Below the pieces are notes generated by a model. The model searched no databases. It was not told the origin of the DNA and saw only the letters and a program-made list of their open reading frames with translations. From the NCBI GenBank assembly GCA_030625885.1, contig DAOUPZ010000002.1:1-64000 (forward strand): DNA of 64,000 bases, given 5' to 3'. The DNA is from Clostridia bacterium (GTDB taxonomy: Bacteria; Bacillota; DAOUPZ01). The position numbers and the translations under genes are program-made. Below, piece by piece: positions 1-64,000 of this stretch (its first letter is position 1; every line of letters starts with the position of its first letter).

Positions 1-590
1 AGATGACTATTTAGTTACTTATGAAGTAGAAGGTGTGGAAATAGATGATGTAGACGATGATGGAAACCATTCCTCAATAAGAATCTACCGTAATTATGAT
101 GATGGTACGAGTACGTGGTACAATCGCTGTACAAATGTAATAGGCATCGGTGTAATAGCACCAGTAGTGGACAATGTATTCACTATCAGTGGTGACGGAA
201 TAGATACACCAATTGGATATACGATGGATGCGTTAAAAGGAATGACAGCAACAACAGCATCCTATCTGCATAAAAGTGTAGATGAAGCCGAAAGTTGTAC
301 AGGTGTATTGCTGAGTACATTACTAGCAGACGCAGGCATAACAAGGACAGATTTAGAGATAAAGATTACTACCACAGATGGATTTGAAGATATACCTATG
401 GGAGCATGCTTGACAGTACCGATAGGAGAAATCAGTTCAGATGACTATTTAGTTACTTATGAAGTAGAAGGTGTGGAAATAGATGATGTAGACGATGATG
501 GAAACCATTCCTCAATAAGAATCTACCGTAATTATGATGATGGTACGAGTACGTGGTACAATCGCTGTACAAATGTAACGGGCATCAGTG
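1..590 (+). repeat. Near-identical direct repeat, 438-bp period, inside the first gene
   Basis: Bases 1-150 and 439-588 are almost identical at nucleotide level; I see only a few differences, near 140-160. The period of 438 bp is exactly 146 codons, so the duplication keeps the frame and adds one domain. The close nucleotide match suggests recent duplication or ongoing gene conversion. The array may extend to the left of the window. Confidence 0.9.
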
Positions 591-976
591 TAATAGCTCC
601 ACAGGAAGGTGTCTTTATTAACACAGTTAAACTTCTTAATCCTTTTGGTCAAGAAATAACATCTGTCTCAAATCAGGGTTGCTATCGTATTCAAGCAGTT
701 GTTAACAATAATACGGAGCAAGCACAAAATGCGTTAATCATCATTCAGGTAAGAAATGGAGAAGGCGCAACAGCAATTGCTGGTGGGCATGTTTTAGAAT
801 GCATGGGTCTTGAAAGTGCCATACCAACAACAGGTTCACAATTAACTGCTGAATTTACCATGTCGGATGATGTAGATGGAGAATCATTTGTGGATGTATT
901 TGTTTGGGATGGTTGGGATAGTCAAGTGCCATTAGCAAGTGCAGCGCAAGGTCTGAGTTTTGATATTAATGAGTAA
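1..976 (+). CDS. Secreted-type repeat protein with sulfite-oxidase-fold-like domains (5' truncated)
   Basis: The reading frame is open from base 2, so the N terminus lies outside the window; the GTG at 35 is internal. It shows the end of one domain, a complete copy (about bases 150-600), and a C-terminal Ig-like tail of about 125 residues. The complete domain (LLSTLLADAGI, ITTTDGFEDIP, then a C-terminal strand ending TNVTGISV) matches the pattern of the other domains in this region, which I relate to the Oxidored_molyb/sulfite-oxidase fold. Each copy holds DDVDDDGNHSS, an acidic DxDxDG loop that could bind calcium. No SLH domain or lipobox is visible in the part present. It is probably an extracellular binding or adhesion protein; ligand unknown. 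Confidence 0.75.
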   Translation, partial: DDYLVTYEVEGVEIDDVDDDGNHSSIRIYRNYDDGTSTWYNRCTNVIGIGVIAPVVDNVFTISGDGIDTPIGYTMDALKGMTATTASYLHKSVDEAESCTGVLLSTLLADAGITRTDLEIKITTTDGFEDIPMGACLTVPIGEISSDDYLVTYEVEGVEIDDVDDDGNHSSIRIYRNYDDGTSTWYNRCTNVTGISVIAPQEGVFINTVKLLNPFGQEITSVSNQGCYRIQAVVNNNTEQAQNALIIIQVRNGEGATAIAGGHVLECMGLESAIPTTGSQLTAEFTMSDDVDGESFVDVFVWDGWDSQVPLASAAQGLSFDINE

Positions 977-985
977 GTAATAACA

Positions 986-1019
986 GATAAGTTGCGGCAG
1001 CATTTTGCCGCAACTTATC
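986..1019 (+). terminator. Strong stem-loop after the first gene
   Basis: A 14-bp perfect stem (986-999 with 1006-1019) closes a 6-nt loop, 10 bases after the TAA. The T-tract that follows is weak, so termination efficiency is uncertain. It separates the first gene from the SLH protein. Confidence 0.7.
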
Positions 1020-1057
1020 ATGTCATTTAAAGGTAACGCAAGAGGGGAGATAAATAA

Positions 1058-2116
1058 ATGTTTAGGGTAAAAAACAAATGGCGATTATTATTATTCATAA
1101 CTTTATTTTCAATATTTTGGGTAACGACCGGTTTAGCAGAAAACAACGCTGGTCAGGTTACGCTCACATCTCCTGGGTCAGAGGATATTTTTAAGCCTGG
1201 AGATCAAGTGGCCATTGGCGGAACAGCACAAAACATATCACAAATTACTATTTCTATTCGCAATGCAAATGGTGGGTTGATTTATACAGCACAGCCTACC
1301 ATTGTTAACGGAGCATTCACGACTGATTTTACATTAGCAGATGATGCTGTAGAAGGAGAATATCAGATTAAGATGGGTGGAGCAGGATTAGCGGCTTCTC
1401 CATATGAGTTTAAAGTAAGCCGTGAATCCGATAACAGTAGTGAAAACCCTAGTGAAAACCCTAGTAACCCTCCTAGTAATTATAGACCTAGCCCTAGCCC
1501 CCACAGTAGCAGCAAGCCGAGTAACACAAACGATAAGATTCAGCCTACTATTCATGCAGGAAGAAATTTTAAAGATATAACTAATCATTGGGCGAAAAAG
1601 GAAATTGAAACCTTAGTAGAAAAAGGAATTGTTAATGGTATGACTGAAACTGAATTTGCGCCTAATGCCAATATTACCCGAGCTCAATTTGCAACGCTTC
1701 TGATTAAGGCGCTTGAAATGGATGTGCCAAAGGGTGCTTCCGTTGCTTTTAAAGATGTACCGGCTAATGTGTGGTATAAAGATATTGTTGCTGCTGCTGT
1801 CAAATCAGGTTTAATAAACGGTTATGATGTCAATACGTTTGGCCCGGATGATAATATCACCCGTGAACAGATGGCCGTCATGATGGCTCGAGCGCTAAAA
1901 GTTAAGCCAAGCGGGACTCAGGAAAATGAAAACTTGAGTGAACTTAACAAATTTAATGATTTAAACCATATCTCAAACTGGGCTCAAGAGGGCGTTGCCA
2001 TAGCGGCTAAAAATGGAATTGTTAATGGTATGGATGAACATACTTTTGCGCCGAGCACCAATGCAACTAGAGCGCAGGGTGCTGTTATGATCTTAAGGTT
2101 ATATAATTTGTTATAG
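1058..2116 (+). CDS. SLH-domain surface protein with one Ig-like domain
   Basis: A 352-residue exported protein. Residues 1-27 form a signal peptide (hydrophobic LLLFITLFSIFW, cleavage near GLAEN). An Ig-like domain follows (about 30-120; SPGSEDIFKPGDQVAIGGTA), then a Ser/Pro/Asn-rich linker (about 125-165) and three SLH domains (about 168-352; FKDITNHWAKKEIETLVEKG, ITRAQFATLL, ITREQMAVMMARAL). SLH triplets bind pyruvylated secondary cell-wall polymer, so the protein sits on the cell surface. Its Ig-like and SLH modules closely resemble those of the giant protein at 10726-14616, suggesting module exchange. The ATG follows AGGGGAG at good spacing. It looks like a scaffold or adhesin without a catalytic domain. 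Confidence 0.9.
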   Translation: MFRVKNKWRLLLFITLFSIFWVTTGLAENNAGQVTLTSPGSEDIFKPGDQVAIGGTAQNISQITISIRNANGGLIYTAQPTIVNGAFTTDFTLADDAVEGEYQIKMGGAGLAASPYEFKVSRESDNSSENPSENPSNPPSNYRPSPSPHSSSKPSNTNDKIQPTIHAGRNFKDITNHWAKKEIETLVEKGIVNGMTETEFAPNANITRAQFATLLIKALEMDVPKGASVAFKDVPANVWYKDIVAAAVKSGLINGYDVNTFGPDDNITREQMAVMMARALKVKPSGTQENENLSELNKFNDLNHISNWAQEGVAIAAKNGIVNGMDEHTFAPSTNATRAQGAVMILRLYNLL

Positions 2117-2157
2117 AGCCTAGCAACCAGTCTTATTATAAAAAAATTACTTTAGAT

Positions 2158-2186
2158 GCAAAGCAGGCATTTTTTGTCTGCTTTGC
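2158..2186 (+). terminator. Stem-loop between the SLH gene and the ECF operon
   Basis: An 11-bp stem (2158-2168 with 2176-2186, one G-T pair) has its T-run in the loop. It lies just upstream of the ecfA ribosome-binding site. It may be a terminator for the SLH gene or a leader hairpin of the ECF operon. Confidence 0.55.
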
Positions 2187-2221
2187 AATTGATTATTTAT
2201 ATCTTACTTACTGGAGGAAAT

Positions 2222-2932
2222 ATGCAACAGATCATTGAAGTGCAAAATTTATCTTTTGCTTATCCCAATCGTGGACAAGTATTAAAAGATATCTCTTTTT
2301 GTGTACCAAAAGGACAAATAGTTGGGCTAATAGGAGCGAGTGGCTGTGGGAAGAGCACGCTCTGTTTGTGTTTAGCGGGTATTATTCCTCACAGCATCAA
2401 AGGAAAGATGAAAGGGAAAATATGGATTGACAGTAAAGATGTTATGGATTGTACTTTGCCTCAATTGGCACAAAAAATAGGGATGGTTTTTCAAGATCCA
2501 GATACACAACTGTTTTGTCCGACGGTAGAAGACGAATTGGCGTTTGCACCTGAGAATCTATGTATACCGCCGGGAGAAATTCAACAGCGCGTCAGTAAAA
2601 CACTAAAAATGATTGATATAGAACATTTGCGTTATAGAAATCCATCACAGCTTTCTGGAGGGGAGAAGCATTTGGTTGCTTTGGGTGCGGTGCTGACATT
2701 AGACCCGGATATTCTTATTTTTGATGAGGTGATGCCTCGTCTGGATGAGGCAGGAAAAAGCAAGATAGAACAAGTTATCATGCAGTTAAAGTCACAGGGA
2801 AAGACGATTGTGATGGTTGAACATCATCCCGGGTATTTTTTGCATATGATTGACAGGGGGATTGTTCTGGAGAATGGAAAAATCATATATCAAGGATTGG
2901 AAAAAGAGACGATAAGAAACTTCTTCAATTAA
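2222..2932 (+). CDS. ecfA: ECF transporter ATPase (EcfA-type), first copy
   Basis: This 236-residue protein is one of two ABC ATPases that power an energy-coupling-factor importer for vitamins or metals. Visible motifs: Walker A GASGCGKST (about 37-45), Q-loop FQDPDTQLF, signature LSGGE, Walker B ILIFDE and the switch histidine in VEHHPG. The Walker B region continues DEVMPRLDE where DEPTxGLD is usual, a small deviation. The ATG at 2222 is preceded by GGAGG at ideal spacing; an upstream in-frame ATG at 2156 is rejected because a stem-loop covers it. It is followed by the second ATPase and EcfT in one operon. No S component is adjacent; the likely one is at 16640-17227. Confidence 0.93.
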   Translation: MQQIIEVQNLSFAYPNRGQVLKDISFCVPKGQIVGLIGASGCGKSTLCLCLAGIIPHSIKGKMKGKIWIDSKDVMDCTLPQLAQKIGMVFQDPDTQLFCPTVEDELAFAPENLCIPPGEIQQRVSKTLKMIDIEHLRYRNPSQLSGGEKHLVALGAVLTLDPDILIFDEVMPRLDEAGKSKIEQVIMQLKSQGKTIVMVEHHPGYFLHMIDRGIVLENGKIIYQGLEKETIRNFFN

Positions 2933-2974
2933 CTTTTGAGTGGAAAATGTAAGAAGCAAGGAAGGATTATCTAA

Positions 2975-3649
2975 ATGGATTTTTTAGAAGTACAAAATGT
3001 GTATTTTAGATATAAAAACCAACAGGGTTGGGCATTGCAAGATGTCTCGTTACATATTCATAAAGATGAAGCGGTTGGTTTAATCGGTCATAATGGTAGT
3101 GGTAAAACAACATTAACTAAATTATTAATAGGGGCTTTAAAGGTTACGGGGGGAAAAATTTTATTACAAGGCAGAGATATTAATGGACTTTCTTTAGCAC
3201 AGGTTGGCAGGCAAATAGGGTATTTGTTTCAAAATCCAGATAAACAGCTATTTGCAACGACTGTCGAAGGGGAGATCCGTTTTGGTTTGAAAAACTTGGA
3301 TTTACCAGAGACGGAAATTCAACAACGTGTCAATCATTATCTTACTTATTTCAATATGGAACATCATCGTCAAGATTACCCGCTGCATTTAAGCCAGGGA
3401 GAAAAACAACGATTGGTTTTAGCTTCTATCCTGGCAATGCAACCACAATATTTAATTTTTGATGAGCCGACAGTTGGCCTGGACACCTATCATTGTCGGC
3501 AACTGGAAAAGATATTAAAAGATTTAAAGCATCAGCAGGTGGGTATGATTATAAGCAGTCATGATCGGTCTTTTTTAGAGAGAATAGCAGATTGTTTTAT
3601 AACGATGGAAGGTGGGAGAGTCATAGCTGATGCAGGGAATGGAGTGTGA
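2975..3649 (+). CDS. ecfA: ECF transporter ATPase (EcfA-type), second copy
   Basis: This 224-residue ABC ATPase is paired with the preceding one; ECF modules normally use an A-A' heterodimer. Walker A GHNGSGKTT, Q-loop FQNPDKQLF, signature LSQGE, Walker B YLIFDEPTVGLD and the H-loop SHD are all intact, so this subunit has the canonical DEPTxGLD that its partner lacks. It begins 42 bases after the first ATPase, behind AAGGAAGG, and its stop overlaps the start of ecfT in TGATG. This indicates translational coupling. Confidence 0.94.
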   Translation: MDFLEVQNVYFRYKNQQGWALQDVSLHIHKDEAVGLIGHNGSGKTTLTKLLIGALKVTGGKILLQGRDINGLSLAQVGRQIGYLFQNPDKQLFATTVEGEIRFGLKNLDLPETEIQQRVNHYLTYFNMEHHRQDYPLHLSQGEKQRLVLASILAMQPQYLIFDEPTVGLDTYHCRQLEKILKDLKHQQVGMIISSHDRSFLERIADCFITMEGGRVIADAGNGV

Positions 3650-4395
3650 TGGTTTTGAGGGATATATGGGATCCACGCACAAAATTGGTGATGGTGATTT
3701 GTATTTCCACTCTGGCTGTTGTTTATAGTGAACCCATGTTATTATTGGGCTTATTGTTTAGCACTTTTGTGATTTTATTGTATCTAAAGGTTGATTTAAA
3801 GCAGGTGTATTACCGTCTAAAAGGCATGATCGCGATCTTGATTTTATTAATGTTTGTTCAAAGCGTATTTTCACCTGATGGTCAAACCTTAATAGAACTG
3901 AACCATTTACCCCTCTTAACTACTGGTGGGATGATGAAAGGATTAAGTGTTGGAATCAGGATGGGGGTTATTTTAAGTTCAGCACTTATTCTTAGTACGA
4001 TTAATGCTTACGACTTAATGAGGGGACTGGTTCAATGGAAGGTGCCGTATGAAATCGCCTTTATGGTATTTATTTCAGCTAAGTTTCTACCGATATTGGC
4101 TGAAGAAGCAACAGATACTTTTACAGCCATTCAAATGCGAGGCGTTGATTTTGCAAAAATATCATGGAGAGAAAAAGCCCATGTCTATACCTCACTTTTA
4201 GTCCCCATTATATTTGGCACAATGGTTAAAGCGCAGCGGCTGGCTATAACCATGGAAGCGCGGGGAGCACGTGCCTACCCTCGGCGAACCTATATGCGGC
4301 AATTGGTGATGAAGAAACAAGATAAGATTTGGAATGCAATTTTTGTAGGGGGAAGTAGTATGTTGCTTATGTATTATTTTTTTGCTAGCAGGTAG
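3649..4395 (+). CDS. ecfT: ECF transporter transmembrane protein EcfT
   Basis: About 248 residues with four to five hydrophobic segments. The coupling helices carry two Arg-Gly motifs, MRGV and EARGAR, which dock on the ATPases in the EcfT family. The ATG at 3649 overlaps the stop of the upstream gene (TGATG); a GTG at 3646 is possible. The module may serve one dedicated S component or several (group II style); the only S component in the window is at 16640. The final codons and the TAG stop lie within the first heptamer of an intergenic repeat array, so repeat sequence appears to form the C terminus. Confidence 0.93.
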   Translation: MVLRDIWDPRTKLVMVICISTLAVVYSEPMLLLGLLFSTFVILLYLKVDLKQVYYRLKGMIAILILLMFVQSVFSPDGQTLIELNHLPLLTTGGMMKGLSVGIRMGVILSSALILSTINAYDLMRGLVQWKVPYEIAFMVFISAKFLPILAEEATDTFTAIQMRGVDFAKISWREKAHVYTSLLVPIIFGTMVKAQRLAITMEARGARAYPRRTYMRQLVMKKQDKIWNAIFVGGSSMLLMYYFFASR

Positions 4396-4475
4396 CAACC
4401 AGCAGGTAGAAGGTAGGAAAAGATTTGTTAAAAGCTAACTACTAACTACTAGCTCCTAAGAGCTACAGAAGCAAG
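4387..4475. repeat. Heptamer repeat cluster after ecfT
   Basis: Degenerate AGCAGGT heptamers (four units with variants such as AGCAACC and AGAAGGT) are followed by the linker GGAAAAGATTTGTTAAAAG. A second 7-nt series follows, CTAACTA repeated, ending in CTAGCTCC. The array begins inside the last codons of ecfT. Confidence 0.85.
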
Positions 4476-4535
4476 GTATTATTTCATAGTATTGAGAATT
4501 AAGGAATCAAATGTTTTATGGAGAGGAGAGGAATC

Positions 4536-5285
4536 ATGAAAATTTTTTCTGTCTTTGGTATATCGGATTCAGGGAAAACGACAACGGTGGAATGTATCAT
4601 CAAGGAATTGAGAAGACGTCGTTATTCCGTGGGAACCATTAAAGATATTCATTTTCAAGGATTTCAGATGGATCAGGAAGGAACGAATACTTGGCGACAT
4701 CGGGTTGCAGGTTCCCAGTTGGTAACGGCACGTGGATTTTATGAAACCGATATCCTGTTGCAGGAAAAGATGGACATACAGGATTTATTGCCTTTTTATC
4801 ACCATGATTGGTTGATATTGGAAGGCGTTTACGAAACTAACGTGCCTCATATTCTCTGTGCACATGAAACAAAAGATATCGATGAACGGTTAACGGATCT
4901 CGTTTTTGCCATTTCCGGACGTGTTTCTGAAAAAATGACAGCATATAAAGGAATTCCAGTCATCAATGCCTTAAAAGATATAGAAAGATTAGTTGATCTT
5001 CTTGAAGAAAAAGTATTTGATCATCTGCCTTTTTTAGAGCCCGCTTGTTGTGATTTATGTGGGTTAGATTGTCATCGATTGGCAGTTGAAATTTTGCAAG
5101 GAAAACGCAAGCGGGAAGATTGTGTATTGGTAGGTCAGCAGCAGGTAGAAGTTAAGATAGGCGGGCGTTCGTTGAGCATGGTACCATTTGTTCAGGATAT
5201 CGTACGAGGAGCAGTGGAAGGAGTGCTGCGCGAATTGGATGGGTATGAAGAAGAGCAGGATATTGAGATTGTTATTAGGAAGTAA
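4536..5285 (+). CDS. mobB: MobB-like molybdopterin-guanine-dinucleotide GTPase with C-terminal cysteine cluster
   Basis: The 249-residue protein starts with a P-loop (FGISDSGKTTT, residues 6-16) and continues in the MobB pattern (TIKDIHFQGFQMDQEGTNT, then DWLILEGVY). MobB GTPases assist attachment of a nucleotide to molybdopterin. Beyond the usual MobB length it carries a cysteine motif (CCDLCGLDC, then C about 15 residues on; about 168-196) that resembles a small 4Fe-4S domain. The ATG at 4536 is chosen because GAGAGGA precedes it; the ATG at 4518 would place that site inside the gene. The neighbours are the ECF module and many proteins with a molybdoenzyme-like fold, so a role in an unusual cofactor pathway is possible but inferred. 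Confidence 0.85.
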   Translation: MKIFSVFGISDSGKTTTVECIIKELRRRRYSVGTIKDIHFQGFQMDQEGTNTWRHRVAGSQLVTARGFYETDILLQEKMDIQDLLPFYHHDWLILEGVYETNVPHILCAHETKDIDERLTDLVFAISGRVSEKMTAYKGIPVINALKDIERLVDLLEEKVFDHLPFLEPACCDLCGLDCHRLAVEILQGKRKREDCVLVGQQQVEVKIGGRSLSMVPFVQDIVRGAVEGVLRELDGYEEEQDIEIVIRK

Positions 5286-5286
5286 G

Positions 5287-5308
5287 AAAAACGGACGGAG
5301 CCGTTTTT
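5287..5308 (+). terminator. Terminator after mobB
   Basis: An 8-bp stem (AAAAACGG with CCGTTTTT) and short loop begin just after the stop codon and end in a T-run. Confidence 0.75.
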
Positions 5309-5422
5309 CGGCAGGTAGCGATCAGCAGGTAGCAGGTAGGAAAAGCAAAAGATATTTTAGCTATCAGTTATCAGCTATCAGCATAAAGGGAAAGATTAAG
5401 GGTCAGCTAAAGGCTATATAAC
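5309..5422. repeat. Heptamer repeat cluster after mobB
   Basis: AGCAGGT-type heptamers (5310-5341) are joined by GGAAAAGCAAAAGATATT to a different heptamer series (ATCAGTT, ATCAGCT, ATCAGC; about 5361-5385), then AAAGGGAAAGATTAAGGGT. It occupies the whole gap before the phosphoesterase gene. Confidence 0.85.
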
Positions 5423-5455
5423 GTAGATATTCCTCGGAGAGAGGTGAGATGGTGT

Positions 5456-6763
5456 ATGTGTGAAAAGAATTTAATAAGAGAGCGTGTAGAATTTATTGTA
5501 ATTTTTGTTTTGTTGATGGTGTTGGTGCTTCCTTTTTTATCGACTCCAGCCATGGCAACGGTGGTGGAGGAGAATCCGGATCAAATTACTTTATCATGGA
5601 CGGATGATCCTAAAACATCTCAGACAATTGTTTGGCGAACCAGTCATGATGTTACAAAAGGAACCGTTCAGTATGTACCAGCGGTTGATTTTAAGGGGAG
5701 CTTTTCTAAAGCCCGACAAAAAGAGGCAATATTGACAGAATTAAATGAGAATAATAATCATAATCATTTTGAGGCGACGATCAATCAGCTTATGCCTGAA
5801 ACGGAGTATATTTACCGAGTAGGTACAAAAGGTGCGTGGAGTAAGCCTCTGTCTTTTACAACAGCAAGTGAGACAGATACTTTTTCTTTTCTCTATATGG
5901 GTGATGTTCAGGCGGGCTATGAACAATGGGGACGAATGCTCCATGAAGCTTATGCAGCACATCCCAACTTGAAGTTTTCTCTGATGGGAGGCGATTTAGT
6001 AGATAATGGGGATGATTCGGGAGAGTGGGCACAATTTTTAAGCCAGACTGCAGGTGTGTTTGATTGTATGCCCTTGATGCCAACTTTAGGTAATCATGAT
6101 GATAGCAGAAATACCTATTACTTAAAACATTTTGCATTGCCTCAAAACGGTCCATCTCATCTTAAAGAGCGGTTTTATTCATTTAACTATGGCAATGCTC
6201 ACTTTGTTATTTTAGATAGTAATCGGATGGGAAACGAAGGGTTGCTTTATGAAGAAGCCAGTCAATGGTTGAAAAAAGATTTATCGGATAGTCATCAAAG
6301 ATGGAAATTTGTGATGTTTCATCATCCCCCTTATCCTGCTCATGCTGGGAAAGAACATGATGCATTACAAGAAAAGTGGGTGCCGATTTTAGAGGAAAAT
6401 GATGTCGATATGGTATTTGTCGGGCACCAGCATGTGTATATGCGTACATATCCACTGTATGGGGGAAAGATTCAACAGCAGCCTCAGGATGGCGTGGTTT
6501 ATATAATGGGAAATGCAGGAACAAAACATTATAATTATGATGATTTTGATTATATGGCTGCTGTTAGTGCTGGGGCCACTTATCAGGTAATTGATATAAC
6601 AGAAGATGCATTAACATTGACAGCTAAAGAGGCTAGAGGCAAAGTGGTTGATACGTATATCATCGATAAAGGGAATACGATGGATGGTTTATCGTGGTAT
6701 GATCAGCATTTACTTCTTATGATTAACTTATTGGGAATGATCCAGGGTGCATTGAATATATAG
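5456..6763 (+). CDS. Secreted purple-acid-phosphatase-like metallophosphoesterase
   Basis: About 435 residues: an N-terminal signal or membrane segment (IVIFVLLMVLVLPFL), a fibronectin-III-like N-terminal domain as in plant-type purple acid phosphatases (about 45-135; ITLSWTDDPKTSQTIVWRTS), and a calcineurin-like catalytic domain. The metal-binding motifs are complete: GDVQAG (about 148), GGDLVDNG (about 178), GNHDD (about 213), HHPPY (about 288) and GHQHVY (about 322). It should hydrolyse a phosphoester outside the membrane; the substrate is unknown. It may feed the nearby ECF importer by dephosphorylating a ligand, which is inference. ATG 5456 is preferred; GTG 5444 in the same frame is possible because GAGAGAGG lies just ahead. 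Confidence 0.88.
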   Translation: MCEKNLIRERVEFIVIFVLLMVLVLPFLSTPAMATVVEENPDQITLSWTDDPKTSQTIVWRTSHDVTKGTVQYVPAVDFKGSFSKARQKEAILTELNENNNHNHFEATINQLMPETEYIYRVGTKGAWSKPLSFTTASETDTFSFLYMGDVQAGYEQWGRMLHEAYAAHPNLKFSLMGGDLVDNGDDSGEWAQFLSQTAGVFDCMPLMPTLGNHDDSRNTYYLKHFALPQNGPSHLKERFYSFNYGNAHFVILDSNRMGNEGLLYEEASQWLKKDLSDSHQRWKFVMFHHPPYPAHAGKEHDALQEKWVPILEENDVDMVFVGHQHVYMRTYPLYGGKIQQQPQDGVVYIMGNAGTKHYNYDDFDYMAAVSAGATYQVIDITEDALTLTAKEARGKVVDTYIIDKGNTMDGLSWYDQHLLLMINLLGMIQGALNI

Positions 6764-6799
6764 AATGATGAGATGAAAGAGCGAAAGGAAGGAAAGCGG

Positions 6800-7693
6800 A
6801 TGATAAAGCACAATAAGTTTAATAGGTGTTTCTTGACAATGCTGGCTATTTCTTTGCTGCTTATGGTGTTTGGGTCGGGTTGCGGTACTGAACAGACAGG
6901 ACAACCTGTTGCGATTCAAGATGAACCCCAGGCGGTTATAACGGTGAGCGGTTCAGGGGTCGATGGCATACATGAATTTAAGATGGCAGAAATGAAAGCG
7001 TGGGAAGAGGGTCAATTTGAACATATTTATTCTACAATCAATAATTGGCCAAGTCCTAAAAAATATGCAGCACGCGGGATTAAGCTTCAAAGAATCTTAG
7101 AGGCAGCGGGTTTAAAGGCGGAGGCTAAAAGTTTTACCTTTAAGTCAGATGATGGATTTGAGTGGTCATTTACGCGTGAGCAGCTTTTAGAAACACCCCA
7201 GTTTTATTTTCCCGGGGTCAAGGAGCGGGATGGTCAGAATTCGGAACCCGTAGAGCCGGTGATTGCTTACGAATATTTAGAAGGTTCTGATGATCTCAGC
7301 AAAGCTGTAGCGGGTGATCCCTGTTTGATTATTGGTCAATCTAATGTTAATGAACAAACAAATATTACTTTTGTGATAAATGTATCAGAGATTGTGGTGT
7401 TAAATGATAATCCGGGACAATGGAAGATGGCAGCGTCCTATCCATTACCGGGGCAGATTGCACAGGGAGAGACAGTGAAATTACAACATCAGGAGATGGG
7501 CAAGGTGAAAATGTACTATACGTTGGATGGATCAACGCCAACGGAAGAAAGTGCACTTTATAACCCCAGTACCTATCAACCTGAGTTGAGCAAACCCATT
7601 CCCATTGAGAAAGATACGGTCATTAAAGTATTGGTTAAGGGGTTTGGTAAAGCAGATAGTGATATTGAAACATTTGAGTATACAGTAGAGTAG
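6800..7693 (+). CDS. Lipoprotein with sulfite-oxidase-fold-like domain and chitobiase-C-like domain
   Basis: 297 residues. A lipoprotein signal ends in lipobox FGSGC (cysteine near residue 29), so it is tethered to the outer face of the membrane. The first domain (about 45-200) follows the pattern of the local family (GVDGIHEFKMAEM, YAARGIKLQRILEAAGL, FKSDDGFEWSFTREQLL, NVSEIVVL); I relate it to the Oxidored_molyb fold, without a cysteine at the molybdenum-ligand position. The second (about 210-297; VKMYYTLDGSTPTEESALYN) is a CHB_HEX_C/Fn3-associated domain common in surface proteins. ATG 6800 follows GGAAGGAAAG; the earlier ATG 6773 lacks a good site. It heads a run of related lipoprotein genes. 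Confidence 0.85.
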   Translation: MIKHNKFNRCFLTMLAISLLLMVFGSGCGTEQTGQPVAIQDEPQAVITVSGSGVDGIHEFKMAEMKAWEEGQFEHIYSTINNWPSPKKYAARGIKLQRILEAAGLKAEAKSFTFKSDDGFEWSFTREQLLETPQFYFPGVKERDGQNSEPVEPVIAYEYLEGSDDLSKAVAGDPCLIIGQSNVNEQTNITFVINVSEIVVLNDNPGQWKMAASYPLPGQIAQGETVKLQHQEMGKVKMYYTLDGSTPTEESALYNPSTYQPELSKPIPIEKDTVIKVLVKGFGKADSDIETFEYTVE

Positions 7694-7703
7694 AGGGGGA
7701 GTT

Positions 7704-8828
7704 ATGATGCAAAAGAGAAACGGGTTAAGTTTTTTACTTGTTGGATTACTCATTTTATCTTGCGTGTTTGCAGTGGGTTGCGGTTCACAAGAGGCGATAA
7801 CCAGTGGGAACCCGGCGTATGAAAATCAGATCATTAGCATTGAAGGGGCGGTAGAAGGTAATAAAGAAATAACGGTAGCAGAATTGCGAAAATTACCTCA
7901 AAAACAATTTGATGCTAGTTATAAGCGGACAACGGGTAAGATTGATAAATTTAAAGTTTCCGGGCCCTTACTAAACGATGTGCTTAATAAGCTGGAAATC
8001 AATCTTGAGGATTACAAGGGGATTGGTGTCACAGGCCGGGATGGTTACTACTGTTTGATTTCCCCGGAAATTTTGGCTAATCGGGAAATCGTTTTAGGAA
8101 TGGTGATTGATGGGCAGCCAGAGTTGGAAGAAGTTGAGCGCCCCGCACGGTTATGTGTACAGGGGGAGTTTGGCCCTTACTGGGTAAAGATGGTGCAGAC
8201 GATTTCTTTGTATAAAGAAATACCTAAAAAAGATATTACCTCTGTTTGGATATTTAAGAATTTAGCTGACGGGATTGAACCTTATGGATATGAATATTAT
8301 GGAAGCAAGGATGATTCGATTGAATTAGGACAGGTATTTGCGCGATTAGATGATGTCAATAACAAAGCTTTTTTTACTATGAAATCAGTGGATGGTTTTG
8401 TAAAGAATGAAGCTTTAAATATGGTTAATGAACGTTACTTTATAAAAGTTGAAGGCAAAGATGCACCAACAAATATTTCGCCATATATTAAACTAGGGAT
8501 GAACGTCAAGCATATTGCCTGGGTTTCTACCAACGCAGATGCCATGGTTTTCCCCAAAGAGATGGAAAAGATTTTAGAAACCAAAGAAATTAATGGTATG
8601 AACGGTGTGACCATTAAAGATACACTTCGGGAAGTACGTGTTAAGAATGTAGACGATAAAGAATTTGAGATTATTTCTGTAAAGGGTCAAAAATTAAAGG
8701 TTAAGGGTGAAGACTTAACTAAGGGGATTATTGTTCCTAATGAGGGTAAAACCTATCAAGTGATTTGGGAAAAAGAAACAGGATTAGCAAACATAGATAA
8801 CTTGTTGCGGATTCGCAGTGTGCAATAG
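7704..8828 (+). CDS. Lipoprotein with Oxidored_molyb-like domain
   Basis: 374 residues with lipobox AVGC after a hydrophobic signal. The N-terminal domain (about 45-185) is the best match in the cluster to the sulfite-oxidase fold: ITVAELRKLPQ, VSGPLLNDVLNKL, VTGRDGYYCLISPE, then RLCVQGEFGPYWVKMVQTI, which mirrors the family strand RLVVPGxYGxxWVKxV. The equivalent of the molybdenum-binding cysteine is absent, so I expect a ligand-binding rather than redox role. Residues 190-374 look like a second, diverged half of unknown fold. It lies 10 bases after the upstream lipoprotein gene, with AGAGGGGGAG before the ATG, so it is cotranscribed. Confidence 0.8.
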   Translation: MMQKRNGLSFLLVGLLILSCVFAVGCGSQEAITSGNPAYENQIISIEGAVEGNKEITVAELRKLPQKQFDASYKRTTGKIDKFKVSGPLLNDVLNKLEINLEDYKGIGVTGRDGYYCLISPEILANREIVLGMVIDGQPELEEVERPARLCVQGEFGPYWVKMVQTISLYKEIPKKDITSVWIFKNLADGIEPYGYEYYGSKDDSIELGQVFARLDDVNNKAFFTMKSVDGFVKNEALNMVNERYFIKVEGKDAPTNISPYIKLGMNVKHIAWVSTNADAMVFPKEMEKILETKEINGMNGVTIKDTLREVRVKNVDDKEFEIISVKGQKLKVKGEDLTKGIIVPNEGKTYQVIWEKETGLANIDNLLRIRSVQ

Positions 8829-8849
8829 AAAATGAAAGGAGCATGGTTC

Positions 8850-9941
8850 ATGCAGATGAGAGATCAGTGGCAAAGACTAGGTGTATACTTTCTTATTGTA
8901 CTGTTAACAATGAGTTTGCTTACAGGGTGTTTGAATCATTCCCAAACCGAACAATCGAAAAGTGTCGATCAACAGCAGTCTGTGCAGCATGAAGTGCAGG
9001 CTCCGCAATTTAATGAGTCTGAAGCATTGCAAGAACCTGAAGCACCAAACAAACCTGCTGTAAATAAACAACAATCGGATGTAGAGGCTATTGAAAAAGA
9101 AGATCCAATACGAGAAGATTCCGATGATGATCAAGTAGAAATAACGGCTAAAGAAGAGACGGTTTCTAAAGAACCCATTGTTTTAACCCTTAAAGGGAAT
9201 GGACTTAAACAGTCAGGGTCATTTACTTTAACAGGTCTTAAGGATATGAAAGGCGGATATGCAGAGCAGGTCTATTCTGCTGTTAATAACTGGCCCTCAA
9301 AAAAGTTTTTCGTGGGTAAAGGGATTAAAATAACCTACTTATTAGATAAATTGGGTTTAAAGGATGATGCAAAAACCATTATTGTGAAGTCTGAAGATGG
9401 CTATAAAGCTACTTTTACAAAAGAACAGTTGTTGGGGCAGCGTTACTATTACCCTAATATAGTGGATGAGAGCAAGGATGGACAACAAATCGTACCTGCC
9501 ATTATTGCTTGGGAAAACAGGGAATCAAAGGATCTAAGTAAAGCACAGGGTGGCAATCTAATGTTGCTTTTAGGACAGAAGAGCCTGCATGATGTGACGA
9601 CAAATGGATTTGCAAAACAAGTTAATTTGATTGAGGTCTTAACATCTGAGTCCGGACGTTGGGAAGATGTCACTGTGAGTTCGGAACCTGGAGCCGTTGA
9701 AGCAGGGACGGAAATCAGTTTGAATCATTCTGAAATGGATCGAGTTAAAATTTATTATACGGTAGGTGGCAGCATACCCACTTATGATAGTCCGGTGTAC
9801 AACCCGAGTACCAGTTATTTTCAACCGCAGTTAACTCAACCTGTTACAGTTGATGAAGCCATTATTATTAAAGCCTTTGCCAGCGGATTTGGAAAGCAAG
9901 ATAGTGAAATGACGACTTTTCAGTATGAAGTGAAAAAGTAA
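8850..9941 (+). CDS. Lipoprotein with sulfite-oxidase-fold-like and chitobiase-C-like domains
   Basis: 363 residues, paralogous to the protein at 6800-7693. Signal with lipobox LLTGC, a Gln/Glu-rich disordered spacer (about 30-110), the family domain (about 112-265; QSGSFTLTGLKDM, FVGKGIKITYLLDKLGL, VKSEDGYKATFTKEQLL), and a CHB_HEX_C-like domain (about 275-363; VKIYYTVGGSIPTYDSPVYN). The long acidic spacer probably lifts the binding domain through the cell wall. ATG 8850 is chosen because AAAGGAG sits 8 bases before it; ATG 8832 would overlap that site. It is part of the lipoprotein operon. Confidence 0.83.
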   Translation: MQMRDQWQRLGVYFLIVLLTMSLLTGCLNHSQTEQSKSVDQQQSVQHEVQAPQFNESEALQEPEAPNKPAVNKQQSDVEAIEKEDPIREDSDDDQVEITAKEETVSKEPIVLTLKGNGLKQSGSFTLTGLKDMKGGYAEQVYSAVNNWPSKKFFVGKGIKITYLLDKLGLKDDAKTIIVKSEDGYKATFTKEQLLGQRYYYPNIVDESKDGQQIVPAIIAWENRESKDLSKAQGGNLMLLLGQKSLHDVTTNGFAKQVNLIEVLTSESGRWEDVTVSSEPGAVEAGTEISLNHSEMDRVKIYYTVGGSIPTYDSPVYNPSTSYFQPQLTQPVTVDEAIIIKAFASGFGKQDSEMTTFQYEVKK

Positions 9942-9968
9942 AAAAGGTCAAGGAAGTGGTGATATTAT

Positions 9969-10640
9969 ATGAGGCGAAGTATTGCTATATTAAATATAAT
10001 GATTATCTTAATAGGTGTTTTAATATTAGGAGGCTGTCAGAATAACCAGACCGTAAGCGGTGAACAGACACAAAATCAGGGGAAAGAAGAAAAGATCATA
10101 GATACGACCATTCAGGTAGAAGAGGAAGTGGCGATTCATGATATTTTATCCAATGATGCAGAGATTGAAAATATCACGGGGGATGTTTTTGAAGCGTCGT
10201 TGGAGGAAAAGTTTCCTGCTTTGAAAAAAGTTTTTAAAATGGTTCAAAAAGAAGGATGTGATTATGCTTTTCTCGTCAGCCCTGTTGGGTATCAGGGATC
10301 GATTGACATGATGATTGTTGTTAATGAAGAAAAGAAGATGACGGTTGGGATAAAGATATTACATCATGATGAAACACCGGAATATGCGGAATATTTAACC
10401 CAAGCATGGTTTACGGATCGTTTTAAGGATAAGGCGGTTAATCCGTATTTAGAGCGGGTCATTCTGGAAGCGGAAAAACCTAATGAAATTGTACAAATTA
10501 CGGGTTCAACGGTAAGCAGTCAGGCGGCGATCAATGGTGTGAATGCGGCGATGGGTGCATTTAGAAAAATTGTATTGGGTGAAGAAACAGAAGGGGTACC
10601 CCTCAATGTATTGACACATATTACAGCGAGTGAAAACTAG
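9969..10640 (+). CDS. FMN-binding domain lipoprotein
   Basis: 223 residues with lipobox LGGC near residue 23 and an FMN_bind domain like those of RnfG, NqrC and NosR. The C-terminal GSTVSSQAAINGVNAAM (about 177-193) corresponds to the flavinylation signature, in which FMN is normally attached through a phosphoester to the threonine. VSPVGYQGSIDMMIVVNEEK fits the family core. It is 27 bases after the preceding lipoprotein gene and closes that operon. An extracytoplasmic flavoprotein beside molybdoenzyme-fold proteins suggests an external redox chain, but no ApbE flavin transferase is in the window and the electron partner is unknown. Confidence 0.83.
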   Translation: MRRSIAILNIMIILIGVLILGGCQNNQTVSGEQTQNQGKEEKIIDTTIQVEEEVAIHDILSNDAEIENITGDVFEASLEEKFPALKKVFKMVQKEGCDYAFLVSPVGYQGSIDMMIVVNEEKKMTVGIKILHHDETPEYAEYLTQAWFTDRFKDKAVNPYLERVILEAEKPNEIVQITGSTVSSQAAINGVNAAMGAFRKIVLGEETEGVPLNVLTHITASEN

Positions 10641-10645
10641 AAAGA

Positions 10646-10690
10646 GCAGGTAGCGAACAGCAGGTAGCAGGTAGGAAAAGCTTAAAAGAA
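10646..10690. repeat. Heptamer repeat cluster
   Basis: AGCAGGT-type heptamers (AGCAGGT, AGCGAAC, AGCAGGT, AGCAGGT) end in the linker GGAAAAGCTTAAAAGA. The array fills most of the gap before the giant SLH gene. Confidence 0.85.
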
Positions 10691-10725
10691 ATCATGTAAA
10701 TCAAACCAAAAAGGGGGGGATTTAT

Positions 10726-13700
10726 TTGAGAAAACAGTTTTTTATAAAAGGGATAATATCTTGTGTGATATTACTTATGATGATGTTAATTGCAAATTTT
10801 GGACAGGCTTTAGCGGTAGATGAAACACTTTCAATCATTGGTGACGGGGTTACAACACCCATTGAGTTTACACGTGGTGAACTGGAAGCCATGCAAGGGG
10901 ATATGGTTCAATACATCTATTCCTCTCAAAACAATTTTCCAACTAAAAAGTTAATTGCAGCAAAAGGGATTCCTTTGGCTGTTCTTTTAGAAAAAGCAGG
11001 GATTAAACCCGAAGCACAACTGATTACCATTAAAGCTTTTGATGGATATAATAAGACATTTACACGACAGGAATTGCTGGAAGATACTCGATATACGTTT
11101 CCGAATATCATGGCAAACGCTACAAACGATGCCCAACCCGTAGAGACCATTATTTCTCTAATGGGTGGAAGAGGGGACGAAGGTTTTGAGGGGATGAGAA
11201 CGGAAAATCTTAAGCTGTGTATGGGTCAGCGGGCTATGACGGAGCAGACGAATCCCTGGTTTGTTAAAAATGCAGCCATTATTGAAGTTTCAAACGAGAT
11301 GCCTGAGAAATGTGAAGCACCTGAAATAGAATTAGATACACAGACATTAGTTGCTGGTCCGGGACTGAAGTTTACACATCTAGATTTTGATAAGGTTAAG
11401 ATCTATTATACAACAGATAGTTCTAAACCGGACTTTAACAGTGGGATGTTTAATATCAGCACCACGAACTGGCAACCCCAGTTAAATGTACCCATTTTAC
11501 TAGATGAAGACAGGATATTCAAAGCCATTGCGATTGAACCGGGAAAGCGCAATAGTGAAGTCGTTAGTATAACCTGTAAGAAGGAACAGGATGAAATCGT
11601 TTTAATATCGCCTTCAATTGAAAAAACCATCAAGCCGGGCAATTGTATTTCCATCATGGGAACAGGACAAGATAAGGAACAGCGGACGATTAATGTTATC
11701 GATTCAAAGGAGAAGATGATTTATACACAAGAATTAACCATAAATGATGGTCAGTATGGTACAAAATTTACTTTGGATCATGAGGCGGCTGAAGGTTACT
11801 ATACCATTGAAATTAAAGAGGAAAGTCTAGAAACGTTGTATACCTATCAATTTGAGGTTAAAATACCCAAAATCACTTTAACAACACCTGTAGAATTACA
11901 GAAATTTATGCCAGAAGATCAGGTGAATATCAGTGGAACAGTCGAGAATATTTCAAGCGTTATCATTACGGTCACAGATCCTGATCAGAAGCAGGTTTAC
12001 GCTAAAGAAGTAGATACAAGCGACAGCCAGTTTACAACCAGCTTTGTTTTACCACTGGATTCCGTGGGAGGTGACTATACCATAAGCATCGGCGGTGAGT
12101 ATATAAACACGCCGTACAGGTACCTATTTAAGGTAAAAAAAGCAATGCTTGCGTCACCCACGGAAGAACAAATATTCAAGGCTGGCGATTTACTGGAAAT
12201 TAGGGGTACAGCAGCACAAAATGTATCCAATCTTACAGCAGCGGTTAAAGATAAAAATGGTGAATCTTTACTCACACCACAGGTTAGTATCGATCATGGT
12301 GTATTTACAGCCAGTCTAGTCGTAGATAATAATTTAGAAGCAGGGGAATATACTGTTGAAATTGACGGTGAAGCGTTGGATGAACCCTGTGTTAGAAAAA
12401 TCAAGATTGTGGGGACAGTAGAGCTGTTATCACCTCAAGCCAATCAAATTTTTAAAACAGGAGAAAACGTTCAAATCAGCGGGATTGCAAAAAATCTTTC
12501 CGCCATTCAGGTAGAGGTTCGAAATAAAAACCAGGAAATAATTCATTCGAAAGAGCTAATCATAAGTGATGAAGCATTTGCAACGCATTTTGAACTTGAA
12601 GCAGATGACACAGTTGGAAAATACAACATAAAAATATCGGGTGAAGGGCTTCAATTACCCTATGTACAAGAATTTTCCGTTGAAACCGATGAGGGTAATT
12701 CAGGCGAGGAACCGGATGAAGAGATTGTTTTAACCGTTGATGGAGCAGTTGAAGAAAATGTTGATTTCACCCTTCGTGATTTGAGAAATATGGGAAAAGG
12801 GAAAATAGAGGATATTTATTATGCATTGAATAGTTATGGAACCCAGAGAGAGTATGAAGCCATAGGTGTTTCACTTATGTATTTACTGGAGAAAAAAGTA
12901 GAGTTGGAATCTGACGCGAAAAGTATTACGATTATTGCAAAAGATGATGGTTATAGTCGCAGCTTTAATATTAAGGATTTAAAGGGGCGTTACAGAGATC
13001 ATACGGTGCCGATACTATCATGGAAGAGTCGCTGCCGTTCCTATAATGTATTGAAAGAGAAGTGGATGCCGTGGGAGGATGATTGGGAAGAAGATGTATT
13101 GAAGCCGATTATTGGACAAAGAAGTAATAAGCAGGCCATAGAGATTACAGAGCCTGCAGACAAGCAGGTTTTCAATCCTGGGCAGGACGTGACCATAACA
13201 GGTTATTTACCTGAGTCCAATAATGCGTACTTTGTAGATGATGTGAGTGAAATCACGGTTTCTACCAAAAGTGTTGAGTATGGTTCTGGATCTTCCGGGA
13301 AATATGATGAGCCAAAGACGATTACTGTGATGGTTAGTCCTAAAGATGGAGCATCTGTTTTTGAGGAGGAAATTGAATCGAGTAATGGCGAATTTTCAGT
13401 TAGCTTTACGCTGGAAAAAGATGCAGTGTCAGGTGAATATGAGATAACCATTAGTGAAGAAAAATCGGCAAAAATATGTAGCCGTAAGTTTCAAGTTGAT
13501 GGGGAGTATGAGGAAGCAGAAGAGGTTTTAGATGAAGAAGGCATCAGTATATACGGTGATGTTGAGGAAAATAGTTACTTTGCTTTGAGAGATTTAAAAA
13601 ATATGAGTAAAGGAAAAGTAAACGATACATATGATGTTGTATGTGAAGACGGCATTCACAAAGAATATGAGGGTTATGGCATATCCATACCGTATTTATT

Positions 13701-14616
13701 ACAAAAGGAAATAGATTTGGATAAAAACGCAAAAAGCATTACCATTATTGGTAATGAAGCCGCTCATAAAGCATTTAATATTGAAGACTTAAAGGGAATT
13801 TATGAAGATCATACGATACCAGTACTTTCCTGGAAATATCGTTATCGTCAGTATAACGAAGAAAAAAATAAGTGGTCGGATTGGGAAGAATGGGAGGAAG
13901 AAGGCCTTAAATTTATAGTGAGTCAGAGAAAAGGCTGTTCTGAAGAAGTCAATGCGTTGTATATTGTAAATGGCGTTACGGATATTTCGGTATCCGATCA
14001 AAGCGTGGAATATGGTTTTGAATCGATGGAAAAATTGGATCTGCCAGTTGCAATCGATCATTTCACTGATTTAAAAGATCATTGGGCAAGAGAAGAAATA
14101 AGGATTTTAATAGAAAAAGGGATTGTGAATGGGGTCAGTGATACTGAATTTGCGCCAGATGCGTCCATTACGCGGGCACAATTTACAAAACTGTTAGTTA
14201 AAGTCCTTGATTTAAATGTTAATGAGATAGAGAACGTATCTTTTGAAGACGTATCTTCAGATGCCTGGTATTATAAATTCGTCAGTGCTGCGGTACAAGC
14301 AGGTTTGATTAACGGTTATAATGTGGAACGCTTTGGTCCGGATGATCTGATTACTCGTGAGCAAATGGCTGTTATTGTTGCTCGGGCAATGAAGATAAAA
14401 GATATGGATGAAGAACAGATTGAAGGTGACAGGGCGACATTTAAAGACCAATCAGAAATTGCAGCCGGCTTTGAAAATGAAATTGCGCTTGCATTAGATA
14501 AAGGGGTTATAAAAGGCGTGAGTCAAGATACATTTGCGCCAAAAGAAAATGCAACTCGGGCGCAAGGTGCGGTTATGATTTTGCGGTTTTATAATCTATT
14601 GAATGAGGCAGGTTAA
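10726..14616 (+). CDS. Giant SLH surface protein with three sulfite-oxidase-fold-like domains and Ig-like repeats
   Basis: 1296 residues from a TTG start behind GGGGGG. Order: signal peptide (1-30); family domain (about 33-190); chitobiase-C-like domain (about 200-285); four Ig-like repeats (about 293-660, each with a KPGD/KAGD-like turn and a GxYxIxI strand); a shorter family domain (about 665-800); a hybrid Ig-like region (about 803-930); a third family domain (about 938-1095); three SLH domains (about 1105-1296). The first 290 residues are closely paralogous to the next gene. Near residue 832 a C-terminal strand of the family domain (AYFVDDVSEITVSTKSVEYG) is interrupted from its domain by half an Ig repeat, so the module order looks scrambled. 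It is cell-wall anchored; ligand unknown. Confidence 0.9.
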   Translation: MRKQFFIKGIISCVILLMMMLIANFGQALAVDETLSIIGDGVTTPIEFTRGELEAMQGDMVQYIYSSQNNFPTKKLIAAKGIPLAVLLEKAGIKPEAQLITIKAFDGYNKTFTRQELLEDTRYTFPNIMANATNDAQPVETIISLMGGRGDEGFEGMRTENLKLCMGQRAMTEQTNPWFVKNAAIIEVSNEMPEKCEAPEIELDTQTLVAGPGLKFTHLDFDKVKIYYTTDSSKPDFNSGMFNISTTNWQPQLNVPILLDEDRIFKAIAIEPGKRNSEVVSITCKKEQDEIVLISPSIEKTIKPGNCISIMGTGQDKEQRTINVIDSKEKMIYTQELTINDGQYGTKFTLDHEAAEGYYTIEIKEESLETLYTYQFEVKIPKITLTTPVELQKFMPEDQVNISGTVENISSVIITVTDPDQKQVYAKEVDTSDSQFTTSFVLPLDSVGGDYTISIGGEYINTPYRYLFKVKKAMLASPTEEQIFKAGDLLEIRGTAAQNVSNLTAAVKDKNGESLLTPQVSIDHGVFTASLVVDNNLEAGEYTVEIDGEALDEPCVRKIKIVGTVELLSPQANQIFKTGENVQISGIAKNLSAIQVEVRNKNQEIIHSKELIISDEAFATHFELEADDTVGKYNIKISGEGLQLPYVQEFSVETDEGNSGEEPDEEIVLTVDGAVEENVDFTLRDLRNMGKGKIEDIYYALNSYGTQREYEAIGVSLMYLLEKKVELESDAKSITIIAKDDGYSRSFNIKDLKGRYRDHTVPILSWKSRCRSYNVLKEKWMPWEDDWEEDVLKPIIGQRSNKQAIEITEPADKQVFNPGQDVTITGYLPESNNAYFVDDVSEITVSTKSVEYGSGSSGKYDEPKTITVMVSPKDGASVFEEEIESSNGEFSVSFTLEKDAVSGEYEITISEEKSAKICSRKFQVDGEYEEAEEVLDEEGISIYGDVEENSYFALRDLKNMSKGKVNDTYDVVCEDGIHKEYEGYGISIPYLLQKEIDLDKNAKSITIIGNEAAHKAFNIEDLKGIYEDHTIPVLSWKYRYRQYNEEKNKWSDWEEWEEEGLKFIVSQRKGCSEEVNALYIVNGVTDISVSDQSVEYGFESMEKLDLPVAIDHFTDLKDHWAREEIRILIEKGIVNGVSDTEFAPDASITRAQFTKLLVKVLDLNVNEIENVSFEDVSSDAWYYKFVSAAVQAGLINGYNVERFGPDDLITREQMAVIVARAMKIKDMDEEQIEGDRATFKDQSEIAAGFENEIALALDKGVIKGVSQDTFAPKENATRAQGAVMILRFYNLLNEAG

Positions 14617-14619
14617 AAG

Positions 14620-14637
14620 AAACGACACATATCGTTT
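14620..14637 (+). terminator. Weak stem-loop after the giant SLH gene
   Basis: A 6-bp stem (AAACGA with TCGTTT) and T-run start three bases after the stop codon. The stem is short, so efficiency is doubtful. Confidence 0.45.
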
Positions 14638-14735
14638 TTGAGTGGAAAGTGGAAAGGCCGCTCCCTTTGGTCGCTGAAAGTGGAAAGACAAAAAGATAAG
14701 ATAAAAGCTGAAAGAATAAAAATCTTTATTGCAAA
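14638..14735. repeat. AGTGGAA heptamer cluster with hairpin interruption
   Basis: AGTGGAA heptamers are interrupted by CCGCTCCCTTTGGTCGC, a short hairpin-like motif seen in other clusters, then resume (AAGTGGAAAG) and pass into the A/G-rich linker (AAAAAGATAAGATAAAAG). Confidence 0.75.
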
Positions 14736-14773
14736 TCATATATTATTAAATATAAGTCAAAGAGGTGTTTATA

Positions 14774-16210
14774 ATGAGAAAAGGATTTATGTATAAAGGA
14801 ATGGTTGTTTGCATGATTTTATTAGCTGTTATCATAGTGACTGATATCAACCAGGCATTGGCAGCGGAGGATGAAACACTTTCAATTATGGGAGACGGTG
14901 TTACAACGCCAATTGAGTTTACGCGGGAAGCGTTAGAGGTGATGCAGGATGATTATGTACAATATATTTATTCATCTCAAAACAACTATCCTACTAAAAA
15001 ATTGATTGCGGCGGAAGGGATTCCGTTATCCATTCTTTTAGAAAAGGCAGGGATTAAACCTGAAGCGCAATTGATTACAGTGAAAGCGTTTGATGGTTAT
15101 GCGATTACTTTTACACGGCAGGAAATACTGGAAGATAATCGTTACTATTTTCCGGGTATGATGCAAGATGATTCACAGGGGGCAGAACCTGTAAAAACGA
15201 TTATCGCATTAAAGCTGGGAGATGGGAAACAGGGGATTTCCGGGTTACAGGAGGATTACTTTAAACTATGTATGGGGCAACGGGCGGTTACCGAACAAAC
15301 GAACCCCTGGTTTGTGAAAAACACCGCTCTGATTGAAGTTTCAACAAAAGCACCGGAAAAGTGGGATTCGGTAACAACAAAAACATCGCAGGGGACCATT
15401 ACGGCTGGGACAAATATTACCCTTGATCTTCCTGATTTTAATAAAGCTAAAATTTATTATACGCTGGATGGCAGTCAGCCTACTGTTAATAGTCCAATGT
15501 TTAATATTAGTACGACATATTGGCAACCTGAATTGAATGTGCCCATTGTATTAGAAAGAGATACAACTATAAAGGCTGTTGCGATTGGGGCAGGGAAATT
15601 AGATAGTGCTATCGTATCTTTTGAATACACGATAGCAAAAGGTGATCGTGAAAGGGGTCAATTTAGTGATCTGCAGGGATTTGAATGGGCTCAAACAGCG
15701 ATTGAAGATTTAGCGGATAAACAGATTATTAACGGTATGGCCAAAGGTCAGTTTGCACCTGAAGGCATTTTAACGCGAGCACAATTTGCTAAAATTACGG
15801 TAGGTGCACTTTACGGAGAACCAGATGCTATTGAAAGCAGTCGATTTTCGGATATTGATGGAAACGCATGGTATGGTAAATATGTAGAAAAGGCAGCACA
15901 AGAAGGACTGATTAACGGTTTTGATGATGGCCGCTTTGGGCCTGATCAGAGTCTTACGAATGAACAGATGATTGCGATTGTTATCAGAGCGATGGGGAAA
16001 AATGATGCAGCATCAAACTTGAATGGCGCTGGTCTTAGCACCAGTATCAGAATTGATACGGTTTCCAATTGGGCTAAAGGTTATGTTGAATTAGCCGAAC
16101 AAGAAGGATTGTTGGAAACACAGCATTTAGAAGGGCCGCTTATAGCCAATGAAGCAGCGACACGGGCAGAAGCAGCTGAGATCGTTTATCGTATGCTTGG
16201 AAAGAGATAA
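14774..16210 (+). CDS. SLH surface protein with sulfite-oxidase-fold-like and chitobiase-C-like domains
   Basis: 478 residues: signal peptide (1-27), family domain (about 30-190; GVTTPIEFTREALEVM, AAEGIPLSILLEKAGI, VKAFDGYAITFTRQEIL, LCMGQRAVTEQTNPWFVKN), chitobiase-C-like domain (about 200-290; KIYYTLDGSQPTVNSPMFN) and three SLH domains (about 298-478). It is a compact paralogue of the N terminus of the upstream giant protein; long stretches match almost residue for residue, so the pair arose by tandem duplication. ATG 14774 follows AGAGGTG at 6 bases; the GTG at 14765 is rejected. The third SLH domain is more diverged than the other two. Confidence 0.9.
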   Translation: MRKGFMYKGMVVCMILLAVIIVTDINQALAAEDETLSIMGDGVTTPIEFTREALEVMQDDYVQYIYSSQNNYPTKKLIAAEGIPLSILLEKAGIKPEAQLITVKAFDGYAITFTRQEILEDNRYYFPGMMQDDSQGAEPVKTIIALKLGDGKQGISGLQEDYFKLCMGQRAVTEQTNPWFVKNTALIEVSTKAPEKWDSVTTKTSQGTITAGTNITLDLPDFNKAKIYYTLDGSQPTVNSPMFNISTTYWQPELNVPIVLERDTTIKAVAIGAGKLDSAIVSFEYTIAKGDRERGQFSDLQGFEWAQTAIEDLADKQIINGMAKGQFAPEGILTRAQFAKITVGALYGEPDAIESSRFSDIDGNAWYGKYVEKAAQEGLINGFDDGRFGPDQSLTNEQMIAIVIRAMGKNDAASNLNGAGLSTSIRIDTVSNWAKGYVELAEQEGLLETQHLEGPLIANEAATRAEAAEIVYRMLGKR

Positions 16211-16235
16211 GCAAAACAACCTTTGGTTGTTTTGC
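16211..16235 (+). terminator. Terminator after the SLH gene
   Basis: A perfect 11-bp stem (GCAAAACAACC with GGTTGTTTTGC) and 3-nt loop start at the stop codon. The T-rich descending arm helps termination. Confidence 0.7.
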
Positions 16236-16236
16236 G

Positions 16237-16313
16237 GCAGGTAGCAGGTAGCAGGTAGCAGGTAGCAGGTAGCAGGTAGCAGGTAGCAGGTAGCAGGTAG
16301 CAGGTAGCAGGTA
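16237..16313. repeat. Eleven perfect tandem copies of GCAGGTA
   Basis: Bases 16237-16313 are eleven uninterrupted copies of the 7-mer GCAGGTA, the longest pure array in the window, followed by GGAAAAGATTAAAGGAT. The length and purity suggest recent slippage expansion; copy number may vary between strains. Confidence 0.97.
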
Positions 16314-16476
16314 GGAAAAGATTAAAGGATAGTTATCGGTTATCAGTTATCAGCTTAAAGGAAAAGATAAATAACAGATAGGAAAAGATTAAAAGACGAG
16401 GAACGAGGAAAGATCGCAACCTGTAGTTGCTGAACGAGGAACGAAAAAGATAAAGAATAGAGGAATGATAAAAGCC
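16314..16476. repeat. Mixed heptamer clusters before the S-component gene
   Basis: Three modules in a row: an ATCAGTT-type series (TTATCGG, TTATCAG, TTATCAG), an ACAGATAGG remnant, and a GAACGAG series interrupted by CGCAACCTGTAGTTGC. Each is followed by a GGAAAAGATTAAAAGA-like linker. The gap from 16211 to 16639 holds no gene. Confidence 0.8.
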
Positions 16477-16479
16477 TAA

Positions 16480-16532
16480 TGCAATAATGGGGACATTCCG
16501 GGGGGTACGAGCGGTGTGTCCCCATTATTGCA
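16480..16532. repeat. REP-like palindrome with GGGGACA arms
   Basis: A perfect 16-bp inverted repeat (16480-16495 and 16517-16532; arm TGCAATAATGGGGACA) encloses a G-rich 21-nt loop. Related partial copies lie at about 22180, 42861 and 56101. GGGGACA-ended palindromes resemble REP elements mobilised by RAYT transposases, but no such gene is in the window. Confidence 0.8.
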
Positions 16533-16639
16533 TGAAGAGAATAGTAGGAAATATCAAGATTGCTTTCTGAGAGCTATCAGTATCAGCTATTAGCTTTTGG
16601 CTTTTAGCAATTTAAATGTATCAAGAAAGGGAGATGAAC

Positions 16640-17227
16640 ATGAGTCTCTGGCAGAGGTTTATTAATCGTTTTTCCATGTTTGATCTGGTTATGATTGCTA
16701 TGACGGCGGCGTTGGGTGTGGCTACCAAGCCGATTATTGTTCCTCTGGCACATTTGATTACGGGACCGCTTTTTATTCCCGGCGGGGCGTTAGCGGGTGG
16801 CTTTTATATGATGTGGCTGGTGATCGGGGCTGCTATAACGGGTAAGCGGGGTACGGCTACACTAGTGGGTTTGGTGCAGGGATTCATGGTATTAGTCACG
16901 GGGTTTTATGGTACGCATGGGGTATTGAGTATATTGACGTATTCATTTCCCGGTTTGGCGGTGGACTTAGGATTACTATTTTATAGGAGCTATGTTAAAA
17001 GCGTGAGCGGTATGTTTATAGCAGGTATATTGGCTAATGTTGCGGGAACCATTTCTACCAACTGGGTATTTTTTCGCCTTCCATTTATTCCACTCATGTT
17101 ATCTTTGGCGGTAGCATCTTTTTCAGGTGGATTAGGGGGCATACTGGCCTATAAAATTGTTCAGCAATTAAGCAGATTTTTACCAACTGAAGGGGAAGAA
17201 AGTCAAGAAATGGATATGGAGGAATAG
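16640..17227 (+). CDS. Probable ECF transporter S component (substrate-binding membrane protein)
   Basis: 195 residues with about six hydrophobic helices and the Gly/Ala-rich pattern of ECF S components (LVMIAMTAALGVATKPI near the N terminus, then PGGALAGGFYMMWLVIGAAI). The N-terminal helix with alanines fits the EcfT-docking helix. The sequence looks closest to the hydroxymethylpyrimidine/thiamine or cobalt-type S families, but the substrate cannot be fixed. No ATPase adjoins it; the nearest A-A'-T module is 12 kb upstream on the same strand, with only the surface-protein genes, mobB and the phosphoesterase gene between. ATG 16640 follows AAAGGGAG at 6 bases. The next gene encodes a membrane-anchored single domain of the local family, 18 bases away, so the two are probably cotranscribed. 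Confidence 0.75.
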   Translation: MSLWQRFINRFSMFDLVMIAMTAALGVATKPIIVPLAHLITGPLFIPGGALAGGFYMMWLVIGAAITGKRGTATLVGLVQGFMVLVTGFYGTHGVLSILTYSFPGLAVDLGLLFYRSYVKSVSGMFIAGILANVAGTISTNWVFFRLPFIPLMLSLAVASFSGGLGGILAYKIVQQLSRFLPTEGEESQEMDMEE

Positions 17228-17245
17228 CAGGAAGGGTGTGAGCAT

Positions 17246-17767
17246 ATGACGGAAATCTTAACACAAAGAAAACAGTATAAACGAGTGGGTATGATTATGG
17301 TGTTTTTGGCTGTCGTCATTGGCGTATTTGCTTTTTTAAATTTGCAGGGAAAAAAACCTGTGGAAGGTGTGCTGGAAATTAAAGCTGAAGAATTGGTCAT
17401 AGCAACACTGGATATCGATGATGTTAAACAATTACCTGCCGTAAAAAAGAAGGTGGTAATTAATTCAACCCAGGGATTAAGTAAGCACGAGTTTACGTGT
17501 ACACCACTTGCTGTCGTTTTTAATAAGATAGATCCAGAAATCGTTAATCAATACCAGAAAGTGATTACAAAAGGGGTAGACAATTATACCTCTGTTGTGG
17601 AAATGGAAGAGGTTTTGGAAGAGGATAATGTATATCTTGTTTATGAAGATCAGGGGAGTCTGCTTAAAATGAAATCGGGTAAAGAAGGTGCCATGCAGGT
17701 TATTGTTTTGTATGATGAGTTTGGGCAACGGTTTACGAACTTTTTGGTAGAGCTTGAGTTAGAGTAA
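17246..17767 (+). CDS. Membrane-anchored single-domain member of the sulfite-oxidase-fold-like family
   Basis: 173 residues: an N-terminal transmembrane anchor (about 15-33; VGMIMVFLAVVIGVFAFL), then one extracellular domain (about 45-173) with family landmarks (DIDDVKQLP, FTCTPLAVVFNKI, ITKGVDNYTSVVEMEEVL, FTNFLVELEL). It is the smallest member and sits next to the S-component gene, which suggests it passes ligand to the transporter or docks on it (inference). Start ATG 17246 behind GGAAGGGTG. One cysteine (FTCTP) is present near the position of the molybdenum-ligating cysteine of sulfite oxidases, but I cannot align it with certainty. Confidence 0.7.
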   Translation: MTEILTQRKQYKRVGMIMVFLAVVIGVFAFLNLQGKKPVEGVLEIKAEELVIATLDIDDVKQLPAVKKKVVINSTQGLSKHEFTCTPLAVVFNKIDPEIVNQYQKVITKGVDNYTSVVEMEEVLEEDNVYLVYEDQGSLLKMKSGKEGAMQVIVLYDEFGQRFTNFLVELELE

Positions 17768-17792
17768 GCGTAATAAAGTACAAGTTGAGTTT

Positions 17793-17937
17793 AGACAGGA
17801 TTATGCTTCCAGATAATTTCTGAAGCTAAAAAAGGTTGTACAAGGTAGAAAATGAGAGTAATGTAGATTATTAGTAAAATCGAGTAATGTTGTTATTTCA
17901 CTGACGCCAGAAATTATCTTCCAGCATAATCCTGTCT
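17793..17937. repeat. Long inverted repeat with two 30-nt arms
   Basis: The arms at 17793-17822 and 17908-17937 are reverse complements over 15 and 12 bases, flanking a central TCC that reads TCC on the same strand in both arms and so mismatches. The 85-nt middle has no coding potential. It may be a MITE-like element or a large hairpin in the mRNA of the upstream gene. Confidence 0.85.
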
Positions 17938-17954
17938 ATGTAAGTTTAATCTTT

Positions 17955-18000
17955 TACTACTTACTATTTACTACTTACTAAAGTGACCGCAGGGAGTGTG
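17955..18000. repeat. ACTTACT heptamer cluster
   Basis: TACTACT/TACTATT/TACTACT-type heptamers (17955-17980; the reverse complement of the AGTAAGT family) are followed by GTGACCGCAGGGAGTG, the hairpin-like interruption motif. With the inverted repeat at 17793-17937, the terminator and a promoter, it fills the gap from 17768 to 18118. Confidence 0.75.
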
Positions 18001-18012
18001 CCATTTCCCCCC

Positions 18013-18038
18013 AAAAAACAGCTTAAAGCTGTTTTTTT
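18013..18038 (+). terminator. Rho-independent terminator before typA
   Basis: AAAAAACAGCTT pairs with AAGCTGTTTTTTT, giving a clear stem with a T-run. It ends the S-component operon. Confidence 0.85.
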
Positions 18039-18039
18039 G

Positions 18040-18067
18040 TTTACTTTTGTCATTTATCTGTTATAAT
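18040..18067 (+). promoter_or_regulatory. Candidate sigma-A promoter of typA
   Basis: TATAAT at 18062-18067 with TTTACT at 18040-18045, 16 bases upstream, about 50 bases before the typA start. The -10 is perfect; the -35 is a partial match. Confidence 0.5.
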
Positions 18068-18118
18068 AATAAGGTTAGAAATGAATAAAGTTATTTATAT
18101 TAGGAGGAAACAAAAGAA

Positions 18119-19933
18119 ATGCAGATCGAGAAAATTCGTAATTTAGCCATTATTGCCCATGTTGATCATGGGAAAACGACGTTAGTGGATGGAATGTTTA
18201 GGCAAAGTGGTATTTTTCGTGAGAATCAACATATCGTAGAACGTGTGATGGATTCCAATGATCTGGAGCGGGAGCGCGGTATTACCATTCTTTCAAAGAA
18301 TACCAGCATTCATTACAAGGATTACAAGTTTAATATTGTGGATACCCCTGGCCATGCTGATTTTGGTGGTGAGGTGGAACGGATTGTGCAAATGGTGGAT
18401 GGGGTCTTATTATTAGTAGATGCATTTGAGGGACCTATGCCGCAAACACGTTTTGTATTGCGGAAAGCGTTGGAGGCCCATTTAAAACCGATTGTTGTCA
18501 TTAATAAAATCGATCGTAACGGGGCACGACCCTTAGAAGTAGTAGATCAAGTCATCGATCTATTTATTGAGCTAGGCGCGGATGAAGATCAATTGGATTT
18601 TCCGGTTATGTATGCGATTGCCCGGGAGGGTGTTGCTACTCCTGATCCAGAGGTACCGGGAAAGGATTTGCAGCCTCTATTTGAAATGATTGCAGAACAG
18701 GTACCGATGCCGAAAGGTGATCGTGAGAAGTCAATGCAAATGGGTGTTAGTGTTATCGATTATAGTGAATATCTCGGTCGAATGGCCATAGGTCGGGTTA
18801 CTAGTGGTGTGATTAATAATCGTGAAAATATTGCCGTTGTTCATGCTGATGGAGAAGTCAGTCAAGGAAAAATCAGCAAGCTTTTCATTTTTGATGGCTT
18901 AAACAGGAAAGAAGTGGAAAAAGTAGAAGCGGGTGATATTGCCATTGTTGCGGGGATTGAAGGGATTAATATCGGAGACACCCTTTCTGATCGGGAAAAT
19001 CCGCAGGGACTAAACTTTATTAAAGTAGATGAGCCTACTATTTCCATGACTTTCCTTGTGAATAAGAGTACCTTTGCCGGTCGGGAAGGGACCTATGTAA
19101 CATCACGAAAGCTTCGTGAGAGGCTTTATCAAGAAATTGAATCAGATGTCAGCTTGCGCGTAGAGGAAACGGATTCTCCGGATGCCTTTAGAGTATCCGG
19201 AAGAGGTGAACTGCATTTGTCTATTTTAATTGAAACAATGCGGCGTCAGGGATATGAGATTGAAGTATCCCGTCCACAGATTATTCTTAAGGAGATGGAT
19301 GGGAAAAAGTGTGAGCCCGTTGAACGTCTTGTCATTGACGTGCCAGAAGAGTACATGGGTGTCGTGATGGAGAAACTGGGTATGCGTCAAGCAGAAATGA
19401 AAAACATGGTCAATAATGGCCAGGGACAGGTACGTTTGGAATTTGATATTCCTTCCCGCGGATTATTTGGCTATCGTTCTGAATTTTTGTCGGATACCAA
19501 AGGTTTAGGAATCATGAATCATTCTTTCGATCATTATGAACCTTACAGAGGACAGATTGAAAATCGGAGTCGTGGATCCCTTATTGCGAGTGATACCGGA
19601 ACAGCAGTGGCCTATGGTTTGGAAAATGCCCAGGAACGCGGCACACTCTTTATCGGACCGGGCATGGAAGTCTATGAAGGCATGATTGTGGGTGAAAATG
19701 CCCGTCCAATGGATATGGAAGTCAATGTATGCAAGAAAAAGCAACAGACTAACGTTCGTAGTTCAACGGCCGATATCAGTGTTCAATTGACACCGCCGCG
19801 CCAGATGAGCTTGGAACAATGTTTGGAGTTCGTTGCTGATGATGAATTGTTGGAAATAACACCGGATAATTTACGGATGCGGAAGCGTATTCTCAATGCC
19901 CAGGAACGGAAACGATCGAGAAATAAGAAATAA
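18119..19933 (+). CDS. typA: Translational GTPase TypA/BipA
   Basis: 604 residues, the usual length. G motifs are intact: AHVDHGKTT (G1), RGITI (G2), [14 protein letters not shown] (G3), NKIDR (G4). EF-G-like domains follow and the C terminus is the BipA-specific domain ([15 protein letters not shown]). TypA binds ribosomes and helps assembly and stress adaptation. It starts at ATG 18119 behind TAGGAGG and has its own promoter and upstream terminator, so it is likely monocistronic or shared with the HAD gene 42 bases downstream. Confidence 0.97.
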
Positions 19934-19975
19934 GGGGAAAGTGGTAAAAGCAGACGGTGATAAAAGGAGATCGTG

Positions 19976-20764
19976 ATGGATTTCAAACTGCTTGTTTTGG
20001 ATATAGATGATTCGTTAATGGCTTATGGCGCAAAAATATCGATTTATACCAAAGAAGTCATTCAGGCTGTCTATCAAAAAGGCATCAAAATCGTTCTAGC
20101 TTCAGGTCGTATGTATCCCAGTATCGTACAGGTGGCTCAGGAGCTGGATATTGAAGTATCTGCTCTGATTGCTTTAAATGGGGCTCTTGTTGTTAATGAA
20201 ACCAGGCAGCTATTATGGCATTCGCCTATTGAAACGGATGTAGCTTTACGTTTTATTAACGAAAATCATAGGTATGCAACACATTTCTTTTTTGCAACCT
20301 CCGAACACTTCTATCTCGATCGGCAGGAACCGCTTTTTCAGGATACCAAACCTTTTCTAGTCTATCATCAAGATTTAAAAAGTCTTTTGGAGAAGGAACA
20401 TTTGCGAATTTATGAATTTGGTTTTTATAACGTTAATCCAAAAAGTTTATCCCATATTTTCATAAATGGAAAGCGACATAATCAAGCGTATTATATAAAA
20501 ACAAGAGGGAAGATTACAAAGCTGATGCAGAAGAATATCTCCAAAGGAAGATGGGTTATTAGGCTTGCAAATTTGTGGGGTATAAGACGCGAACAAATTA
20601 TGGCGGTTGGAGATGAAACAAATGATATTAGCATGTTGCGTGCTGCTGGAACAGCGATCGTTCCCGGTAATGCCAGACAACTTGTGCGCCAATATGCAGA
20701 TTATATTACGAAATCCAGTGCTAAAGATGGTGTGGCACAGGCATTAGAGAAATTTTTGCTATAA
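19976..20764 (+). CDS. HAD-superfamily (Cof-type) phosphatase
   Basis: 262 residues. Motif I is DIDDSLM (nucleophile and acid Asp), motif II SGRM, motif III lysine in ISKGRWV, motif IV GDETNDISML; all four are present. The cap fits the IIB (Cof) class, which dephosphorylates sugar phosphates, flavin or pyridoxal phosphate; the substrate cannot be told. ATG 19976 sits 6 bases after AAAGGAGA; the in-frame GTG at 19973 is less likely. It follows typA on the same strand and ends at a strong terminator. Confidence 0.9.
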   Translation: MDFKLLVLDIDDSLMAYGAKISIYTKEVIQAVYQKGIKIVLASGRMYPSIVQVAQELDIEVSALIALNGALVVNETRQLLWHSPIETDVALRFINENHRYATHFFFATSEHFYLDRQEPLFQDTKPFLVYHQDLKSLLEKEHLRIYEFGFYNVNPKSLSHIFINGKRHNQAYYIKTRGKITKLMQKNISKGRWVIRLANLWGIRREQIMAVGDETNDISMLRAAGTAIVPGNARQLVRQYADYITKSSAKDGVAQALEKFLL

Positions 20765-20765
20765 A

Positions 20766-20791
20766 AAAACAGCAGGATATCCTGCTGTTTT
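20766..20791 (+). terminator. Terminator after the HAD gene
   Basis: A perfect 13-bp palindrome (AAAACAGCAGGAT with its complement) followed by TATATTTT. It may act on both strands between convergent genes. Confidence 0.85.
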
Positions 20792-20869
20792 ATATTTTAA
20801 TGAAAGCATAAAAACGATTATGAAATTTACCAATGGAATGAGTAAATGATAGCCATTTTTAGATATTTT

Positions 20870-20940
20870 TCTTTTTCGTTCCTCTTCCAGCAACTGTAGG
20901 TTGCAGTCTTTCCCCTTTCAGCGAACAAAGAGAGCGGTCT
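20870..20940. repeat. Degenerate repeat cluster between convergent genes
   Basis: Reverse-strand remnants of the GAACGAG series (TTCGTTCCTCTTCC), the interruption hairpin CAGCAACTGTAGGTTGC, linker-like CTTTCCCCTTTC and AGCGAACAAAGAGAGCGG. These match cluster modules elsewhere on the opposite strand, but the 7-nt period is hardly visible here. Confidence 0.5.
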
Positions 20941-20944
20941 TTAT

Positions 20945-21553
20945 TTAATCATAAACATACAAAGCAAGGCGTTTATTAACCACATCCCAATCTATATTTT
21001 CCATAAAAACATCTAAATATTTAGCGCGATTGATGCCAAAGTCAATCATATAAGCATGCTCATAGACATCAAGCACTAAAAGTGGAATAACCTGCCATAC
21101 GCCGCCCTGATTATGACGATCACCAGTATAAAGGTGCAAATGGCTGTCGAATGGATCATAAGCCATGATGACCCATCCTCGTGAAGCTTTGCCACAGGCC
21201 TTAAAGAAATCTTTCCAACGTTCGTAGGAACCAAAATCTCGTTTGATAAGCTGCAGTATTTTCCCGCCTGGTTTGGTATCGGCACCACCCAAATTTTCAA
21301 AATACAATTCATGCAGTTTAACGCCGTTAACAGCGTAGGTCTCAGCTTGTTTGATACAGCGAACTTTACTATAGGTGTTATTTGCTGCTGCAAAATCTTC
21401 TTTGGTTAATCCTCTCATGTCTTGTCGAATCTCATTCATTTTTTTAATATACCCTTTGTATAGAGCATAATGTTGTACCAATTGATTCATAGAGAGGTCC
21501 TTTATACGGCGCAACCTGAACTTTCTTGGAACCCGTTCTTTTGCCATTCCCAT
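20945..21553 (-). CDS. Fe/Mn superoxide dismutase family protein
   Basis: About 202 residues. The C-terminal signature is GWVIMAYD and DVYEHAYMIDFG (metal-ligand Asp and His); the N-terminal histidines are in QHYALYKGY and VNGVKLHELYFEN, replacing the usual HHxxYV and HWNHxxFW contexts, so all four ligands appear present but the surroundings are atypical. This divergent class occurs in spore-forming Firmicutes; dismutase activity is likely but not certain. The start is the ATG at 21553 behind GAGGAAAGGGG; the ATG at 21547 is equally good. It is followed upstream, on the same strand, by another small stress-type gene. Confidence 0.8.
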   Translation of the reverse strand: MGMAKERVPRKFRLRRIKDLSMNQLVQHYALYKGYIKKMNEIRQDMRGLTKEDFAAANNTYSKVRCIKQAETYAVNGVKLHELYFENLGGADTKPGGKILQLIKRDFGSYERWKDFFKACGKASRGWVIMAYDPFDSHLHLYTGDRHNQGGVWQVIPLLVLDVYEHAYMIDFGINRAKYLDVFMENIDWDVVNKRLALYVYD

Positions 21554-21643
21554 TACCCCTTTCCTCAATTACATATTAAGCAAGATCAAAGCATACGTTA
21601 TGTTATGCAATGGCGGGGTATATTGATTATTGAGGTCGTATAG

Positions 21644-21664
21644 AAAAACAGCATAGCTGTTTTT
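21644..21664 (-). terminator. Terminator of the stress-protein-like gene
   Basis: AAAAACAGC/GCTGTTTTT stem immediately after the stop codon of the minus-strand gene, with T-runs on both strands. It separates that gene from the superoxide-dismutase gene. Confidence 0.75.
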
Positions 21665-21665
21665 C

Positions 21666-22148
21666 CTAGTGTACTAATGAGGCGGGCGGTTGATTATGAA
21701 CCTCGATCTGAGTGGCATCTTGTTCATATAATATATCAACGATTTTAGGTAATTGATAATCTTGAATCGTGTTCATTACTAAAAGAATTGAACCCGCTCT
21801 GATTTGTTTTTCATAGTCGCTATGGCGATCAACTGGCAGGCCTATGTAAGTTAAAGTATCTAAAATTTCATGGTTAGAGGTGATGGCAGCGGATGCGGCA
21901 GGACCCATGGCGATGATCCCATGAGCATGAGGGGTTACCAAGACCATTGTTTCTGTGCTCATATTGACTGAAAGTAAATCAGCAACGGTTTCTGTTGAAC
22001 CATATTGTAAATCTTCAGAAAGTGGTTGTTCGGAATTTTTTGACATGATGATTGAAAGATGTTGCATGGGGTATCCTTCTTGCTGAAAGATGTTCAGCGT
22101 GTGGCGCACATTATGAAATTCATGATAAATTGCAGAAATAATAGCCAT
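21666..22148 (-). CDS. Small protein resembling YflT/DUF1269-type general stress proteins
   Basis: 160 residues. The N terminus (AIYHEFHNVRHTLNIFQQEG, then LSIIMSK) and C terminus (IGLPVDRHSDYEKQIRAGSI, LLVMNT) follow the pattern of YflT-like proteins, where a small alpha/beta domain precedes a Gly/Ala-rich segment (GIIAMGPAASAAI) and a YE..I..G.ILL motif. Function in the family is unknown. It is divergent from the bactofilin-like gene and probably has its own promoter. The ribosome-binding site is TGAGGAGGAA, 6 bases before the ATG. Confidence 0.6.
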   Translation of the reverse strand: MAIISAIYHEFHNVRHTLNIFQQEGYPMQHLSIIMSKNSEQPLSEDLQYGSTETVADLLSVNMSTETMVLVTPHAHGIIAMGPAASAAITSNHEILDTLTYIGLPVDRHSDYEKQIRAGSILLVMNTIQDYQLPKIVDILYEQDATQIEVHNQPPASLVH

Positions 22149-22443
22149 TATTTATTCCTCCTCAATGATAGTACTTAGGCGTAGTATGCCCCCATGTTGC
22201 AAGAGCCATTCTAAATGCAAAATCTTTACTCAAAGCATATGTGCTGTTGTTATAGATGGGATCATGTGGAACAAAACTATATGGGTGGATAAGTTCTAGT
22301 AAATAATGGCGATAAAGGGTATGTTATATCTATTAATTTTAAAAATATGGATTATTTTGTTCTTAGGGGAGAAAATGGCATCATTGATTTGATAAAACAG
22401 AGCATTGTAAATAGTAGAGTGTATTTAGTAAGGAGGGAAAAAC
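22149..22443. other. Divergent intergenic region with a REP-like remnant
   Basis: About 295 bases between divergent genes. At 22180-22215 it holds GTATGCCCCCATGTTGCAAGAGCC, of which the core ATGTTGC resembles the right arm of the GGGGACA palindromes at 16517 and 56128. Promoters for both flanking genes should lie here, but I see no convincing -35/-10 pair. Confidence 0.4.
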
Positions 22444-23604
22444 ATGCTAAAAAAACATCGGCGAAGGGTAAGTGTCATTCTATTGATTTTGTGGCTTACG
22501 TTTCTTGGAACAGGAATAGCCTTGGCGTATCGTCCGCTGCCTACTGATTCAGGAGGCAACTTAAATATTCCTGTGCAAAAAGAATATGATACCGATATTT
22601 TAGCAGCAGGAAGGAAAGTTATTAATAATGGCTTGATTAAGGGAGATTTTATGGCTGCCGGGGCCTATATTGCTAATAATGGGCAGGTATCGGGGGACTT
22701 ATTGGCTGCGGGGGAAAGCATTGATGTGGCTGGTGATATAGCGGGAGATGTGCGTGTAGCAGGTAGAGTAATAGAAGTCATGGGTAACGTTGGACATAAT
22801 GTCAATATGTTTGCGGGAGAAGCAGTGATTTTTAAAGGGGCAACCATTAAAGGAAATGCCCTTTTAGCAGCTGGGGATATACAAATTGATGGAAAAGTAG
22901 CAGGGGATATCTTAGGTACAGGTGAACATATTGTTATAAATGGTGAAGTTTTGGGGGATATTAGGTTGGAAGTGAATCGGTTGATCATTGGTAAAGATGC
23001 TATGATTCACGGGAATATTATTTATACCAGTGCTCAAAAAGGGGAAATTTCTCCAGATGCGCAGATTAAGGGGAAAATAGCGCATCGTATGCCTTCTCCA
23101 GAAGAGATGAAGGAAGACGGGAAGCCTGTTATAAGTTGGGGCAAAATGGGATTTTCTGTGACGGCCGCGTTTTTGATAGGTTCGATTTTAGTAGGCCTTT
23201 TTCCCATTCAAATGGTTGCTTTGGAACAACAGATGCGTGAGACACCATGGAAAGTTTTTGGAACCGGTATTTTATCTTTTGTCGTCATTCCGGTTGTTAT
23301 TGTTATTGCGTTTGTTACAATTGTGGGTATCCCGCTAGGGATTATTTTAGCACTTCTATATGGGATGATTCTTTACCTGGGGAAAATTTTTGTTGCTTTT
23401 CACCTTGGTCAAATTATTTTACGTAAAAAGGGGAAAAAACGGATCTTATCTTTATTAGTAGGGCTAGTCATTTTGACGATTGTATATCAAATTCCTTATT
23501 TAAAAATATTGGTATGGTTCATCGTTGCGTTTTGGAGCATGGGAACATTGATTTATTATTTGGGATCATATATTGCGGAAAAATATAGAAGACAGGAAGC
23601 GTAA
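22444..23604 (+). CDS. Bactofilin-like beta-helix protein with C-terminal membrane segments
   Basis: 386 residues: signal peptide (about 1-28), an extracytoplasmic right-handed beta-helix of bactofilin-type repeats (about 45-215; GDFMAAGAYIANNGQVSGDL, VAGDIAGDVRVAGRVIEV), then four hydrophobic helices (about 235-375). It resembles polymer-forming cytoskeletal proteins, but here the polymer-forming part would lie outside the membrane. A role in envelope organisation is inferred. A strong AAGGAGG precedes the ATG and a 19-bp-stem terminator follows, so it is a single-gene transcript. Confidence 0.85.
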   Translation: MLKKHRRRVSVILLILWLTFLGTGIALAYRPLPTDSGGNLNIPVQKEYDTDILAAGRKVINNGLIKGDFMAAGAYIANNGQVSGDLLAAGESIDVAGDIAGDVRVAGRVIEVMGNVGHNVNMFAGEAVIFKGATIKGNALLAAGDIQIDGKVAGDILGTGEHIVINGEVLGDIRLEVNRLIIGKDAMIHGNIIYTSAQKGEISPDAQIKGKIAHRMPSPEEMKEDGKPVISWGKMGFSVTAAFLIGSILVGLFPIQMVALEQQMRETPWKVFGTGILSFVVIPVVIVIAFVTIVGIPLGIILALLYGMILYLGKIFVAFHLGQIILRKKGKKRILSLLVGLVILTIVYQIPYLKILVWFIVAFWSMGTLIYYLGSYIAEKYRRQEA

Positions 23605-23640
23605 AGAAAATACAGGGGATTTCCCCTGTATTTTCTTTAC
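23601..23640 (+). terminator. Strong terminator after the bactofilin-like gene
   Basis: A nearly 19-bp stem (23601-23619 with 23622-23640) with core ACAGGGGA/TCCCCTGT. It overlaps the stop codon. Confidence 0.85.
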
Positions 23641-23695
23641 GAGAATGGGTTGATAAGCTATACTTATAGGAAAGTGTGGGATAGGAGGAATGATG

Positions 23696-24484
23696 ATGTA
23701 TGAAACCTTAATATCGTATTTAAAGAACAAATCTGAGACAAATTCTTATCCATGGGTCTTCTTAAAAGCACTTTTAGAAACTGTAAATGATGAGGGGATG
23801 GCTCCCCTTGAGCGTGTTTGTAATCAATTTAAATGTTTTTATCGTGAGCGATTCAGGGAAGGACTCATGCCAGAAGTAAAAACAAGCCCGATTTATCGTC
23901 TCAAGATGTTAGACGACAGACAGATATTGGCGATTATGCTGGAACAGGCATATGAACCGCTTTCAAACTACCAATTTGTTTCTCTACGGGAAGATCAAAT
24001 GGTGGTTAGTGAGTTGCTTTGGGATAATTTGCGTCATGACATGAAGAAAATAAAAGCACTTAAATGTCTTGAAGATCGGATTCATGCATACTATCAGCAA
24101 CATTTTGGGAATAGCTGCATTTTTTGTAACATTAATGCTGAAGAGATGATCTTTGAGAATCAAATGGCTTTTGCAACAGATGATGCTTACCCTGCTACAC
24201 CCGGTCATATGCTGGTCATTCCCAAACGGCATTTTCAAGATATCAGTCAGGCAACAGAAAAAGAGGTTGTCATGCTATTTCGTTTGGTAGAAGCGGTGCG
24301 TAAGAGGTTAATGCTAAAAGAAAAAATAGATGGTTTTAATATTGGTATTAACGGGGGAAGAGCAGCAGGTCAATCTGTTATGCATCTCCATATTCATGTT
24401 ATGCCACGGCGATGGGGAGATGTTGAGAAGCCCAGAGGGGGCGTGAGGAATATATTGAGAGAGTGTGGCAGGCCAAAGCGGTAA
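23696..24484 (+). CDS. HIT-family hydrolase fused to an N-terminal helical domain
   Basis: 262 residues. The C-terminal part (about 142-255) is a HIT domain: CIFC zinc-type pair, PGHMLVIPKRHF, and the catalytic HLHIHVMPRR; these hydrolases act on nucleotide phosphoesters or phosphoramidates. The N-terminal 135 residues are a helical domain (PIYRLKMLDDRQILAIMLEQ, LWDNLRHDM) I do not recognise with certainty; similar segments appear, from memory, fused to helicases and restriction enzymes. Of three consecutive ATGs, 23696 has the best distance (7) from AGGAGG. Its role may be in nucleotide or nucleic-acid damage repair, which is inference. Confidence 0.85.
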   Translation: MYETLISYLKNKSETNSYPWVFLKALLETVNDEGMAPLERVCNQFKCFYRERFREGLMPEVKTSPIYRLKMLDDRQILAIMLEQAYEPLSNYQFVSLREDQMVVSELLWDNLRHDMKKIKALKCLEDRIHAYYQQHFGNSCIFCNINAEEMIFENQMAFATDDAYPATPGHMLVIPKRHFQDISQATEKEVVMLFRLVEAVRKRLMLKEKIDGFNIGINGGRAAGQSVMHLHIHVMPRRWGDVEKPRGGVRNILRECGRPKR

Positions 24485-24487
24485 AAG

Positions 24488-24560
24488 ATGCAGGTAGCAG
24501 GTGGGGAAAGATGGAGGAACGAGTAACGATAAACGAAAAAGATTAAATATGCTTAAGGAT
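24488..24560. repeat. Heptamer repeat cluster before lysO
   Basis: GCAGGTA, GCAGGTG then GGGGAAAGATGGAGG, followed by a GAACGAG series (GAACGAG, TAACGAT, AAACGAA) and AAAAGATTAAAT. Confidence 0.75.
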
Positions 24561-24585
24561 TAAAGATAGGAGAAGAGGGATTGTT

Positions 24586-24912
24586 ATGTGGATGGTTATT
24601 GTTGCTTTGTTGGCGGGGTTTTTGATGGGACATTTTAATGTGCTGTCTGAAAAGATACGGGGTTATGTTAGTAATGTCATCACTTTTTGTTTGATTATGT
24701 TGTTGTTACTCATTGGTGCTAAGATAGGGTTGGATCGGGAAATGATTCATCATCTGAGTACCTTGGGTATTCAATCTTTCTTGTTGGCCTTCAGTACTAT
24801 TGTTTTTAGTCTTATTAGTTTATATATATTAGTAAAAATTTTGGGCTGGGAAGATGAGACTAAAATGATGGGAAAAGGTGGTGAAAGTGATGACATGGGT
24901 CATTATTGCTAG
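24586..24912 (+). CDS. lysO: LysO-type lysine exporter, N-terminal half
   Basis: 108 residues with three hydrophobic segments. It matches the first part of the LysO/YbjE (DUF340) exporter (LLLLIGAKIGLDREMIHHL). In E. coli LysO is a single protein of about 300 residues; here two proteins total 308. The frame overlaps the next gene by 23 bases, and that gene has its own ribosome-binding site, so this is a two-gene form rather than a frameshift error; split forms are known in Firmicutes. A full ribosome-binding site (AGGAGAAG) precedes the ATG. Confidence 0.8.
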   Translation: MWMVIVALLAGFLMGHFNVLSEKIRGYVSNVITFCLIMLLLLIGAKIGLDREMIHHLSTLGIQSFLLAFSTIVFSLISLYILVKILGWEDETKMMGKGGESDDMGHYC

Positions 24913-25492
24913 CCTTGTAATAGGCATTTTGTCAGGTCTGTGGTTATTACCTGCAGACATGATGCATTTAATGGATAACTATAGTACGGCAGCTTTAGTT
25001 ATTCTTATATTTTGCGTGGGTATTGAATTAGGGCATAATCGAGCGATTTGGCGCAAGCTTTATGATATGGGATGGCGCATTATTTTAGTGCCTGTTTTTA
25101 TTGCCTTGGGGAGTTTATCAGGTGCGCTTATTATGGGATTTATGCTTCATTATGCGCCTTATGAAAGCCTCGCTGTTGGGGCAGGTTTTGGCTGGTACAG
25201 TTTGTCGGGTGTTCTGATTGATCGGCTTTATTCAACGCAACTGGGTGTTGTTGCTTTTTTAACAAATGTTTGGCGTGAAGTTTTAACATTTATTATATTA
25301 CCGTTTATCGGGAAGTATTTTACGAAGTTACTAACCGTTGCTCCGGGTGGTGCAACCACAATGGACACGACGCTTCCCCTGGTATTACGCTATGGCGGAA
25401 AGGAAATTGCCGCCATAGGGTTTTTAAGCGGGGTTATTTTGAGCATGCTGGTGCCTTTTCTGGTACCACTTATGTTACAAGTTGGAAGATAG
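24890..25492 (+). CDS. lysO: LysO-type lysine exporter, C-terminal half
   Basis: 200 residues, about five to six membrane helices. LIFCVGIELGHNR and GFGWYSLSGVLI are the conserved LysO signatures; the latter lines the transport path. It should pair with the preceding small protein to export lysine or its toxic analogues. ATG 24890 follows GGAAAAGGTGG. The aspartokinase gene, first step of lysine synthesis, lies 264 bases downstream, which supports the lysine assignment. I see no lysine riboswitch upstream. Confidence 0.85.
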   Translation: MTWVIIASLVIGILSGLWLLPADMMHLMDNYSTAALVILIFCVGIELGHNRAIWRKLYDMGWRIILVPVFIALGSLSGALIMGFMLHYAPYESLAVGAGFGWYSLSGVLIDRLYSTQLGVVAFLTNVWREVLTFIILPFIGKYFTKLLTVAPGGATTMDTTLPLVLRYGGKEIAAIGFLSGVILSMLVPFLVPLMLQVGR

Positions 25493-25735
25493 CAAGTAAG
25501 GACAATTTTGTTGCCGTAAGTGGTCTGTAGTAAGTGGTAAGTGGGAGAAAGATTAAACAAGCAGTTAGAAGTTAGCAGTTAGGGAAAAGAGATAAAGAGG
25601 CTGAAGTTTTAGGGAGAAGCGGTTTTCGGATTTTTTCCTAACTACCAACTGCTAACTTCTAAGAGCTATCATATGATATAAGATTGCGAGTTGTCGGCTG
25701 TTATTACTGAGAACTGAGAACTGAGAACAAATAAT
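25493..25735. repeat. Four heptamer families in one gap before aspartokinase
   Basis: In order: AGTAAGT/AGTGGTA-type units (25510-25548) with linker GGGAGAAAGATTAAAC; GCAGTTA/GAAGTTA units (25561-25582) with GGGAAAAGAGATAAAG; the inverted counterpart CTAACTACCAACTGCTAACTTC (25637-25660); and three ACTGAGA units (25708-25728). The direct and inverted GTTA units could form a long stem. Confidence 0.85.
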
Positions 25736-25756
25736 GAAATGAAGGGGAGAGAAAAG

Positions 25757-26968
25757 ATGGGAATTATTGTACAGAAATATGGTGGCAGTTCGGTTGCCAA
25801 CTCGGAGCGCATTAAGAACGTTGCCCGACGGGTTGTGGAAACGATGAATGAAGGGCACCAAGTGGTGACGGTCGTTTCTGCTTTAGGAGATACAACCGAT
25901 GAATTAATTGAACTGGCTTCTCAGGTTACCGATTGCCCGCCTGAGCGGGAAATGGACATGTTGCTTTCTACGGGGGAACAGGTTTCGATCGCTCTGCTAG
26001 CGATGGCGATTGACCAGATGGGGTATCCGGTTATTTCCTTAACAGGACCTCAGGTTGGTATTATTACAACAGAAACCCATAATAAAGCAAAAATTTTAAA
26101 CGTCAATAATAAACGGATTAAGGAAGCGTTGGATAAAGGGAAAATTGTGATTGTGGCTGGGTTCCAGGGTGTGAATGAGAATAATGATATTACGACGCTG
26201 GGGCGAGGGGGTTCTGATACGACTGCTGTAGCGGTAGCTGCTGCCTTGAAAGCGGATGTTTGTGAGATTTACACGGATGTAGATGGGGTTTATACGGCTG
26301 ATCCGCGTATGGTTGTTGACGCAAGAAAATTAGCGGAAGTTTCTTACGATGAAATGTTGGAGATGGCCAGTTTGGGTGCAAAAGTATTGCATTCTCGTTC
26401 TGTTGAATATGCTAAAAAACATGATGTTGTGATGCATGTTCGTTCTAGTTTTAATCACCATGAAGGAACCATTGTAAAGGGGGAAGCAAAAATGGAAAAA
26501 ATGATTGTCAGTGGTGTAACGTGTGATACACATACAGCGAAAATTACGATTAAAGGGTTACCCGATGAACCCGGAATCGCTTATCATGTATTTAATGACC
26601 TTGCCAAAGCTGAGGTTAATGTGGACATGATTGTACAAAGTGCCGGACGAAACGGTATTAATGATATTTCCTTTACGGTAGAGGAAGATGATTTTCGTAA
26701 AGGGTTGGAGATGGTAAGGGAAATTGCAGAGAAGTTAAAAGCTGAAGATATTGGTTATAACAAAGGCGTGGCCAAGGTATCCATTGTGGGTGCCGGAATG
26801 GCCAGTAATGCGGGTGTTGCTGCCAAAATGTTTGAAGCACTCATGGAAGCGGGGATCAATATTGATATGATCAGTACGTCTGAAATAAAAGTTTCCTGTA
26901 TTGTTGAAGAGGTGGATGTGCAGAGAGCGGTAGAGGTCATTCATAAGAAATTTAATCTTGGGGAATAA
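25757..26968 (+). CDS. lysC: Aspartate kinase
   Basis: 403 residues, normal for monofunctional bacterial aspartokinase. Kinase motifs: [10 protein letters not shown] at the N terminus and [12 protein letters not shown]; the C-terminal third has two ACT domains ([17 protein letters not shown] and [19 protein letters not shown]) that bind the feedback amino acid. It makes aspartyl phosphate for lysine, threonine and methionine. ATG 25757 is chosen because GGGGAGAG precedes it; ATG 25739 lacks a site. It is monocistronic behind a repeat cluster and follows the lysine exporter genes. Confidence 0.95.
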
Positions 26969-27066
26969 AGCTAAAAAACGGCTATTGTGGTTTTCCCATA
27001 TAAAAGAATGAAGCGCATCTTGATGGATATAATAAGATTAAATGATGACAAGTAAGGAGGATAATA

Positions 27067-27432
27067 ATGTCGGCTATTTTATCTTATTTTAAATCTATGG
27101 ATGATGCGAAAACGGCTAAAGAAGTTTTGCTGCAAAAAGGATTTGATACCGTACAAATTGATACGATTGATCTGATACCGGATGTTGACAATGCACAGCT
27201 TAATAGTCCCATATCCGGCAGTTCAACCAGTCAAGCAGGATTGTCTTTGTATCAAGGCGAGAATATCTTATCCCCTGATGCAAAAATTTTACAAGCAGCC
27301 AGCCCTATGGTTAGCGGATATGGAAATTTTGAAGAAGTTGCAGATACCAACGTTATTTTGACGGTTGTAACTGAAAGTGAGCGGGTTCGGGAAGCCGTAA
27401 ATATTATTGAAAAGCATGGTGGAGATGCATAG
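27067..27432 (+). CDS. Small conserved-type protein of unknown function
   Basis: 121 residues. An N-terminal alpha/beta unit (AILSYFKSMDDAKTAKEVLL, VQIDTIDLIP) and a C-terminal one (VILTVVTESERVREAVNIIE) flank a Ser/Gly-rich middle. The arrangement recalls ferredoxin-like stress-protein domains such as that at 21666-22148, but I cannot assign a family. Behind AAGGAGG with a strong terminator after it, so it is a real, separately transcribed gene. Confidence 0.75.
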   Translation: MSAILSYFKSMDDAKTAKEVLLQKGFDTVQIDTIDLIPDVDNAQLNSPISGSSTSQAGLSLYQGENILSPDAKILQAASPMVSGYGNFEEVADTNVILTVVTESERVREAVNIIEKHGGDA

Positions 27433-27442
27433 TGTTTTTTTT

Positions 27443-27479
27443 GAAGAAATGCTGCCCTTATTAAGGGTAGCATTTCTTC
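27443..27479 (+). terminator. Strong terminator after the small gene
   Basis: About 18-bp stem (GAAGAAATGCTGCCCTTA with its complement) and CTTTTTGCC tail. Confidence 0.9.
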
Positions 27480-29291
<1,812 letters not shown>

Positions 29292-29295
29292 TAAG

Positions 29296-29316
29296 AAAAA
29301 CAGCTTTACTGTTTTT
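29296..29316 (+). terminator. First terminator after guaB
   Basis: AAAAACAG pairs with CTGTTTTT around a 5-nt loop, 5 bases after the stop. Confidence 0.75.
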
Positions 29317-29358
29317 CGCAGTTAGTAATTAGCAAGTAGGGAAAGATTAAAAGATGAT
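29317..29358. repeat. Short heptamer cluster after guaB
   Basis: GCAGTTA, GTAATTA, GCAAGTA heptamers then GGGAAAGATTAAAAGATGAT, the linker in its consensus form. Confidence 0.8.
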
Positions 29359-29373
29359 AAAGTATTAAAGCGT

Positions 29374-29412
29374 AAAAAACTTTATTCCTAAGTTTTAGGA
29401 ATAAAGTTTTTT
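29374..29412 (+). terminator. Second terminator after guaB
   Basis: A 17-bp A/T-rich stem (CTTTATTCCTAA core) and a run of ten Ts. It flanks the repeat cluster on its far side, as if the cluster had been inserted between two terminators. Confidence 0.85.
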
Positions 29413-29515
29413 TTTGTACGCTTTTCTAGCAATTAATAGACACTTTTTTGAAAAAAGCGAATATATTATTTGTAGTTAAGATTATTAATAGATTAGAGGG
29501 AAAGGAGATATAATC

Positions 29516-30589
29516 ATGGGGTTTGGGAAGAAGAAAAGTTATAATTACTATGATATGAAATATGAAGAATACTGTGCTCGTTTAGAAGAATTAAGTGATG
29601 ATGCAGAGGACTGCATAGAAGAACTGGATGATTTGTTAGATGAGTTTGATGAAATTCTTTGTAATGTGGAAGGACTAAAAAATAAAATTGAGAAAACCGG
29701 AGAAGGCTCAGAAGAGGATAACGATAAAAAGAAAAGACGTTCAGGATGTGAAGAAGATATTATTTTGGATATGGATGAACTTCTAGAAACGGCTGAAGAA
29801 GACGAGAAACTTTTTCCGGAGGGGGAAATTAATTTAGAAGAAGGAAGTTTTGATGAATGGCTGCGTGGAGAAGAATGGGATGAAGAACAATACCAAGAAC
29901 AAAAACGCGAAAAGTGTCAAGAAGAAATAATGGATCAATCAGATTCTTCAGAAGATGAATGTAAATGGGATATGAAAGAGGAAAGTGAAAGCTCAGAAGA
30001 CACATGTGAATGGGATGGAAGCAGTAAGGACGAATATTTTAGATATAAGTATAAAATGTCAGAAAAAGGTGATTTGGAAGAAGCGGATCAGCCGGATATT
30101 GTAAAAGAAATTGAAGAAGGAGAATGTGGTTGTCAAGAGGAAAAAGAAATTAATGAAAAATATGAAGAATATAAAAGATTTTGCGAAGATTTAATGCTAG
30201 AGGATGAAGAAGAGATTAAAGAAGAGATTGAGAATGAGTGCCCGCCAGTAGATGAAGAAGAAATCAAAGAAGAAATCAAAGGAGAAATCAAAGAAAACAT
30301 ACAAGAAAACATACAAGAGAATGTGGAGAAGGAAGAATGTCCACGCTTTGAAGAAAAATATAAAGAACCACAGAAAGAACCAGACAAAGTAAAATATCCA
30401 AAATCGCCTACAGAGGATAAGAAACCCGTTCCACTAAAGCCGGATAAGAAACAAAGATATTATGAGCAATACTTAAAAATGCGTAGTAAAAAGCCTTCTC
30501 GGAGTAAGTACTACCAAAAAGGTGAATGTAAACGTGATGCTGAAAAGGAAGTTGCACCTGAATTGACACCTTCTAAAAAAATGGGTTAA
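29516..30589 (+). CDS. Glutamate-rich coiled-coil protein of unknown function
   Basis: 357 residues, extremely acidic: Glu and Asp make up roughly a third. Tyr/Lys-rich start (MGFGKKKSYNYYDMKYEEYC), helical acidic coils (about 20-60 and 205-270; EEEIKEEIKGEIKENIQENI), several scattered cysteines (ECKWDMKEE, EECGCQEE) and a basic, Pro/Lys-rich C terminus (about 300-357). No signal peptide. Low complexity rules out family assignment; a spore-coat or morphogenetic protein is a guess. The ATG is behind AAAGGAGA and a strong terminator follows, so the gene is real and alone. Confidence 0.75.
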   Translation: MGFGKKKSYNYYDMKYEEYCARLEELSDDAEDCIEELDDLLDEFDEILCNVEGLKNKIEKTGEGSEEDNDKKKRRSGCEEDIILDMDELLETAEEDEKLFPEGEINLEEGSFDEWLRGEEWDEEQYQEQKREKCQEEIMDQSDSSEDECKWDMKEESESSEDTCEWDGSSKDEYFRYKYKMSEKGDLEEADQPDIVKEIEEGECGCQEEKEINEKYEEYKRFCEDLMLEDEEEIKEEIENECPPVDEEEIKEEIKGEIKENIQENIQENVEKEECPRFEEKYKEPQKEPDKVKYPKSPTEDKKPVPLKPDKKQRYYEQYLKMRSKKPSRSKYYQKGECKRDAEKEVAPELTPSKKMG

Positions 30590-30628
30590 AACAATAAAAC
30601 AGCCTGGGCTCAGGCTGTTTTATTGTTT
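30589..30628 (+). terminator. Strong terminator after the Glu-rich gene
   Basis: About 18-bp stem (AAACAATAAAACAGCCTG with its complement) around GGCT. Confidence 0.9.
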
Positions 30629-30685
30629 ATGTACCAAGAAACATAACCATTTCTAAGTGTTTTTAATTTTTTCCTTGATATTCGT

Positions 30686-30714
30686 TTGACATATGACGAC
30701 CGCCTTATTATAAT
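30686..30714 (+). promoter_or_regulatory. Consensus sigma-A promoter upstream of guaA
   Basis: TTGACA (30686-30691), 17-bp spacer, TATAAT (30709-30714): a perfect match on both hexamers. Transcription should start near 30721, leaving a leader of about 385 nt before guaA. Confidence 0.8.
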
Positions 30715-31105
30715 AAATCTATTACACAAATATTAGTGCAAATGGTTTGTATTTCTTTGTTTAGGATGAAAAATGTTTTTTAAATGGAATAATGGGTTAA
30801 TATACTGGATATAGGGAATATTTTTATATACATAATGATATATGAGTGTTGCATAATAATAAGATTAAAGATGTTAGCCAAAGGCTAAAAGATTTAAAAG
30901 CTTTTCATTGTAAGATCATAATTTTTGCTGTTCTATAAGGGTTATGTAAATGAGAAAAGACTGCTGCCTTTAAATCTTACTAACACTCACATCAGTTAAT
31001 AAATGCCCATTGCTTGGAATTCTTTTGCTTTAGGCCTTCAGCTTTGAGCATTAAGTATTTTATACTGATGCAACAGTTATAATAATAATGATAGGAGATG
31101 ATAAA
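30715..31105 (+). other. Long guaA leader without recognised gene
   Basis: About 390 bases, A/T-rich, no open frame with a ribosome-binding site and no riboswitch I recognise. Contains a small stem (GTTAGCCAAAGGCTAA near 30870) and a possible second -10 (TATAAT near 31080). Either a structured leader, an unrecognised small RNA, or inert spacer. Confidence 0.4.
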
Positions 31106-32650
31106 ATGACACAGGATGTTCATCAAGAAATGGTGATTGTATTGGATTACGGTGGTCAATACAGTCAGTTAATTGCACGCCGTATACGAGAATGTCATGT
31201 TTTTTGCGAAATGTTGCCTTTTAGCACGTCTTTGGACAAGATAAAGGCTAAGAACCCGAAAGGAATTGTGCTTTCAGGTGGGCCAGCCAGTGTATATGGA
31301 GAAAAATCACCCATTTCACCTAAAGCGTTATTTGACATGGGGATTCCTATTTTAGGGATTTGTTATGGTATGCAAATGATGACTTATCTTTTAGGCGGTG
31401 AAGTTCGTGGGGCCGAAAAAAGAGAGTATGGAAAAACCCAACTAGATATTTCTGATCATCAAGATATCTTTAAGGATATTGATGCAAAGCAGCAGGTTTG
31501 GATGAGTCATGGCGATTTTGTCTATCAGGCGCCGTCTGGATTTGATGTTATAGCAGGAACAGAAAGCACCCCGGTTGCTGCAATTAGGAATGCTGAAAAG
31601 AATATATTCGGGGTACAGTTCCATCCTGAAGTGGTTCATACCCCTCAGGGGAATAAGATGTTGCAAAATTTCTTATATCAGACGTGTGGTTGTGCCGGAT
31701 TATGGAATATGGAATCCTTTGTTGAAAATACGATTCGTCAAATTAAAGAGAAAGTGGGCAAGAAAAAAGTATTATGTGCCCTTTCTGGTGGAATTGATTC
31801 TTCTGTAGCTGCTGTGTTGGTTCATAGAGCGATTGGGGATCAATTGACCTGTGTTTTTGTGGATCATGGCTTGCTGCGAAAAAATGAGGCAGAGCAAGTG
31901 GTTAAAACATTTAAAGAAGGGTTCCACATGAATTTAATTGCCGTTGATGCTAAGGAACGATTTTTGAGTAAATTGCAAAATGTGATTGATCCGGAAAGAA
32001 AGAGAAAAATCATCGGTGAAGAATTTATTCGAGTGTTCGAAGCAGAAGCTAAAAAATTAGGTCATATTGACTATTTAGTTCAAGGAACGTTATATCCTGA
32101 TATTATTGAAAGTGGTACGGATACGGCTTCGGTAATCAAGAGTCATCATAACGTAGGTGGTTTACCAGAGGATATGGATTTTGAATTGATCGAACCACTT
32201 CGTGATATCTTCAAAGATGAAGTGCGTCTTGTGGCTCAAGAAATTGATTTGCCGGAAGAGATCGTATGGCGGCAACCTTTCCCAGGTCCGGGACTAGCCA
32301 TTAGAATTATTGGAGAAATTACAGAAGAACGTTTAGAAATCCTTCGAGAAGCAGATGCTATTGTGACCGATGAGATTAAAAAAGCAGGCCTTTATCGGGA
32401 AATTTGGCAATCGTTTGCTATCCTTCCGCCACTGCGCAGTGTGGGTGTGATGGGGGATGAAAGAACGTATGCCTATACAATTGGTATTCGTGCTGTTAAC
32501 AGTTTTGACGGGATGACCGCGGATTGGGTACGTTTGCCTTATGAGGTATTGGAAAGTATCTCGAGTCGTATTGTCAATGAGGTGAAAGATGTTAATCGGA
32601 TTGTTTATGATGTGACATCTAAGCCGCCATCAACGATTGAGTGGGAATAG
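31106..32650 (+). CDS. guaA: GMP synthase (glutamine-hydrolysing)
   Basis: 514 residues. Class I amidotransferase domain (about 10-200): GICYGMQ with the catalytic Cys and FHPE with the His; ATP-pyrophosphatase domain: SGGIDSSV P-loop; C-terminal dimerisation domain ending KPPSTIEWE. It converts XMP to GMP and completes the pathway begun by guaB. ATG 31106 follows ATAGGAGATG; the ATG at 31088 lies before that site. It is separated from guaB by the Glu-rich gene. Confidence 0.97.
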
Positions 32651-32720
32651 AGTTTAAAGCCTCATAAATGGCTGTATAGGTATTTCTTCGAAATTTAATA
32701 GCAGCAGTTTTTAAGTAATA

Positions 32721-32770
32721 GGTGGTTTGGATTTCCCCTTGATTTTGAGGTGATCTAAACCACCTTTTTT
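32721..32770 (+). terminator. Terminator after guaA
   Basis: GGTGGTTT..GAT pairs with GATCTAAACCACC and is followed by TTTTTT; the long loop contains an inner hairpin. The rest of the gap to 32938 is A/T-rich and likely holds the promoter of the next gene. Confidence 0.8.
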
Positions 32771-32938
32771 ATAGATACATCTTAAGTATTTTACTAAAAT
32801 ATTTAAAAAAATATCCATAAAAGCAAATAAAATCATTCTTATTTACAAGTTAAAAAGGAATTACCAGAAATTTTGTCGAATAAATTTTGATAAATTAAAT
32901 TCTAATTTAAAAATGAGTATTGTAGAAGGAGAATAGTG

Positions 32939-33994
32939 ATGTGGTATTATGAACAGTTTTTGTTTGGGTTAAACTTGTTTTTTCTGATAACAGCATATGT
33001 TTTTACTAAGAAAACGCCCCAAAAATTTAAACTGATTTTTATAACAACCAGTTATGCTTATATTTTGGCTGCCCTTTTCCCTTATTTATTAGAGCATATG
33101 ATCTTTAACCATATTATGCTTGCTTATACCTTTGCCATTATTGTCGGGGTATTTGTACTAGAGAAAATGGTATATAAGAATGAAAAGTTGATGGCGGTAA
33201 CAGATACGGAATCCACGTTGGAAGCGTTGGCTGCTAGTTTGACAGAAGAGGAAAACGTACAGGTTGAACTTGCAAAGCCGGATATACAAGCCGAAATTAG
33301 CGAAGATATTTCTAATCAGGGATTAGCTGAAGATTCTAAAAATAGCAATTTAACGGTGGAAAGTTCAGAGGGTGAGGAATCAGTAAATCAATCAGATGAC
33401 GTGTTGGAGCAAATTCCAGAAATAACGGAAAAGGGAGAGGAAATTCCAGGTAAAGCGGATAAGATTTTAGAGGAAGCTCAGAGATTATTGGAAGAAATAG
33501 AAGCAACAGAGGATAAAACGAATGAAGAATTAGAGCAAGGTCAGGAAATGATTGATAAGCTAGAAGCATTGGAGGATAATACAAACGCAACATTAGAAGA
33601 AGCTCAGGGATTACTAGAAGCAACAGAAGATAAAACGAATGAAGAATTAGAACAAGATCAGGAAGTATTGGAGGAGGGGAAATTAACAGTAGATAAAGTC
33701 ATTGAGACAAGGGAAGAAGGTTATAAAGAGAAAGTTATTGAGAAAGATGTAGCGCCAGAAGAATCAAAAGAAACAGTAGAACTGGTACAAAATGCAGATC
33801 AGATAGATTTTGAACACTTAATTAATGAAGGGTTTAATGCGAAATCGAGTGATGATTATGATACAGCTATCCAGATATTTGAGCAATTACTTTCGCAAAA
33901 TCCCCCGGAGGATCTGGCGTATATGGTTAGGTTAGATATTGAAATTATGCGTAAAAGGCGGTTGTCAGTCCCCAATATTAAGGAAGAACGGTAA
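32939..33994 (+). CDS. Membrane protein with acidic coiled-coil repeats and a TPR-like C terminus
   Basis: 351 residues. Three hydrophobic segments occupy about 1-80. An acidic cytoplasmic region follows (about 85-280), with a degenerate internal repeat (LLEEIEATEDKTNEELEQGQ, then LEATEDKTNEELEQDQEVLE) typical of coiled coil. Residues 285-350 (INEGFNAKSSDDYDTAIQIF, EQLLSQNP) look like one or two TPR helical pairs. No family assigned. ATG 32939 follows AGAAGGAG at 7 bases. It precedes a PRC-barrel and a VanW gene on the same strand. Confidence 0.75.
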   Translation: MWYYEQFLFGLNLFFLITAYVFTKKTPQKFKLIFITTSYAYILAALFPYLLEHMIFNHIMLAYTFAIIVGVFVLEKMVYKNEKLMAVTDTESTLEALAASLTEEENVQVELAKPDIQAEISEDISNQGLAEDSKNSNLTVESSEGEESVNQSDDVLEQIPEITEKGEEIPGKADKILEEAQRLLEEIEATEDKTNEELEQGQEMIDKLEALEDNTNATLEEAQGLLEATEDKTNEELEQDQEVLEEGKLTVDKVIETREEGYKEKVIEKDVAPEESKETVELVQNADQIDFEHLINEGFNAKSSDDYDTAIQIFEQLLSQNPPEDLAYMVRLDIEIMRKRRLSVPNIKEER

Positions 33995-34044
33995 TCATAT
34001 TTCGTTGGATTTTAGGATTAATAAAAATTTGAGGAGGTAGTTTT

Positions 34045-34884
34045 GTGAAAACAAGTGATGCAATTAAGGAATTAGCTGTATTTAGTATTATTGATGGTAA
34101 GGAAATTGGTAAAGTAAAAGAGCTTTTAATTAACCCAGGTGAAAAAACAGTAGCGTACTTTATTGTAGATATTCCAAATTGGCATTTAGGTTTGAAGGTT
34201 ATTCCCTTAAGTTTGGTTGAGGGTATTGGTGAAGATGCGGTGATGATTGAATCTGAGAATATAGTGAAGAACTTAAATGAAGAACCCGTAGGGATTGAAC
34301 TGGTTGAACGGGATATTAAACTAATTGGAAATAAAGTTTTAACTAATAAAGGACGAGTAATAGGAAAAGTCAGCGAATTTTATGTTGATGAAGATAATGG
34401 ACAGGTCAGTGGTTTGGAATTGGTCGACAGCAATAATAATATTAAAGGAATCATACCAACGGATGTTACGTTAACGTTTGGTAAGGATGCACTCGTGGTT
34501 AATAACGATGTAGAGAACCATCTGATCAGTTGTTTTGAAAAGACTCAGGAAGAACCGCTTTCTGAATTGGAAACAATAAATGAGGGTGCAGCGGAAGTGG
34601 AGATTGAGGTTCAGCTTGACGATGAAGAAGCACAACGCTTTGAAGAAACATCTGTTTTGGAACAGGAAGAAACAGAATCAATCCCGATGGCAGAAGACAA
34701 GACCGAAGTTGCTAATTTGTTTGAACAACGGCAACGGGAGTATTTAATCGGTAAAAAAGCAACTCAAGATATCGTTGATTCTCAAGGGGAAATCATTATT
34801 CGTAAAGATGATACAATCACAGAAGAAGTCATTGAAAAAGTAACAGTGGCAGGAAAATTTAAAGAGTTGGTACTTAATGTTTAA
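34045..34884 (+). CDS. PRC-barrel domain protein
   Basis: 279 residues from a GTG start behind GAGGAGG. Two PRC-barrel domains are visible: about 5-85 (LAVFSIIDGKEIGKVKELLI) and about 90-170 (KVLTNKGRVIGKVSEFYVDE). An acidic linker and a C-terminal domain of about 60 residues (ATQDIVDSQGEIIIRKDDTI) follow, the latter resembling a small beta-sandwich seen in related proteins. PRC barrels serve RNA processing or membrane-adaptor roles; the role here is unknown. It is 50 bases after the coiled-coil gene and 29 before the VanW gene, so a three-gene operon is likely. Confidence 0.85.
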   Translation: MKTSDAIKELAVFSIIDGKEIGKVKELLINPGEKTVAYFIVDIPNWHLGLKVIPLSLVEGIGEDAVMIESENIVKNLNEEPVGIELVERDIKLIGNKVLTNKGRVIGKVSEFYVDEDNGQVSGLELVDSNNNIKGIIPTDVTLTFGKDALVVNNDVENHLISCFEKTQEEPLSELETINEGAAEVEIEVQLDDEEAQRFEETSVLEQEETESIPMAEDKTEVANLFEQRQREYLIGKKATQDIVDSQGEIIIRKDDTITEEVIEKVTVAGKFKELVLNV

Positions 34885-34913
34885 CTTATTCCTAGGAAAG
34901 GAATCAAACATAA

Positions 34914-36269
34914 ATGAAGCGCAAAATTATTTTAATACCCTTGATTGTCATCATACAGCTCAGCTTTAATATTGTGACGGGCGCAGCATGGGTTACATCG
35001 TTCAGTGAAGGATTAATTCCTTCAGGTATTACAGTCGGAGGGGAAAAGGTTGGGGGATTAACAAGAGAGCAGGCAGTCTTGCATTTAAAAAACAATTCGT
35101 CAAATTTAATCGATCAAAGGATTACGATTAAAGATGGTGAAAAAGAATGGTCCCTGCAGACACAGGATTATAATTTTAGATATGATTATAATAAAAGTGT
35201 TAATCATATTATGACTGAAATGCCATTGAGTAAAGAGCCAAGTGAATGGTTAAACACCTTAAAGTGGCAGAGTAAAAAGCGAGATATACCGCTTGAAGTC
35301 ATTTGGGAACAGCAAAAGCTGACGGATTTCTTAAATGATATGTATCAGGAGACATTTATACCGCTGCAGGATGCTAAAATTGTTTATCAGAATAACAGAA
35401 CTATGATTAAACCTGAGAAAAAAGGGCAAGAACTAGATTTAAAAATAACAGCAGAAAGAATTGTAGAAAATATTCTAACGGGTAAACCAGATCCTGTTTA
35501 TGTTGTTAAAAATAGTTTGCTGCCTCAGGTGGTAAGTCAAGATTTAAAAGAGATTGATCGTAATTTAGGGTTTTTTACTACAAATCTTGATAACACGACG
35601 TCCAACCGTTCTTATAATATTTCTCTGTCAGCTCAGTATTTGGATGGTACTGTGGTTATGCCTGGTGAAGTTTTTTCATTTAATAATCAGGTAGGCCCTC
35701 GTACCCTCGAAAATGGGTTTAAACGTGCCCCCCAGATTGTGGGGGGACGCCTGACACAGGGTGCTGGAGGTGGTGTTTGTCAGATGGCAACTACCTTATA
35801 TAATGCTGCCCTGCGGGCGGGCCTTGAAATTGTTGAACGATCACATCATTCAAGTCCTGTATCTTATGTACCTGTTGGAAGAGATGCAACGGTGTTTGAT
35901 GATCAGCTTGATCTTAAAATCAAGAATAATCTATTTCATCCAATAGCGCTTGAGTGTAATATTGAAAATAATGCATTAAAGGTTCGAGTTTTGGGAAATA
36001 GTAAAGACTATAAGCAAGTATGTATTATTACCCGGGACTTTGTAAAAATACTGCCCAATGTTTCAACCATTAAAAATCCTGATTTGGAAGAAGGAACGGT
36101 GCGGCAGAGCAAAAAAGGAAGATCCGGTCATGGGGTAAAAGTATACCGTGTCATTACGGGTCAGGATGGCCAGGAATTTGAAGAACTTATTTCAGATGAT
36201 TATTATCAGTCTGTTAATGCTGTTATTGAAATGGGTACAAAAAAATTAGAGGAAACCATAGACAAATAG
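34914..36269 (+). CDS. VanW family envelope protein
   Basis: 451 residues with an N-terminal signal anchor (IILIPLIVIIQLSFNI). An N-terminal repeat region (about 35-205; peptidoglycan-binding-4-like, GITVGGEKVGGLTREQAVLH) precedes the VanW domain (about 215-370: FSFNNQVGPRT, GGGVCQMATTLYNAAL, HHSSPVSYVPVGRDATV), and a short G5-like tail follows. VanW proteins occur in vancomycin clusters and widely in Clostridia; activity is unknown but cell-wall related. It is last in a possible operon; purE starts 53 bases later and may be cotranscribed. Confidence 0.9.
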   Translation: MKRKIILIPLIVIIQLSFNIVTGAAWVTSFSEGLIPSGITVGGEKVGGLTREQAVLHLKNNSSNLIDQRITIKDGEKEWSLQTQDYNFRYDYNKSVNHIMTEMPLSKEPSEWLNTLKWQSKKRDIPLEVIWEQQKLTDFLNDMYQETFIPLQDAKIVYQNNRTMIKPEKKGQELDLKITAERIVENILTGKPDPVYVVKNSLLPQVVSQDLKEIDRNLGFFTTNLDNTTSNRSYNISLSAQYLDGTVVMPGEVFSFNNQVGPRTLENGFKRAPQIVGGRLTQGAGGGVCQMATTLYNAALRAGLEIVERSHHSSPVSYVPVGRDATVFDDQLDLKIKNNLFHPIALECNIENNALKVRVLGNSKDYKQVCIITRDFVKILPNVSTIKNPDLEEGTVRQSKKGRSGHGVKVYRVITGQDGQEFEELISDDYYQSVNAVIEMGTKKLEETIDK

Positions 36270-36322
36270 TATATTATTAAGAAGTTAGAGTAAGAAAAAA
36301 TGATGAAGGACGTGATTGATTC

Positions 36323-36853
36323 ATGCAAAAACCTTTAGTTGGAATCGTGATGGGCAGCGATTCGGATTTAAGTGTGATGTCTGGTTGTGCTAAAATGCTG
36401 GAGGCGTTTGATGTGCCCTATGAGATGCTCATCTCTTCTGCACACCGTTCTCCGGAAAAAACATTGGCATATGCTCGTACAGCTGCATCACGAGGGATAG
36501 AGATTTTAATCGCTGGTGCGGGTAAAGCAGCACATTTAGGGGGGGTTATTGCCTCCGAAACACCGTTACCTGTCATCGGTATTCCTATGAAGACATCAGA
36601 TTTAGGCGGGGTAGATTCTCTTTATTCCATGGTGCAAATGCCCGGCGGTATTCCTGTAGCTACTGTAACAATTGGTGCTGCGGGGGCTAAAAATGCGGCT
36701 ATTTTAGCGGTACAGATGCTGGGTATTAAATATCCTGAATTACGACGTAAAATGATTAATTATAAGGAGAAAATGAAACAGGATATTCTTGAAAAGAACG
36801 AACGATTGCAGTCTATTGGCTATGAAAAATACTTGGAAGAAATGAATCAATAA
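36323..36853 (+). CDS. purE: N5-CAIR mutase (PurE)
   Basis: 176 residues. Class I motifs: GSDSDLSVM, SAHRSPEKT and GAGKAAHLGG; it interconverts N5-CAIR and CAIR in purine synthesis. Class I PurE usually works with PurK, which is not in this window. RBS GAAGGACG precedes ATG 36323. It lies before the riboswitch, so it is not controlled by it; the upstream VanW gene may share its promoter. Confidence 0.95.
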   Translation: MQKPLVGIVMGSDSDLSVMSGCAKMLEAFDVPYEMLISSAHRSPEKTLAYARTAASRGIEILIAGAGKAAHLGGVIASETPLPVIGIPMKTSDLGGVDSLYSMVQMPGGIPVATVTIGAAGAKNAAILAVQMLGIKYPELRRKMINYKEKMKQDILEKNERLQSIGYEKYLEEMNQ

Positions 36854-36893
36854 TGAGACTGTGATTTAATTGCTAAAAATCTTAAATAAAGGC

Positions 36894-36923
36894 TTGAAAA
36901 AATGGACGGCCTCGTTATATAAT
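36894..36923 (+). promoter_or_regulatory. Candidate promoter of the riboswitch and pur operon
   Basis: TTGAAA (36894-36899), 18-bp spacer, TATAAT (36918-36923). Transcription would start near 36930, about 75 nt before the conserved aptamer core. Confidence 0.6.
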
Positions 36924-36989
36924 AAACGTGTAAAAATTAGAAAACAATTAAATATCAACTTCGTAAGTTGTGGAAACGGAATAATAACG

Positions 36990-37110
36990 ATCCATTTACG
37001 AGGGAAAGTGTACCTAGGGTTCCGCTCTTTGATAGAGGTCTGGTCCGAGTGGTACAGGTATTGATTTCAATATCACACCGAAGGGACAAAAACCCGGACG
37101 GGTAGGTTTC
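36990..37110 (+). promoter_or_regulatory. ykkC-class riboswitch, probably PRPP-sensing subtype
   Basis: Conserved ykkC elements are in order: GTGTACCTAGGGTTCCG (37008-37024), CTGGTCCGAG (37040-37049) and GGGACAAAAACCC (37083-37095). The class includes guanidine-I, ppGpp (2a) and PRPP (2b) riboswitches; PRPP members sit before purine genes, as here before purB, and turn expression on. The subtype call rests on context, and a guanidine or ppGpp assignment is less likely. A small stem (CAACTTCGTAAGTTG, 36957-36971) precedes the core. Confidence 0.85.
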
Positions 37111-37170
37111 GCTCGCTAGTTGTTGCTAGTTGCTGTAGGGAAATTTACTTGTGCGGGTCTTTTTATTTTT
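37092..37170 (+). terminator. Riboswitch expression-platform terminator
   Basis: ACCCGGAC (37092-37099) pairs with GTGCGGGT (37151-37158), followed by CTTTTTATTTTT. The 5' strand overlaps the aptamer's last helix, so ligand binding would prevent terminator formation. The 50-nt loop is unusually long and contains a repeat-like stretch. Confidence 0.75.
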
Positions 37171-37199
37171 AGAAAAGGAGGAAAACATAGAATCATAGG

Positions 37200-37335
37200 G
37201 ATAAAGAAATAGTAGGCAGGTAAGGATAAAAAAGAAGGTAGCAAACAGCAGGTAGAAGGTAGGAAAAGATAAAAGAACTGGAAAGAAAAAGATAGTAAGT
37301 GGTAAGTAGTAAGTGGGAAAAGATTAAAAAATATG
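37200..37335. repeat. Heptamer clusters between riboswitch and purB
   Basis: AGCAAAC, AGCAGGT, AGAAGGT with linker GGAAAAGATAAAAGA, then AGTAAGT, GGTAAGT, AGTAAGT with GGGAAAAGATTAAAAA. The gap from 36854 to 37458 thus holds promoter, riboswitch, terminator and repeats. Confidence 0.8.
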
Positions 37336-37458
37336 TAAGATTAAAGGTATAAAGTATAAAATGATTCTCACAAAAAGATACTAGTAACCGAGAAATAATA
37401 ATTTTAAACTTTAATTTTCAATTTAAATTTTGCCGAAGGCAATAGGGAGGTTATTGAC

Positions 37459-38751
37459 TTGATTGAAAGATATACATTACCGGAAATGAAGAAAATATGG
37501 GAGCCTCATAATCGATTTCAAAAATGGTTGGATATTGAGGTTGCTGCTTGTGAAGCGCTCGCAGAATTAGGTGAAATTCCTAGGGATGCGGTGCAAACGA
37601 TTAAAGAGAAAGCTGATTTTGATGTAAATCGTATTGATGAGATTGAAGCAGAAGTGCGTCATGATGTGATTGCATTTTTAACGAATGTAAAAGAATATGT
37701 AGGGGATGCAGCTAAATATATTCATTTGGGATTGACATCATCGGATATTTTAGATACGTCACTTTCCATTATGATGCGGGAAGCCAGTGATATATTATTA
37801 GAAAACTTGCAAGATCTTAAGCAGGTGCTTCTCAAAAAGGCCAAAGATTATAAATATACGCCCATGATTGGTCGGACGCATGGCATCCATGCAGAGCCTA
37901 TTACGTTTGGTATAAGAATGGCATTATGGGTAGATGAAGTTGAAAGAAATATTGTTCGTTTGCAGCAGGCGCGGGAAACCATTAGCTTTGGTAAAATCTC
38001 CGGTGCGGTAGGAACTTATGCCAATATTGACCCTAAGATTGAAGCGTATGTGTGTGAGAAACTGGGGTTAACGCCTGCTAAAGCTTCGACGCAAGTACTG
38101 CAGCGTGACCGGCATGCGCAGTATATGACCACTCTGGCTGTGATTGCGAGTTCTTTGGACAAGTTTGCAACTGAGATTCGCAATATGCAGCGAACAGATA
38201 TTCTAGAAGCTGAAGAACGTTTTTATAAAGGGCAGAAAGGTTCTTCGGCAATGCCGCATAAGCGGAATCCTATTACTTGTGAACGGGTTGCTGGTTTATC
38301 CCGGGTGATTCGTGGTAATGCAGTAGCTGCATTAGAAAATGTATCTTTATGGCATGAACGAGATATTACTCATTCTTCAGTAGAACGTGTTATTATACCT
38401 GATAGTACGATTTTGCTGAACTACATGTTGGATAAAATGATTAATATTATGGATAATCTCATCGTATATCCGGAAAATATGGAAGCAAATATTAATAAGA
38501 CAAAAGGTTTAATATTCTCCCAGCGTGTACTTTTAACTTTGATAGGTAAAGGGATGAACCGCGAAGATGCATATCGTATTGTACAGCGAGATGCAATGGC
38601 TACTTGGGAAGGTGAAGGCACATTTAAAGCGCATTTGTTGGATGATGAAGAGGTTCTTGCGTATTTAAACAAAGAAGAAATTGAAGGATGTTTTGATTAT
38701 TCATATCATTTGAAGAATGTCGATACGATTATGGCGCGTTTTGGGCTGTAA
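37459..38751 (+). CDS. purB: Adenylosuccinate lyase
   Basis: 430 residues, TTG start 8 bases after AGGGAGG. The superfamily signature [10 protein letters not shown] (about 264) and the catalytic-His loop [10 protein letters not shown] are intact. It cleaves SAICAR and adenylosuccinate, so it serves both the main pathway and AMP branch. First gene after the riboswitch; a small TGCC-GAA-GGCA hairpin lies just before its ribosome-binding site. Confidence 0.97.
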
Positions 38752-38792
38752 CAGAAATTTTAAATCCTGCCGTAGGCAGTAAAGGAGGATAT

Positions 38793-39497
38793 ATGCAAAA
38801 AGGCGAAAAATTATATGAAGGAAAAGCAAAGATGATTTTTGCGACGGAAGATCCAGATTTAGTGTGGGTTGAGTATAAAGATGATGCAACAGCCTTCAAT
38901 GGTAAAAAGAAAGGAAGTATTGAGGATAAAGGACGATATAACAATCAAATTTCCGCTATTCTCTTTAATCTTTTAGAAGAAAAAGGTGTGCCAACCCATT
39001 TTAAAGGGTTAATTGGCGCCCGCGAAATGTTAGTAAAAAAAGTGGATATTGTATTGGTTGAAGTGGTTGTCCGAAATATTATTGCTGGCAGCTTAGCAAA
39101 GCGGACAGGTCTTGAAGAAGGTGTCATTCTTTCAGAACCCGTATTAGAATTCTATTATAAAAGTGATGAACTAGATGACCCATTTATTAATGATGATCAT
39201 ATTAAAATGTTGAAATTAGCAACGGAAGAACAAGTGAAAGATATTAAAAAACTTGCTTTTAAGATTAATGATATTCTTTTGGGATTTATGAGAGAAAAAG
39301 GATTGGATTTAGTAGATTTTAAATTAGAATTCGGTTTGTTCCATGGTAACGTTATCTTAGGCGATGAAATTTCCCCTGATACGTGTCGCCTGTGGGATAC
39401 TGATACACATCAGAAATTGGATAAAGATCGTTTTCGTCGTGATATGGGCGATGTTGAAGATGCCTATCAGGAAGTATTGCGAAGAATTAGTGAGTAG
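38793..39497 (+). CDS. purC: SAICAR synthetase
   Basis: 234 residues, standard size. [13 protein letters not shown] at the N terminus and the signature LVDFKLEFG near 175 identify PurC, which joins aspartate to CAIR. It begins 42 bases after purB behind AAAGGAGG; a TGCC-GTA-GGCA hairpin precedes that site, echoing the one before purB. Confidence 0.97.
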
Positions 39498-39524
39498 GCG
39501 AAAATGCATGGAAAGGAAGATAAG

Positions 39525-40997
39525 ATGAAATACGGAGAAATGAGCCAGCAAGGCAATGATTTTAACAATGAGTTCAGTGATTGGAAAGAAGAGTGTGGTG
39601 TTTTTGGTATCTATGCACCTAATCTGGATGTAGCCCGCTATACGTACTTTGGTTTATACGCGTTGCAGCATCGGGGGCAGGAAAGTGCCGGGATTGCGGT
39701 TGCTGATGGTGAAAAAATTATGATTCATAAAGGGATGGGGTTGGTTTCACAGATTTTTGGTCGTAAAACATTGGATGGACTCCAGGGGAAAATAGCAGTA
39801 GGGCATGTGCGTTATTCAACGACGGGTGCTAGTATGCTGATGAACGCTCAGCCTATTTTAGTCAATTATTCGCGTGGCATGATGGCTTTAGCCCATAACG
39901 GGAATTTAGTCAATACGCGGCAATTACGTTATGAACTAGAAGAGGGTGGTGCAATTTTTCAATCGACCATTGATAGTGAAGTGATTGCCAGTTTAATTGC
40001 CCGGACCGGAAAACAGAAAATTGAAGAGGGTTTAATGGAAGCGATTAAACATATTAAAGGAGCGTATGCTTTAGTCATTGCTACGGAGAATAAGTTGGTA
40101 GCCATGCGGGACCCGCATGGTTGGCGGCCTTTGTGTTTGGGGAAAGTAGACGGCGGATACGTGGTTTCTTCTGAGAGTTGTGCTTTCGACACCATTGGGG
40201 CGGAATTGATTAGAGAGGTAAAGCCGGGAGAAATTATTGTGATTGACGATGAGGGTTTAAAATCCATTCAAACGCCTGTGCCCGATCATCCATCACTATG
40301 TGTGTTTGAATTTGTTTATTTTGCTCGTCCGGATAGTACGATTGATGGACAGAATGTACAATTGGCGCGGGAGGCGATGGGACGGCGTTTGGCTCAGGAA
40401 CATCCTACTGATATTGATCTGGTTATTCCTGTTCCTGATTCCGGTATTCCTGCTGCTCTAGGATTTTCTCAAGAATCGGGTGTACCGCTTTCAATGGCTC
40501 TCATTAAAAATCGGTATGTAGGGCGTACGTTTATTCAACCGGAGCAAAAGATGCGGGAACGGGCAGTTAGTGTCAAACTGAATCCGATTCGTGCATTAGT
40601 AGAAGGTAAGCGCGTGGCGTTAGTGGATGATTCTATCGTGCGGGGGACAACTAGTAAAAAGATTGTGGATATGTTTCGAAGAGCAGGTGCTAAGGAAGTC
40701 CATTTTTATGTCAGTTCCCCCCCTGTTGCATATCCCTGTTTTTATGGAATTGATACATCGGCACGGAGTGAATTGATTGCTTCTTCCCATAGTGTGGAAG
40801 AAACTTGCAAAGCCATTGGTGCAGATGGATTGTATTATTTAAGCACAGAAGGAATGGTAGCAGCCATTAATGAAGTTCCATCTAATCATTTTTGCCTTGC
40901 GTGTTTTGACGGTCATTATCCTGTTGAAATACCTCGCTTAGGTCATCCTCAAAAATTAGGTATTGAAGAGACGCGAGCAAAAGTTGATACACGATAG
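39525..40997 (+). CDS. purF: Amidophosphoribosyltransferase
   Basis: 490 residues from ATG 39525 (GGAAAGGAAG precedes; the ATG at 39504 is weaker). PurF transfers glutamine ammonia to PRPP, the first step of purine synthesis. The N-terminal nucleophile Cys is in EECGVFG, so a propeptide of about 24 residues must be removed. The PRPP loop is VALVDDSIVRGTTSKKIV. Four cysteines (CVFEF, PCFYG, CLAC) fit the 4Fe-4S cluster of the B. subtilis-type enzyme, which is oxygen sensitive and needed for processing. Confidence 0.97.
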   Translation: MKYGEMSQQGNDFNNEFSDWKEECGVFGIYAPNLDVARYTYFGLYALQHRGQESAGIAVADGEKIMIHKGMGLVSQIFGRKTLDGLQGKIAVGHVRYSTTGASMLMNAQPILVNYSRGMMALAHNGNLVNTRQLRYELEEGGAIFQSTIDSEVIASLIARTGKQKIEEGLMEAIKHIKGAYALVIATENKLVAMRDPHGWRPLCLGKVDGGYVVSSESCAFDTIGAELIREVKPGEIIVIDDEGLKSIQTPVPDHPSLCVFEFVYFARPDSTIDGQNVQLAREAMGRRLAQEHPTDIDLVIPVPDSGIPAALGFSQESGVPLSMALIKNRYVGRTFIQPEQKMRERAVSVKLNPIRALVEGKRVALVDDSIVRGTTSKKIVDMFRRAGAKEVHFYVSSPPVAYPCFYGIDTSARSELIASSHSVEETCKAIGADGLYYLSTEGMVAAINEVPSNHFCLACFDGHYPVEIPRLGHPQKLGIEETRAKVDTR

Positions 40998-41009
40998 GGG
41001 GAAAAGTCG

Positions 41010-42050
41010 ATGGAAAAGGAAAACAAGTTAACGTATAAAGAAGCCGGTGTGGATATTGAAGCAGGGTATGAAGCGGTTAAAAAGATGAAAGCGCATGTAA
41101 AGACGACCATGCGTCCGGAAGTGATTGGGGGTTTAGGTGGGTTTGGCGGTCTTTTTGCGCTGGATACTACAAAATATAAGCAGCCGGTTTTGGTTTCAGG
41201 AACCGATGGGGTAGGGACTAAGCTCAAAATTGCTTTTATGATGGATCAGCATGATACGATTGGGATTGATGCGGTTGCGATGTGTGTGAATGATATCGTG
41301 GTTCAAGGGGCTGAGCCGCTCTTTTTTCTCGACTATATTGGGGTAGGGAAATTAGTTCCCGATCAGGTTGCGGAAGTTGTCAAAGGCGTAGCGGAAGGCT
41401 GCCGGCAGGCAGGTTGTGCTTTGATCGGTGGCGAAACAGCAGAAATGCCGGGATTGTATACGATAGGTGATTACGATATTGCCGGGTTTTCAGTAGGTGT
41501 TGTGGAACGGGATGGGATTATTACGGGAGAAGATATAAAGCCCGGAGATGCGATTATTGGGTTGGCTTCTAACGGTATTCATAGCAATGGCTATTCTTTG
41601 GTACGTCGCATTCTGTTCGATGCGGGTCATTATAACTGGAAAGATGAAATTAATGTCTTGGGAAGTACATTGGGTGCAGAGATTATCAAGCCAACGCGTA
41701 TTTATGTCAAGTCCATTTTAAGCATTTGTGAATCGTTTGATATAAAGGGGATTGCTCATATTACAGGTGGGGGTTTACCGGAAAATGTCGCTCGTATTTT
41801 ACCAGAGGCAGCCAATGCTATGATAAAAAAAGGAAGTTGGCAGATCCTTCCGATCTTCTCTTTTATGCAAGAAACGGGGCATATTGAAGAAGCGGAAATG
41901 TTTAAGACATTCAATATGGGTATTGGGATGACATTAGTTGTTAATCCGCAGGAAGTGGATGCGTTAATGCAAAAACTAGTTGAATTAGGGGAAACACCTT
42001 ATGTCATTGGTGAAATAACCGAAGGGAATGGCACGGTAAAAATTATATAG
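41010..42050 (+). CDS. purM: AIR synthetase (FGAM cyclo-ligase)
   Basis: 346 residues. [13 protein letters not shown] and [14 protein letters not shown] are the PurM motifs; it closes the imidazole ring using ATP. It starts 12 bases after purF behind GGGGGAAAAG, inside the operon. Its substrate comes from FGAM synthase (PurL/Q/S), not present in the window. Confidence 0.97.
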
Positions 42051-42070
42051 GGATAAGAGGGGAGAGAAGT

Positions 42071-42676
42071 ATGCTTAAAATAGCAGTTCTAGCTTCTGGG
42101 AGCGGCACGAATTTACAGTCCATTATTGATAACATTGAATCTGGAAATTTGGATGCTAAAATTGAAGTTGTTCTATCTGATAAATCAGAAGCATTTGCTT
42201 TGGAACGTGCGCGTAAACACCACATAGATGCTGTCTCTATAGGAAGAAAATCTTTTGGTAGTAAGGAAGATTATGAGCAAGAAGTTGCAGCTGTACTAAA
42301 AAGCTATCATGTGGATTTGGTTGTATTAGCCGGGTATATGCGTATTGTAGGTAAAACGATCTTAGCAGCGTTTTCGGGACGGGTCATGAATATTCATCCC
42401 GCGTTATTACCTGCTTTTCCAGGACTTAATGCTCAAGACCAGGCTTTTCAATATGGTGTAAAGGTGGCAGGCTGTACGGTTCATTTTGTGGATGAAGGAA
42501 TGGATACAGGACCGATTATCTTGCAAGCGGCTGTTCCTGTGCAGTCAGGGGATACAGTAGATACGCTTAGACAACGAATCTTGGAGCAAGAACATCGTAT
42601 CTACCCCCAAGCGATTCAGCTGTTTGCGAAGGGAAGGTTGAAGGTTGAAGGCAGGAAAGTGATTGTTAGAAATTGA
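42071..42676 (+). CDS. purN: GAR transformylase
   Basis: 201 residues. GSGTNLQSI, the catalytic NIHPALLPAFPG, and HFVDEGMDTGPIILQ are intact; it formylates GAR with 10-formyl-THF. It starts 20 bases after purM behind AGGGGAGAG. The last gene before a large repeat-filled gap. Confidence 0.97.
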   Translation: MLKIAVLASGSGTNLQSIIDNIESGNLDAKIEVVLSDKSEAFALERARKHHIDAVSIGRKSFGSKEDYEQEVAAVLKSYHVDLVVLAGYMRIVGKTILAAFSGRVMNIHPALLPAFPGLNAQDQAFQYGVKVAGCTVHFVDEGMDTGPIILQAAVPVQSGDTVDTLRQRILEQEHRIYPQAIQLFAKGRLKVEGRKVIVRN

Positions 42677-43000
42677 AAAGATTGAAAGAAGCAGGTAGCG
42701 AACAGTAGGTAGCAGGTAGGGAAAGATAAAAGATTAATTGACAATTGAGAATTGACAATGGACAATTAAGGAAGTTTTGCATACGCAAAACTGAACGAGC
42801 ATAAAAATCAACCACAATTGTCAATTGTGCATTGTAAGTTGTCAATTATATTGAAAGAAAGAGGTACGCACGGTGTGTTCCCGTTGTTGCATGAAGCATA
42901 AAGGGAAAAGGCAGGAATTATCAAATTGAGACCTACCTGCTATCTGCTACAAGCGACCGAAGGAAGCGTTCTACCTGCTGCTTAACATTGATTATTTTAT
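42677..43000. repeat. Nested inverted heptamer/MITE-like element between purN and purH
   Basis: Outer arms: AGCAGGT-type units (42692-42718) with linker, and their inverted ACCTGCT counterpart (42932-42985), the latter interrupted by AGCGACCGAAGGAAGCG. Inner arms: TTGACAA-type units (42737-42767) and inverted TTGTCAA units (42816-42848), with GTTTTGCATACGCAAAAC between them. A half GGGGACA-type motif lies at 42861-42895. The core (42734-42857) recurs at 44711 and, inverted, at 47912. No gene is in this gap. Confidence 0.85.
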
Positions 43001-43072
43001 GGTTGCCAAGTTATTGTCTGGAGAGAAGTGGATTATCTTAATAATCATTTACCAAAAAGGAGAGTGACAGAC

Positions 43073-44626
43073 GTGAAAGTTAAGATTAAAAGAGCATTGA
43101 TCAGTGTGTCTGACAAGACAGGAATTGTTGAATTGGCGAAGGGATTAAAAGATTTAGGTATCGAAATTATCTCTACAGGGGGAACAGCAAAGCTATTAGC
43201 AGGGGAAGGAATAGAAGTAATTCGTATTTCGGATGTGACGCATTTTCCAGAAATTTTGGATGGACGTGTTAAAACACTTCATCCTCTTGTTCACGGTGGA
43301 TTATTAGCTGTACGTGATAAAGAAAGTCATCAGCAGCAAATGAAGGAAAATAATATTGAACCGATTGATTTGGTGGTTGTAAATTTATATCCCTTTAAAC
43401 AGGTAACGAATCGCCCGGATGTTGCTTTAGATGAAGCCATTGAAAACATTGATATTGGCGGTCCGACTATGATTCGATCTGCAGCTAAAAACTATAAATA
43501 TGTGACCGTCAGCACTTCTCCTGTAGATTATTCTGAATTATTAGAAACACTACAAAAGAATGAGGGAATGATTGACTTACAAACACGATTTAGATATGCA
43601 GTGGAGGCTTTTACGCATACAGCAGATTATGATACAGCGATTAGTACATATTTAACACGGCGTGGCAACAACAATGCATCAGAGAATTTGGAATTGCGTT
43701 TTGAAAAAGTACAGGACTTACGTTATGGAGAAAATCCGCATCAAACGGCAACCTTCTATCGTGATCCGAATGTCATGGGAGCGTGTGTTGGGAATGCGCG
43801 GCAATTACATGGTAAAGAACTTTCCTTTAACAATATCATCGATTTAAATGCTGCATTGGAGATCGTAAAAGATTTTCCAGATATAACAGCGACAGTCATT
43901 AAACATACGAATGCCTGTGGTACGGCTACAGATAAAACTTTGGCTGAGGCTTATAAGAAGGCATTTGCCGGAGATCCTCTATCTGCTTTTGGCGGTATTA
44001 TTGGGGTTAATCGGGAAGTGGATAAAGAAACAGCAGAAGAGATTCACAAAACGTTTGTAGAAGCGGTGATTGCGCCTTCTTTTAGTCCTAAAGCGCTAGA
44101 AGTTTTAACTCAGAAAAAGAATATTCGTCTTTTAGAAGTAGGACCCTTTGATAAATCACTAGATTTAAGAATTCAAGATATGAAACGAGTGGTGGGTGGC
44201 ATTTTGGTACAGGATTTTGATACCCAAATGGCAACTAAAGAAGAAATGAAAGTTATTACCGAACGAGAGCCTAATGATGCAGAATGGGAAGATTTGCTTT
44301 TTGCCTGGAAAGTATGTAAACATGTAAAATCAAACTCAATTCTTTTTGCCAAGGGACAACGATCAGTTGGTGTAGGGGCAGGTCAAATGAGTCGAGTGGA
44401 TGCTGTTAAAATTGCTGTTGAAAAAGCAGGTGACAAAACGCAAGGGGCTGTCATGGCCTCCGATGCCTTCTTCCCCTTCAGAGATGCTGTTGATGAAGCG
44501 GCAAAAGCAGGTGTAACGGCTATTATTCAGCCAGGTGGCTCTATACATGATGAAGAATCTATTCAAGCAGCTAATGAGCACGGTATTGCCATGATTTTCA
44601 CAGGCATGCGTCATTTTAAACATTAA
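43073..44626 (+). CDS. purH: AICAR transformylase / IMP cyclohydrolase
   Basis: 517 residues. MGS-like cyclohydrolase domain (about 1-195; ALISVSDKTG, STGGTAKLL) then the transformylase domain with KHTNACG and the C-terminal MRHFKH. It performs the last two steps to IMP. The GTG at 43073 follows AAAAGGAGAG; the GTG at 43028 would add a non-homologous stretch. It is separated from purN by nearly 400 bases of repeats, so it may need an extra promoter. Confidence 0.97.
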   Translation: MKVKIKRALISVSDKTGIVELAKGLKDLGIEIISTGGTAKLLAGEGIEVIRISDVTHFPEILDGRVKTLHPLVHGGLLAVRDKESHQQQMKENNIEPIDLVVVNLYPFKQVTNRPDVALDEAIENIDIGGPTMIRSAAKNYKYVTVSTSPVDYSELLETLQKNEGMIDLQTRFRYAVEAFTHTADYDTAISTYLTRRGNNNASENLELRFEKVQDLRYGENPHQTATFYRDPNVMGACVGNARQLHGKELSFNNIIDLNAALEIVKDFPDITATVIKHTNACGTATDKTLAEAYKKAFAGDPLSAFGGIIGVNREVDKETAEEIHKTFVEAVIAPSFSPKALEVLTQKKNIRLLEVGPFDKSLDLRIQDMKRVVGGILVQDFDTQMATKEEMKVITEREPNDAEWEDLLFAWKVCKHVKSNSILFAKGQRSVGVGAGQMSRVDAVKIAVEKAGDKTQGAVMASDAFFPFRDAVDEAAKAGVTAIIQPGGSIHDEESIQAANEHGIAMIFTGMRHFKH

Positions 44627-44985
44627 GAGAGCAGCTTTGCTGCAGCAGGTAGGGAAATATAAAAGAAGCAGGTAGGAGTTAGCAGGTAGCAGGTAGGGAA
44701 AGATAAAGGATTAATTGACAATTGAAAATTGACAATGGACAATTAAGGAAGTTTTGCATATGCAAAACTGAATGAGTAAAATATTTAAATAGATTTTTAT
44801 GCGGAGCATAAAAATCAACCACAATTGTCAATTGTGCATTGTAAATTGTCAATTATATTGAAAGAGCAAATGACGGGGAATGTAAAACCCCTAACGCAAC
44901 AAGCAGGAAATATCAAATTAAAGCCTACCTGTTACCTGCTACAGTGACTGAAAGGAACGTTCTACCTGCTTATATTTATCTAGAA
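44627..44985. repeat. Nested inverted heptamer/MITE-like element between purH and purD
   Basis: AGCAGGT-type units (44643-44695, with linkers GGGAAATATAAAAGA and GGGAAAGATAAAGGA), the TTGACAA core (44711-44864) with two inner hairpins (GTTTTGCATATGCAAAAC and GATTTTTATGC/GCATAAAAATC), then inverted ACCTGTT/ACCTGCT units (44925-44975) interrupted by AGTGACTGAAAGGAACG. It is a second copy of the purN-purH element. Confidence 0.87.
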
Positions 44986-45051
44986 AAACGATAACTGACT
45001 GATAAAGATAACCTTGCTAAGTAAAGTTAATATTAAAACGAGGTGAAATGA

Positions 45052-46326
45052 ATGAAAATTTTGGTGATTGGCGGCGGTGGCCGGGAACATGCGCTGGTAT
45101 GGAAGATTAAACAAAGCCCCAAGGTAGAGAAAATTTACTGTATTCCAGGCAATGGGGGTATTGCGGAAATAGCCGATTGTATTCCGCTTCCTTTAGATGA
45201 TCTGGAAAGTTTGGCTCAGTTTGCTTTTGAAAAAGAAATTGATTTGACGGTGGTTGGGCCGGAGATACCGCTTTCTCGGGGTATTGTGGATGTATTTATG
45301 GAAAAAGGATTGCGTATTTTTGGGCCGACTAAAGCAGCAGCAGAAATTGAAGGTAGTAAAGTGTTTGCCAAAGAAATTATGAATCGTTATCATATCCCGA
45401 CAGCAGCCAGCGGGTCATTTGAAGATGAACAGGACGCCGTTAACTTCATTGAGGCGATGGATACACCTATTGTTGTGAAAGCAGATGGCTTAGCAGCAGG
45501 AAAAGGTGTTATCATTGCCCAAACAAAAGAAGAAGCTAAAGATGCGGTTCATGTCATGATGGCGGAAAAAGCATTTGGTGATGCAGGGACATGTGTCTTA
45601 ATTGAAGAATTCCTGGAAGGTGAAGAGGTTTCTATTCTGGCATTTTCGGATGGGAAAACGGTTGTACCGATGGTCCCTTCTCAGGATCATAAACGGATTT
45701 TTGAAGGGGATGAAGGGCCTAATACGGGTGGAATGGGGGCATATTCTCCTGTTAGTATTTTTATGCCTGACTTGCAGGATGAAGTTATGCGACAAGTATT
45801 GCAGCCAACTGTGGATGGGATGGCGAAGGAAGGAATGCCGTACAAAGGTGTATTGTATGCCGGGCTAATGCTAACAGCGACAGGAATTAAAGTTTTGGAG
45901 TTTAATGCTCGATTTGGCGATCCTGAAACCCAGGTGGTATTACCTCGTTTGCAAACAGATTTAATAGATATTATGGAAGCGGTTATCGATCAGCGTTTGG
46001 ATCAGATGACTATTGAGTGGACTTCTAACCATGCGGCTGTCGTGGTGGTTTCTTCTGGCGGGTATCCCGGAAAATATGTAAAAGGAAAAGTGATTACATT
46101 TAACCAGCCCCAAGATGAAGAAGTGATTGTATTTCATGCGGGAACGAAAAAGGACGGGCAGGATATTGTTACCTATGGTGGACGGGTGTTGGGCGTTACC
46201 GGTATTGGAGAAACGTTACAGGATGCGTTGCATAAAGCATATAAGGCGATTGAGCATATTAAATTCGAAGATATGTTTTATAGGCGGGATATCGGGCATC
46301 GTGAATTAGCTCGAAAGAAAGATTAA
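45052..46326 (+). CDS. purD: GAR synthetase
   Basis: 424 residues, ATP-grasp enzyme: GGGGREHAL at the N terminus, KADGLAAGKGVIIA, and RFGDPETQ near the active site. It joins glycine to phosphoribosylamine. ATG 45052 behind ACGAGGTG. It closes the pur cluster at a strong terminator. FGAM synthase genes are absent from the cluster. Confidence 0.97.
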   Translation: MKILVIGGGGREHALVWKIKQSPKVEKIYCIPGNGGIAEIADCIPLPLDDLESLAQFAFEKEIDLTVVGPEIPLSRGIVDVFMEKGLRIFGPTKAAAEIEGSKVFAKEIMNRYHIPTAASGSFEDEQDAVNFIEAMDTPIVVKADGLAAGKGVIIAQTKEEAKDAVHVMMAEKAFGDAGTCVLIEEFLEGEEVSILAFSDGKTVVPMVPSQDHKRIFEGDEGPNTGGMGAYSPVSIFMPDLQDEVMRQVLQPTVDGMAKEGMPYKGVLYAGLMLTATGIKVLEFNARFGDPETQVVLPRLQTDLIDIMEAVIDQRLDQMTIEWTSNHAAVVVVSSGGYPGKYVKGKVITFNQPQDEEVIVFHAGTKKDGQDIVTYGGRVLGVTGIGETLQDALHKAYKAIEHIKFEDMFYRRDIGHRELARKKD

Positions 46327-46360
46327 GCAAGGGGTTTTTACCCTTGCTTAATCTTTTTTT
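46321..46360 (+). terminator. Terminator after purD
   Basis: 14-bp stem (GATTAAGCAAGGGG region with CCCTTGCTTAATC) and seven Ts. It overlaps the last codons of purD and ends the purine cluster. Confidence 0.9.
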
Positions 46361-46503
46361 ATAATATCTCCCTGAGAAAAGGTTATTATATATTATATTA
46401 TGACTTCAGTATATTCCATAAAATACAATACCCCTAAAAAAGGAACGGACGTTCGCGTACCGAATAAGGATATAAGTAAGTGTGAGCAGGAAGGAGAAGA
46501 AAT

Positions 46504-47676
46504 ATGCTTAATTTATTAGAAGCGATTCCGCAGATTGCTGCAATGGTTCAAAATCAGACCCATTTTCGCCAGATCATTCGGGAGAAGTTGGATTTAGCAA
46601 TGGAGAAGATCCAACTTTATGATAACAATTATATAGATTTATTGCAAAAGCTTTGCGGCGAAGAACAGCGTTTTCTAGCGGCTCTTCCTACGGGGAAGAT
46701 TACGGATTGTTTTTGGGTTAAGGATATACAAGAGAAAGCCACGGTTGTTGCAACGGATGGTTCACAAATAGAACCCAGTACGCATGAAATCGCCTTGTTT
46801 TATATGATTAATATCGCTGTTGTATCATTGGTCTATGGGGGTACAGTATCGCCCTCGCCGCGAATTGAACCTCATTTATTTTATGATGAAAAGGATTTAT
46901 ATATTGAGGAAGAACATCATATTTCGTTGATTAATGCACGGCAATTAGCACAAAAGAGAAGTACGCTGGAAAAGCAAGCTTTAAAGGAAGAAGTGCTTAA
47001 GTATGTTGGTAGGGAAGAACCATTAGTGGGGTTAACAGATGGCCCCCTTTTAGACTTAAATCAGAGTCAAAAATATCAATATGATCTCAAAGAGAAAATA
47101 GAAGTAGATGATTTACTGGAGATGGGCAAGAAATATCATATCCTAATTGCGGGGTATATTAGCGCGACCCGCAATACAGCTCTGGTGAACTTAGCCAAAC
47201 TCAGTCTTTGTCCTGAAGCGGCAGCCCGTTGTAAACAGTGTGAAGCGCGTAAGCAGAAACGGAATGCCTGCCGTGTACTAAATGGTTTAAACGACGCCCA
47301 AATTATAGAAAGATTTTTACCTGATGGTGCGCGTTCTACCGTGTTTTATTTAATTAACAAAATACCAACGCAAATTTCCGAAACGGATATTGGTTTTTTT
47401 TATATGAATACGGGTAGAGAAATTGCCCGGATAGAGGCACCGCGGTACGTTTTAGAGAATAAAGAGATGTTAGAATGTTTGCAGGGTGTACTTTTACAGC
47501 AGATTCGGTTAGGTATGGGCTATCCTGCTGTGCTTTCGCAGGCTCATGAATATGCTGTTATTACAGGCAAGGAGCGGGAACAGATCTATAAGCTTTTGCA
47601 AAAGCAAATGATTCAAAATGGGGTAGAAATTAAGCTGTCGCAAAAGCAATTGCGGAAAAGAAGGCCGATTGGTTAA
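46504..47676 (+). CDS. nurA: NurA-family 5'-3' nuclease
   Basis: 390 residues. NurA catalytic aspartates are in ATDGSQI (about 85) and LTDGPLL (about 178), with a conserved C-terminal AHEYAVITGKER. With HerA it resects DNA ends in archaea. A cysteine group (CPEAAARCKQCEARKQKRNAC, in part, about 239-258) is an unusual insertion that may bind zinc or an Fe-S cluster. RBS AAGGAGAAG precedes ATG 46504. HerA, SbcD and SbcC follow on the same strand, which supports the assignment. Confidence 0.88.
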   Translation: MLNLLEAIPQIAAMVQNQTHFRQIIREKLDLAMEKIQLYDNNYIDLLQKLCGEEQRFLAALPTGKITDCFWVKDIQEKATVVATDGSQIEPSTHEIALFYMINIAVVSLVYGGTVSPSPRIEPHLFYDEKDLYIEEEHHISLINARQLAQKRSTLEKQALKEEVLKYVGREEPLVGLTDGPLLDLNQSQKYQYDLKEKIEVDDLLEMGKKYHILIAGYISATRNTALVNLAKLSLCPEAAARCKQCEARKQKRNACRVLNGLNDAQIIERFLPDGARSTVFYLINKIPTQISETDIGFFYMNTGREIARIEAPRYVLENKEMLECLQGVLLQQIRLGMGYPAVLSQAHEYAVITGKEREQIYKLLQKQMIQNGVEIKLSQKQLRKRRPIG

Positions 47677-47712
47677 AAGATAGTTGACAGTTGAGAGTGG
47701 ATAGTTGACAGT
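47677..47712. repeat. AGTTGAC heptamers after nurA
   Basis: AGTTGAC, AGTTGAG, AGTGGAT, AGTTGAC, AGTTAAA: five degenerate 7-nt units directly after the nurA stop. Confidence 0.8.
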
Positions 47713-47856
47713 TAAAAGATAGAATGATTAAAAGATAGAATGATTAAAAGATAGAATGATTAAAAGATAGAATGATTAAAAGATAGAATGATTAAAAGAT
47801 AGAATGATTAAAAGATAGAATGACTAAAAGATAGAATGATTAAAAGATAGAATGAT
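47713..47856. repeat. Nine tandem copies of a 16-bp unit
   Basis: The unit TAAAAGATAGAATGAT occurs nine times head to tail (144 bp) with one visible change (C at 47824). The unit contains the linker motif AAAAGATA of the heptamer clusters, so it may be an expansion of that linker. No spacers, so not CRISPR. Confidence 0.95.
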
Positions 47857-48092
47857 TAAAAGCAGGTAGCAAACAGCAGGTAGCTGGTAGGCTTTAGTTT
47901 GATATTTTTTGCTTTCAATATAATTGACAATTCACAATGCACAATTGACAATTATGGTAGATTTTTATGCAAGCATAAAAACCTTAATTTCCAATTTTCA
48001 ATTGTCCATTGTCAATTTATCATTTATCTTTTCCTACCTGCTACAGCGACCATAGGGAGCGTCCTACCTCCTACCTGCTTGCTGAGCACCAA
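47857..48092. repeat. Third, inverted copy of the nested heptamer/MITE-like element
   Basis: AGCAGGT-type units (47861-47890), the TTGACAA core in inverted orientation (47912-48019; hairpin GATTTTTATGC/GCATAAAAA), then inverted ACCTGCT units (48034-48080) interrupted by AGCGACCATAGGGAGCG. It separates nurA from the small gene before herA. Confidence 0.85.
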
Positions 48093-48112
48093 CATAAAGA
48101 GGAGGATTGACC

Positions 48113-48706
48113 ATGAGCGACACCACCTACATTGGTGAAATTATAGAGAATACGGATTCCGATTTTATTGCGATGGCTAAGGATTATCATCAATTGCCAT
48201 CTGTGGGCAGTTTTTTAAAAATTACATTGGGTCTCACTAATATCTATGCGGTTACGACATCTCTAGCGGCTGGCGGTGATGATAATCGGATGATGATGGC
48301 GATGGGGATGCCTTTAGATGAACTGGTAACAAAGCAGCCCCAAATTGCAGATGTTTTAACATTTCAGTTTACTGGCGTGTTAATAGGTTTTTCTGAAACT
48401 GGCGTGTATAAAGGTTATTTAACGAATCAACCTATTCTACATAGTTTTGTAAAGAGGTGCAATGAAGCGGAAATTTTGCTGATTGCCCAGGATATGAATT
48501 TTCTCAATACGCTGGTTCATGCCAAAGATATCAATAACATTGAGATATTAGCTGCTGTACTTAGAACGCTCTATTGTCTTAAAGGAGAAGGCCCAGTGGG
48601 TTATGATTACCTGGTTTGTGCAGGGAAGAAGATTTTATCGCTGTCAGGATATGATCGGGGATTAATTAATAGTGTATTTGCAAAAGTTGACTCACAGCGG
48701 AGGTGA
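48113..48706 (+). CDS. Small HAS-barrel-like protein linked to HerA
   Basis: 197 residues, no signal peptide. The N terminus (YIGEIIENTDSDFIAMAKDY, then VGSFLKI) resembles the HAS-barrel found at the N terminus of HerA; the C-terminal half is helical and unassigned (LRTLYCLKGEGPVGYDYLVC). It overlaps herA's ribosome-binding region: its TGA lies 6 bases before the herA ATG. GAGGAGGA precedes ATG 48113. The arrangement suggests a partner subunit of the HerA-NurA machine; this is inference. Confidence 0.7.
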   Translation: MSDTTYIGEIIENTDSDFIAMAKDYHQLPSVGSFLKITLGLTNIYAVTTSLAAGGDDNRMMMAMGMPLDELVTKQPQIADVLTFQFTGVLIGFSETGVYKGYLTNQPILHSFVKRCNEAEILLIAQDMNFLNTLVHAKDINNIEILAAVLRTLYCLKGEGPVGYDYLVCAGKKILSLSGYDRGLINSVFAKVDSQRR

Positions 48707-48711
48707 TTGGA

Positions 48712-50340
48712 ATGCGCGGGAAGGTCATTAAAGGAAGTCTTTCGGGTGGCTTTGAAGTGAAGTTGAATGATGGAGAATATATAGAAGACGTTAATGTAGG
48801 TAATTTTGTCATCGCAGAAGGGCAAAAACATAAGTTTTTTTCTCTGGTAGTGGATGCAAAAATAGACAGTGCTGATTCGCAGGCACTTTTAGATACGGAT
48901 AAGGAAAATGATTCCTTAATTCGTGATATTATTAATGGTAGTGCTGTTTTTGAAATCCTTTCTATTGCGCCGATGTTGATGATTGCTAAGGAAGAAGAGG
49001 CAAAGCCAGGAGAAAAACGTATTAAACAGGTTAAAACCATTGCGCCGCATTGTTCCGAGGTACGGTTTGCTGAAGAAGGAGATATCTTTGATGTTTTTGG
49101 CATGCCCAGTGATATTAATTTTGAAATAGGGACACCGATTGATATGGATATCCCTATTTGTTTAAATTTAAATAAGTTTGTAGAACGTTCTAATGGGATT
49201 TTTGGTAAATCGGGAACAGGGAAAAGCTTTTCCACACGGGTTATTTTGGCGGGAATTATTAAAAGCCGTTTGGCGACCAACTTGATTTTTGATATGCATA
49301 ATGAGTATGGTTGGGAAGGGACAGATGAAGGACAGGATCGGAGTTGTAAAGGATTAAAGCAATTATTTAATGCAGATGTTGAGATCTTTACATTAGATGG
49401 GGCATCTGCGCGAGAGCGAAAAGTAGCGCGTTTTACTGAGGTGGAAATTCCTTATTCACAGATTGCAGCCAGTGATATATTAATGCTCGGCAAAGAATTG
49501 AATTTAACGCCTACAGCGGAAGAGGTCATGATTGCGCTAGAAAAGAAGTACAAGGAAAGATGGTTGCATGAGATATTGAATATGGATCCACTAGAAATGG
49601 AAGATATTGCTCAAGAAATAGGTGTTAATTCTAAGTCGTTGAATGCGCTTTATAGTCGATTACAAAAGATTGAGCGACTCCCTTTTGTGAAAGAAGATGG
49701 CCGGGTTGACCGGGATGCTGTTGATGAAATTATGAAACATTTGCAAGAAAGTAAGAATGTGGTTGTGGAATTTGGCACCAATCAGAATCTTTTGAGTTAC
49801 ATTCTGGTTGCAAATATCTTGACTCGCCGTATCCATGCTCGGTATACGAAATTGACAGAAAAGGCTTTGGCCCAGAAGAATTTTAAGGTGAAACCGCTTA
49901 TTATTACTGTGGAAGAAGCCCATCGGTTTTTAGATCCATCCATCGCCCGCAATACAATTTTTGGGACAATTGCCCGAGAAATGCGGAAAAACAAAGTAAC
50001 TTTACTGGTTGTTGATCAACGTCCCAGCAAAATTGACGATGAAATCATTTCTCAGCTGGGAACACGGCTGACATTGAAACTCAATGATGATGCGGATATC
50101 AGCTCAGTACTTACCGGTGTTTCAAAAGCTAAAACATTGCGTAATATTTTAGATAATCTAGAAGAAAAGCAGCAGGCGCTTTGTTTGGGTTATGCGGCGC
50201 CTATGCCGTTTGTTTTTACACCACGTCTGTATAATGAAGCATTTTACCGGGATATAGGGTATCAAGATTTTACTGTGGCTCCGGATCATGCCGGTTTTGC
50301 TGCACTTATATCTGATTTGATGCCGGAAGATGATGAATAG
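48712..50340 (+). CDS. herA: HerA-family DNA translocase
   Basis: 542 residues. N-terminal HAS-like barrel (about 1-60), FtsK/HerA ATPase core: Walker A GKSGTGKSF (about 166), Walker B LIITVEEAHRF (about 397) and the arginine-finger segment VVDQRPSKID (about 432). HerA forms a hexamer that drives NurA along DNA during end resection. ATG 48712 follows GGAGGTGAT at 4-8 bases. The sbcD start lies 11 bases downstream of the stop, so the genes are coupled. Confidence 0.92.
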   Translation: MRGKVIKGSLSGGFEVKLNDGEYIEDVNVGNFVIAEGQKHKFFSLVVDAKIDSADSQALLDTDKENDSLIRDIINGSAVFEILSIAPMLMIAKEEEAKPGEKRIKQVKTIAPHCSEVRFAEEGDIFDVFGMPSDINFEIGTPIDMDIPICLNLNKFVERSNGIFGKSGTGKSFSTRVILAGIIKSRLATNLIFDMHNEYGWEGTDEGQDRSCKGLKQLFNADVEIFTLDGASARERKVARFTEVEIPYSQIAASDILMLGKELNLTPTAEEVMIALEKKYKERWLHEILNMDPLEMEDIAQEIGVNSKSLNALYSRLQKIERLPFVKEDGRVDRDAVDEIMKHLQESKNVVVEFGTNQNLLSYILVANILTRRIHARYTKLTEKALAQKNFKVKPLIITVEEAHRFLDPSIARNTIFGTIAREMRKNKVTLLVVDQRPSKIDDEIISQLGTRLTLKLNDDADISSVLTGVSKAKTLRNILDNLEEKQQALCLGYAAPMPFVFTPRLYNEAFYRDIGYQDFTVAPDHAGFAALISDLMPEDDE

Positions 50341-50350
50341 GAGGACTAGG

Positions 50351-51595
50351 ATGATTAAGTTGTTTCATATTGCGGACTTACATATTAATATGGAAAATTA
50401 CGGTCGTATCGATACGAAGACGGGTCTTAACCTGCGCTTCAAGGACTTTTTGCACACATTAGATCAGATGATTGATACTGCTATTGCAGAGCGTATTGAT
50501 GCGCTGATTATAGCCGGAGATTTATTTCGGAATCGTAATCCTAGCCAGACCCATCAAAAGGAGTTGGCAAAGCGCATTAATCGTCTTTCAGCCTGTGAAA
50601 TTGAAACATTAATGATTACGGGGAATCATGATGTCGGTAACGGCATCGGTAAAGCCCATGTGGCAGAAGTGTATGATGTTTTGGATATTCCCCATATTCA
50701 TATTTTCAAAGTGCCGCCGCGGGATGGGAAGCCGATTCAAATTAAAACCAAATCAGGTACTTTTCAATTTATTCCCCTTCCATACATGAGTAAAAGCGTT
50801 TTGCTCAGACAAAAAAAATATAAAAACTTACCCATAAATGAATTAAATCGTACTTTTATGAAGGAGATGAGTGATGTTTTAAGAGCGATCATTGCTCAGG
50901 CAGATTCTCAATTGCCCCTGGTCGTGTCTGCTCATTATTCCTTAATTGGTGCTAAAATGCCTACTGGTCGAGAAGTACAAACGATTGAAGAAATGGCGCT
51001 GCCTGTGGAAACGTTTATTCACCCCCAGATTGATTATGTGGCGCTGGGGCATATTCATAAATTTCAGGTGTTGCATGAGATGCCTCCCATCGTTTATGCG
51101 GGTAGTATTGATCGAATAGATTTTGGCGAAGAAAAAGAACCTAAAGGGTATGTGGCAGTCAATTTAGAGCGAGGGAATACCACCTATTCGTTTCAGCGCA
51201 TTCCTACCCGGCCTTTTATAACAGTGAACATGACTTTATTAAATGATGAGACACCTACTGAAGCGTTGCTAAAACAGTTAGAGGAAATTAATATTAAAGA
51301 TGCTATTGTGCGGGTTAAATTAAAAACGACGCAGGAGATCCATCGTTTAATTGATTATAAAGCCATTCATAAGTTCTTGGAAGAACGGGCCTTTTATGTA
51401 GCGAGTATCAGTAAAGAATGGGTGCAGCAGGTACCTTCCATTCGCATTTCCAGCATTACGGAAAAGACCAATCCTATGGAGGCTTTGGCGGAGTATCTTT
51501 CCCGAAGTGAGCAATATGAAGGGTTAGAAGAAGATATGCTTCAGGAAGCCAAAATGATTGAAGCGGCGTTAAGGGACGAGATGTTGAATGGATAG
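50351..51595 (+). CDS. sbcD: SbcD/Mre11-type exonuclease
   Basis: 414 residues. Phosphoesterase motifs: HIADLHIN (8-), IAGDLF, GNHDV, AHYSL and GHIHK; the metal-binding set is complete. It is the nuclease partner of SbcC. ATG 50351 follows AGGAGG at 6 bases; the overlapping ATG 50330 is rejected. The C-terminal capping/SbcC-binding part (about 290-414) is divergent from E. coli SbcD. Confidence 0.94.
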   Translation: MIKLFHIADLHINMENYGRIDTKTGLNLRFKDFLHTLDQMIDTAIAERIDALIIAGDLFRNRNPSQTHQKELAKRINRLSACEIETLMITGNHDVGNGIGKAHVAEVYDVLDIPHIHIFKVPPRDGKPIQIKTKSGTFQFIPLPYMSKSVLLRQKKYKNLPINELNRTFMKEMSDVLRAIIAQADSQLPLVVSAHYSLIGAKMPTGREVQTIEEMALPVETFIHPQIDYVALGHIHKFQVLHEMPPIVYAGSIDRIDFGEEKEPKGYVAVNLERGNTTYSFQRIPTRPFITVNMTLLNDETPTEALLKQLEEINIKDAIVRVKLKTTQEIHRLIDYKAIHKFLEERAFYVASISKEWVQQVPSIRISSITEKTNPMEALAEYLSRSEQYEGLEEDMLQEAKMIEAALRDEMLNG

Positions 51596-51800
51596 AAGAT
51601 TAAAAAGACGTAGAAGGTAAAAGGTAGAAGATTAAAAGATACAAAAATGTTCTCAGTTGTCAGTTCTCGGGAAAAGACTTTTTACGATCAATGTTTATTG
51701 TTCTATGTTAAGCACTTATGAAGAATGAAATAAAAAAGCAATATTTTTGCCCTTAGGACTGAGATCTGAGAGCTGAGAACTGAGAACTCAAGTTTTTCCA
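51596..51800. repeat. Inverted AACTGAG heptamers between sbcD and sbcC
   Basis: AGAAGGT/AAAAGGT-type remnants with linkers (51600-51645), then CTCAGTTGTCAGTTCTC with GGGAAAAGACT (51652-51680), a 90-nt spacer, and the inverted GACTGAG, ATCTGAG, AGCTGAG, AACTGAG, AACTC series (51757-51790). The two arms could form a stem within the operon. Confidence 0.8.
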
Positions 51801-51841
51801 TTATAGACACATTTTTTGCTTTGTAGAAATGGAGGAAGTAT

Positions 51842-54409
51842 ATGATACCCATTTATCTTTCATTACATAACTTCTTAAGTTACGGTGATATGGCACAGCC
51901 GTTGGATTTTACGGCTTTTCATGTGGCTTGTATTTCCGGTAATAACGGGAATGGAAAATCGAGCCTTTTGGATGCGATGACGTGGGCATTATTTGGCCGC
52001 GGCCGCGGGGTAAAAGCCAATGGGGCCGGAATGGATGATTTAGTCCGTGAAGGTGCTGAGAATATGGAAGTGGAATTTACATTTGAAATGGAAGGACATA
52101 TTTTTATGATTATCCGTAAGCGGGATAAACGACGCAGGCAGTCGTCATTGGATTTGTTTATTGGTAACCAAGACCATACCTTTAAAAATATTACCGGGGA
52201 GAATATAACGGATACGCAAGATAAAATTGAAAAGATATTAAAAATTGATTATAATACCTTCACTCAGTCAGTTTTTCTCCTTCAGGGGCAGGCAGATCTT
52301 TTTACGCAGCAAACACCTCGGGAGAGAAAACAGGTTTTAAGTGATATTCTAGGGTTGAATATATATGATGAATATAGTAAAAAGGCAAAGGATAAGCGAA
52401 ATGAAGTGCTTCAAGACATTGAAATACTTAAGAAAGAAATGGAACAGAATCAAGAAATGATCGTCCAAAAAGAAGGATATCAACAAGCGCTTCAAGAAAA
52501 AACGTCTGAATTAAATAAAATGGAAAAAACGCAACTCGATATTGATATCAAGTTGAAAAAACTATATGAAAAGCAGGGGCACCAGTCGCGCGCACGGGAA
52601 GAATTGGAGCGGTTAGGTCAGGATATTCAGAAGTATCGCTTGAAACTAAGCAAAACTGAAAGTAATTTATTGATTATTAATCAGGCCATTAAGGATGAGG
52701 AAGAAACGTTATCCAGCTGTGAAGAAATTGAACAGAATTATAAACAGTTGAGGGAATTGAAAGAGATAGAGCAAGAAGTAAGCAAAAAATTCTTTGCTTA
52801 TACACAGAAGCAGGAACGGTTGAATCAGTTGCAACAGGTTATCAAGGAAGAAGAAAACGTTATTAAAAGTCAGCTCTCAGTTTTGGCCGCTAAGATCAAT
52901 GAATGGGAATCGCAAATCATTGATGAAGAAAAAGCAGGACAGCAAATTGTGAAGTTAGAACGTCAACTTAAGAAAATAGGGGAAGACGAAAAGGAAAAGG
53001 AACGAATAGAAAAGCAATTACAACAACTCAATGTAACGTATACGAATTCAGCGGATCAAATGAAAGTATTTGAAAAGCAACGGGAAGAGTTAAGAAATAA
53101 GTATCGTGTATTGAATACGGAAGATATATGCCCGCTTTGCCGCACGTCTTTAAACCGACAGGCGCGGATGAGTGTTCTGAAGCAATATGAGCAGGAAGGA
53201 AAAAGCATTTCGGAAACCATTAATAAGATACAGCAGGTTGTTACCAAATTGCCGCCTCAAATGAGTGAGATCAGCGAAAAACTAAAGGTAATTGCTGATT
53301 CTGCACAAAAGAAGAGCGCGTATGAAGTGCAATTGACAAAGCTTAAGGATCAGATTGTTCAAAATGAAAAGCTAAAGCAAAAAATCTTTCAGCTCAAAGA
53401 GGAGCAAGATGAATGGCAGAATAAATTTCAAAAGCGAGATTTTGCCCGGGAAGCGCATCAGGGATTAGGGCAAGTACAAATAGATATTAAAGAATTTGGT
53501 TATGATCCGCTCAAGCATCGTCAATTGCAGCAGCGCATTCAGATGTTACTTCCCTACGATGAAAAACAGCGTCAATTAGAAAAGGCTAACCTTTTACTTC
53601 AGTCTAATCAAAAGCAACGCGTAGAACTACAAGAACAGGAAAGTGAATATAAACAAGTTGTTTTAAACATTCAAAATCAAATGAACGTATTCAAAGGCTT
53701 GATCGATGAAAAACTTGATGGAGAAGTTAGGAAGGTAGCGGCGCATGATCAAGAGATAAAGCGTCATCAGCAGCAGTTAGCGGAAGAAAAAGGTCTATTA
53801 TTAGCAAATCTGAAGATGATTGAAGTTAAAGAAGACGAAATGAAAGAAAAACAGGTATGCTTTAAGCGTTTGAATCATCGCTATGAAGTACTGAATCAAT
53901 TGGTAACGGCTTGTGGTAAGAATGGTATTCAAGCCATTATTATTGAGAATGCACTGCCGGAATTAGAAATAGAAGCCAATCGATTGTTAGGTGAAATGAC
54001 GGATGGGCGTTTAGCCTTACAACTGGTTACCCAGCGAAAAGCACGCAGTAAGGAAAGTATGATGGAAACGCTTGATATTTATATTTCTGATGAAATGGGG
54101 ACCCGCAATTATGAACTCTATTCCGGGGGAGAAGCTTTCCGGATTAGTTTTTCTTTACGCGTAGCACTTTCCAAAGTTTTAGCACGGCGTGCCGGGGCAA
54201 AATTACAAACCTTGGTGATTGATGAGGGGTTTGGCAGTCAGGATGTTATTGGGCGTGATCATTTAATTGAGGCAATACGAACGGTTCAAGCTCATTTTGC
54301 AAAGGTTTTGGTCATTACGCATATTCAAGAATTAAAAGAAGCTTTTGATGTGCAGTTAGTGGTAGAAAAATATGCATCGGGATCGGTTGTTAAGATGCAA
54401 GGATCATAA
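51842..54409 (+). CDS. sbcC: SbcC/Rad50-type ATPase
   Basis: 855 residues. Walker A NNGNGKSSLLD (about 36-46), long antiparallel coiled coil with a CPLC zinc hook near residue 430, exactly in the middle, signature YSGGEAFRISF and Walker B LVIDEGFGSQD near the C terminus. With SbcD it opens and trims hairpins and protein-blocked DNA ends, which is notable given the many inverted repeats in this genome. RBS GGAGGAAG precedes ATG 51842. Confidence 0.95.
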   Translation: MIPIYLSLHNFLSYGDMAQPLDFTAFHVACISGNNGNGKSSLLDAMTWALFGRGRGVKANGAGMDDLVREGAENMEVEFTFEMEGHIFMIIRKRDKRRRQSSLDLFIGNQDHTFKNITGENITDTQDKIEKILKIDYNTFTQSVFLLQGQADLFTQQTPRERKQVLSDILGLNIYDEYSKKAKDKRNEVLQDIEILKKEMEQNQEMIVQKEGYQQALQEKTSELNKMEKTQLDIDIKLKKLYEKQGHQSRAREELERLGQDIQKYRLKLSKTESNLLIINQAIKDEEETLSSCEEIEQNYKQLRELKEIEQEVSKKFFAYTQKQERLNQLQQVIKEEENVIKSQLSVLAAKINEWESQIIDEEKAGQQIVKLERQLKKIGEDEKEKERIEKQLQQLNVTYTNSADQMKVFEKQREELRNKYRVLNTEDICPLCRTSLNRQARMSVLKQYEQEGKSISETINKIQQVVTKLPPQMSEISEKLKVIADSAQKKSAYEVQLTKLKDQIVQNEKLKQKIFQLKEEQDEWQNKFQKRDFAREAHQGLGQVQIDIKEFGYDPLKHRQLQQRIQMLLPYDEKQRQLEKANLLLQSNQKQRVELQEQESEYKQVVLNIQNQMNVFKGLIDEKLDGEVRKVAAHDQEIKRHQQQLAEEKGLLLANLKMIEVKEDEMKEKQVCFKRLNHRYEVLNQLVTACGKNGIQAIIIENALPELEIEANRLLGEMTDGRLALQLVTQRKARSKESMMETLDIYISDEMGTRNYELYSGGEAFRISFSLRVALSKVLARRAGAKLQTLVIDEGFGSQDVIGRDHLIEAIRTVQAHFAKVLVITHIQELKEAFDVQLVVEKYASGSVVKMQGS

Positions 54410-54427
54410 AAAAAGGAAGGTGAAGAG

Positions 54428-55939
54428 ATGAAACGGGTTGTAAGGTTCAGTCTAATCATATTTTTTATACTCAGCTTAATTCCTGTAGCTTTTGCGGTTG
54501 ATAGAGATGCGGTTGATATGGCTGCCAGAGGTATTATTCGCGGGAATGCTGCAGGTGATCTCAATTTAGAGAAAGCGGTATCCCGTCAGGAAGCCATTGT
54601 ATTTATCGTACGTTGGCTGGGAAAGGAAAATGAAGTGGGTAAGGATTTAGAACTTTTGCGAAAGATTGAGCAGGCCGCTGATGGTGCAGCGGGGTGGGCA
54701 TTGGGCTATATGGAAGTGGGCATTAAAGGGGATATTATGACGGCGCAGGAACTACTTGGGTTAAATTGGAACTTAAATGCGACACGTCAGGAAATATCAT
54801 ACTGGGTATCACGTGCTGCGGGGCTTGATCCTATTAGGTCAATAACGGCGTCTGAGGGCACCATGACCCGGAGCGAGATGATGAGTCTTTTAGCTCAGCA
54901 GGAAAACGATAGTCCGTACTTTCAACGGTCTGGATATGGAAAAATTGAAAAAAACATGGGCGGCAGTTTATCGATCCGGAAAGAGAATGGTGAGATGGTA
55001 ACGGTATATTTGGGTTCCCAGAGCATCGTTTATCGTTTTGGAACCAGGGTATCGCCTTATTTATTGCAAGTTGGAGACTGGATCAATTATTCGCTTGATG
55101 CTAGCGGGAGATTGATTGAAGGAACGGTTGGTTTTCAGGGTAATAATACAGGGGATTTTAGCTTTGGAGGATATGATACGGATATCGTTGAAGGGAAAAT
55201 ATCGAATATTGATACCTGGAATGGTATATTGTCTTTAAAGACAAATAACAACAAAAGATATACCTATTATATGAATGCTTCGGTGGCAATATGGGATAGG
55301 GGACAAGCCATAACGATGAATGACTTGGAAGAGGGAGATGAGGTTGTCGTCTACGTGAATGGAAGTAACATTGAGTATATTGATGTAATGGATAACCGTT
55401 CTAGCGGATATGGCAGCGATTATGAACTCTACAGAGGAAGAATTGATGAGATAGATCAGGAAGAGGATTTTACAATAGAAAAGATTTATTTTTGGGATGA
55501 CGAGGAATGGGATTATGAGAGTGGTACGATGCAGATCGATCTAACAGATGATACGGAGATTATGAATCGATATGGCAGGGAAATTGATTTAGATGACTTT
55601 AAGGAAAGTCTTTATGAAAATGATTATGTTTATGTGGTCGTAGAGGATGATGAAGCAATATATATTAGAGTTTGGAGTACACAACCCAGTGAAGATATTT
55701 ACAAGGGAGAAATTGATGATATAGATGATGAGGAAATGGACCTGGACAAAGATGAAGTATGGGATGACGATGATGATGAGTGGGATAATAGTTCTGGAAG
55801 TTTAAATAATATTGATGTAGAAGATACGTTGATTTTAGATGGATATGATCTTTTAGATTGGGATGAGTTAGACGAAGGTGATGATGTTATTTTGATTAGA
55901 AAACATAATAGTGATGCATTAATTATTATTGTTCAGTAA
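54428..55939 (+). CDS. Secreted Asp-rich protein with an SLH-like N-terminal region
   Basis: 503 residues: signal peptide (1-23; SLIIFFILSLIPVAFA), an SLH-like region (about 30-165; RGNAAGDLNLEKAVSRQEAI, ATRQEISYWVSRAAG, TMTRSEMMSLL), then beta-rich repeats (about 170-503; GKISNIDTWNGILSLKTNN, RGRIDEIDQEED, KGEIDDIDDEEMD) that become strongly acidic toward the C terminus. The acidic repeats may bind calcium. It is 18 bases after sbcC but is a surface protein, so shared transcription may be incidental. RBS AAGGAAGG. Confidence 0.8.
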   Translation: MKRVVRFSLIIFFILSLIPVAFAVDRDAVDMAARGIIRGNAAGDLNLEKAVSRQEAIVFIVRWLGKENEVGKDLELLRKIEQAADGAAGWALGYMEVGIKGDIMTAQELLGLNWNLNATRQEISYWVSRAAGLDPIRSITASEGTMTRSEMMSLLAQQENDSPYFQRSGYGKIEKNMGGSLSIRKENGEMVTVYLGSQSIVYRFGTRVSPYLLQVGDWINYSLDASGRLIEGTVGFQGNNTGDFSFGGYDTDIVEGKISNIDTWNGILSLKTNNNKRYTYYMNASVAIWDRGQAITMNDLEEGDEVVVYVNGSNIEYIDVMDNRSSGYGSDYELYRGRIDEIDQEEDFTIEKIYFWDDEEWDYESGTMQIDLTDDTEIMNRYGREIDLDDFKESLYENDYVYVVVEDDEAIYIRVWSTQPSEDIYKGEIDDIDDEEMDLDKDEVWDDDDDEWDNSSGSLNNIDVEDTLILDGYDLLDWDELDEGDDVILIRKHNSDALIIIVQ

Positions 55940-55963
55940 AAAAATGCCATATGGCATTTTTTT
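55938..55963 (+). terminator. Terminator after the Asp-rich gene
   Basis: AAAAAATGCCAT/ATGGCATTTTTTT palindrome and T-run overlapping the stop codon. It also ends the herA-sbcDC transcript. Confidence 0.9.
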
Positions 55964-56100
55964 ATTTTTTAAGAACTATTAAGAGATTTGTCTAAAGAAT
56001 AATCCTTAAAATGCCGAAAATAATATTTGATAGACGATTAGCTTTAAAATCAATAATTTCCAACCCTTTATGAAAATAGGTCCTATTAAGCGAAGGAAAG

Positions 56101-56145
56101 ATGGGGACATTCCACGAGGTATAAGTGGTGTATCCCCATGTTGCC
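56101..56145. repeat. REP-like palindrome with GGGGACA arm
   Basis: ATGGGGACATTCC at 56101 and GTGTATCCCCATGTTGC at 56128 form an imperfect palindrome; the order of elements and loop (GAGGTATAAGTGGTG) match the element at 16480-16532. The remaining gap from 55964 to 56239 shows no gene. Confidence 0.7.
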
Positions 56146-56239
56146 AGAGCAGTTTTAAATGTAAATATATATAGGGATAACACCCATTAGTTTTAAATGG
56201 GTATTTAGTATTACTACTTTACTTTAGAGGAGGATCAAT

Positions 56240-59200
56240 ATGTTAAGAAAGATGAAAAGATGTATCAGTATTTTGGGGATGGTATTTCTCATAGGAACGA
56301 TGATGTTGTCTGGCACAAGTTTTGGGGCAGGTTCCGAATTGACAGGAATTGCTGCCGGGTTCAGTCATGCCCTTGTTGCTAAGAGCGATGGAACGGTTTG
56401 GGCGTGGGGGAATAATGATTACGGACAGCTGGGAGATGGTACATCGGGATGGGATGCCAACAAAACAGAACCGGTTCAAGTACTGGGACTATCAGATGTT
56501 AAGAATGTTGTTGGAGGAGAAAATTACTCTTTAGCAATTAAAAATGATGGAACGGTTTGGGCTTGGGGGTTCAATGGTGACGGTCAACTAGGAGAAGGAA
56601 CATTAGAAAATAAAAAAACGCCGGTTGAAGTATCCGGGTTAACAGATGTTCAAAAGATTAGTGCGGGTAGGTATCATGTCCTCGCACTTAAAAATGATGG
56701 AACCGTTTGGGTCTGGGGAGACAATCAATATGGTCAGCTGGGTGATGGCACAACAACGTCCAAACAGATTCCGGTTCAAATACCCGATTTAACAGATGTT
56801 ATTGATATCGCTGCTGGATTTTCTCACTCATTAGTTGTTAAATCGGATGGTAGTGTCTGGGCCTGGGGACGTAATAATTATGGTGAACTGGGAGATGGGA
56901 CAACCACAGACCGTTTGAATCCGGTAAGAGTAATGGACAGAAATGATATAACAGATTATCTGACGGATGCGCAACATGTTTCTGCCGGTCTTGATTATTC
57001 CATGGTACTTAAAAATGATGGTAGAGTGTGGACGTGGGGTTATAATGGTTATGGACAATTAGGGAACGGTAGTAAAGCTACGAGTAAAGAACCTGTGGAG
57101 GTAGCAGGCGTTTCTGCTATAAAGGCAATTGCGGCAGGGCGATATCATGCTGCTGTTCTTACGGATAGTGGTAGTGTTTATACCTGGGGACGTAATAACT
57201 ATGGTCAATTGGGAGATGGGACAACTATAACCCATGATACGCCTCAGGATATCGGATTGAGTAATGTCGAAACAGTTTTTACGGGAGATTATTATACGTT
57301 GGTTTTCAAAAATGATGGTACGATTTGGGCGTGGGGATGTAATGACGATGGTCAACTGGGTAATGGAAGAACGACAAATTCAAATATCCCCGTTCAAACG
57401 AATATAGGGACGGTTAATGTGGATCCGCCTCAATTTGTTTTAAGTGTCCCTGCCAATAATACAACCGATATTCCTGTTGAGCAATGGGTTACGGTTAAGT
57501 TTAACAAGGAACTGAAGCCGGAAGTAGATGAAAGTCAGATTATGTTTAAAGCAGGAACAACGAGTGTTGGTTTTGACAGCGAAATTACCAATACCGATAC
57601 CCTTAAGCTAACGCCTAAAAGTAATTTGGCTTATAATACGACCTATACGGTGACGATTAAATCCGGAGCCGTACAAGATACAATCGGTAATCTATTCAAT
57701 GGAACATATACCCTGATCTTTACAACAGAAGCGTCTAATGAACCGAGTTGGTCTTCAGGATGGGAAGAAAATGTTGAAATAACAGAAGGAATTCCTGTAG
57801 GGGAAAAAGCAAATGTGAATTTAACCTGGCCTGAAGCAGTAGATGATGGCGGAATTCAGTATTATAGGGCTTATCAGTCAAAAATAACGCTACAGGAAGG
57901 TCAAAGCTTTGAAGATATTGATCTTACCAGTGTAGCAGAAACAGATTGGGAATTTGCAGATGTGCTTGAAGGGACAGTTAACACCTGTAATTTTACAAAT
58001 TTAGAAACAAACGCAATATATGTATTGAAAATTGAAGCAGGTGATAACGAGGGGAATTGGAGCAGCAGTCCGCTCTGGGTGAAAATTAGAACAGCAGATA
58101 CAAAGGCACCTTTATGGCCGGACGAATGGATAGCAGATCCACAAGAATTTAAAGTGGGAGCTATTAAGGACACCATTGGAAGGTCGAGTTTTGTGTTAGG
58201 GTGGATGCCTGCCGAGGATAACAGAGATGTTGCAGGGTATGGGATTGAAGTATACAAGAGCGATGGCGATATACTTTTGTATACATATGATCCTTTAGAT
58301 AGTATGCTTGTATTGCAAGAAAATAAACAACTGGAAGGCGAAGCAGATACATATTCGGTGTATACGTATAATATTACCGGGTTGGAAGAAGGCATTACAT
58401 ATTACGTTAAAATTAAAGCTTATGATGAAGTTGGGAATGATTCAAGCGTAAAACAATCGGGTGATATTAAAACGAATGGGACGTCTGTAGTTGATGTAAC
58501 AGGGCCGACGTTTCAAAGTAGTTGTTTTGATGGGGTAGAAGGTGTATCTGCAAGTATTGTCAGGATTCCCGTTAATTTTAGTGAACCCATCAAAGCGGGA
58601 AATGTGAATCATATTGATATTCAAGATAGTTTGGCTAATGCTGTTAACTATCATGTTGATGAGATCGTAGGTAGTACTTTATATCTCCTGACAGATGATC
58701 CAGTGAATTCGGAAGAAACGTATACGGTTACGATTCCTGTTGATGCCATTATGGATATGGCAGGTAATACTTTGAATGCTGAAAAAACTTTTTCATTTAA
58801 CACAGTAAAGAACGAACCTGTTGAATTAAAAGTAGAGGATACATGGGGAAATCCTGATCGTGATATCTCTGTTCCTATTATGGTCAGCAATGGTGGTGGT
58901 ATGGCAGGGTTTCAGTTTAAAGTAAGTTATAACCCAAACTTACTTTCCGTATTAGGCGTGGAAGAAGGCGAACTTATTATTACGAATGAAAGTAGTACGG
59001 GGACAGGTTGGACCGTTCAAAGTGATTTTTCCTCAGGCAGCATCACGGTCATTGGCTATAATTCTAATGCACAAGAGCTGGATTTAGGAAAGGGAGAGTT
59101 AGTAAAACTCAAATTTGCAGTGGCGGAAAATGCCCAAAAAGGTGATTTTACAAATCTATCTTTTGAAGAATGTGTGGTGAGTGATCGCTGGGGGTTAAAT

Positions 59201-59440
59201 CCCATAAATGTTGTGACAACAGATGGGCAGGTTAATATTTCAATCTGTAAAAAAGGTGATGCAAACGCTAATGATACGATTGATATTAATGATATTATAC
59301 GGGCATTAAATATCATTATGGGTGAAATTACACCAACGATTGACGAGGCATATGGAGTAGATGCTAATGATGATGGGGTGACTAATGTAGGAGACATTAT
59401 TTGGATTGCGGATGAGATTTTTGGCAGACCACATAATTGA
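56240..59440 (+). CDS. Seven-bladed RCC1-repeat surface protein with cohesin and dockerin modules
   Basis: 1066 residues. Signal peptide (1-29), seven RCC1 blades (about 35-395; pattern KNDGTVWAWGxNxxGQLGDG), an SbsA-type Ig-like domain (about 397-500), two fibronectin-III-like domains (about 505-745), a second SbsA-like domain (about 755-855), a cohesin domain (about 858-1003; VPIMVSNGGGMAGFQFKVSY) and a type I dockerin (about 1004-1066; GDANANDTIDINDII, VDANDDGVTNVGDII). Seven blades make a full propeller. Cohesin and dockerin on one protein suggest chain-like assembly outside cellulosomes. RBS GAGGAGGA. Confidence 0.93.
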   Translation: MLRKMKRCISILGMVFLIGTMMLSGTSFGAGSELTGIAAGFSHALVAKSDGTVWAWGNNDYGQLGDGTSGWDANKTEPVQVLGLSDVKNVVGGENYSLAIKNDGTVWAWGFNGDGQLGEGTLENKKTPVEVSGLTDVQKISAGRYHVLALKNDGTVWVWGDNQYGQLGDGTTTSKQIPVQIPDLTDVIDIAAGFSHSLVVKSDGSVWAWGRNNYGELGDGTTTDRLNPVRVMDRNDITDYLTDAQHVSAGLDYSMVLKNDGRVWTWGYNGYGQLGNGSKATSKEPVEVAGVSAIKAIAAGRYHAAVLTDSGSVYTWGRNNYGQLGDGTTITHDTPQDIGLSNVETVFTGDYYTLVFKNDGTIWAWGCNDDGQLGNGRTTNSNIPVQTNIGTVNVDPPQFVLSVPANNTTDIPVEQWVTVKFNKELKPEVDESQIMFKAGTTSVGFDSEITNTDTLKLTPKSNLAYNTTYTVTIKSGAVQDTIGNLFNGTYTLIFTTEASNEPSWSSGWEENVEITEGIPVGEKANVNLTWPEAVDDGGIQYYRAYQSKITLQEGQSFEDIDLTSVAETDWEFADVLEGTVNTCNFTNLETNAIYVLKIEAGDNEGNWSSSPLWVKIRTADTKAPLWPDEWIADPQEFKVGAIKDTIGRSSFVLGWMPAEDNRDVAGYGIEVYKSDGDILLYTYDPLDSMLVLQENKQLEGEADTYSVYTYNITGLEEGITYYVKIKAYDEVGNDSSVKQSGDIKTNGTSVVDVTGPTFQSSCFDGVEGVSASIVRIPVNFSEPIKAGNVNHIDIQDSLANAVNYHVDEIVGSTLYLLTDDPVNSEETYTVTIPVDAIMDMAGNTLNAEKTFSFNTVKNEPVELKVEDTWGNPDRDISVPIMVSNGGGMAGFQFKVSYNPNLLSVLGVEEGELIITNESSTGTGWTVQSDFSSGSITVIGYNSNAQELDLGKGELVKLKFAVAENAQKGDFTNLSFEECVVSDRWGLNPINVVTTDGQVNISICKKGDANANDTIDINDIIRALNIIMGEITPTIDEAYGVDANDDGVTNVGDIIWIADEIFGRPHN

Positions 59441-59476
59441 TGAACAAAATACCTTGTGATAAAGGAGTGGAAATGT

Positions 59477-60484
59477 ATGAGAATAGGAAGCGCTTACATG
59501 AGGGGGGTCTTATGTTTAGCTTTGTTTTTAGGGTTTATATGTTGTCTGGTTCCAAAGAGTCAGGCAGCAACGCCATTGCAATTAAAAATAGGAGATATAA
59601 GTGCTGCTCCGGGTGAAACAATGCAGATGCCTGTTTCGTTAGATAGCACAGGACAAGTAAGCGGCGTGCAGTTCGACTTGATTTACGATAGCGATTTACT
59701 GATCTGCCAGAATATTAGAGTAGGAGGAATCGATTCCGATTTTTCATTTATGGCTAATGAAATTGAGCTGGGGAAGCAAAGAGTTATCATCTACAGCTTA
59801 CACGATTTAACCTTAACAGCAGGTAATCAGACCATCGTATTTGTTAATTTTCAGGTTAAACAAAATGCTATAAAAGGACAAAATTGCGAATTGAATTTGA
59901 ATGAAGTTTGCTTATCGGATGCAGATGCAAAAATGATTGAAGGTGTCATTGTAGCAGACGGACAATTTACCGTAGAAAACCTAGAGGGACCTGATGTCAT
60001 TTCACCAACAATTGTGAACATAGATCCAATTCATGGTGAAGATGATGTTCCGGTAAATAAGACGATTGCTATTACTTTCAGTGAGCCGGTACAATCAGGT
60101 GCTACAATGGGATTTGCTAGCTTAAAGACGGGTAATACGCTAGTTGATTTTACCTATAGCTTAGTAGATAACACTTTGCTTTTAACACCAACAAATGATT
60201 TGGCATATGCAACAAATTATGAGGTTCAGATACCTGCTTATGCCGTAAAAGATCAATATGATAACTTTTTAGTAGATGAATATACATATACCTTTACAAC
60301 ATGTAGTAATACCCCTGGCTTAACAGGTGATTTTAACGGGGACAATTGTATAGATATTGAAGATATTTCAACACTGGCTTTGGCGTATGGAACGACACAG
60401 GATAATGAACACATGGATCTTAATGGAGATGGTGTGGTAGATCTTTACGATTTGGTCATTTTAGCGAGAAGTTTAGAATACTAA
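59477..60484 (+). CDS. Secreted cohesin-SbsA-dockerin protein
   Basis: 335 residues: signal peptide (about 1-31, ending PKSQAATP), cohesin-type domain (about 35-165; MPVSLDSTGQVSGVQFDLIY), SbsA Ig-like domain (about 175-275) and type I dockerin (about 280-335; GDFNGDNCIDIEDISTLA, MDLNGDGVVDLYDLV). It shares module types with the upstream RCC1 protein, 36 bases away, so the pair may bind each other. The ATG at 59477 follows AAAGGAGTGG; the GTG at 59456 is rejected. Confidence 0.9.
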   Translation: MRIGSAYMRGVLCLALFLGFICCLVPKSQAATPLQLKIGDISAAPGETMQMPVSLDSTGQVSGVQFDLIYDSDLLICQNIRVGGIDSDFSFMANEIELGKQRVIIYSLHDLTLTAGNQTIVFVNFQVKQNAIKGQNCELNLNEVCLSDADAKMIEGVIVADGQFTVENLEGPDVISPTIVNIDPIHGEDDVPVNKTIAITFSEPVQSGATMGFASLKTGNTLVDFTYSLVDNTLLLTPTNDLAYATNYEVQIPAYAVKDQYDNFLVDEYTYTFTTCSNTPGLTGDFNGDNCIDIEDISTLALAYGTTQDNEHMDLNGDGVVDLYDLVILARSLEY

Positions 60485-60500
60485 AAGGAAATTATAAGGA

Positions 60501-60530
60501 AAAGAATGCTAACATTAGCATTCTTTTTTC
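60501..60530 (+). terminator. Terminator after the cohesin-dockerin gene
   Basis: AAAGAATGCTAA pairs with TTAGCATTCTTT, followed by TTTTCTTTTTT. Confidence 0.9.
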
Positions 60531-60626
60531 TTTTTTACCACCTATATTCTAAATTTTTATCTTCAAGTGCCGATAAAAGTAATAAGGTTAGCTGTGTCTG
60601 AAAACACTGATAGGAGGCATAAGAAT

Positions 60627-63600
60627 ATGTTGAATCCGTTGTGGCGGAAAAACTTCGCAATATTAATTATAATGGCTATGTTGATCGGCTTTTTGCCCTT
60701 TAATATGCCAATGGCTTTAGGGGCTGATTCTCTTGAGATAATCAGTATAAAATCACTTTTGGATGATGGCACATATTTATCTCCTGCTAAGGGGACGGAA
60801 TCAGGGAATACCATTTTAATTATCAGAGGAAAAGGTTTTGAAAATGGGGTTCAAGTTTATATTGATGAGCCCGATCAAGCGCAAAAGATGGCAACGCTTA
60901 TCAGTCTAAATGCTGATGAAATTTTGGTTAAAACGCCTAATCTTTGGGATAAGGATCAGATGAATCGACCCATGGCGGTTATTGTTAAAAATCCTGATGG
61001 ACAGATGGTCGCTCAGGCAAATGGCTTCAGGTATATAGAGAACCCAATTATTATACAAAATGAGGTTGGGTTGAGAAATGAGATTACATTTTTGAAAGAT
61101 AATAAGGGGAATATTACAGGCAGAGAAGAACAGACATTGATTTATATTCCCGGGAATAATTTTAATGAGGAAATTTATGAGGTTAAGGTTGGCGGGCAAA
61201 GGGCTTCAATTGTAGAACAATGGGATACGGGACTTACAGCAGCTATTCCGGAAAATATCCTAGCTGGTAACCAATACGTTATATCTGTTAAGAATAAATA
61301 TGGAGGGCAGGATGTGACAGAGGCTATTTTACTGGAACCTGTCACACATAATATGACCAGCATTTCTGATATTGAAGTGGTAGTGGGTAAAAATATAACG
61401 ATTTACGGGCAAGGTTTTAACGGCAATCATGTAGATGCTAAAAAGGTATCCAGTGTACGAATAGGGGATAATCCAGCACAGTTTAATATCATATCTGATA
61501 CAGAAATGGAAGCAACCATTGTATCCCCTAAAGACTGGACACTTGAATTTCAGGATATTGATTTAATACTTGAAAATGGCGCAATGGTAACATTAAAAGA
61601 ATGGTTAAAAATTTTACCGACGCCTGTTCCATTTACGATTGAACGGGTTACACCGGATGCGGGGCCTGCTTCAGGTGGTACAGTTATCACGATTATAGGG
61701 ATGGAATTGAATGCGAATATGAAAGTAACAATTGGTGGAAGGGCGGCTGCAGACGTAAAGAAAGTCATACCGTCTGGTCTGAAGGATGGAGAGACGGCCT
61801 TAGAAGCGATAACACCTGCAGGAGAAGAAGGGTTTCAGGATGTTGTTGTAATCAATACCTTGACAGGTGAATCCTTTAATCTGCCTAATGCATTTAATTA
61901 TATCTCCCTATCAGATGCCCTCGTCGTAGCAGATATTAGTTTTCCGGCAAAGGGGTATGAAACGGGTGGAGAATCTATTGATATTTTTGGAAGGAACTTT
62001 GTTCTTTTAAATGAGCATCCTGATTTATATGAAATAGGAACATTGATTGGGAAAGATGAGTTAACATTAAGAACAGATGTTTTTACATATCATGATCCGA
62101 TTAGCGATTTAGATAAGCGTGTTATACGTGAACGGAAACTGGTTGCAACACTTGCGGGGCAAAAAGCTGAATTGCAGAAAATTCTGGTGAATTCAGGAAC
62201 AGGCAATCAAACCATACGAGCAAAAACACCTCGGGTGACGTTAGACCCACGCCAGGCGACGGCAGTTGATGTGGTTGTCACGGTAACAACAACGATTTAT
62301 GAAGTAGACGACGAGGGCACTATCATAAAATCATTAAAAATATTTAGTGAAAATTCTAGGTCACCGATTCAGTATACCTACTTACCTGTGCCCAGTGATC
62401 CTGAAATAACCCGCATTTTATTATTGGAGGATTATCAAAAGCCACAATGGCCGGAAGAAAATGATGTGCCGAAAGGAACGGTAGCAGGCGGTACAGAACT
62501 AATCATCATTGGGGCTGATTTTAGACAGGACCCTGTAGTATATATTGGCGGGAATAAAGCAACGGTAACACAAATAATGGCTTTGTCAGGGGAAACGCAT
62601 GGTAAGCCTAACGGTGCAATTATTGTGAGGACACCGTCTGCCAGCCAAAAAGGGTTAGTAACGATTCGAGTAGAAAATAAAGATAAAGATGAGAGTGGCG
62701 GCGTTGCCGTTAAAGAGAATGCATTTGAATATGTTTCTAACCCTCAGATAGTAAGTATTACGCCTGATATCAGTCCGGTTTCAGGTGGTATCTATGGGAC
62801 AATAACAGGCTCTGATTTTATGGTGGAACAGGATGAAGATGATCAGGTTATTTTACCTAATGTATTAATTGAGAGTCAATATGTTCAGGTGCGCGAGGTT
62901 TTGGATGAAGATGGCAATCAGGTAGATGGCAAGAAAGTGACGTCTGGAACAACGATTAAGTTTTATATTGATGTTGAATATGATCATCCCGGGTTTGTAG
63001 CGGTAAAGATAGAAAATCCTGATGGGGGTCAAGTAGAACAAACTAATGCTTTTGAATTAAAGCCCCTTCCAGCTAAATCTCCTGTTATCACTCAGGTAGA
63101 ACCACTGAAAGGCTCAGTGGATGGGGGAGAGGAAATTGTGATTTCCGGAAGCAATTTTCATTTGGGAGATGAAACTTTGGTAACGATTGATGGCATACCT
63201 GTGACAGATCTTAATGTGTCAAGTAATGGGCAAACCCTAACGGGTAAAACACCACAGGGAAGCGAAGGTCAGAAACCCATTCAGGTTATCAATATGGATG
63301 ATGGGGGTGTAGCAACTTATACTGAATCATTTGAATATGTGCGTATTCGTACGACACCCGAAATTACAAGTGTCGTGCCCAGCCATGGAGGAAAAGGGGC
63401 GACCATATATATTTGGGGGCAGGATTTTGTAACCTCTATAGAAGAAAATGGACAGGTGATTTCTGAAGGAAGCTGTGTTTATTTAGGGGAAGATGAGATA
63501 CCGGCAGACGATATTATTGTTAAAGATGCAACCCGTATTCAGTTTAAGATGCCTGATTTGGGTAGGAAACCGGGAGAATATGTTGTTATCGTAACCAATC

Positions 63601-64000
63601 CAGATACAGCTCGTGCTGAATCTTCAGAACCGTTGCGTTACCAGATCCCTGACAGCAGTCCTCAAATTAAGAGTGTTTTTCCTCAAAGAGGACCGATTGC
63701 GGGGGGGACTATCGTAACCATTGAGGGAACAGATTTTAGAACGGATATAGAAGTTCTTTTTGATGGAATGGCTGCTACTGTATTGGAACAGGATAAAACA
63801 AAGATTATTGTAAAAACACCAGCTAATGCAATAGGAAAATCGGATATAATGGTTGTTAATTATGATGGGGGGAGTACCATCCGGGAAGATGCATTTGAAT
63901 ATGAAATACCCGGGAGTGAACCACAGATTATTTCTGTAGAGCCAGCAAGTGGTACGGCTGCGGGTGGAGATGAAATTATTATTAATGGGCGTGATTTTAG
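60627..64000 (+). CDS. Giant IPT/TIG-repeat surface protein (3' truncated)
   Basis: Open for 1124 codons to the window edge without a stop. ATG 60627 sits behind TAGGAGG. Signal peptide (about 1-32; FAILIIMAMLIGFLPFNMPM), then successive IPT/TIG domains recognisable by their start (VTPDAGPASGGTVITIIG, VEPLKGSVDGGEEIVISG, VFPQRGPIAGGTIVTIEG) and by phrases such as GxxFxxxxxVxIGG; I count at least eight. It is probably an adhesin or a wall-spanning stalk; an anchor (SLH or dockerin) may lie beyond the window. Confidence 0.92.
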   Translation, partial: MLNPLWRKNFAILIIMAMLIGFLPFNMPMALGADSLEIISIKSLLDDGTYLSPAKGTESGNTILIIRGKGFENGVQVYIDEPDQAQKMATLISLNADEILVKTPNLWDKDQMNRPMAVIVKNPDGQMVAQANGFRYIENPIIIQNEVGLRNEITFLKDNKGNITGREEQTLIYIPGNNFNEEIYEVKVGGQRASIVEQWDTGLTAAIPENILAGNQYVISVKNKYGGQDVTEAILLEPVTHNMTSISDIEVVVGKNITIYGQGFNGNHVDAKKVSSVRIGDNPAQFNIISDTEMEATIVSPKDWTLEFQDIDLILENGAMVTLKEWLKILPTPVPFTIERVTPDAGPASGGTVITIIGMELNANMKVTIGGRAAADVKKVIPSGLKDGETALEAITPAGEEGFQDVVVINTLTGESFNLPNAFNYISLSDALVVADISFPAKGYETGGESIDIFGRNFVLLNEHPDLYEIGTLIGKDELTLRTDVFTYHDPISDLDKRVIRERKLVATLAGQKAELQKILVNSGTGNQTIRAKTPRVTLDPRQATAVDVVVTVTTTIYEVDDEGTIIKSLKIFSENSRSPIQYTYLPVPSDPEITRILLLEDYQKPQWPEENDVPKGTVAGGTELIIIGADFRQDPVVYIGGNKATVTQIMALSGETHGKPNGAIIVRTPSASQKGLVTIRVENKDKDESGGVAVKENAFEYVSNPQIVSITPDISPVSGGIYGTITGSDFMVEQDEDDQVILPNVLIESQYVQVREVLDEDGNQVDGKKVTSGTTIKFYIDVEYDHPGFVAVKIENPDGGQVEQTNAFELKPLPAKSPVITQVEPLKGSVDGGEEIVISGSNFHLGDETLVTIDGIPVTDLNVSSNGQTLTGKTPQGSEGQKPIQVINMDDGGVATYTESFEYVRIRTTPEITSVVPSHGGKGATIYIWGQDFVTSIEENGQVISEGSCVYLGEDEIPADDIIVKDATRIQFKMPDLGRKPGEYVVIVTNPDTARAESSEPLRYQIPDSSPQIKSVFPQRGPIAGGTIVTIEGTDFRTDIEVLFDGMAATVLEQDKTKIIVKTPANAIGKSDIMVVNYDGGSTIREDAFEYEIPGSEPQIISVEPASGTAAGGDEIIINGRDF

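Follow-up and report, generated by a model that had tools for sequence, protein, structure and literature searches.

The window, the whole stretch of 64,000 nucleotides that was analysed, starts at a contig end within a gene encoding repeats of the sulfite-oxidase-fold (Sox) domain. Copies of this domain in the window were identified using HMMs built during this work. The genes of the locus are as follows.

2..976, + strand: C-terminal (3') part of a Sox-repeat surface protein gene (HMM match to the Sox domain)
1058..2116, + strand: SLH protein (S-layer anchored), no Sox domain detected (Pfam SLH, three matches)
2156..2932, + strand: EcfA ATPase (Pfam ABC_tran, 2.8e-28)
2975..3649, + strand: EcfA' ATPase (Pfam ABC_tran, 1.1e-32)
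3646..4395, + strand: EcfT transmembrane coupling protein, CbiQ family (Pfam CbiQ, 3e-28)
4518..5285, + strand: MobB GTPase with a FeS-type cysteine motif, CxxCxxxC...C, at the C-terminus (Pfam MobB, 2.3e-19)
5444..6763, + strand: secreted purple-acid-type metallophosphoesterase (Pfam Metallophos, 5.4e-19; Pur_ac_phosph_N, 7.7e-19)
6773..7693, + strand: lipoprotein, Sox domain plus Fn3_assoc/CHB_HEX (Pfam, our HMM, alignment)
7704..8828, + strand: lipoprotein, PF00174 Sox domain plus C-terminal repeats of Sox-like appearance (PF00174, 6.2e-8)
8832..9941, + strand: lipoprotein, Sox domain plus Fn3_assoc/CHB_HEX (Pfam, our HMM, alignment)
9969..10640, + strand: FMN-binding lipoprotein, RnfG-like (Pfam FMN_bind, 4.9e-13)
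10726..14616, + strand: large SLH protein, three Sox domains plus Fn3_assoc and Ig-like domains (Pfam, our HMM)
14765..16210, + strand: SLH protein, Sox plus Fn3_assoc/CHB_HEX (Pfam, our HMM, alignment)
16616..17227, + strand: ECF S component, PF09819 (ABC_cobalt)/YkoE-like (Pfam PF09819, 1e-10)
17246..17767, + strand: minimal Sox domain on a membrane anchor, adjoining the S component (profile matches to PruR and sulfite dehydrogenases)

The original prediction of an ECF core, a MobB-like gene, a phosphoesterase, an FMN-binding gene and a downstream S component was borne out by these Pfam matches, the core being the EcfA-EcfA-EcfT trio at 2156-4395. The best match of the MobB gene was NCBIfam MobB/FeS (1.5e-48, nearly full length, under the equivalog cut-off), and the GDxxD, GNHD and GHxH motifs of the phosphoesterase were all intact. 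The locus is spread over 15 kb with SLH genes, whereas the operon of its relatives is compact. Sox/SLH genes are also present in the window's genome at sites with no ECF genes nearby.

At least nine Sox-like domains on lipoproteins, SLH proteins and a membrane anchor had been predicted; nine were matched by our HMMs (one each in 2-976, 6773, 7704, 8832, 14765 and 17246, and three in 10726), and all three types of carrier were found. Several of these domains are followed by Fn3_assoc/CHB_HEX domains. PF00174 scored above cut-off on two proteins, 7704-8828 (E=6e-8) and 10726-14616 (27.5 bits against a cut-off of 24). Foldseek placed the AlphaFold model of the former (pLDDT 84) in the sulfite oxidase/PruR fold, and a profile of 17246-type anchors searched against the PDB matched PruR (7kom/7kos) and sulfite dehydrogenases with E-values of 4e-7 to 2e-4. 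The proposed comparison of the shared domain with PF00174 thus returned the sulfite oxidase/PruR fold by both profile and Foldseek, and no different fold. The further claim that the domains lack the Mo-ligating cysteine held at the inferred position for most window copies (YSTINNWP, YSAVNNWP, YSSQNN, INSTQG, YKRTTG), but one of the three copies in the 10726-14616 protein has a cysteine nearby (VVCEDG). The second dimerisation domain of the sulfite oxidase family was not detected in the Sox proteins, and a catalytic role is not expected for the Sox domains.

The S component carries a conserved motif, PGGxLAGGFYMM, in the alignment. Its AlphaFold model (pLDDT 90) has the six-helix S fold, with Foldseek matches to YkoE, ThiT and RibU, the best being YkoE (5edl, TM 0.68-0.70). 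The likeness to YkoE came from this fold search; the S-component profile gave zero matches against PDB sequences.

Related loci were fetched by S-component similarity only, giving 44 from the Bacillota, Cloacimonadota, Dehalococcoidia and one archaeon. A Sox gene was found within 9 kb of the S component in 42 of the 44; given how the loci were fetched, the linkage is beyond chance. The expectation that the Sox domain would recur with ECF genes in other genomes was therefore upheld across phyla. In the compact operon the genes run in the order Sox lipoprotein, S component, Sox-phosphodiesterase, Sox anchor, EcfA, EcfA, EcfT, MobB and kinase, with a counterpart of the 7704..8828 lipoprotein usually as the first gene. 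The trio of two EcfA and EcfT was present in most loci, the transporter core being nearly constant where the contig permits, and a counterpart of the 17246-type Sox anchor adjoined ECF genes in most loci. MobB was linked to the S component in 23/44, and the catalytic motifs of the kinase and phosphodiesterase of the compact operon were invariant. Gram-negative versions carry TonB receptors. FMN-binding RnfG-like relatives lie beside Sox/ECF genes in L031, L061, L063, L092 and L094, and ApbE and NapH-like genes occur in some clusters. Genes related to Mo/W were also seen nearby, with TupABC-like genes downstream in L035, formate dehydrogenase genes in L039, L043 and L055, and a MOT1 molybdate transporter near the end of C34, a second contig of the window's genome.

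In 23 loci with full flanks the operon is headed by the Moco/Tuco riboswitch RF01055, which sits immediately 5' of the first gene or of the S gene (29-46 nt) and was also found in three further loci with short flanks. No thiamine riboswitch was found in the loci searched. Within the window no RF01055 was found, sub-threshold matches included, but the window's genome has one at C34:4508-4626, as the leader of a giant Sox-repeat gene (C34:1-4364, minus strand); this leader and those of the 23 loci scored above the gathering score. The giant gene is probably the upstream part of window gene 2..976. We infer this join from the repeat sequences, tandem Sox units being 94% identical between the contig ends C34 and C38, with no exact overlap of the two contigs found.

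The presence of cofactor synthesis genes was compared with that of Mo/W enzymes. Among the 44 genomes with the S component, MoaC was missing in 30 and MoeA in 28, and MoeA was likewise missing in 28 of the 30 MoaC-negative genomes. A strong PF00384 or AFOR_C enzyme (Mo/W-pterin enzymes) was nevertheless retained in 28/30 of the latter, many of the PF00384 matches containing a single in-frame TGA, a feature of Sec-type formate dehydrogenases. In a phylum sample of 399 genomes, the S component was found in 15/34 MoaC-negative genomes with AFOR versus 3/101 without (p=3e-8), and among AFOR genomes it was commoner without MoaC (15/34) than with it (25/190, p=8e-5). Many of the metagenome-assembled genomes are incomplete, so absence in a single genome is unsafe. 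G129 and G346, each a one-contig genome, encode the full operon plus AFOR but no MoaC; in G055, congeneric with G129, MoaC is present and the S component absent. MoaE (PF02391) was dropped as a marker of de novo synthesis, its profile missing most MoaC-positive Bacillota as well.

In MoaC-negative genomes, MobA-like genes tracked PF00384 enzymes (14/15 versus 1/15, p=3e-6), MobA being called by E-value only, as TIGR02665 reached its cut-off in one control genome alone. The nucleotide is therefore probably added inside the cell. The association of the S component with Mo/W enzymes in genomes lacking MoaC is incomplete, as 19 of the 34 MoaC-negative AFOR genomes had no strong S component (five of the 19 have a weaker match), and in G075 and G077 the S component is present with no Mo/W enzyme detected. 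The window's organism itself has MoaA, MoaC, MogA and MoeA, so the system there would only supplement synthesis.

Taken together, the locus is best explained as serving to salvage and take up the Mo/W pyranopterin cofactor, either as Moco/Wco or in a trimmed form, with a probability of roughly 0.85. The original prediction of capture, trimming and import of a pterin-like cofactor is favoured by the riboswitch, the loss of MoaC and MoeA, the Sox-phosphodiesterase fusion, the kinase and TonB, and its guess of a pterin or metal complex can be narrowed to the Mo/W-pyranopterin cofactor. From the genes present, their folds and linkage, the placing of the riboswitch and the loss of synthesis genes we infer binding, trimming, transport and rephosphorylation, as well as the exact form transported. 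Sox domains without the cysteine, on lipoproteins, S-layer proteins and the membrane anchor, would capture cofactor released from other cells. An extracellular phosphoesterase, the Sox-phosphodiesterase fusion in compact operons and the purple-acid-type phosphatase in the window, would strip the nucleotide and perhaps also the terminal phosphate. The trimmed product would be imported by the YkoE-like S component with EcfA-EcfA-EcfT and rebuilt into a usable form in the cytoplasm by the small-molecule kinase and MobB (plus MobA in cells that use nucleotide cofactors), to supply aldehyde:ferredoxin oxidoreductases and formate dehydrogenases. In most relatives the riboswitch is placed such that it could shut down the operon at high cofactor levels.

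Several points count against such an importer, among them the incomplete association, the synthesis genes of the window's organism, the lack of a riboswitch within the window and of an exact C34-C38 overlap, and the dispersed layout of the window copy. In addition, the PruR site, which takes small pterins, is believed not to have room for Moco (PMC13259868), and without MoeA the insertion of the metal would be unexplained unless it enters with the import. A rival reading is import of a smaller pterin or pathway intermediate, such as cPMP or metal-free molybdopterin, completed in the cell: simple pterins are ligands of PruR-type domains (PMC13259868), whose fold the Sox domains match, and genes for post-import steps (MobB, kinase, MobA) are present. 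This is considered unlikely, since MoeA, missing from 28 of the 30 MoaC-negative genomes, is the metal insertase, and such cells could hardly make use of metal-free molybdopterin. Uptake of molybdate, tungstate or a chelated metal, under shared regulation with cofactor genes, appears very unlikely; riboswitch control, the TupABC/MOT1 neighbours and the membership of EcfT in the cobalt-transport CbiQ family speak for it, but dedicated oxyanion transporters adjoin the system and bare metal would be useless to genomes without MoaC and MoeA.

The resemblance of the YkoE-like S component to organic-vitamin carriers, together with TonB receptors and phosphodiesterases that fit a large organic substrate, also argues against metal uptake. 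An operon headed by RF01055 rather than by a thiamine riboswitch, and strongly linked to Mo/W, makes import of a thiamine precursor, folate or another unrelated vitamin by a member of the YkoE group extremely improbable, despite the assignment of the S component to PF09819 with YkoE as best match. A surface redox or signalling device, with the Sox domains as degenerate enzymes or sensors like PruR and the ECF genes present only incidentally, would accommodate the FMN-binding protein, the ApbE and NapH-like genes and the Sox/SLH genes away from ECF genes. It is nonetheless highly improbable, as the S component, Sox anchor and EcfAAT are kept together across phyla with a nearly constant core, and no DcpA-type (GGDEF/EAL) gene was found by Pfam beside Sox genes among the annotated window neighbours.

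The Mo/W-pterin cofactor is unstable when not protein-bound and is generally assumed to be synthesised by every cell using it. An importer could explain how Mo/W enzymes function in bacteria without cofactor synthesis genes. A genome survey counted 305 bacteria that have Moco enzymes yet lack a full pathway for Moco (nitrogenase absent in 292, present in 13), for which its only suggestions were unknown synthesis genes or metal-free proteins (PMC6147048). In 2022, work on dietary Moco in worms raised the question of how the cofactor gets across membranes (PMC9793310). Searches of the open-access literature turned up no earlier description of a Moco importer in bacteria. Under the salvage reading, we lean towards anaerobes of several phyla being auxotrophs for the complete metal-loaded cofactor, imported via ECF/Sox and, in the Cloacimonadota, a TonB receptor in the outer membrane. 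If true, the system would be the first Moco importer known and would account for bacteria with 'orphan' molybdoenzymes. A riboswitch-controlled importer in one-contig genomes without synthesis genes makes both the orphan-enzyme and the membrane-crossing questions directly testable, and would add the Mo/W cofactor to the nutrients traded within anaerobic communities.

Among ECF importers, YkoEDC (YkoE, PDB 5edl) shares with the locus two EcfA, EcfT and a PF09819 S component, but the riboswitch and gene partners here point to a Mo/W pterin rather than a thiamine precursor, and the locus adds surface Sox domains with putative binding function, a phosphodiesterase, MobB and a kinase. PruR, which binds pterins and has no Mo-ligating cysteine (PMC13259868), resembles the Sox domains in being an extracytoplasmic sulfite-oxidase fold of ~130-170 aa (PDB 7kos, 7kp2, 7kom, 7rkb). 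PruR acts with DcpA in c-di-GMP signalling, whereas the Sox domains here accompany an ECF transporter and often occur as multiple copies on S-layer proteins or as fusions with a phosphodiesterase. The sulfite oxidase and dehydrogenase enzymes (PF00174) have the fold in common, with the Mo-ligating cysteine missing here in most copies. The aptamer family and the control of Mo/W cofactor genes are shared with the Moco/Tuco riboswitch regulon (RF01055); the sections consulted of the 2008 paper list molybdate transport, synthesis and Moco-using enzymes and do not describe an ECF/Sox importer (PMC2408646). No oxyanion-binding protein or MFS_MOT1 permease was found by Pfam among the window genes. 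ModABC, WtpABC, TupABC and MOT1 likewise serve Mo/W supply but carry oxyanions and are of a different transporter type, whereas the ECF/Sox system is found in genomes that lack genes for cofactor synthesis.

Profile searches of the window genes recovered all of the parts named in the original prediction of a surface capture and uptake system, in the positions predicted. The ECF parts, and a riboswitch on another contig of the same genome, were as follows:

2156-4395, ECF core
16616-17227, S component (substrate-specific ECF subunit, YkoE-like)
C34:4508-4626 (contig C34 of the same genome), RF01055 (Moco/Tuco riboswitch), immediately ahead of a giant Sox-repeat gene extending past the contig end

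The region between the first two encodes MobB/FeS, a purple-acid-type phosphoesterase, an FMN-binding lipoprotein and proteins with the sulfite-oxidase-fold (Sox) domain, several of them with Fn3_assoc/CHB_HEX domains and SLH anchors. A guanidine-I riboswitch (RF00442, 66.6 bits) was also found at 37003-37102 of the window.

The predicted sulfite-oxidase-like nature of the shared domain was borne out, the 7704-8828 protein scoring over the PF00174 cut-off. Its AlphaFold model (pLDDT 84) gave sulfite oxidases/dehydrogenases as structural matches, and a single domain of the model matched PruR pterin-binding proteins (7kp2, TM 0.76 by target length, 2.8 A, ~140 columns). PruR was likewise the top PDB match by sequence for the profile of the small anchor domain (17246-type; E=4e-7). 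PruR has the SUOX fold without the Mo-ligating cysteine. It binds reduced pterins in a site considered too small for Moco (PMC13259868). For the S component, the AlphaFold model (pLDDT 90) matched YkoE (5edl, TM 0.68-0.70).

The recurrence of Sox domains with ECF genes elsewhere, on which the prediction depended, was observed in loci collected by S-component similarity only, with a Sox gene close to the S component in 42/44. Many of these contigs are short, and EcfA was close by in 35/44, EcfT in 34/44, MobB and an identified phosphoesterase in 23/44 each, and a kinase in 15/44. In the compact operon, exemplified by the one-contig genome G129, the gene order is Sox lipoprotein, S component, Sox-phosphodiesterase, Sox anchor, EcfA, EcfA, EcfT, MobB, kinase. 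The ~500 aa phosphodiesterase has a type I phosphodiesterase/nucleotide pyrophosphatase-like domain, in several cases an N-terminal Sox domain, and metal/nucleophile positions that are invariant or nearly so (D308, T353, D441, D481, H482 and H493 in L064). The kinase is APH/Bud32-like, with invariant K, E and D...N and a DFE-type motif. In Cloacimonadota copies, EcfA and EcfT are separated by a gene for a TonB-receptor plug protein. Genes found nearby include those for TupA/TupB and a WtpC-like ATPase in locus L035, and NuoE/NuoF/Mo-oxidoreductase genes in L039, L043 and L055. Variants were also seen: MotA/ExbB-like and DUF2149 genes between the Sox lipoprotein and S component (L028, 9042-9987; also L029, L030, L065), a TrmO_N-FmdE fusion adjoining ECF genes (L065, 12533-13357), and a divergent subtype with S component-Sox fusions and fused ECF ATPases nearby (L072, 6358-7539; L073, 9279-10313).

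RF01055 heads this operon in 23 loci with full flanks and in three with short flanks. In all of the 23, the riboswitch is on the same strand as the operon and precedes its first gene; the distance to the S gene itself is 29-46 nt in L044, L051, L058 and L060. The parts of PMC2408646 consulted, which describe this riboswitch family, do not mention an ECF/Sox importer. At its start, which is also a contig end, the window cuts into the final units of a Sox-repeat protein. Since the final C34 units and the first window units are tandem repeats with 94% identity, the C34 gene, which has the kinase and a MOT1 molybdate transporter just upstream, probably continues into the window; no exact overlap was found between the two ends. 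Elsewhere in this genome, RF01055 precedes a FecCD/BtuC-type ABC importer (permease, ATPase, Peripla_BP_2) with Sox/SLH genes (L014, C10:70000-88000, at 4143-14218), which may represent a second importer of Mo/W cofactor, built on another transporter type. On C26 (L012) the gene immediately after RF01055 encodes a methyl-accepting chemotaxis protein with a dCache sensor (7788-9963), possibly indicating chemotaxis tuned to Moco/Wco. Also in L012, at 5525-7071, a c-di-GMP-I riboswitch precedes the gene for a 298 aa Sox-domain protein, an arrangement reminiscent of PruR's pterin/c-di-GMP connection.

Among the 44 S-component genomes, many of them MAGs, profile searches found MoaC missing in 30, MoeA in 28 and both in 28. 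A strong Mo/W-pterin enzyme (PF00384 or AFOR_C type) was present in 28/30 MoaC-negative genomes; many PF00384 matches carry one in-frame TGA, the pattern expected of formate dehydrogenases with selenocysteine. In a phylum sample of 399 evenly drawn genomes (many MAGs; kinship ignored), the S component occurred in 15/34 MoaC-negative genomes with AFOR versus 3/101 without, and in 15/34 AFOR genomes without MoaC versus 25/190 with it. A strong S component was absent from 19/34 MoaC-negative AFOR genomes of this sample; five of the 19 had weaker matches, some of them in longer ORFs possibly encoding fused S-Sox proteins like those of L072 and L073. The single-contig genomes G129 and G346 have the complete operon and AFOR without MoaC; G055, assigned to the genus of G129, carries MoaC but lacks the S component. 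A MobA-like gene accompanied 14/15 MoaC-negative carriers with a PF00384 enzyme versus 1/15 without, several adjoining a formate dehydrogenase gene, which suggests import of a nucleotide-free form with GMP attached inside the cell where needed. The MoaE profile PF02391 had little or no match in most MoaC-positive Bacillota among the 44 genomes, suggesting a divergent molybdopterin synthase subunit. The window's organism has ten AFOR_C matches and encodes MoaA, MoaC, MogA and two MoeA genes, so here the predicted import system would be a supplement.

The proposed mechanism builds on what was shown for gene content, folds, linkage, riboswitch position and co-occurrence. From these we infer that extracellular cofactor would be held by Sox domains, trimmed by the phosphodiesterase or a phosphatase, imported via the S component and EcfAAT, rephosphorylated by the kinase and completed to its nucleotide forms by MobB and MobA. 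Since MoeA is lacking too, joint import of metal and pterin would be the simplest reading. A speculative role for the FMN-binding protein, which in L063 is accompanied by ApbE and a NapH-like protein, is to maintain the extracellular cofactor, or its thiols, in the reduced state.

In the open-access literature no description was found of ECF and SUOX/PruR parts combined, of regulation of this combination by the Moco/Tuco riboswitch or of a role in cofactor salvage; the ECF transporter type and the SUOX/PruR domain are already known. Bacteria with Moco enzymes but without a complete pathway have been presented as an open puzzle, with 305 reported (292 nitrogenase-negative, 13 nitrogenase-positive; PMC6147048).
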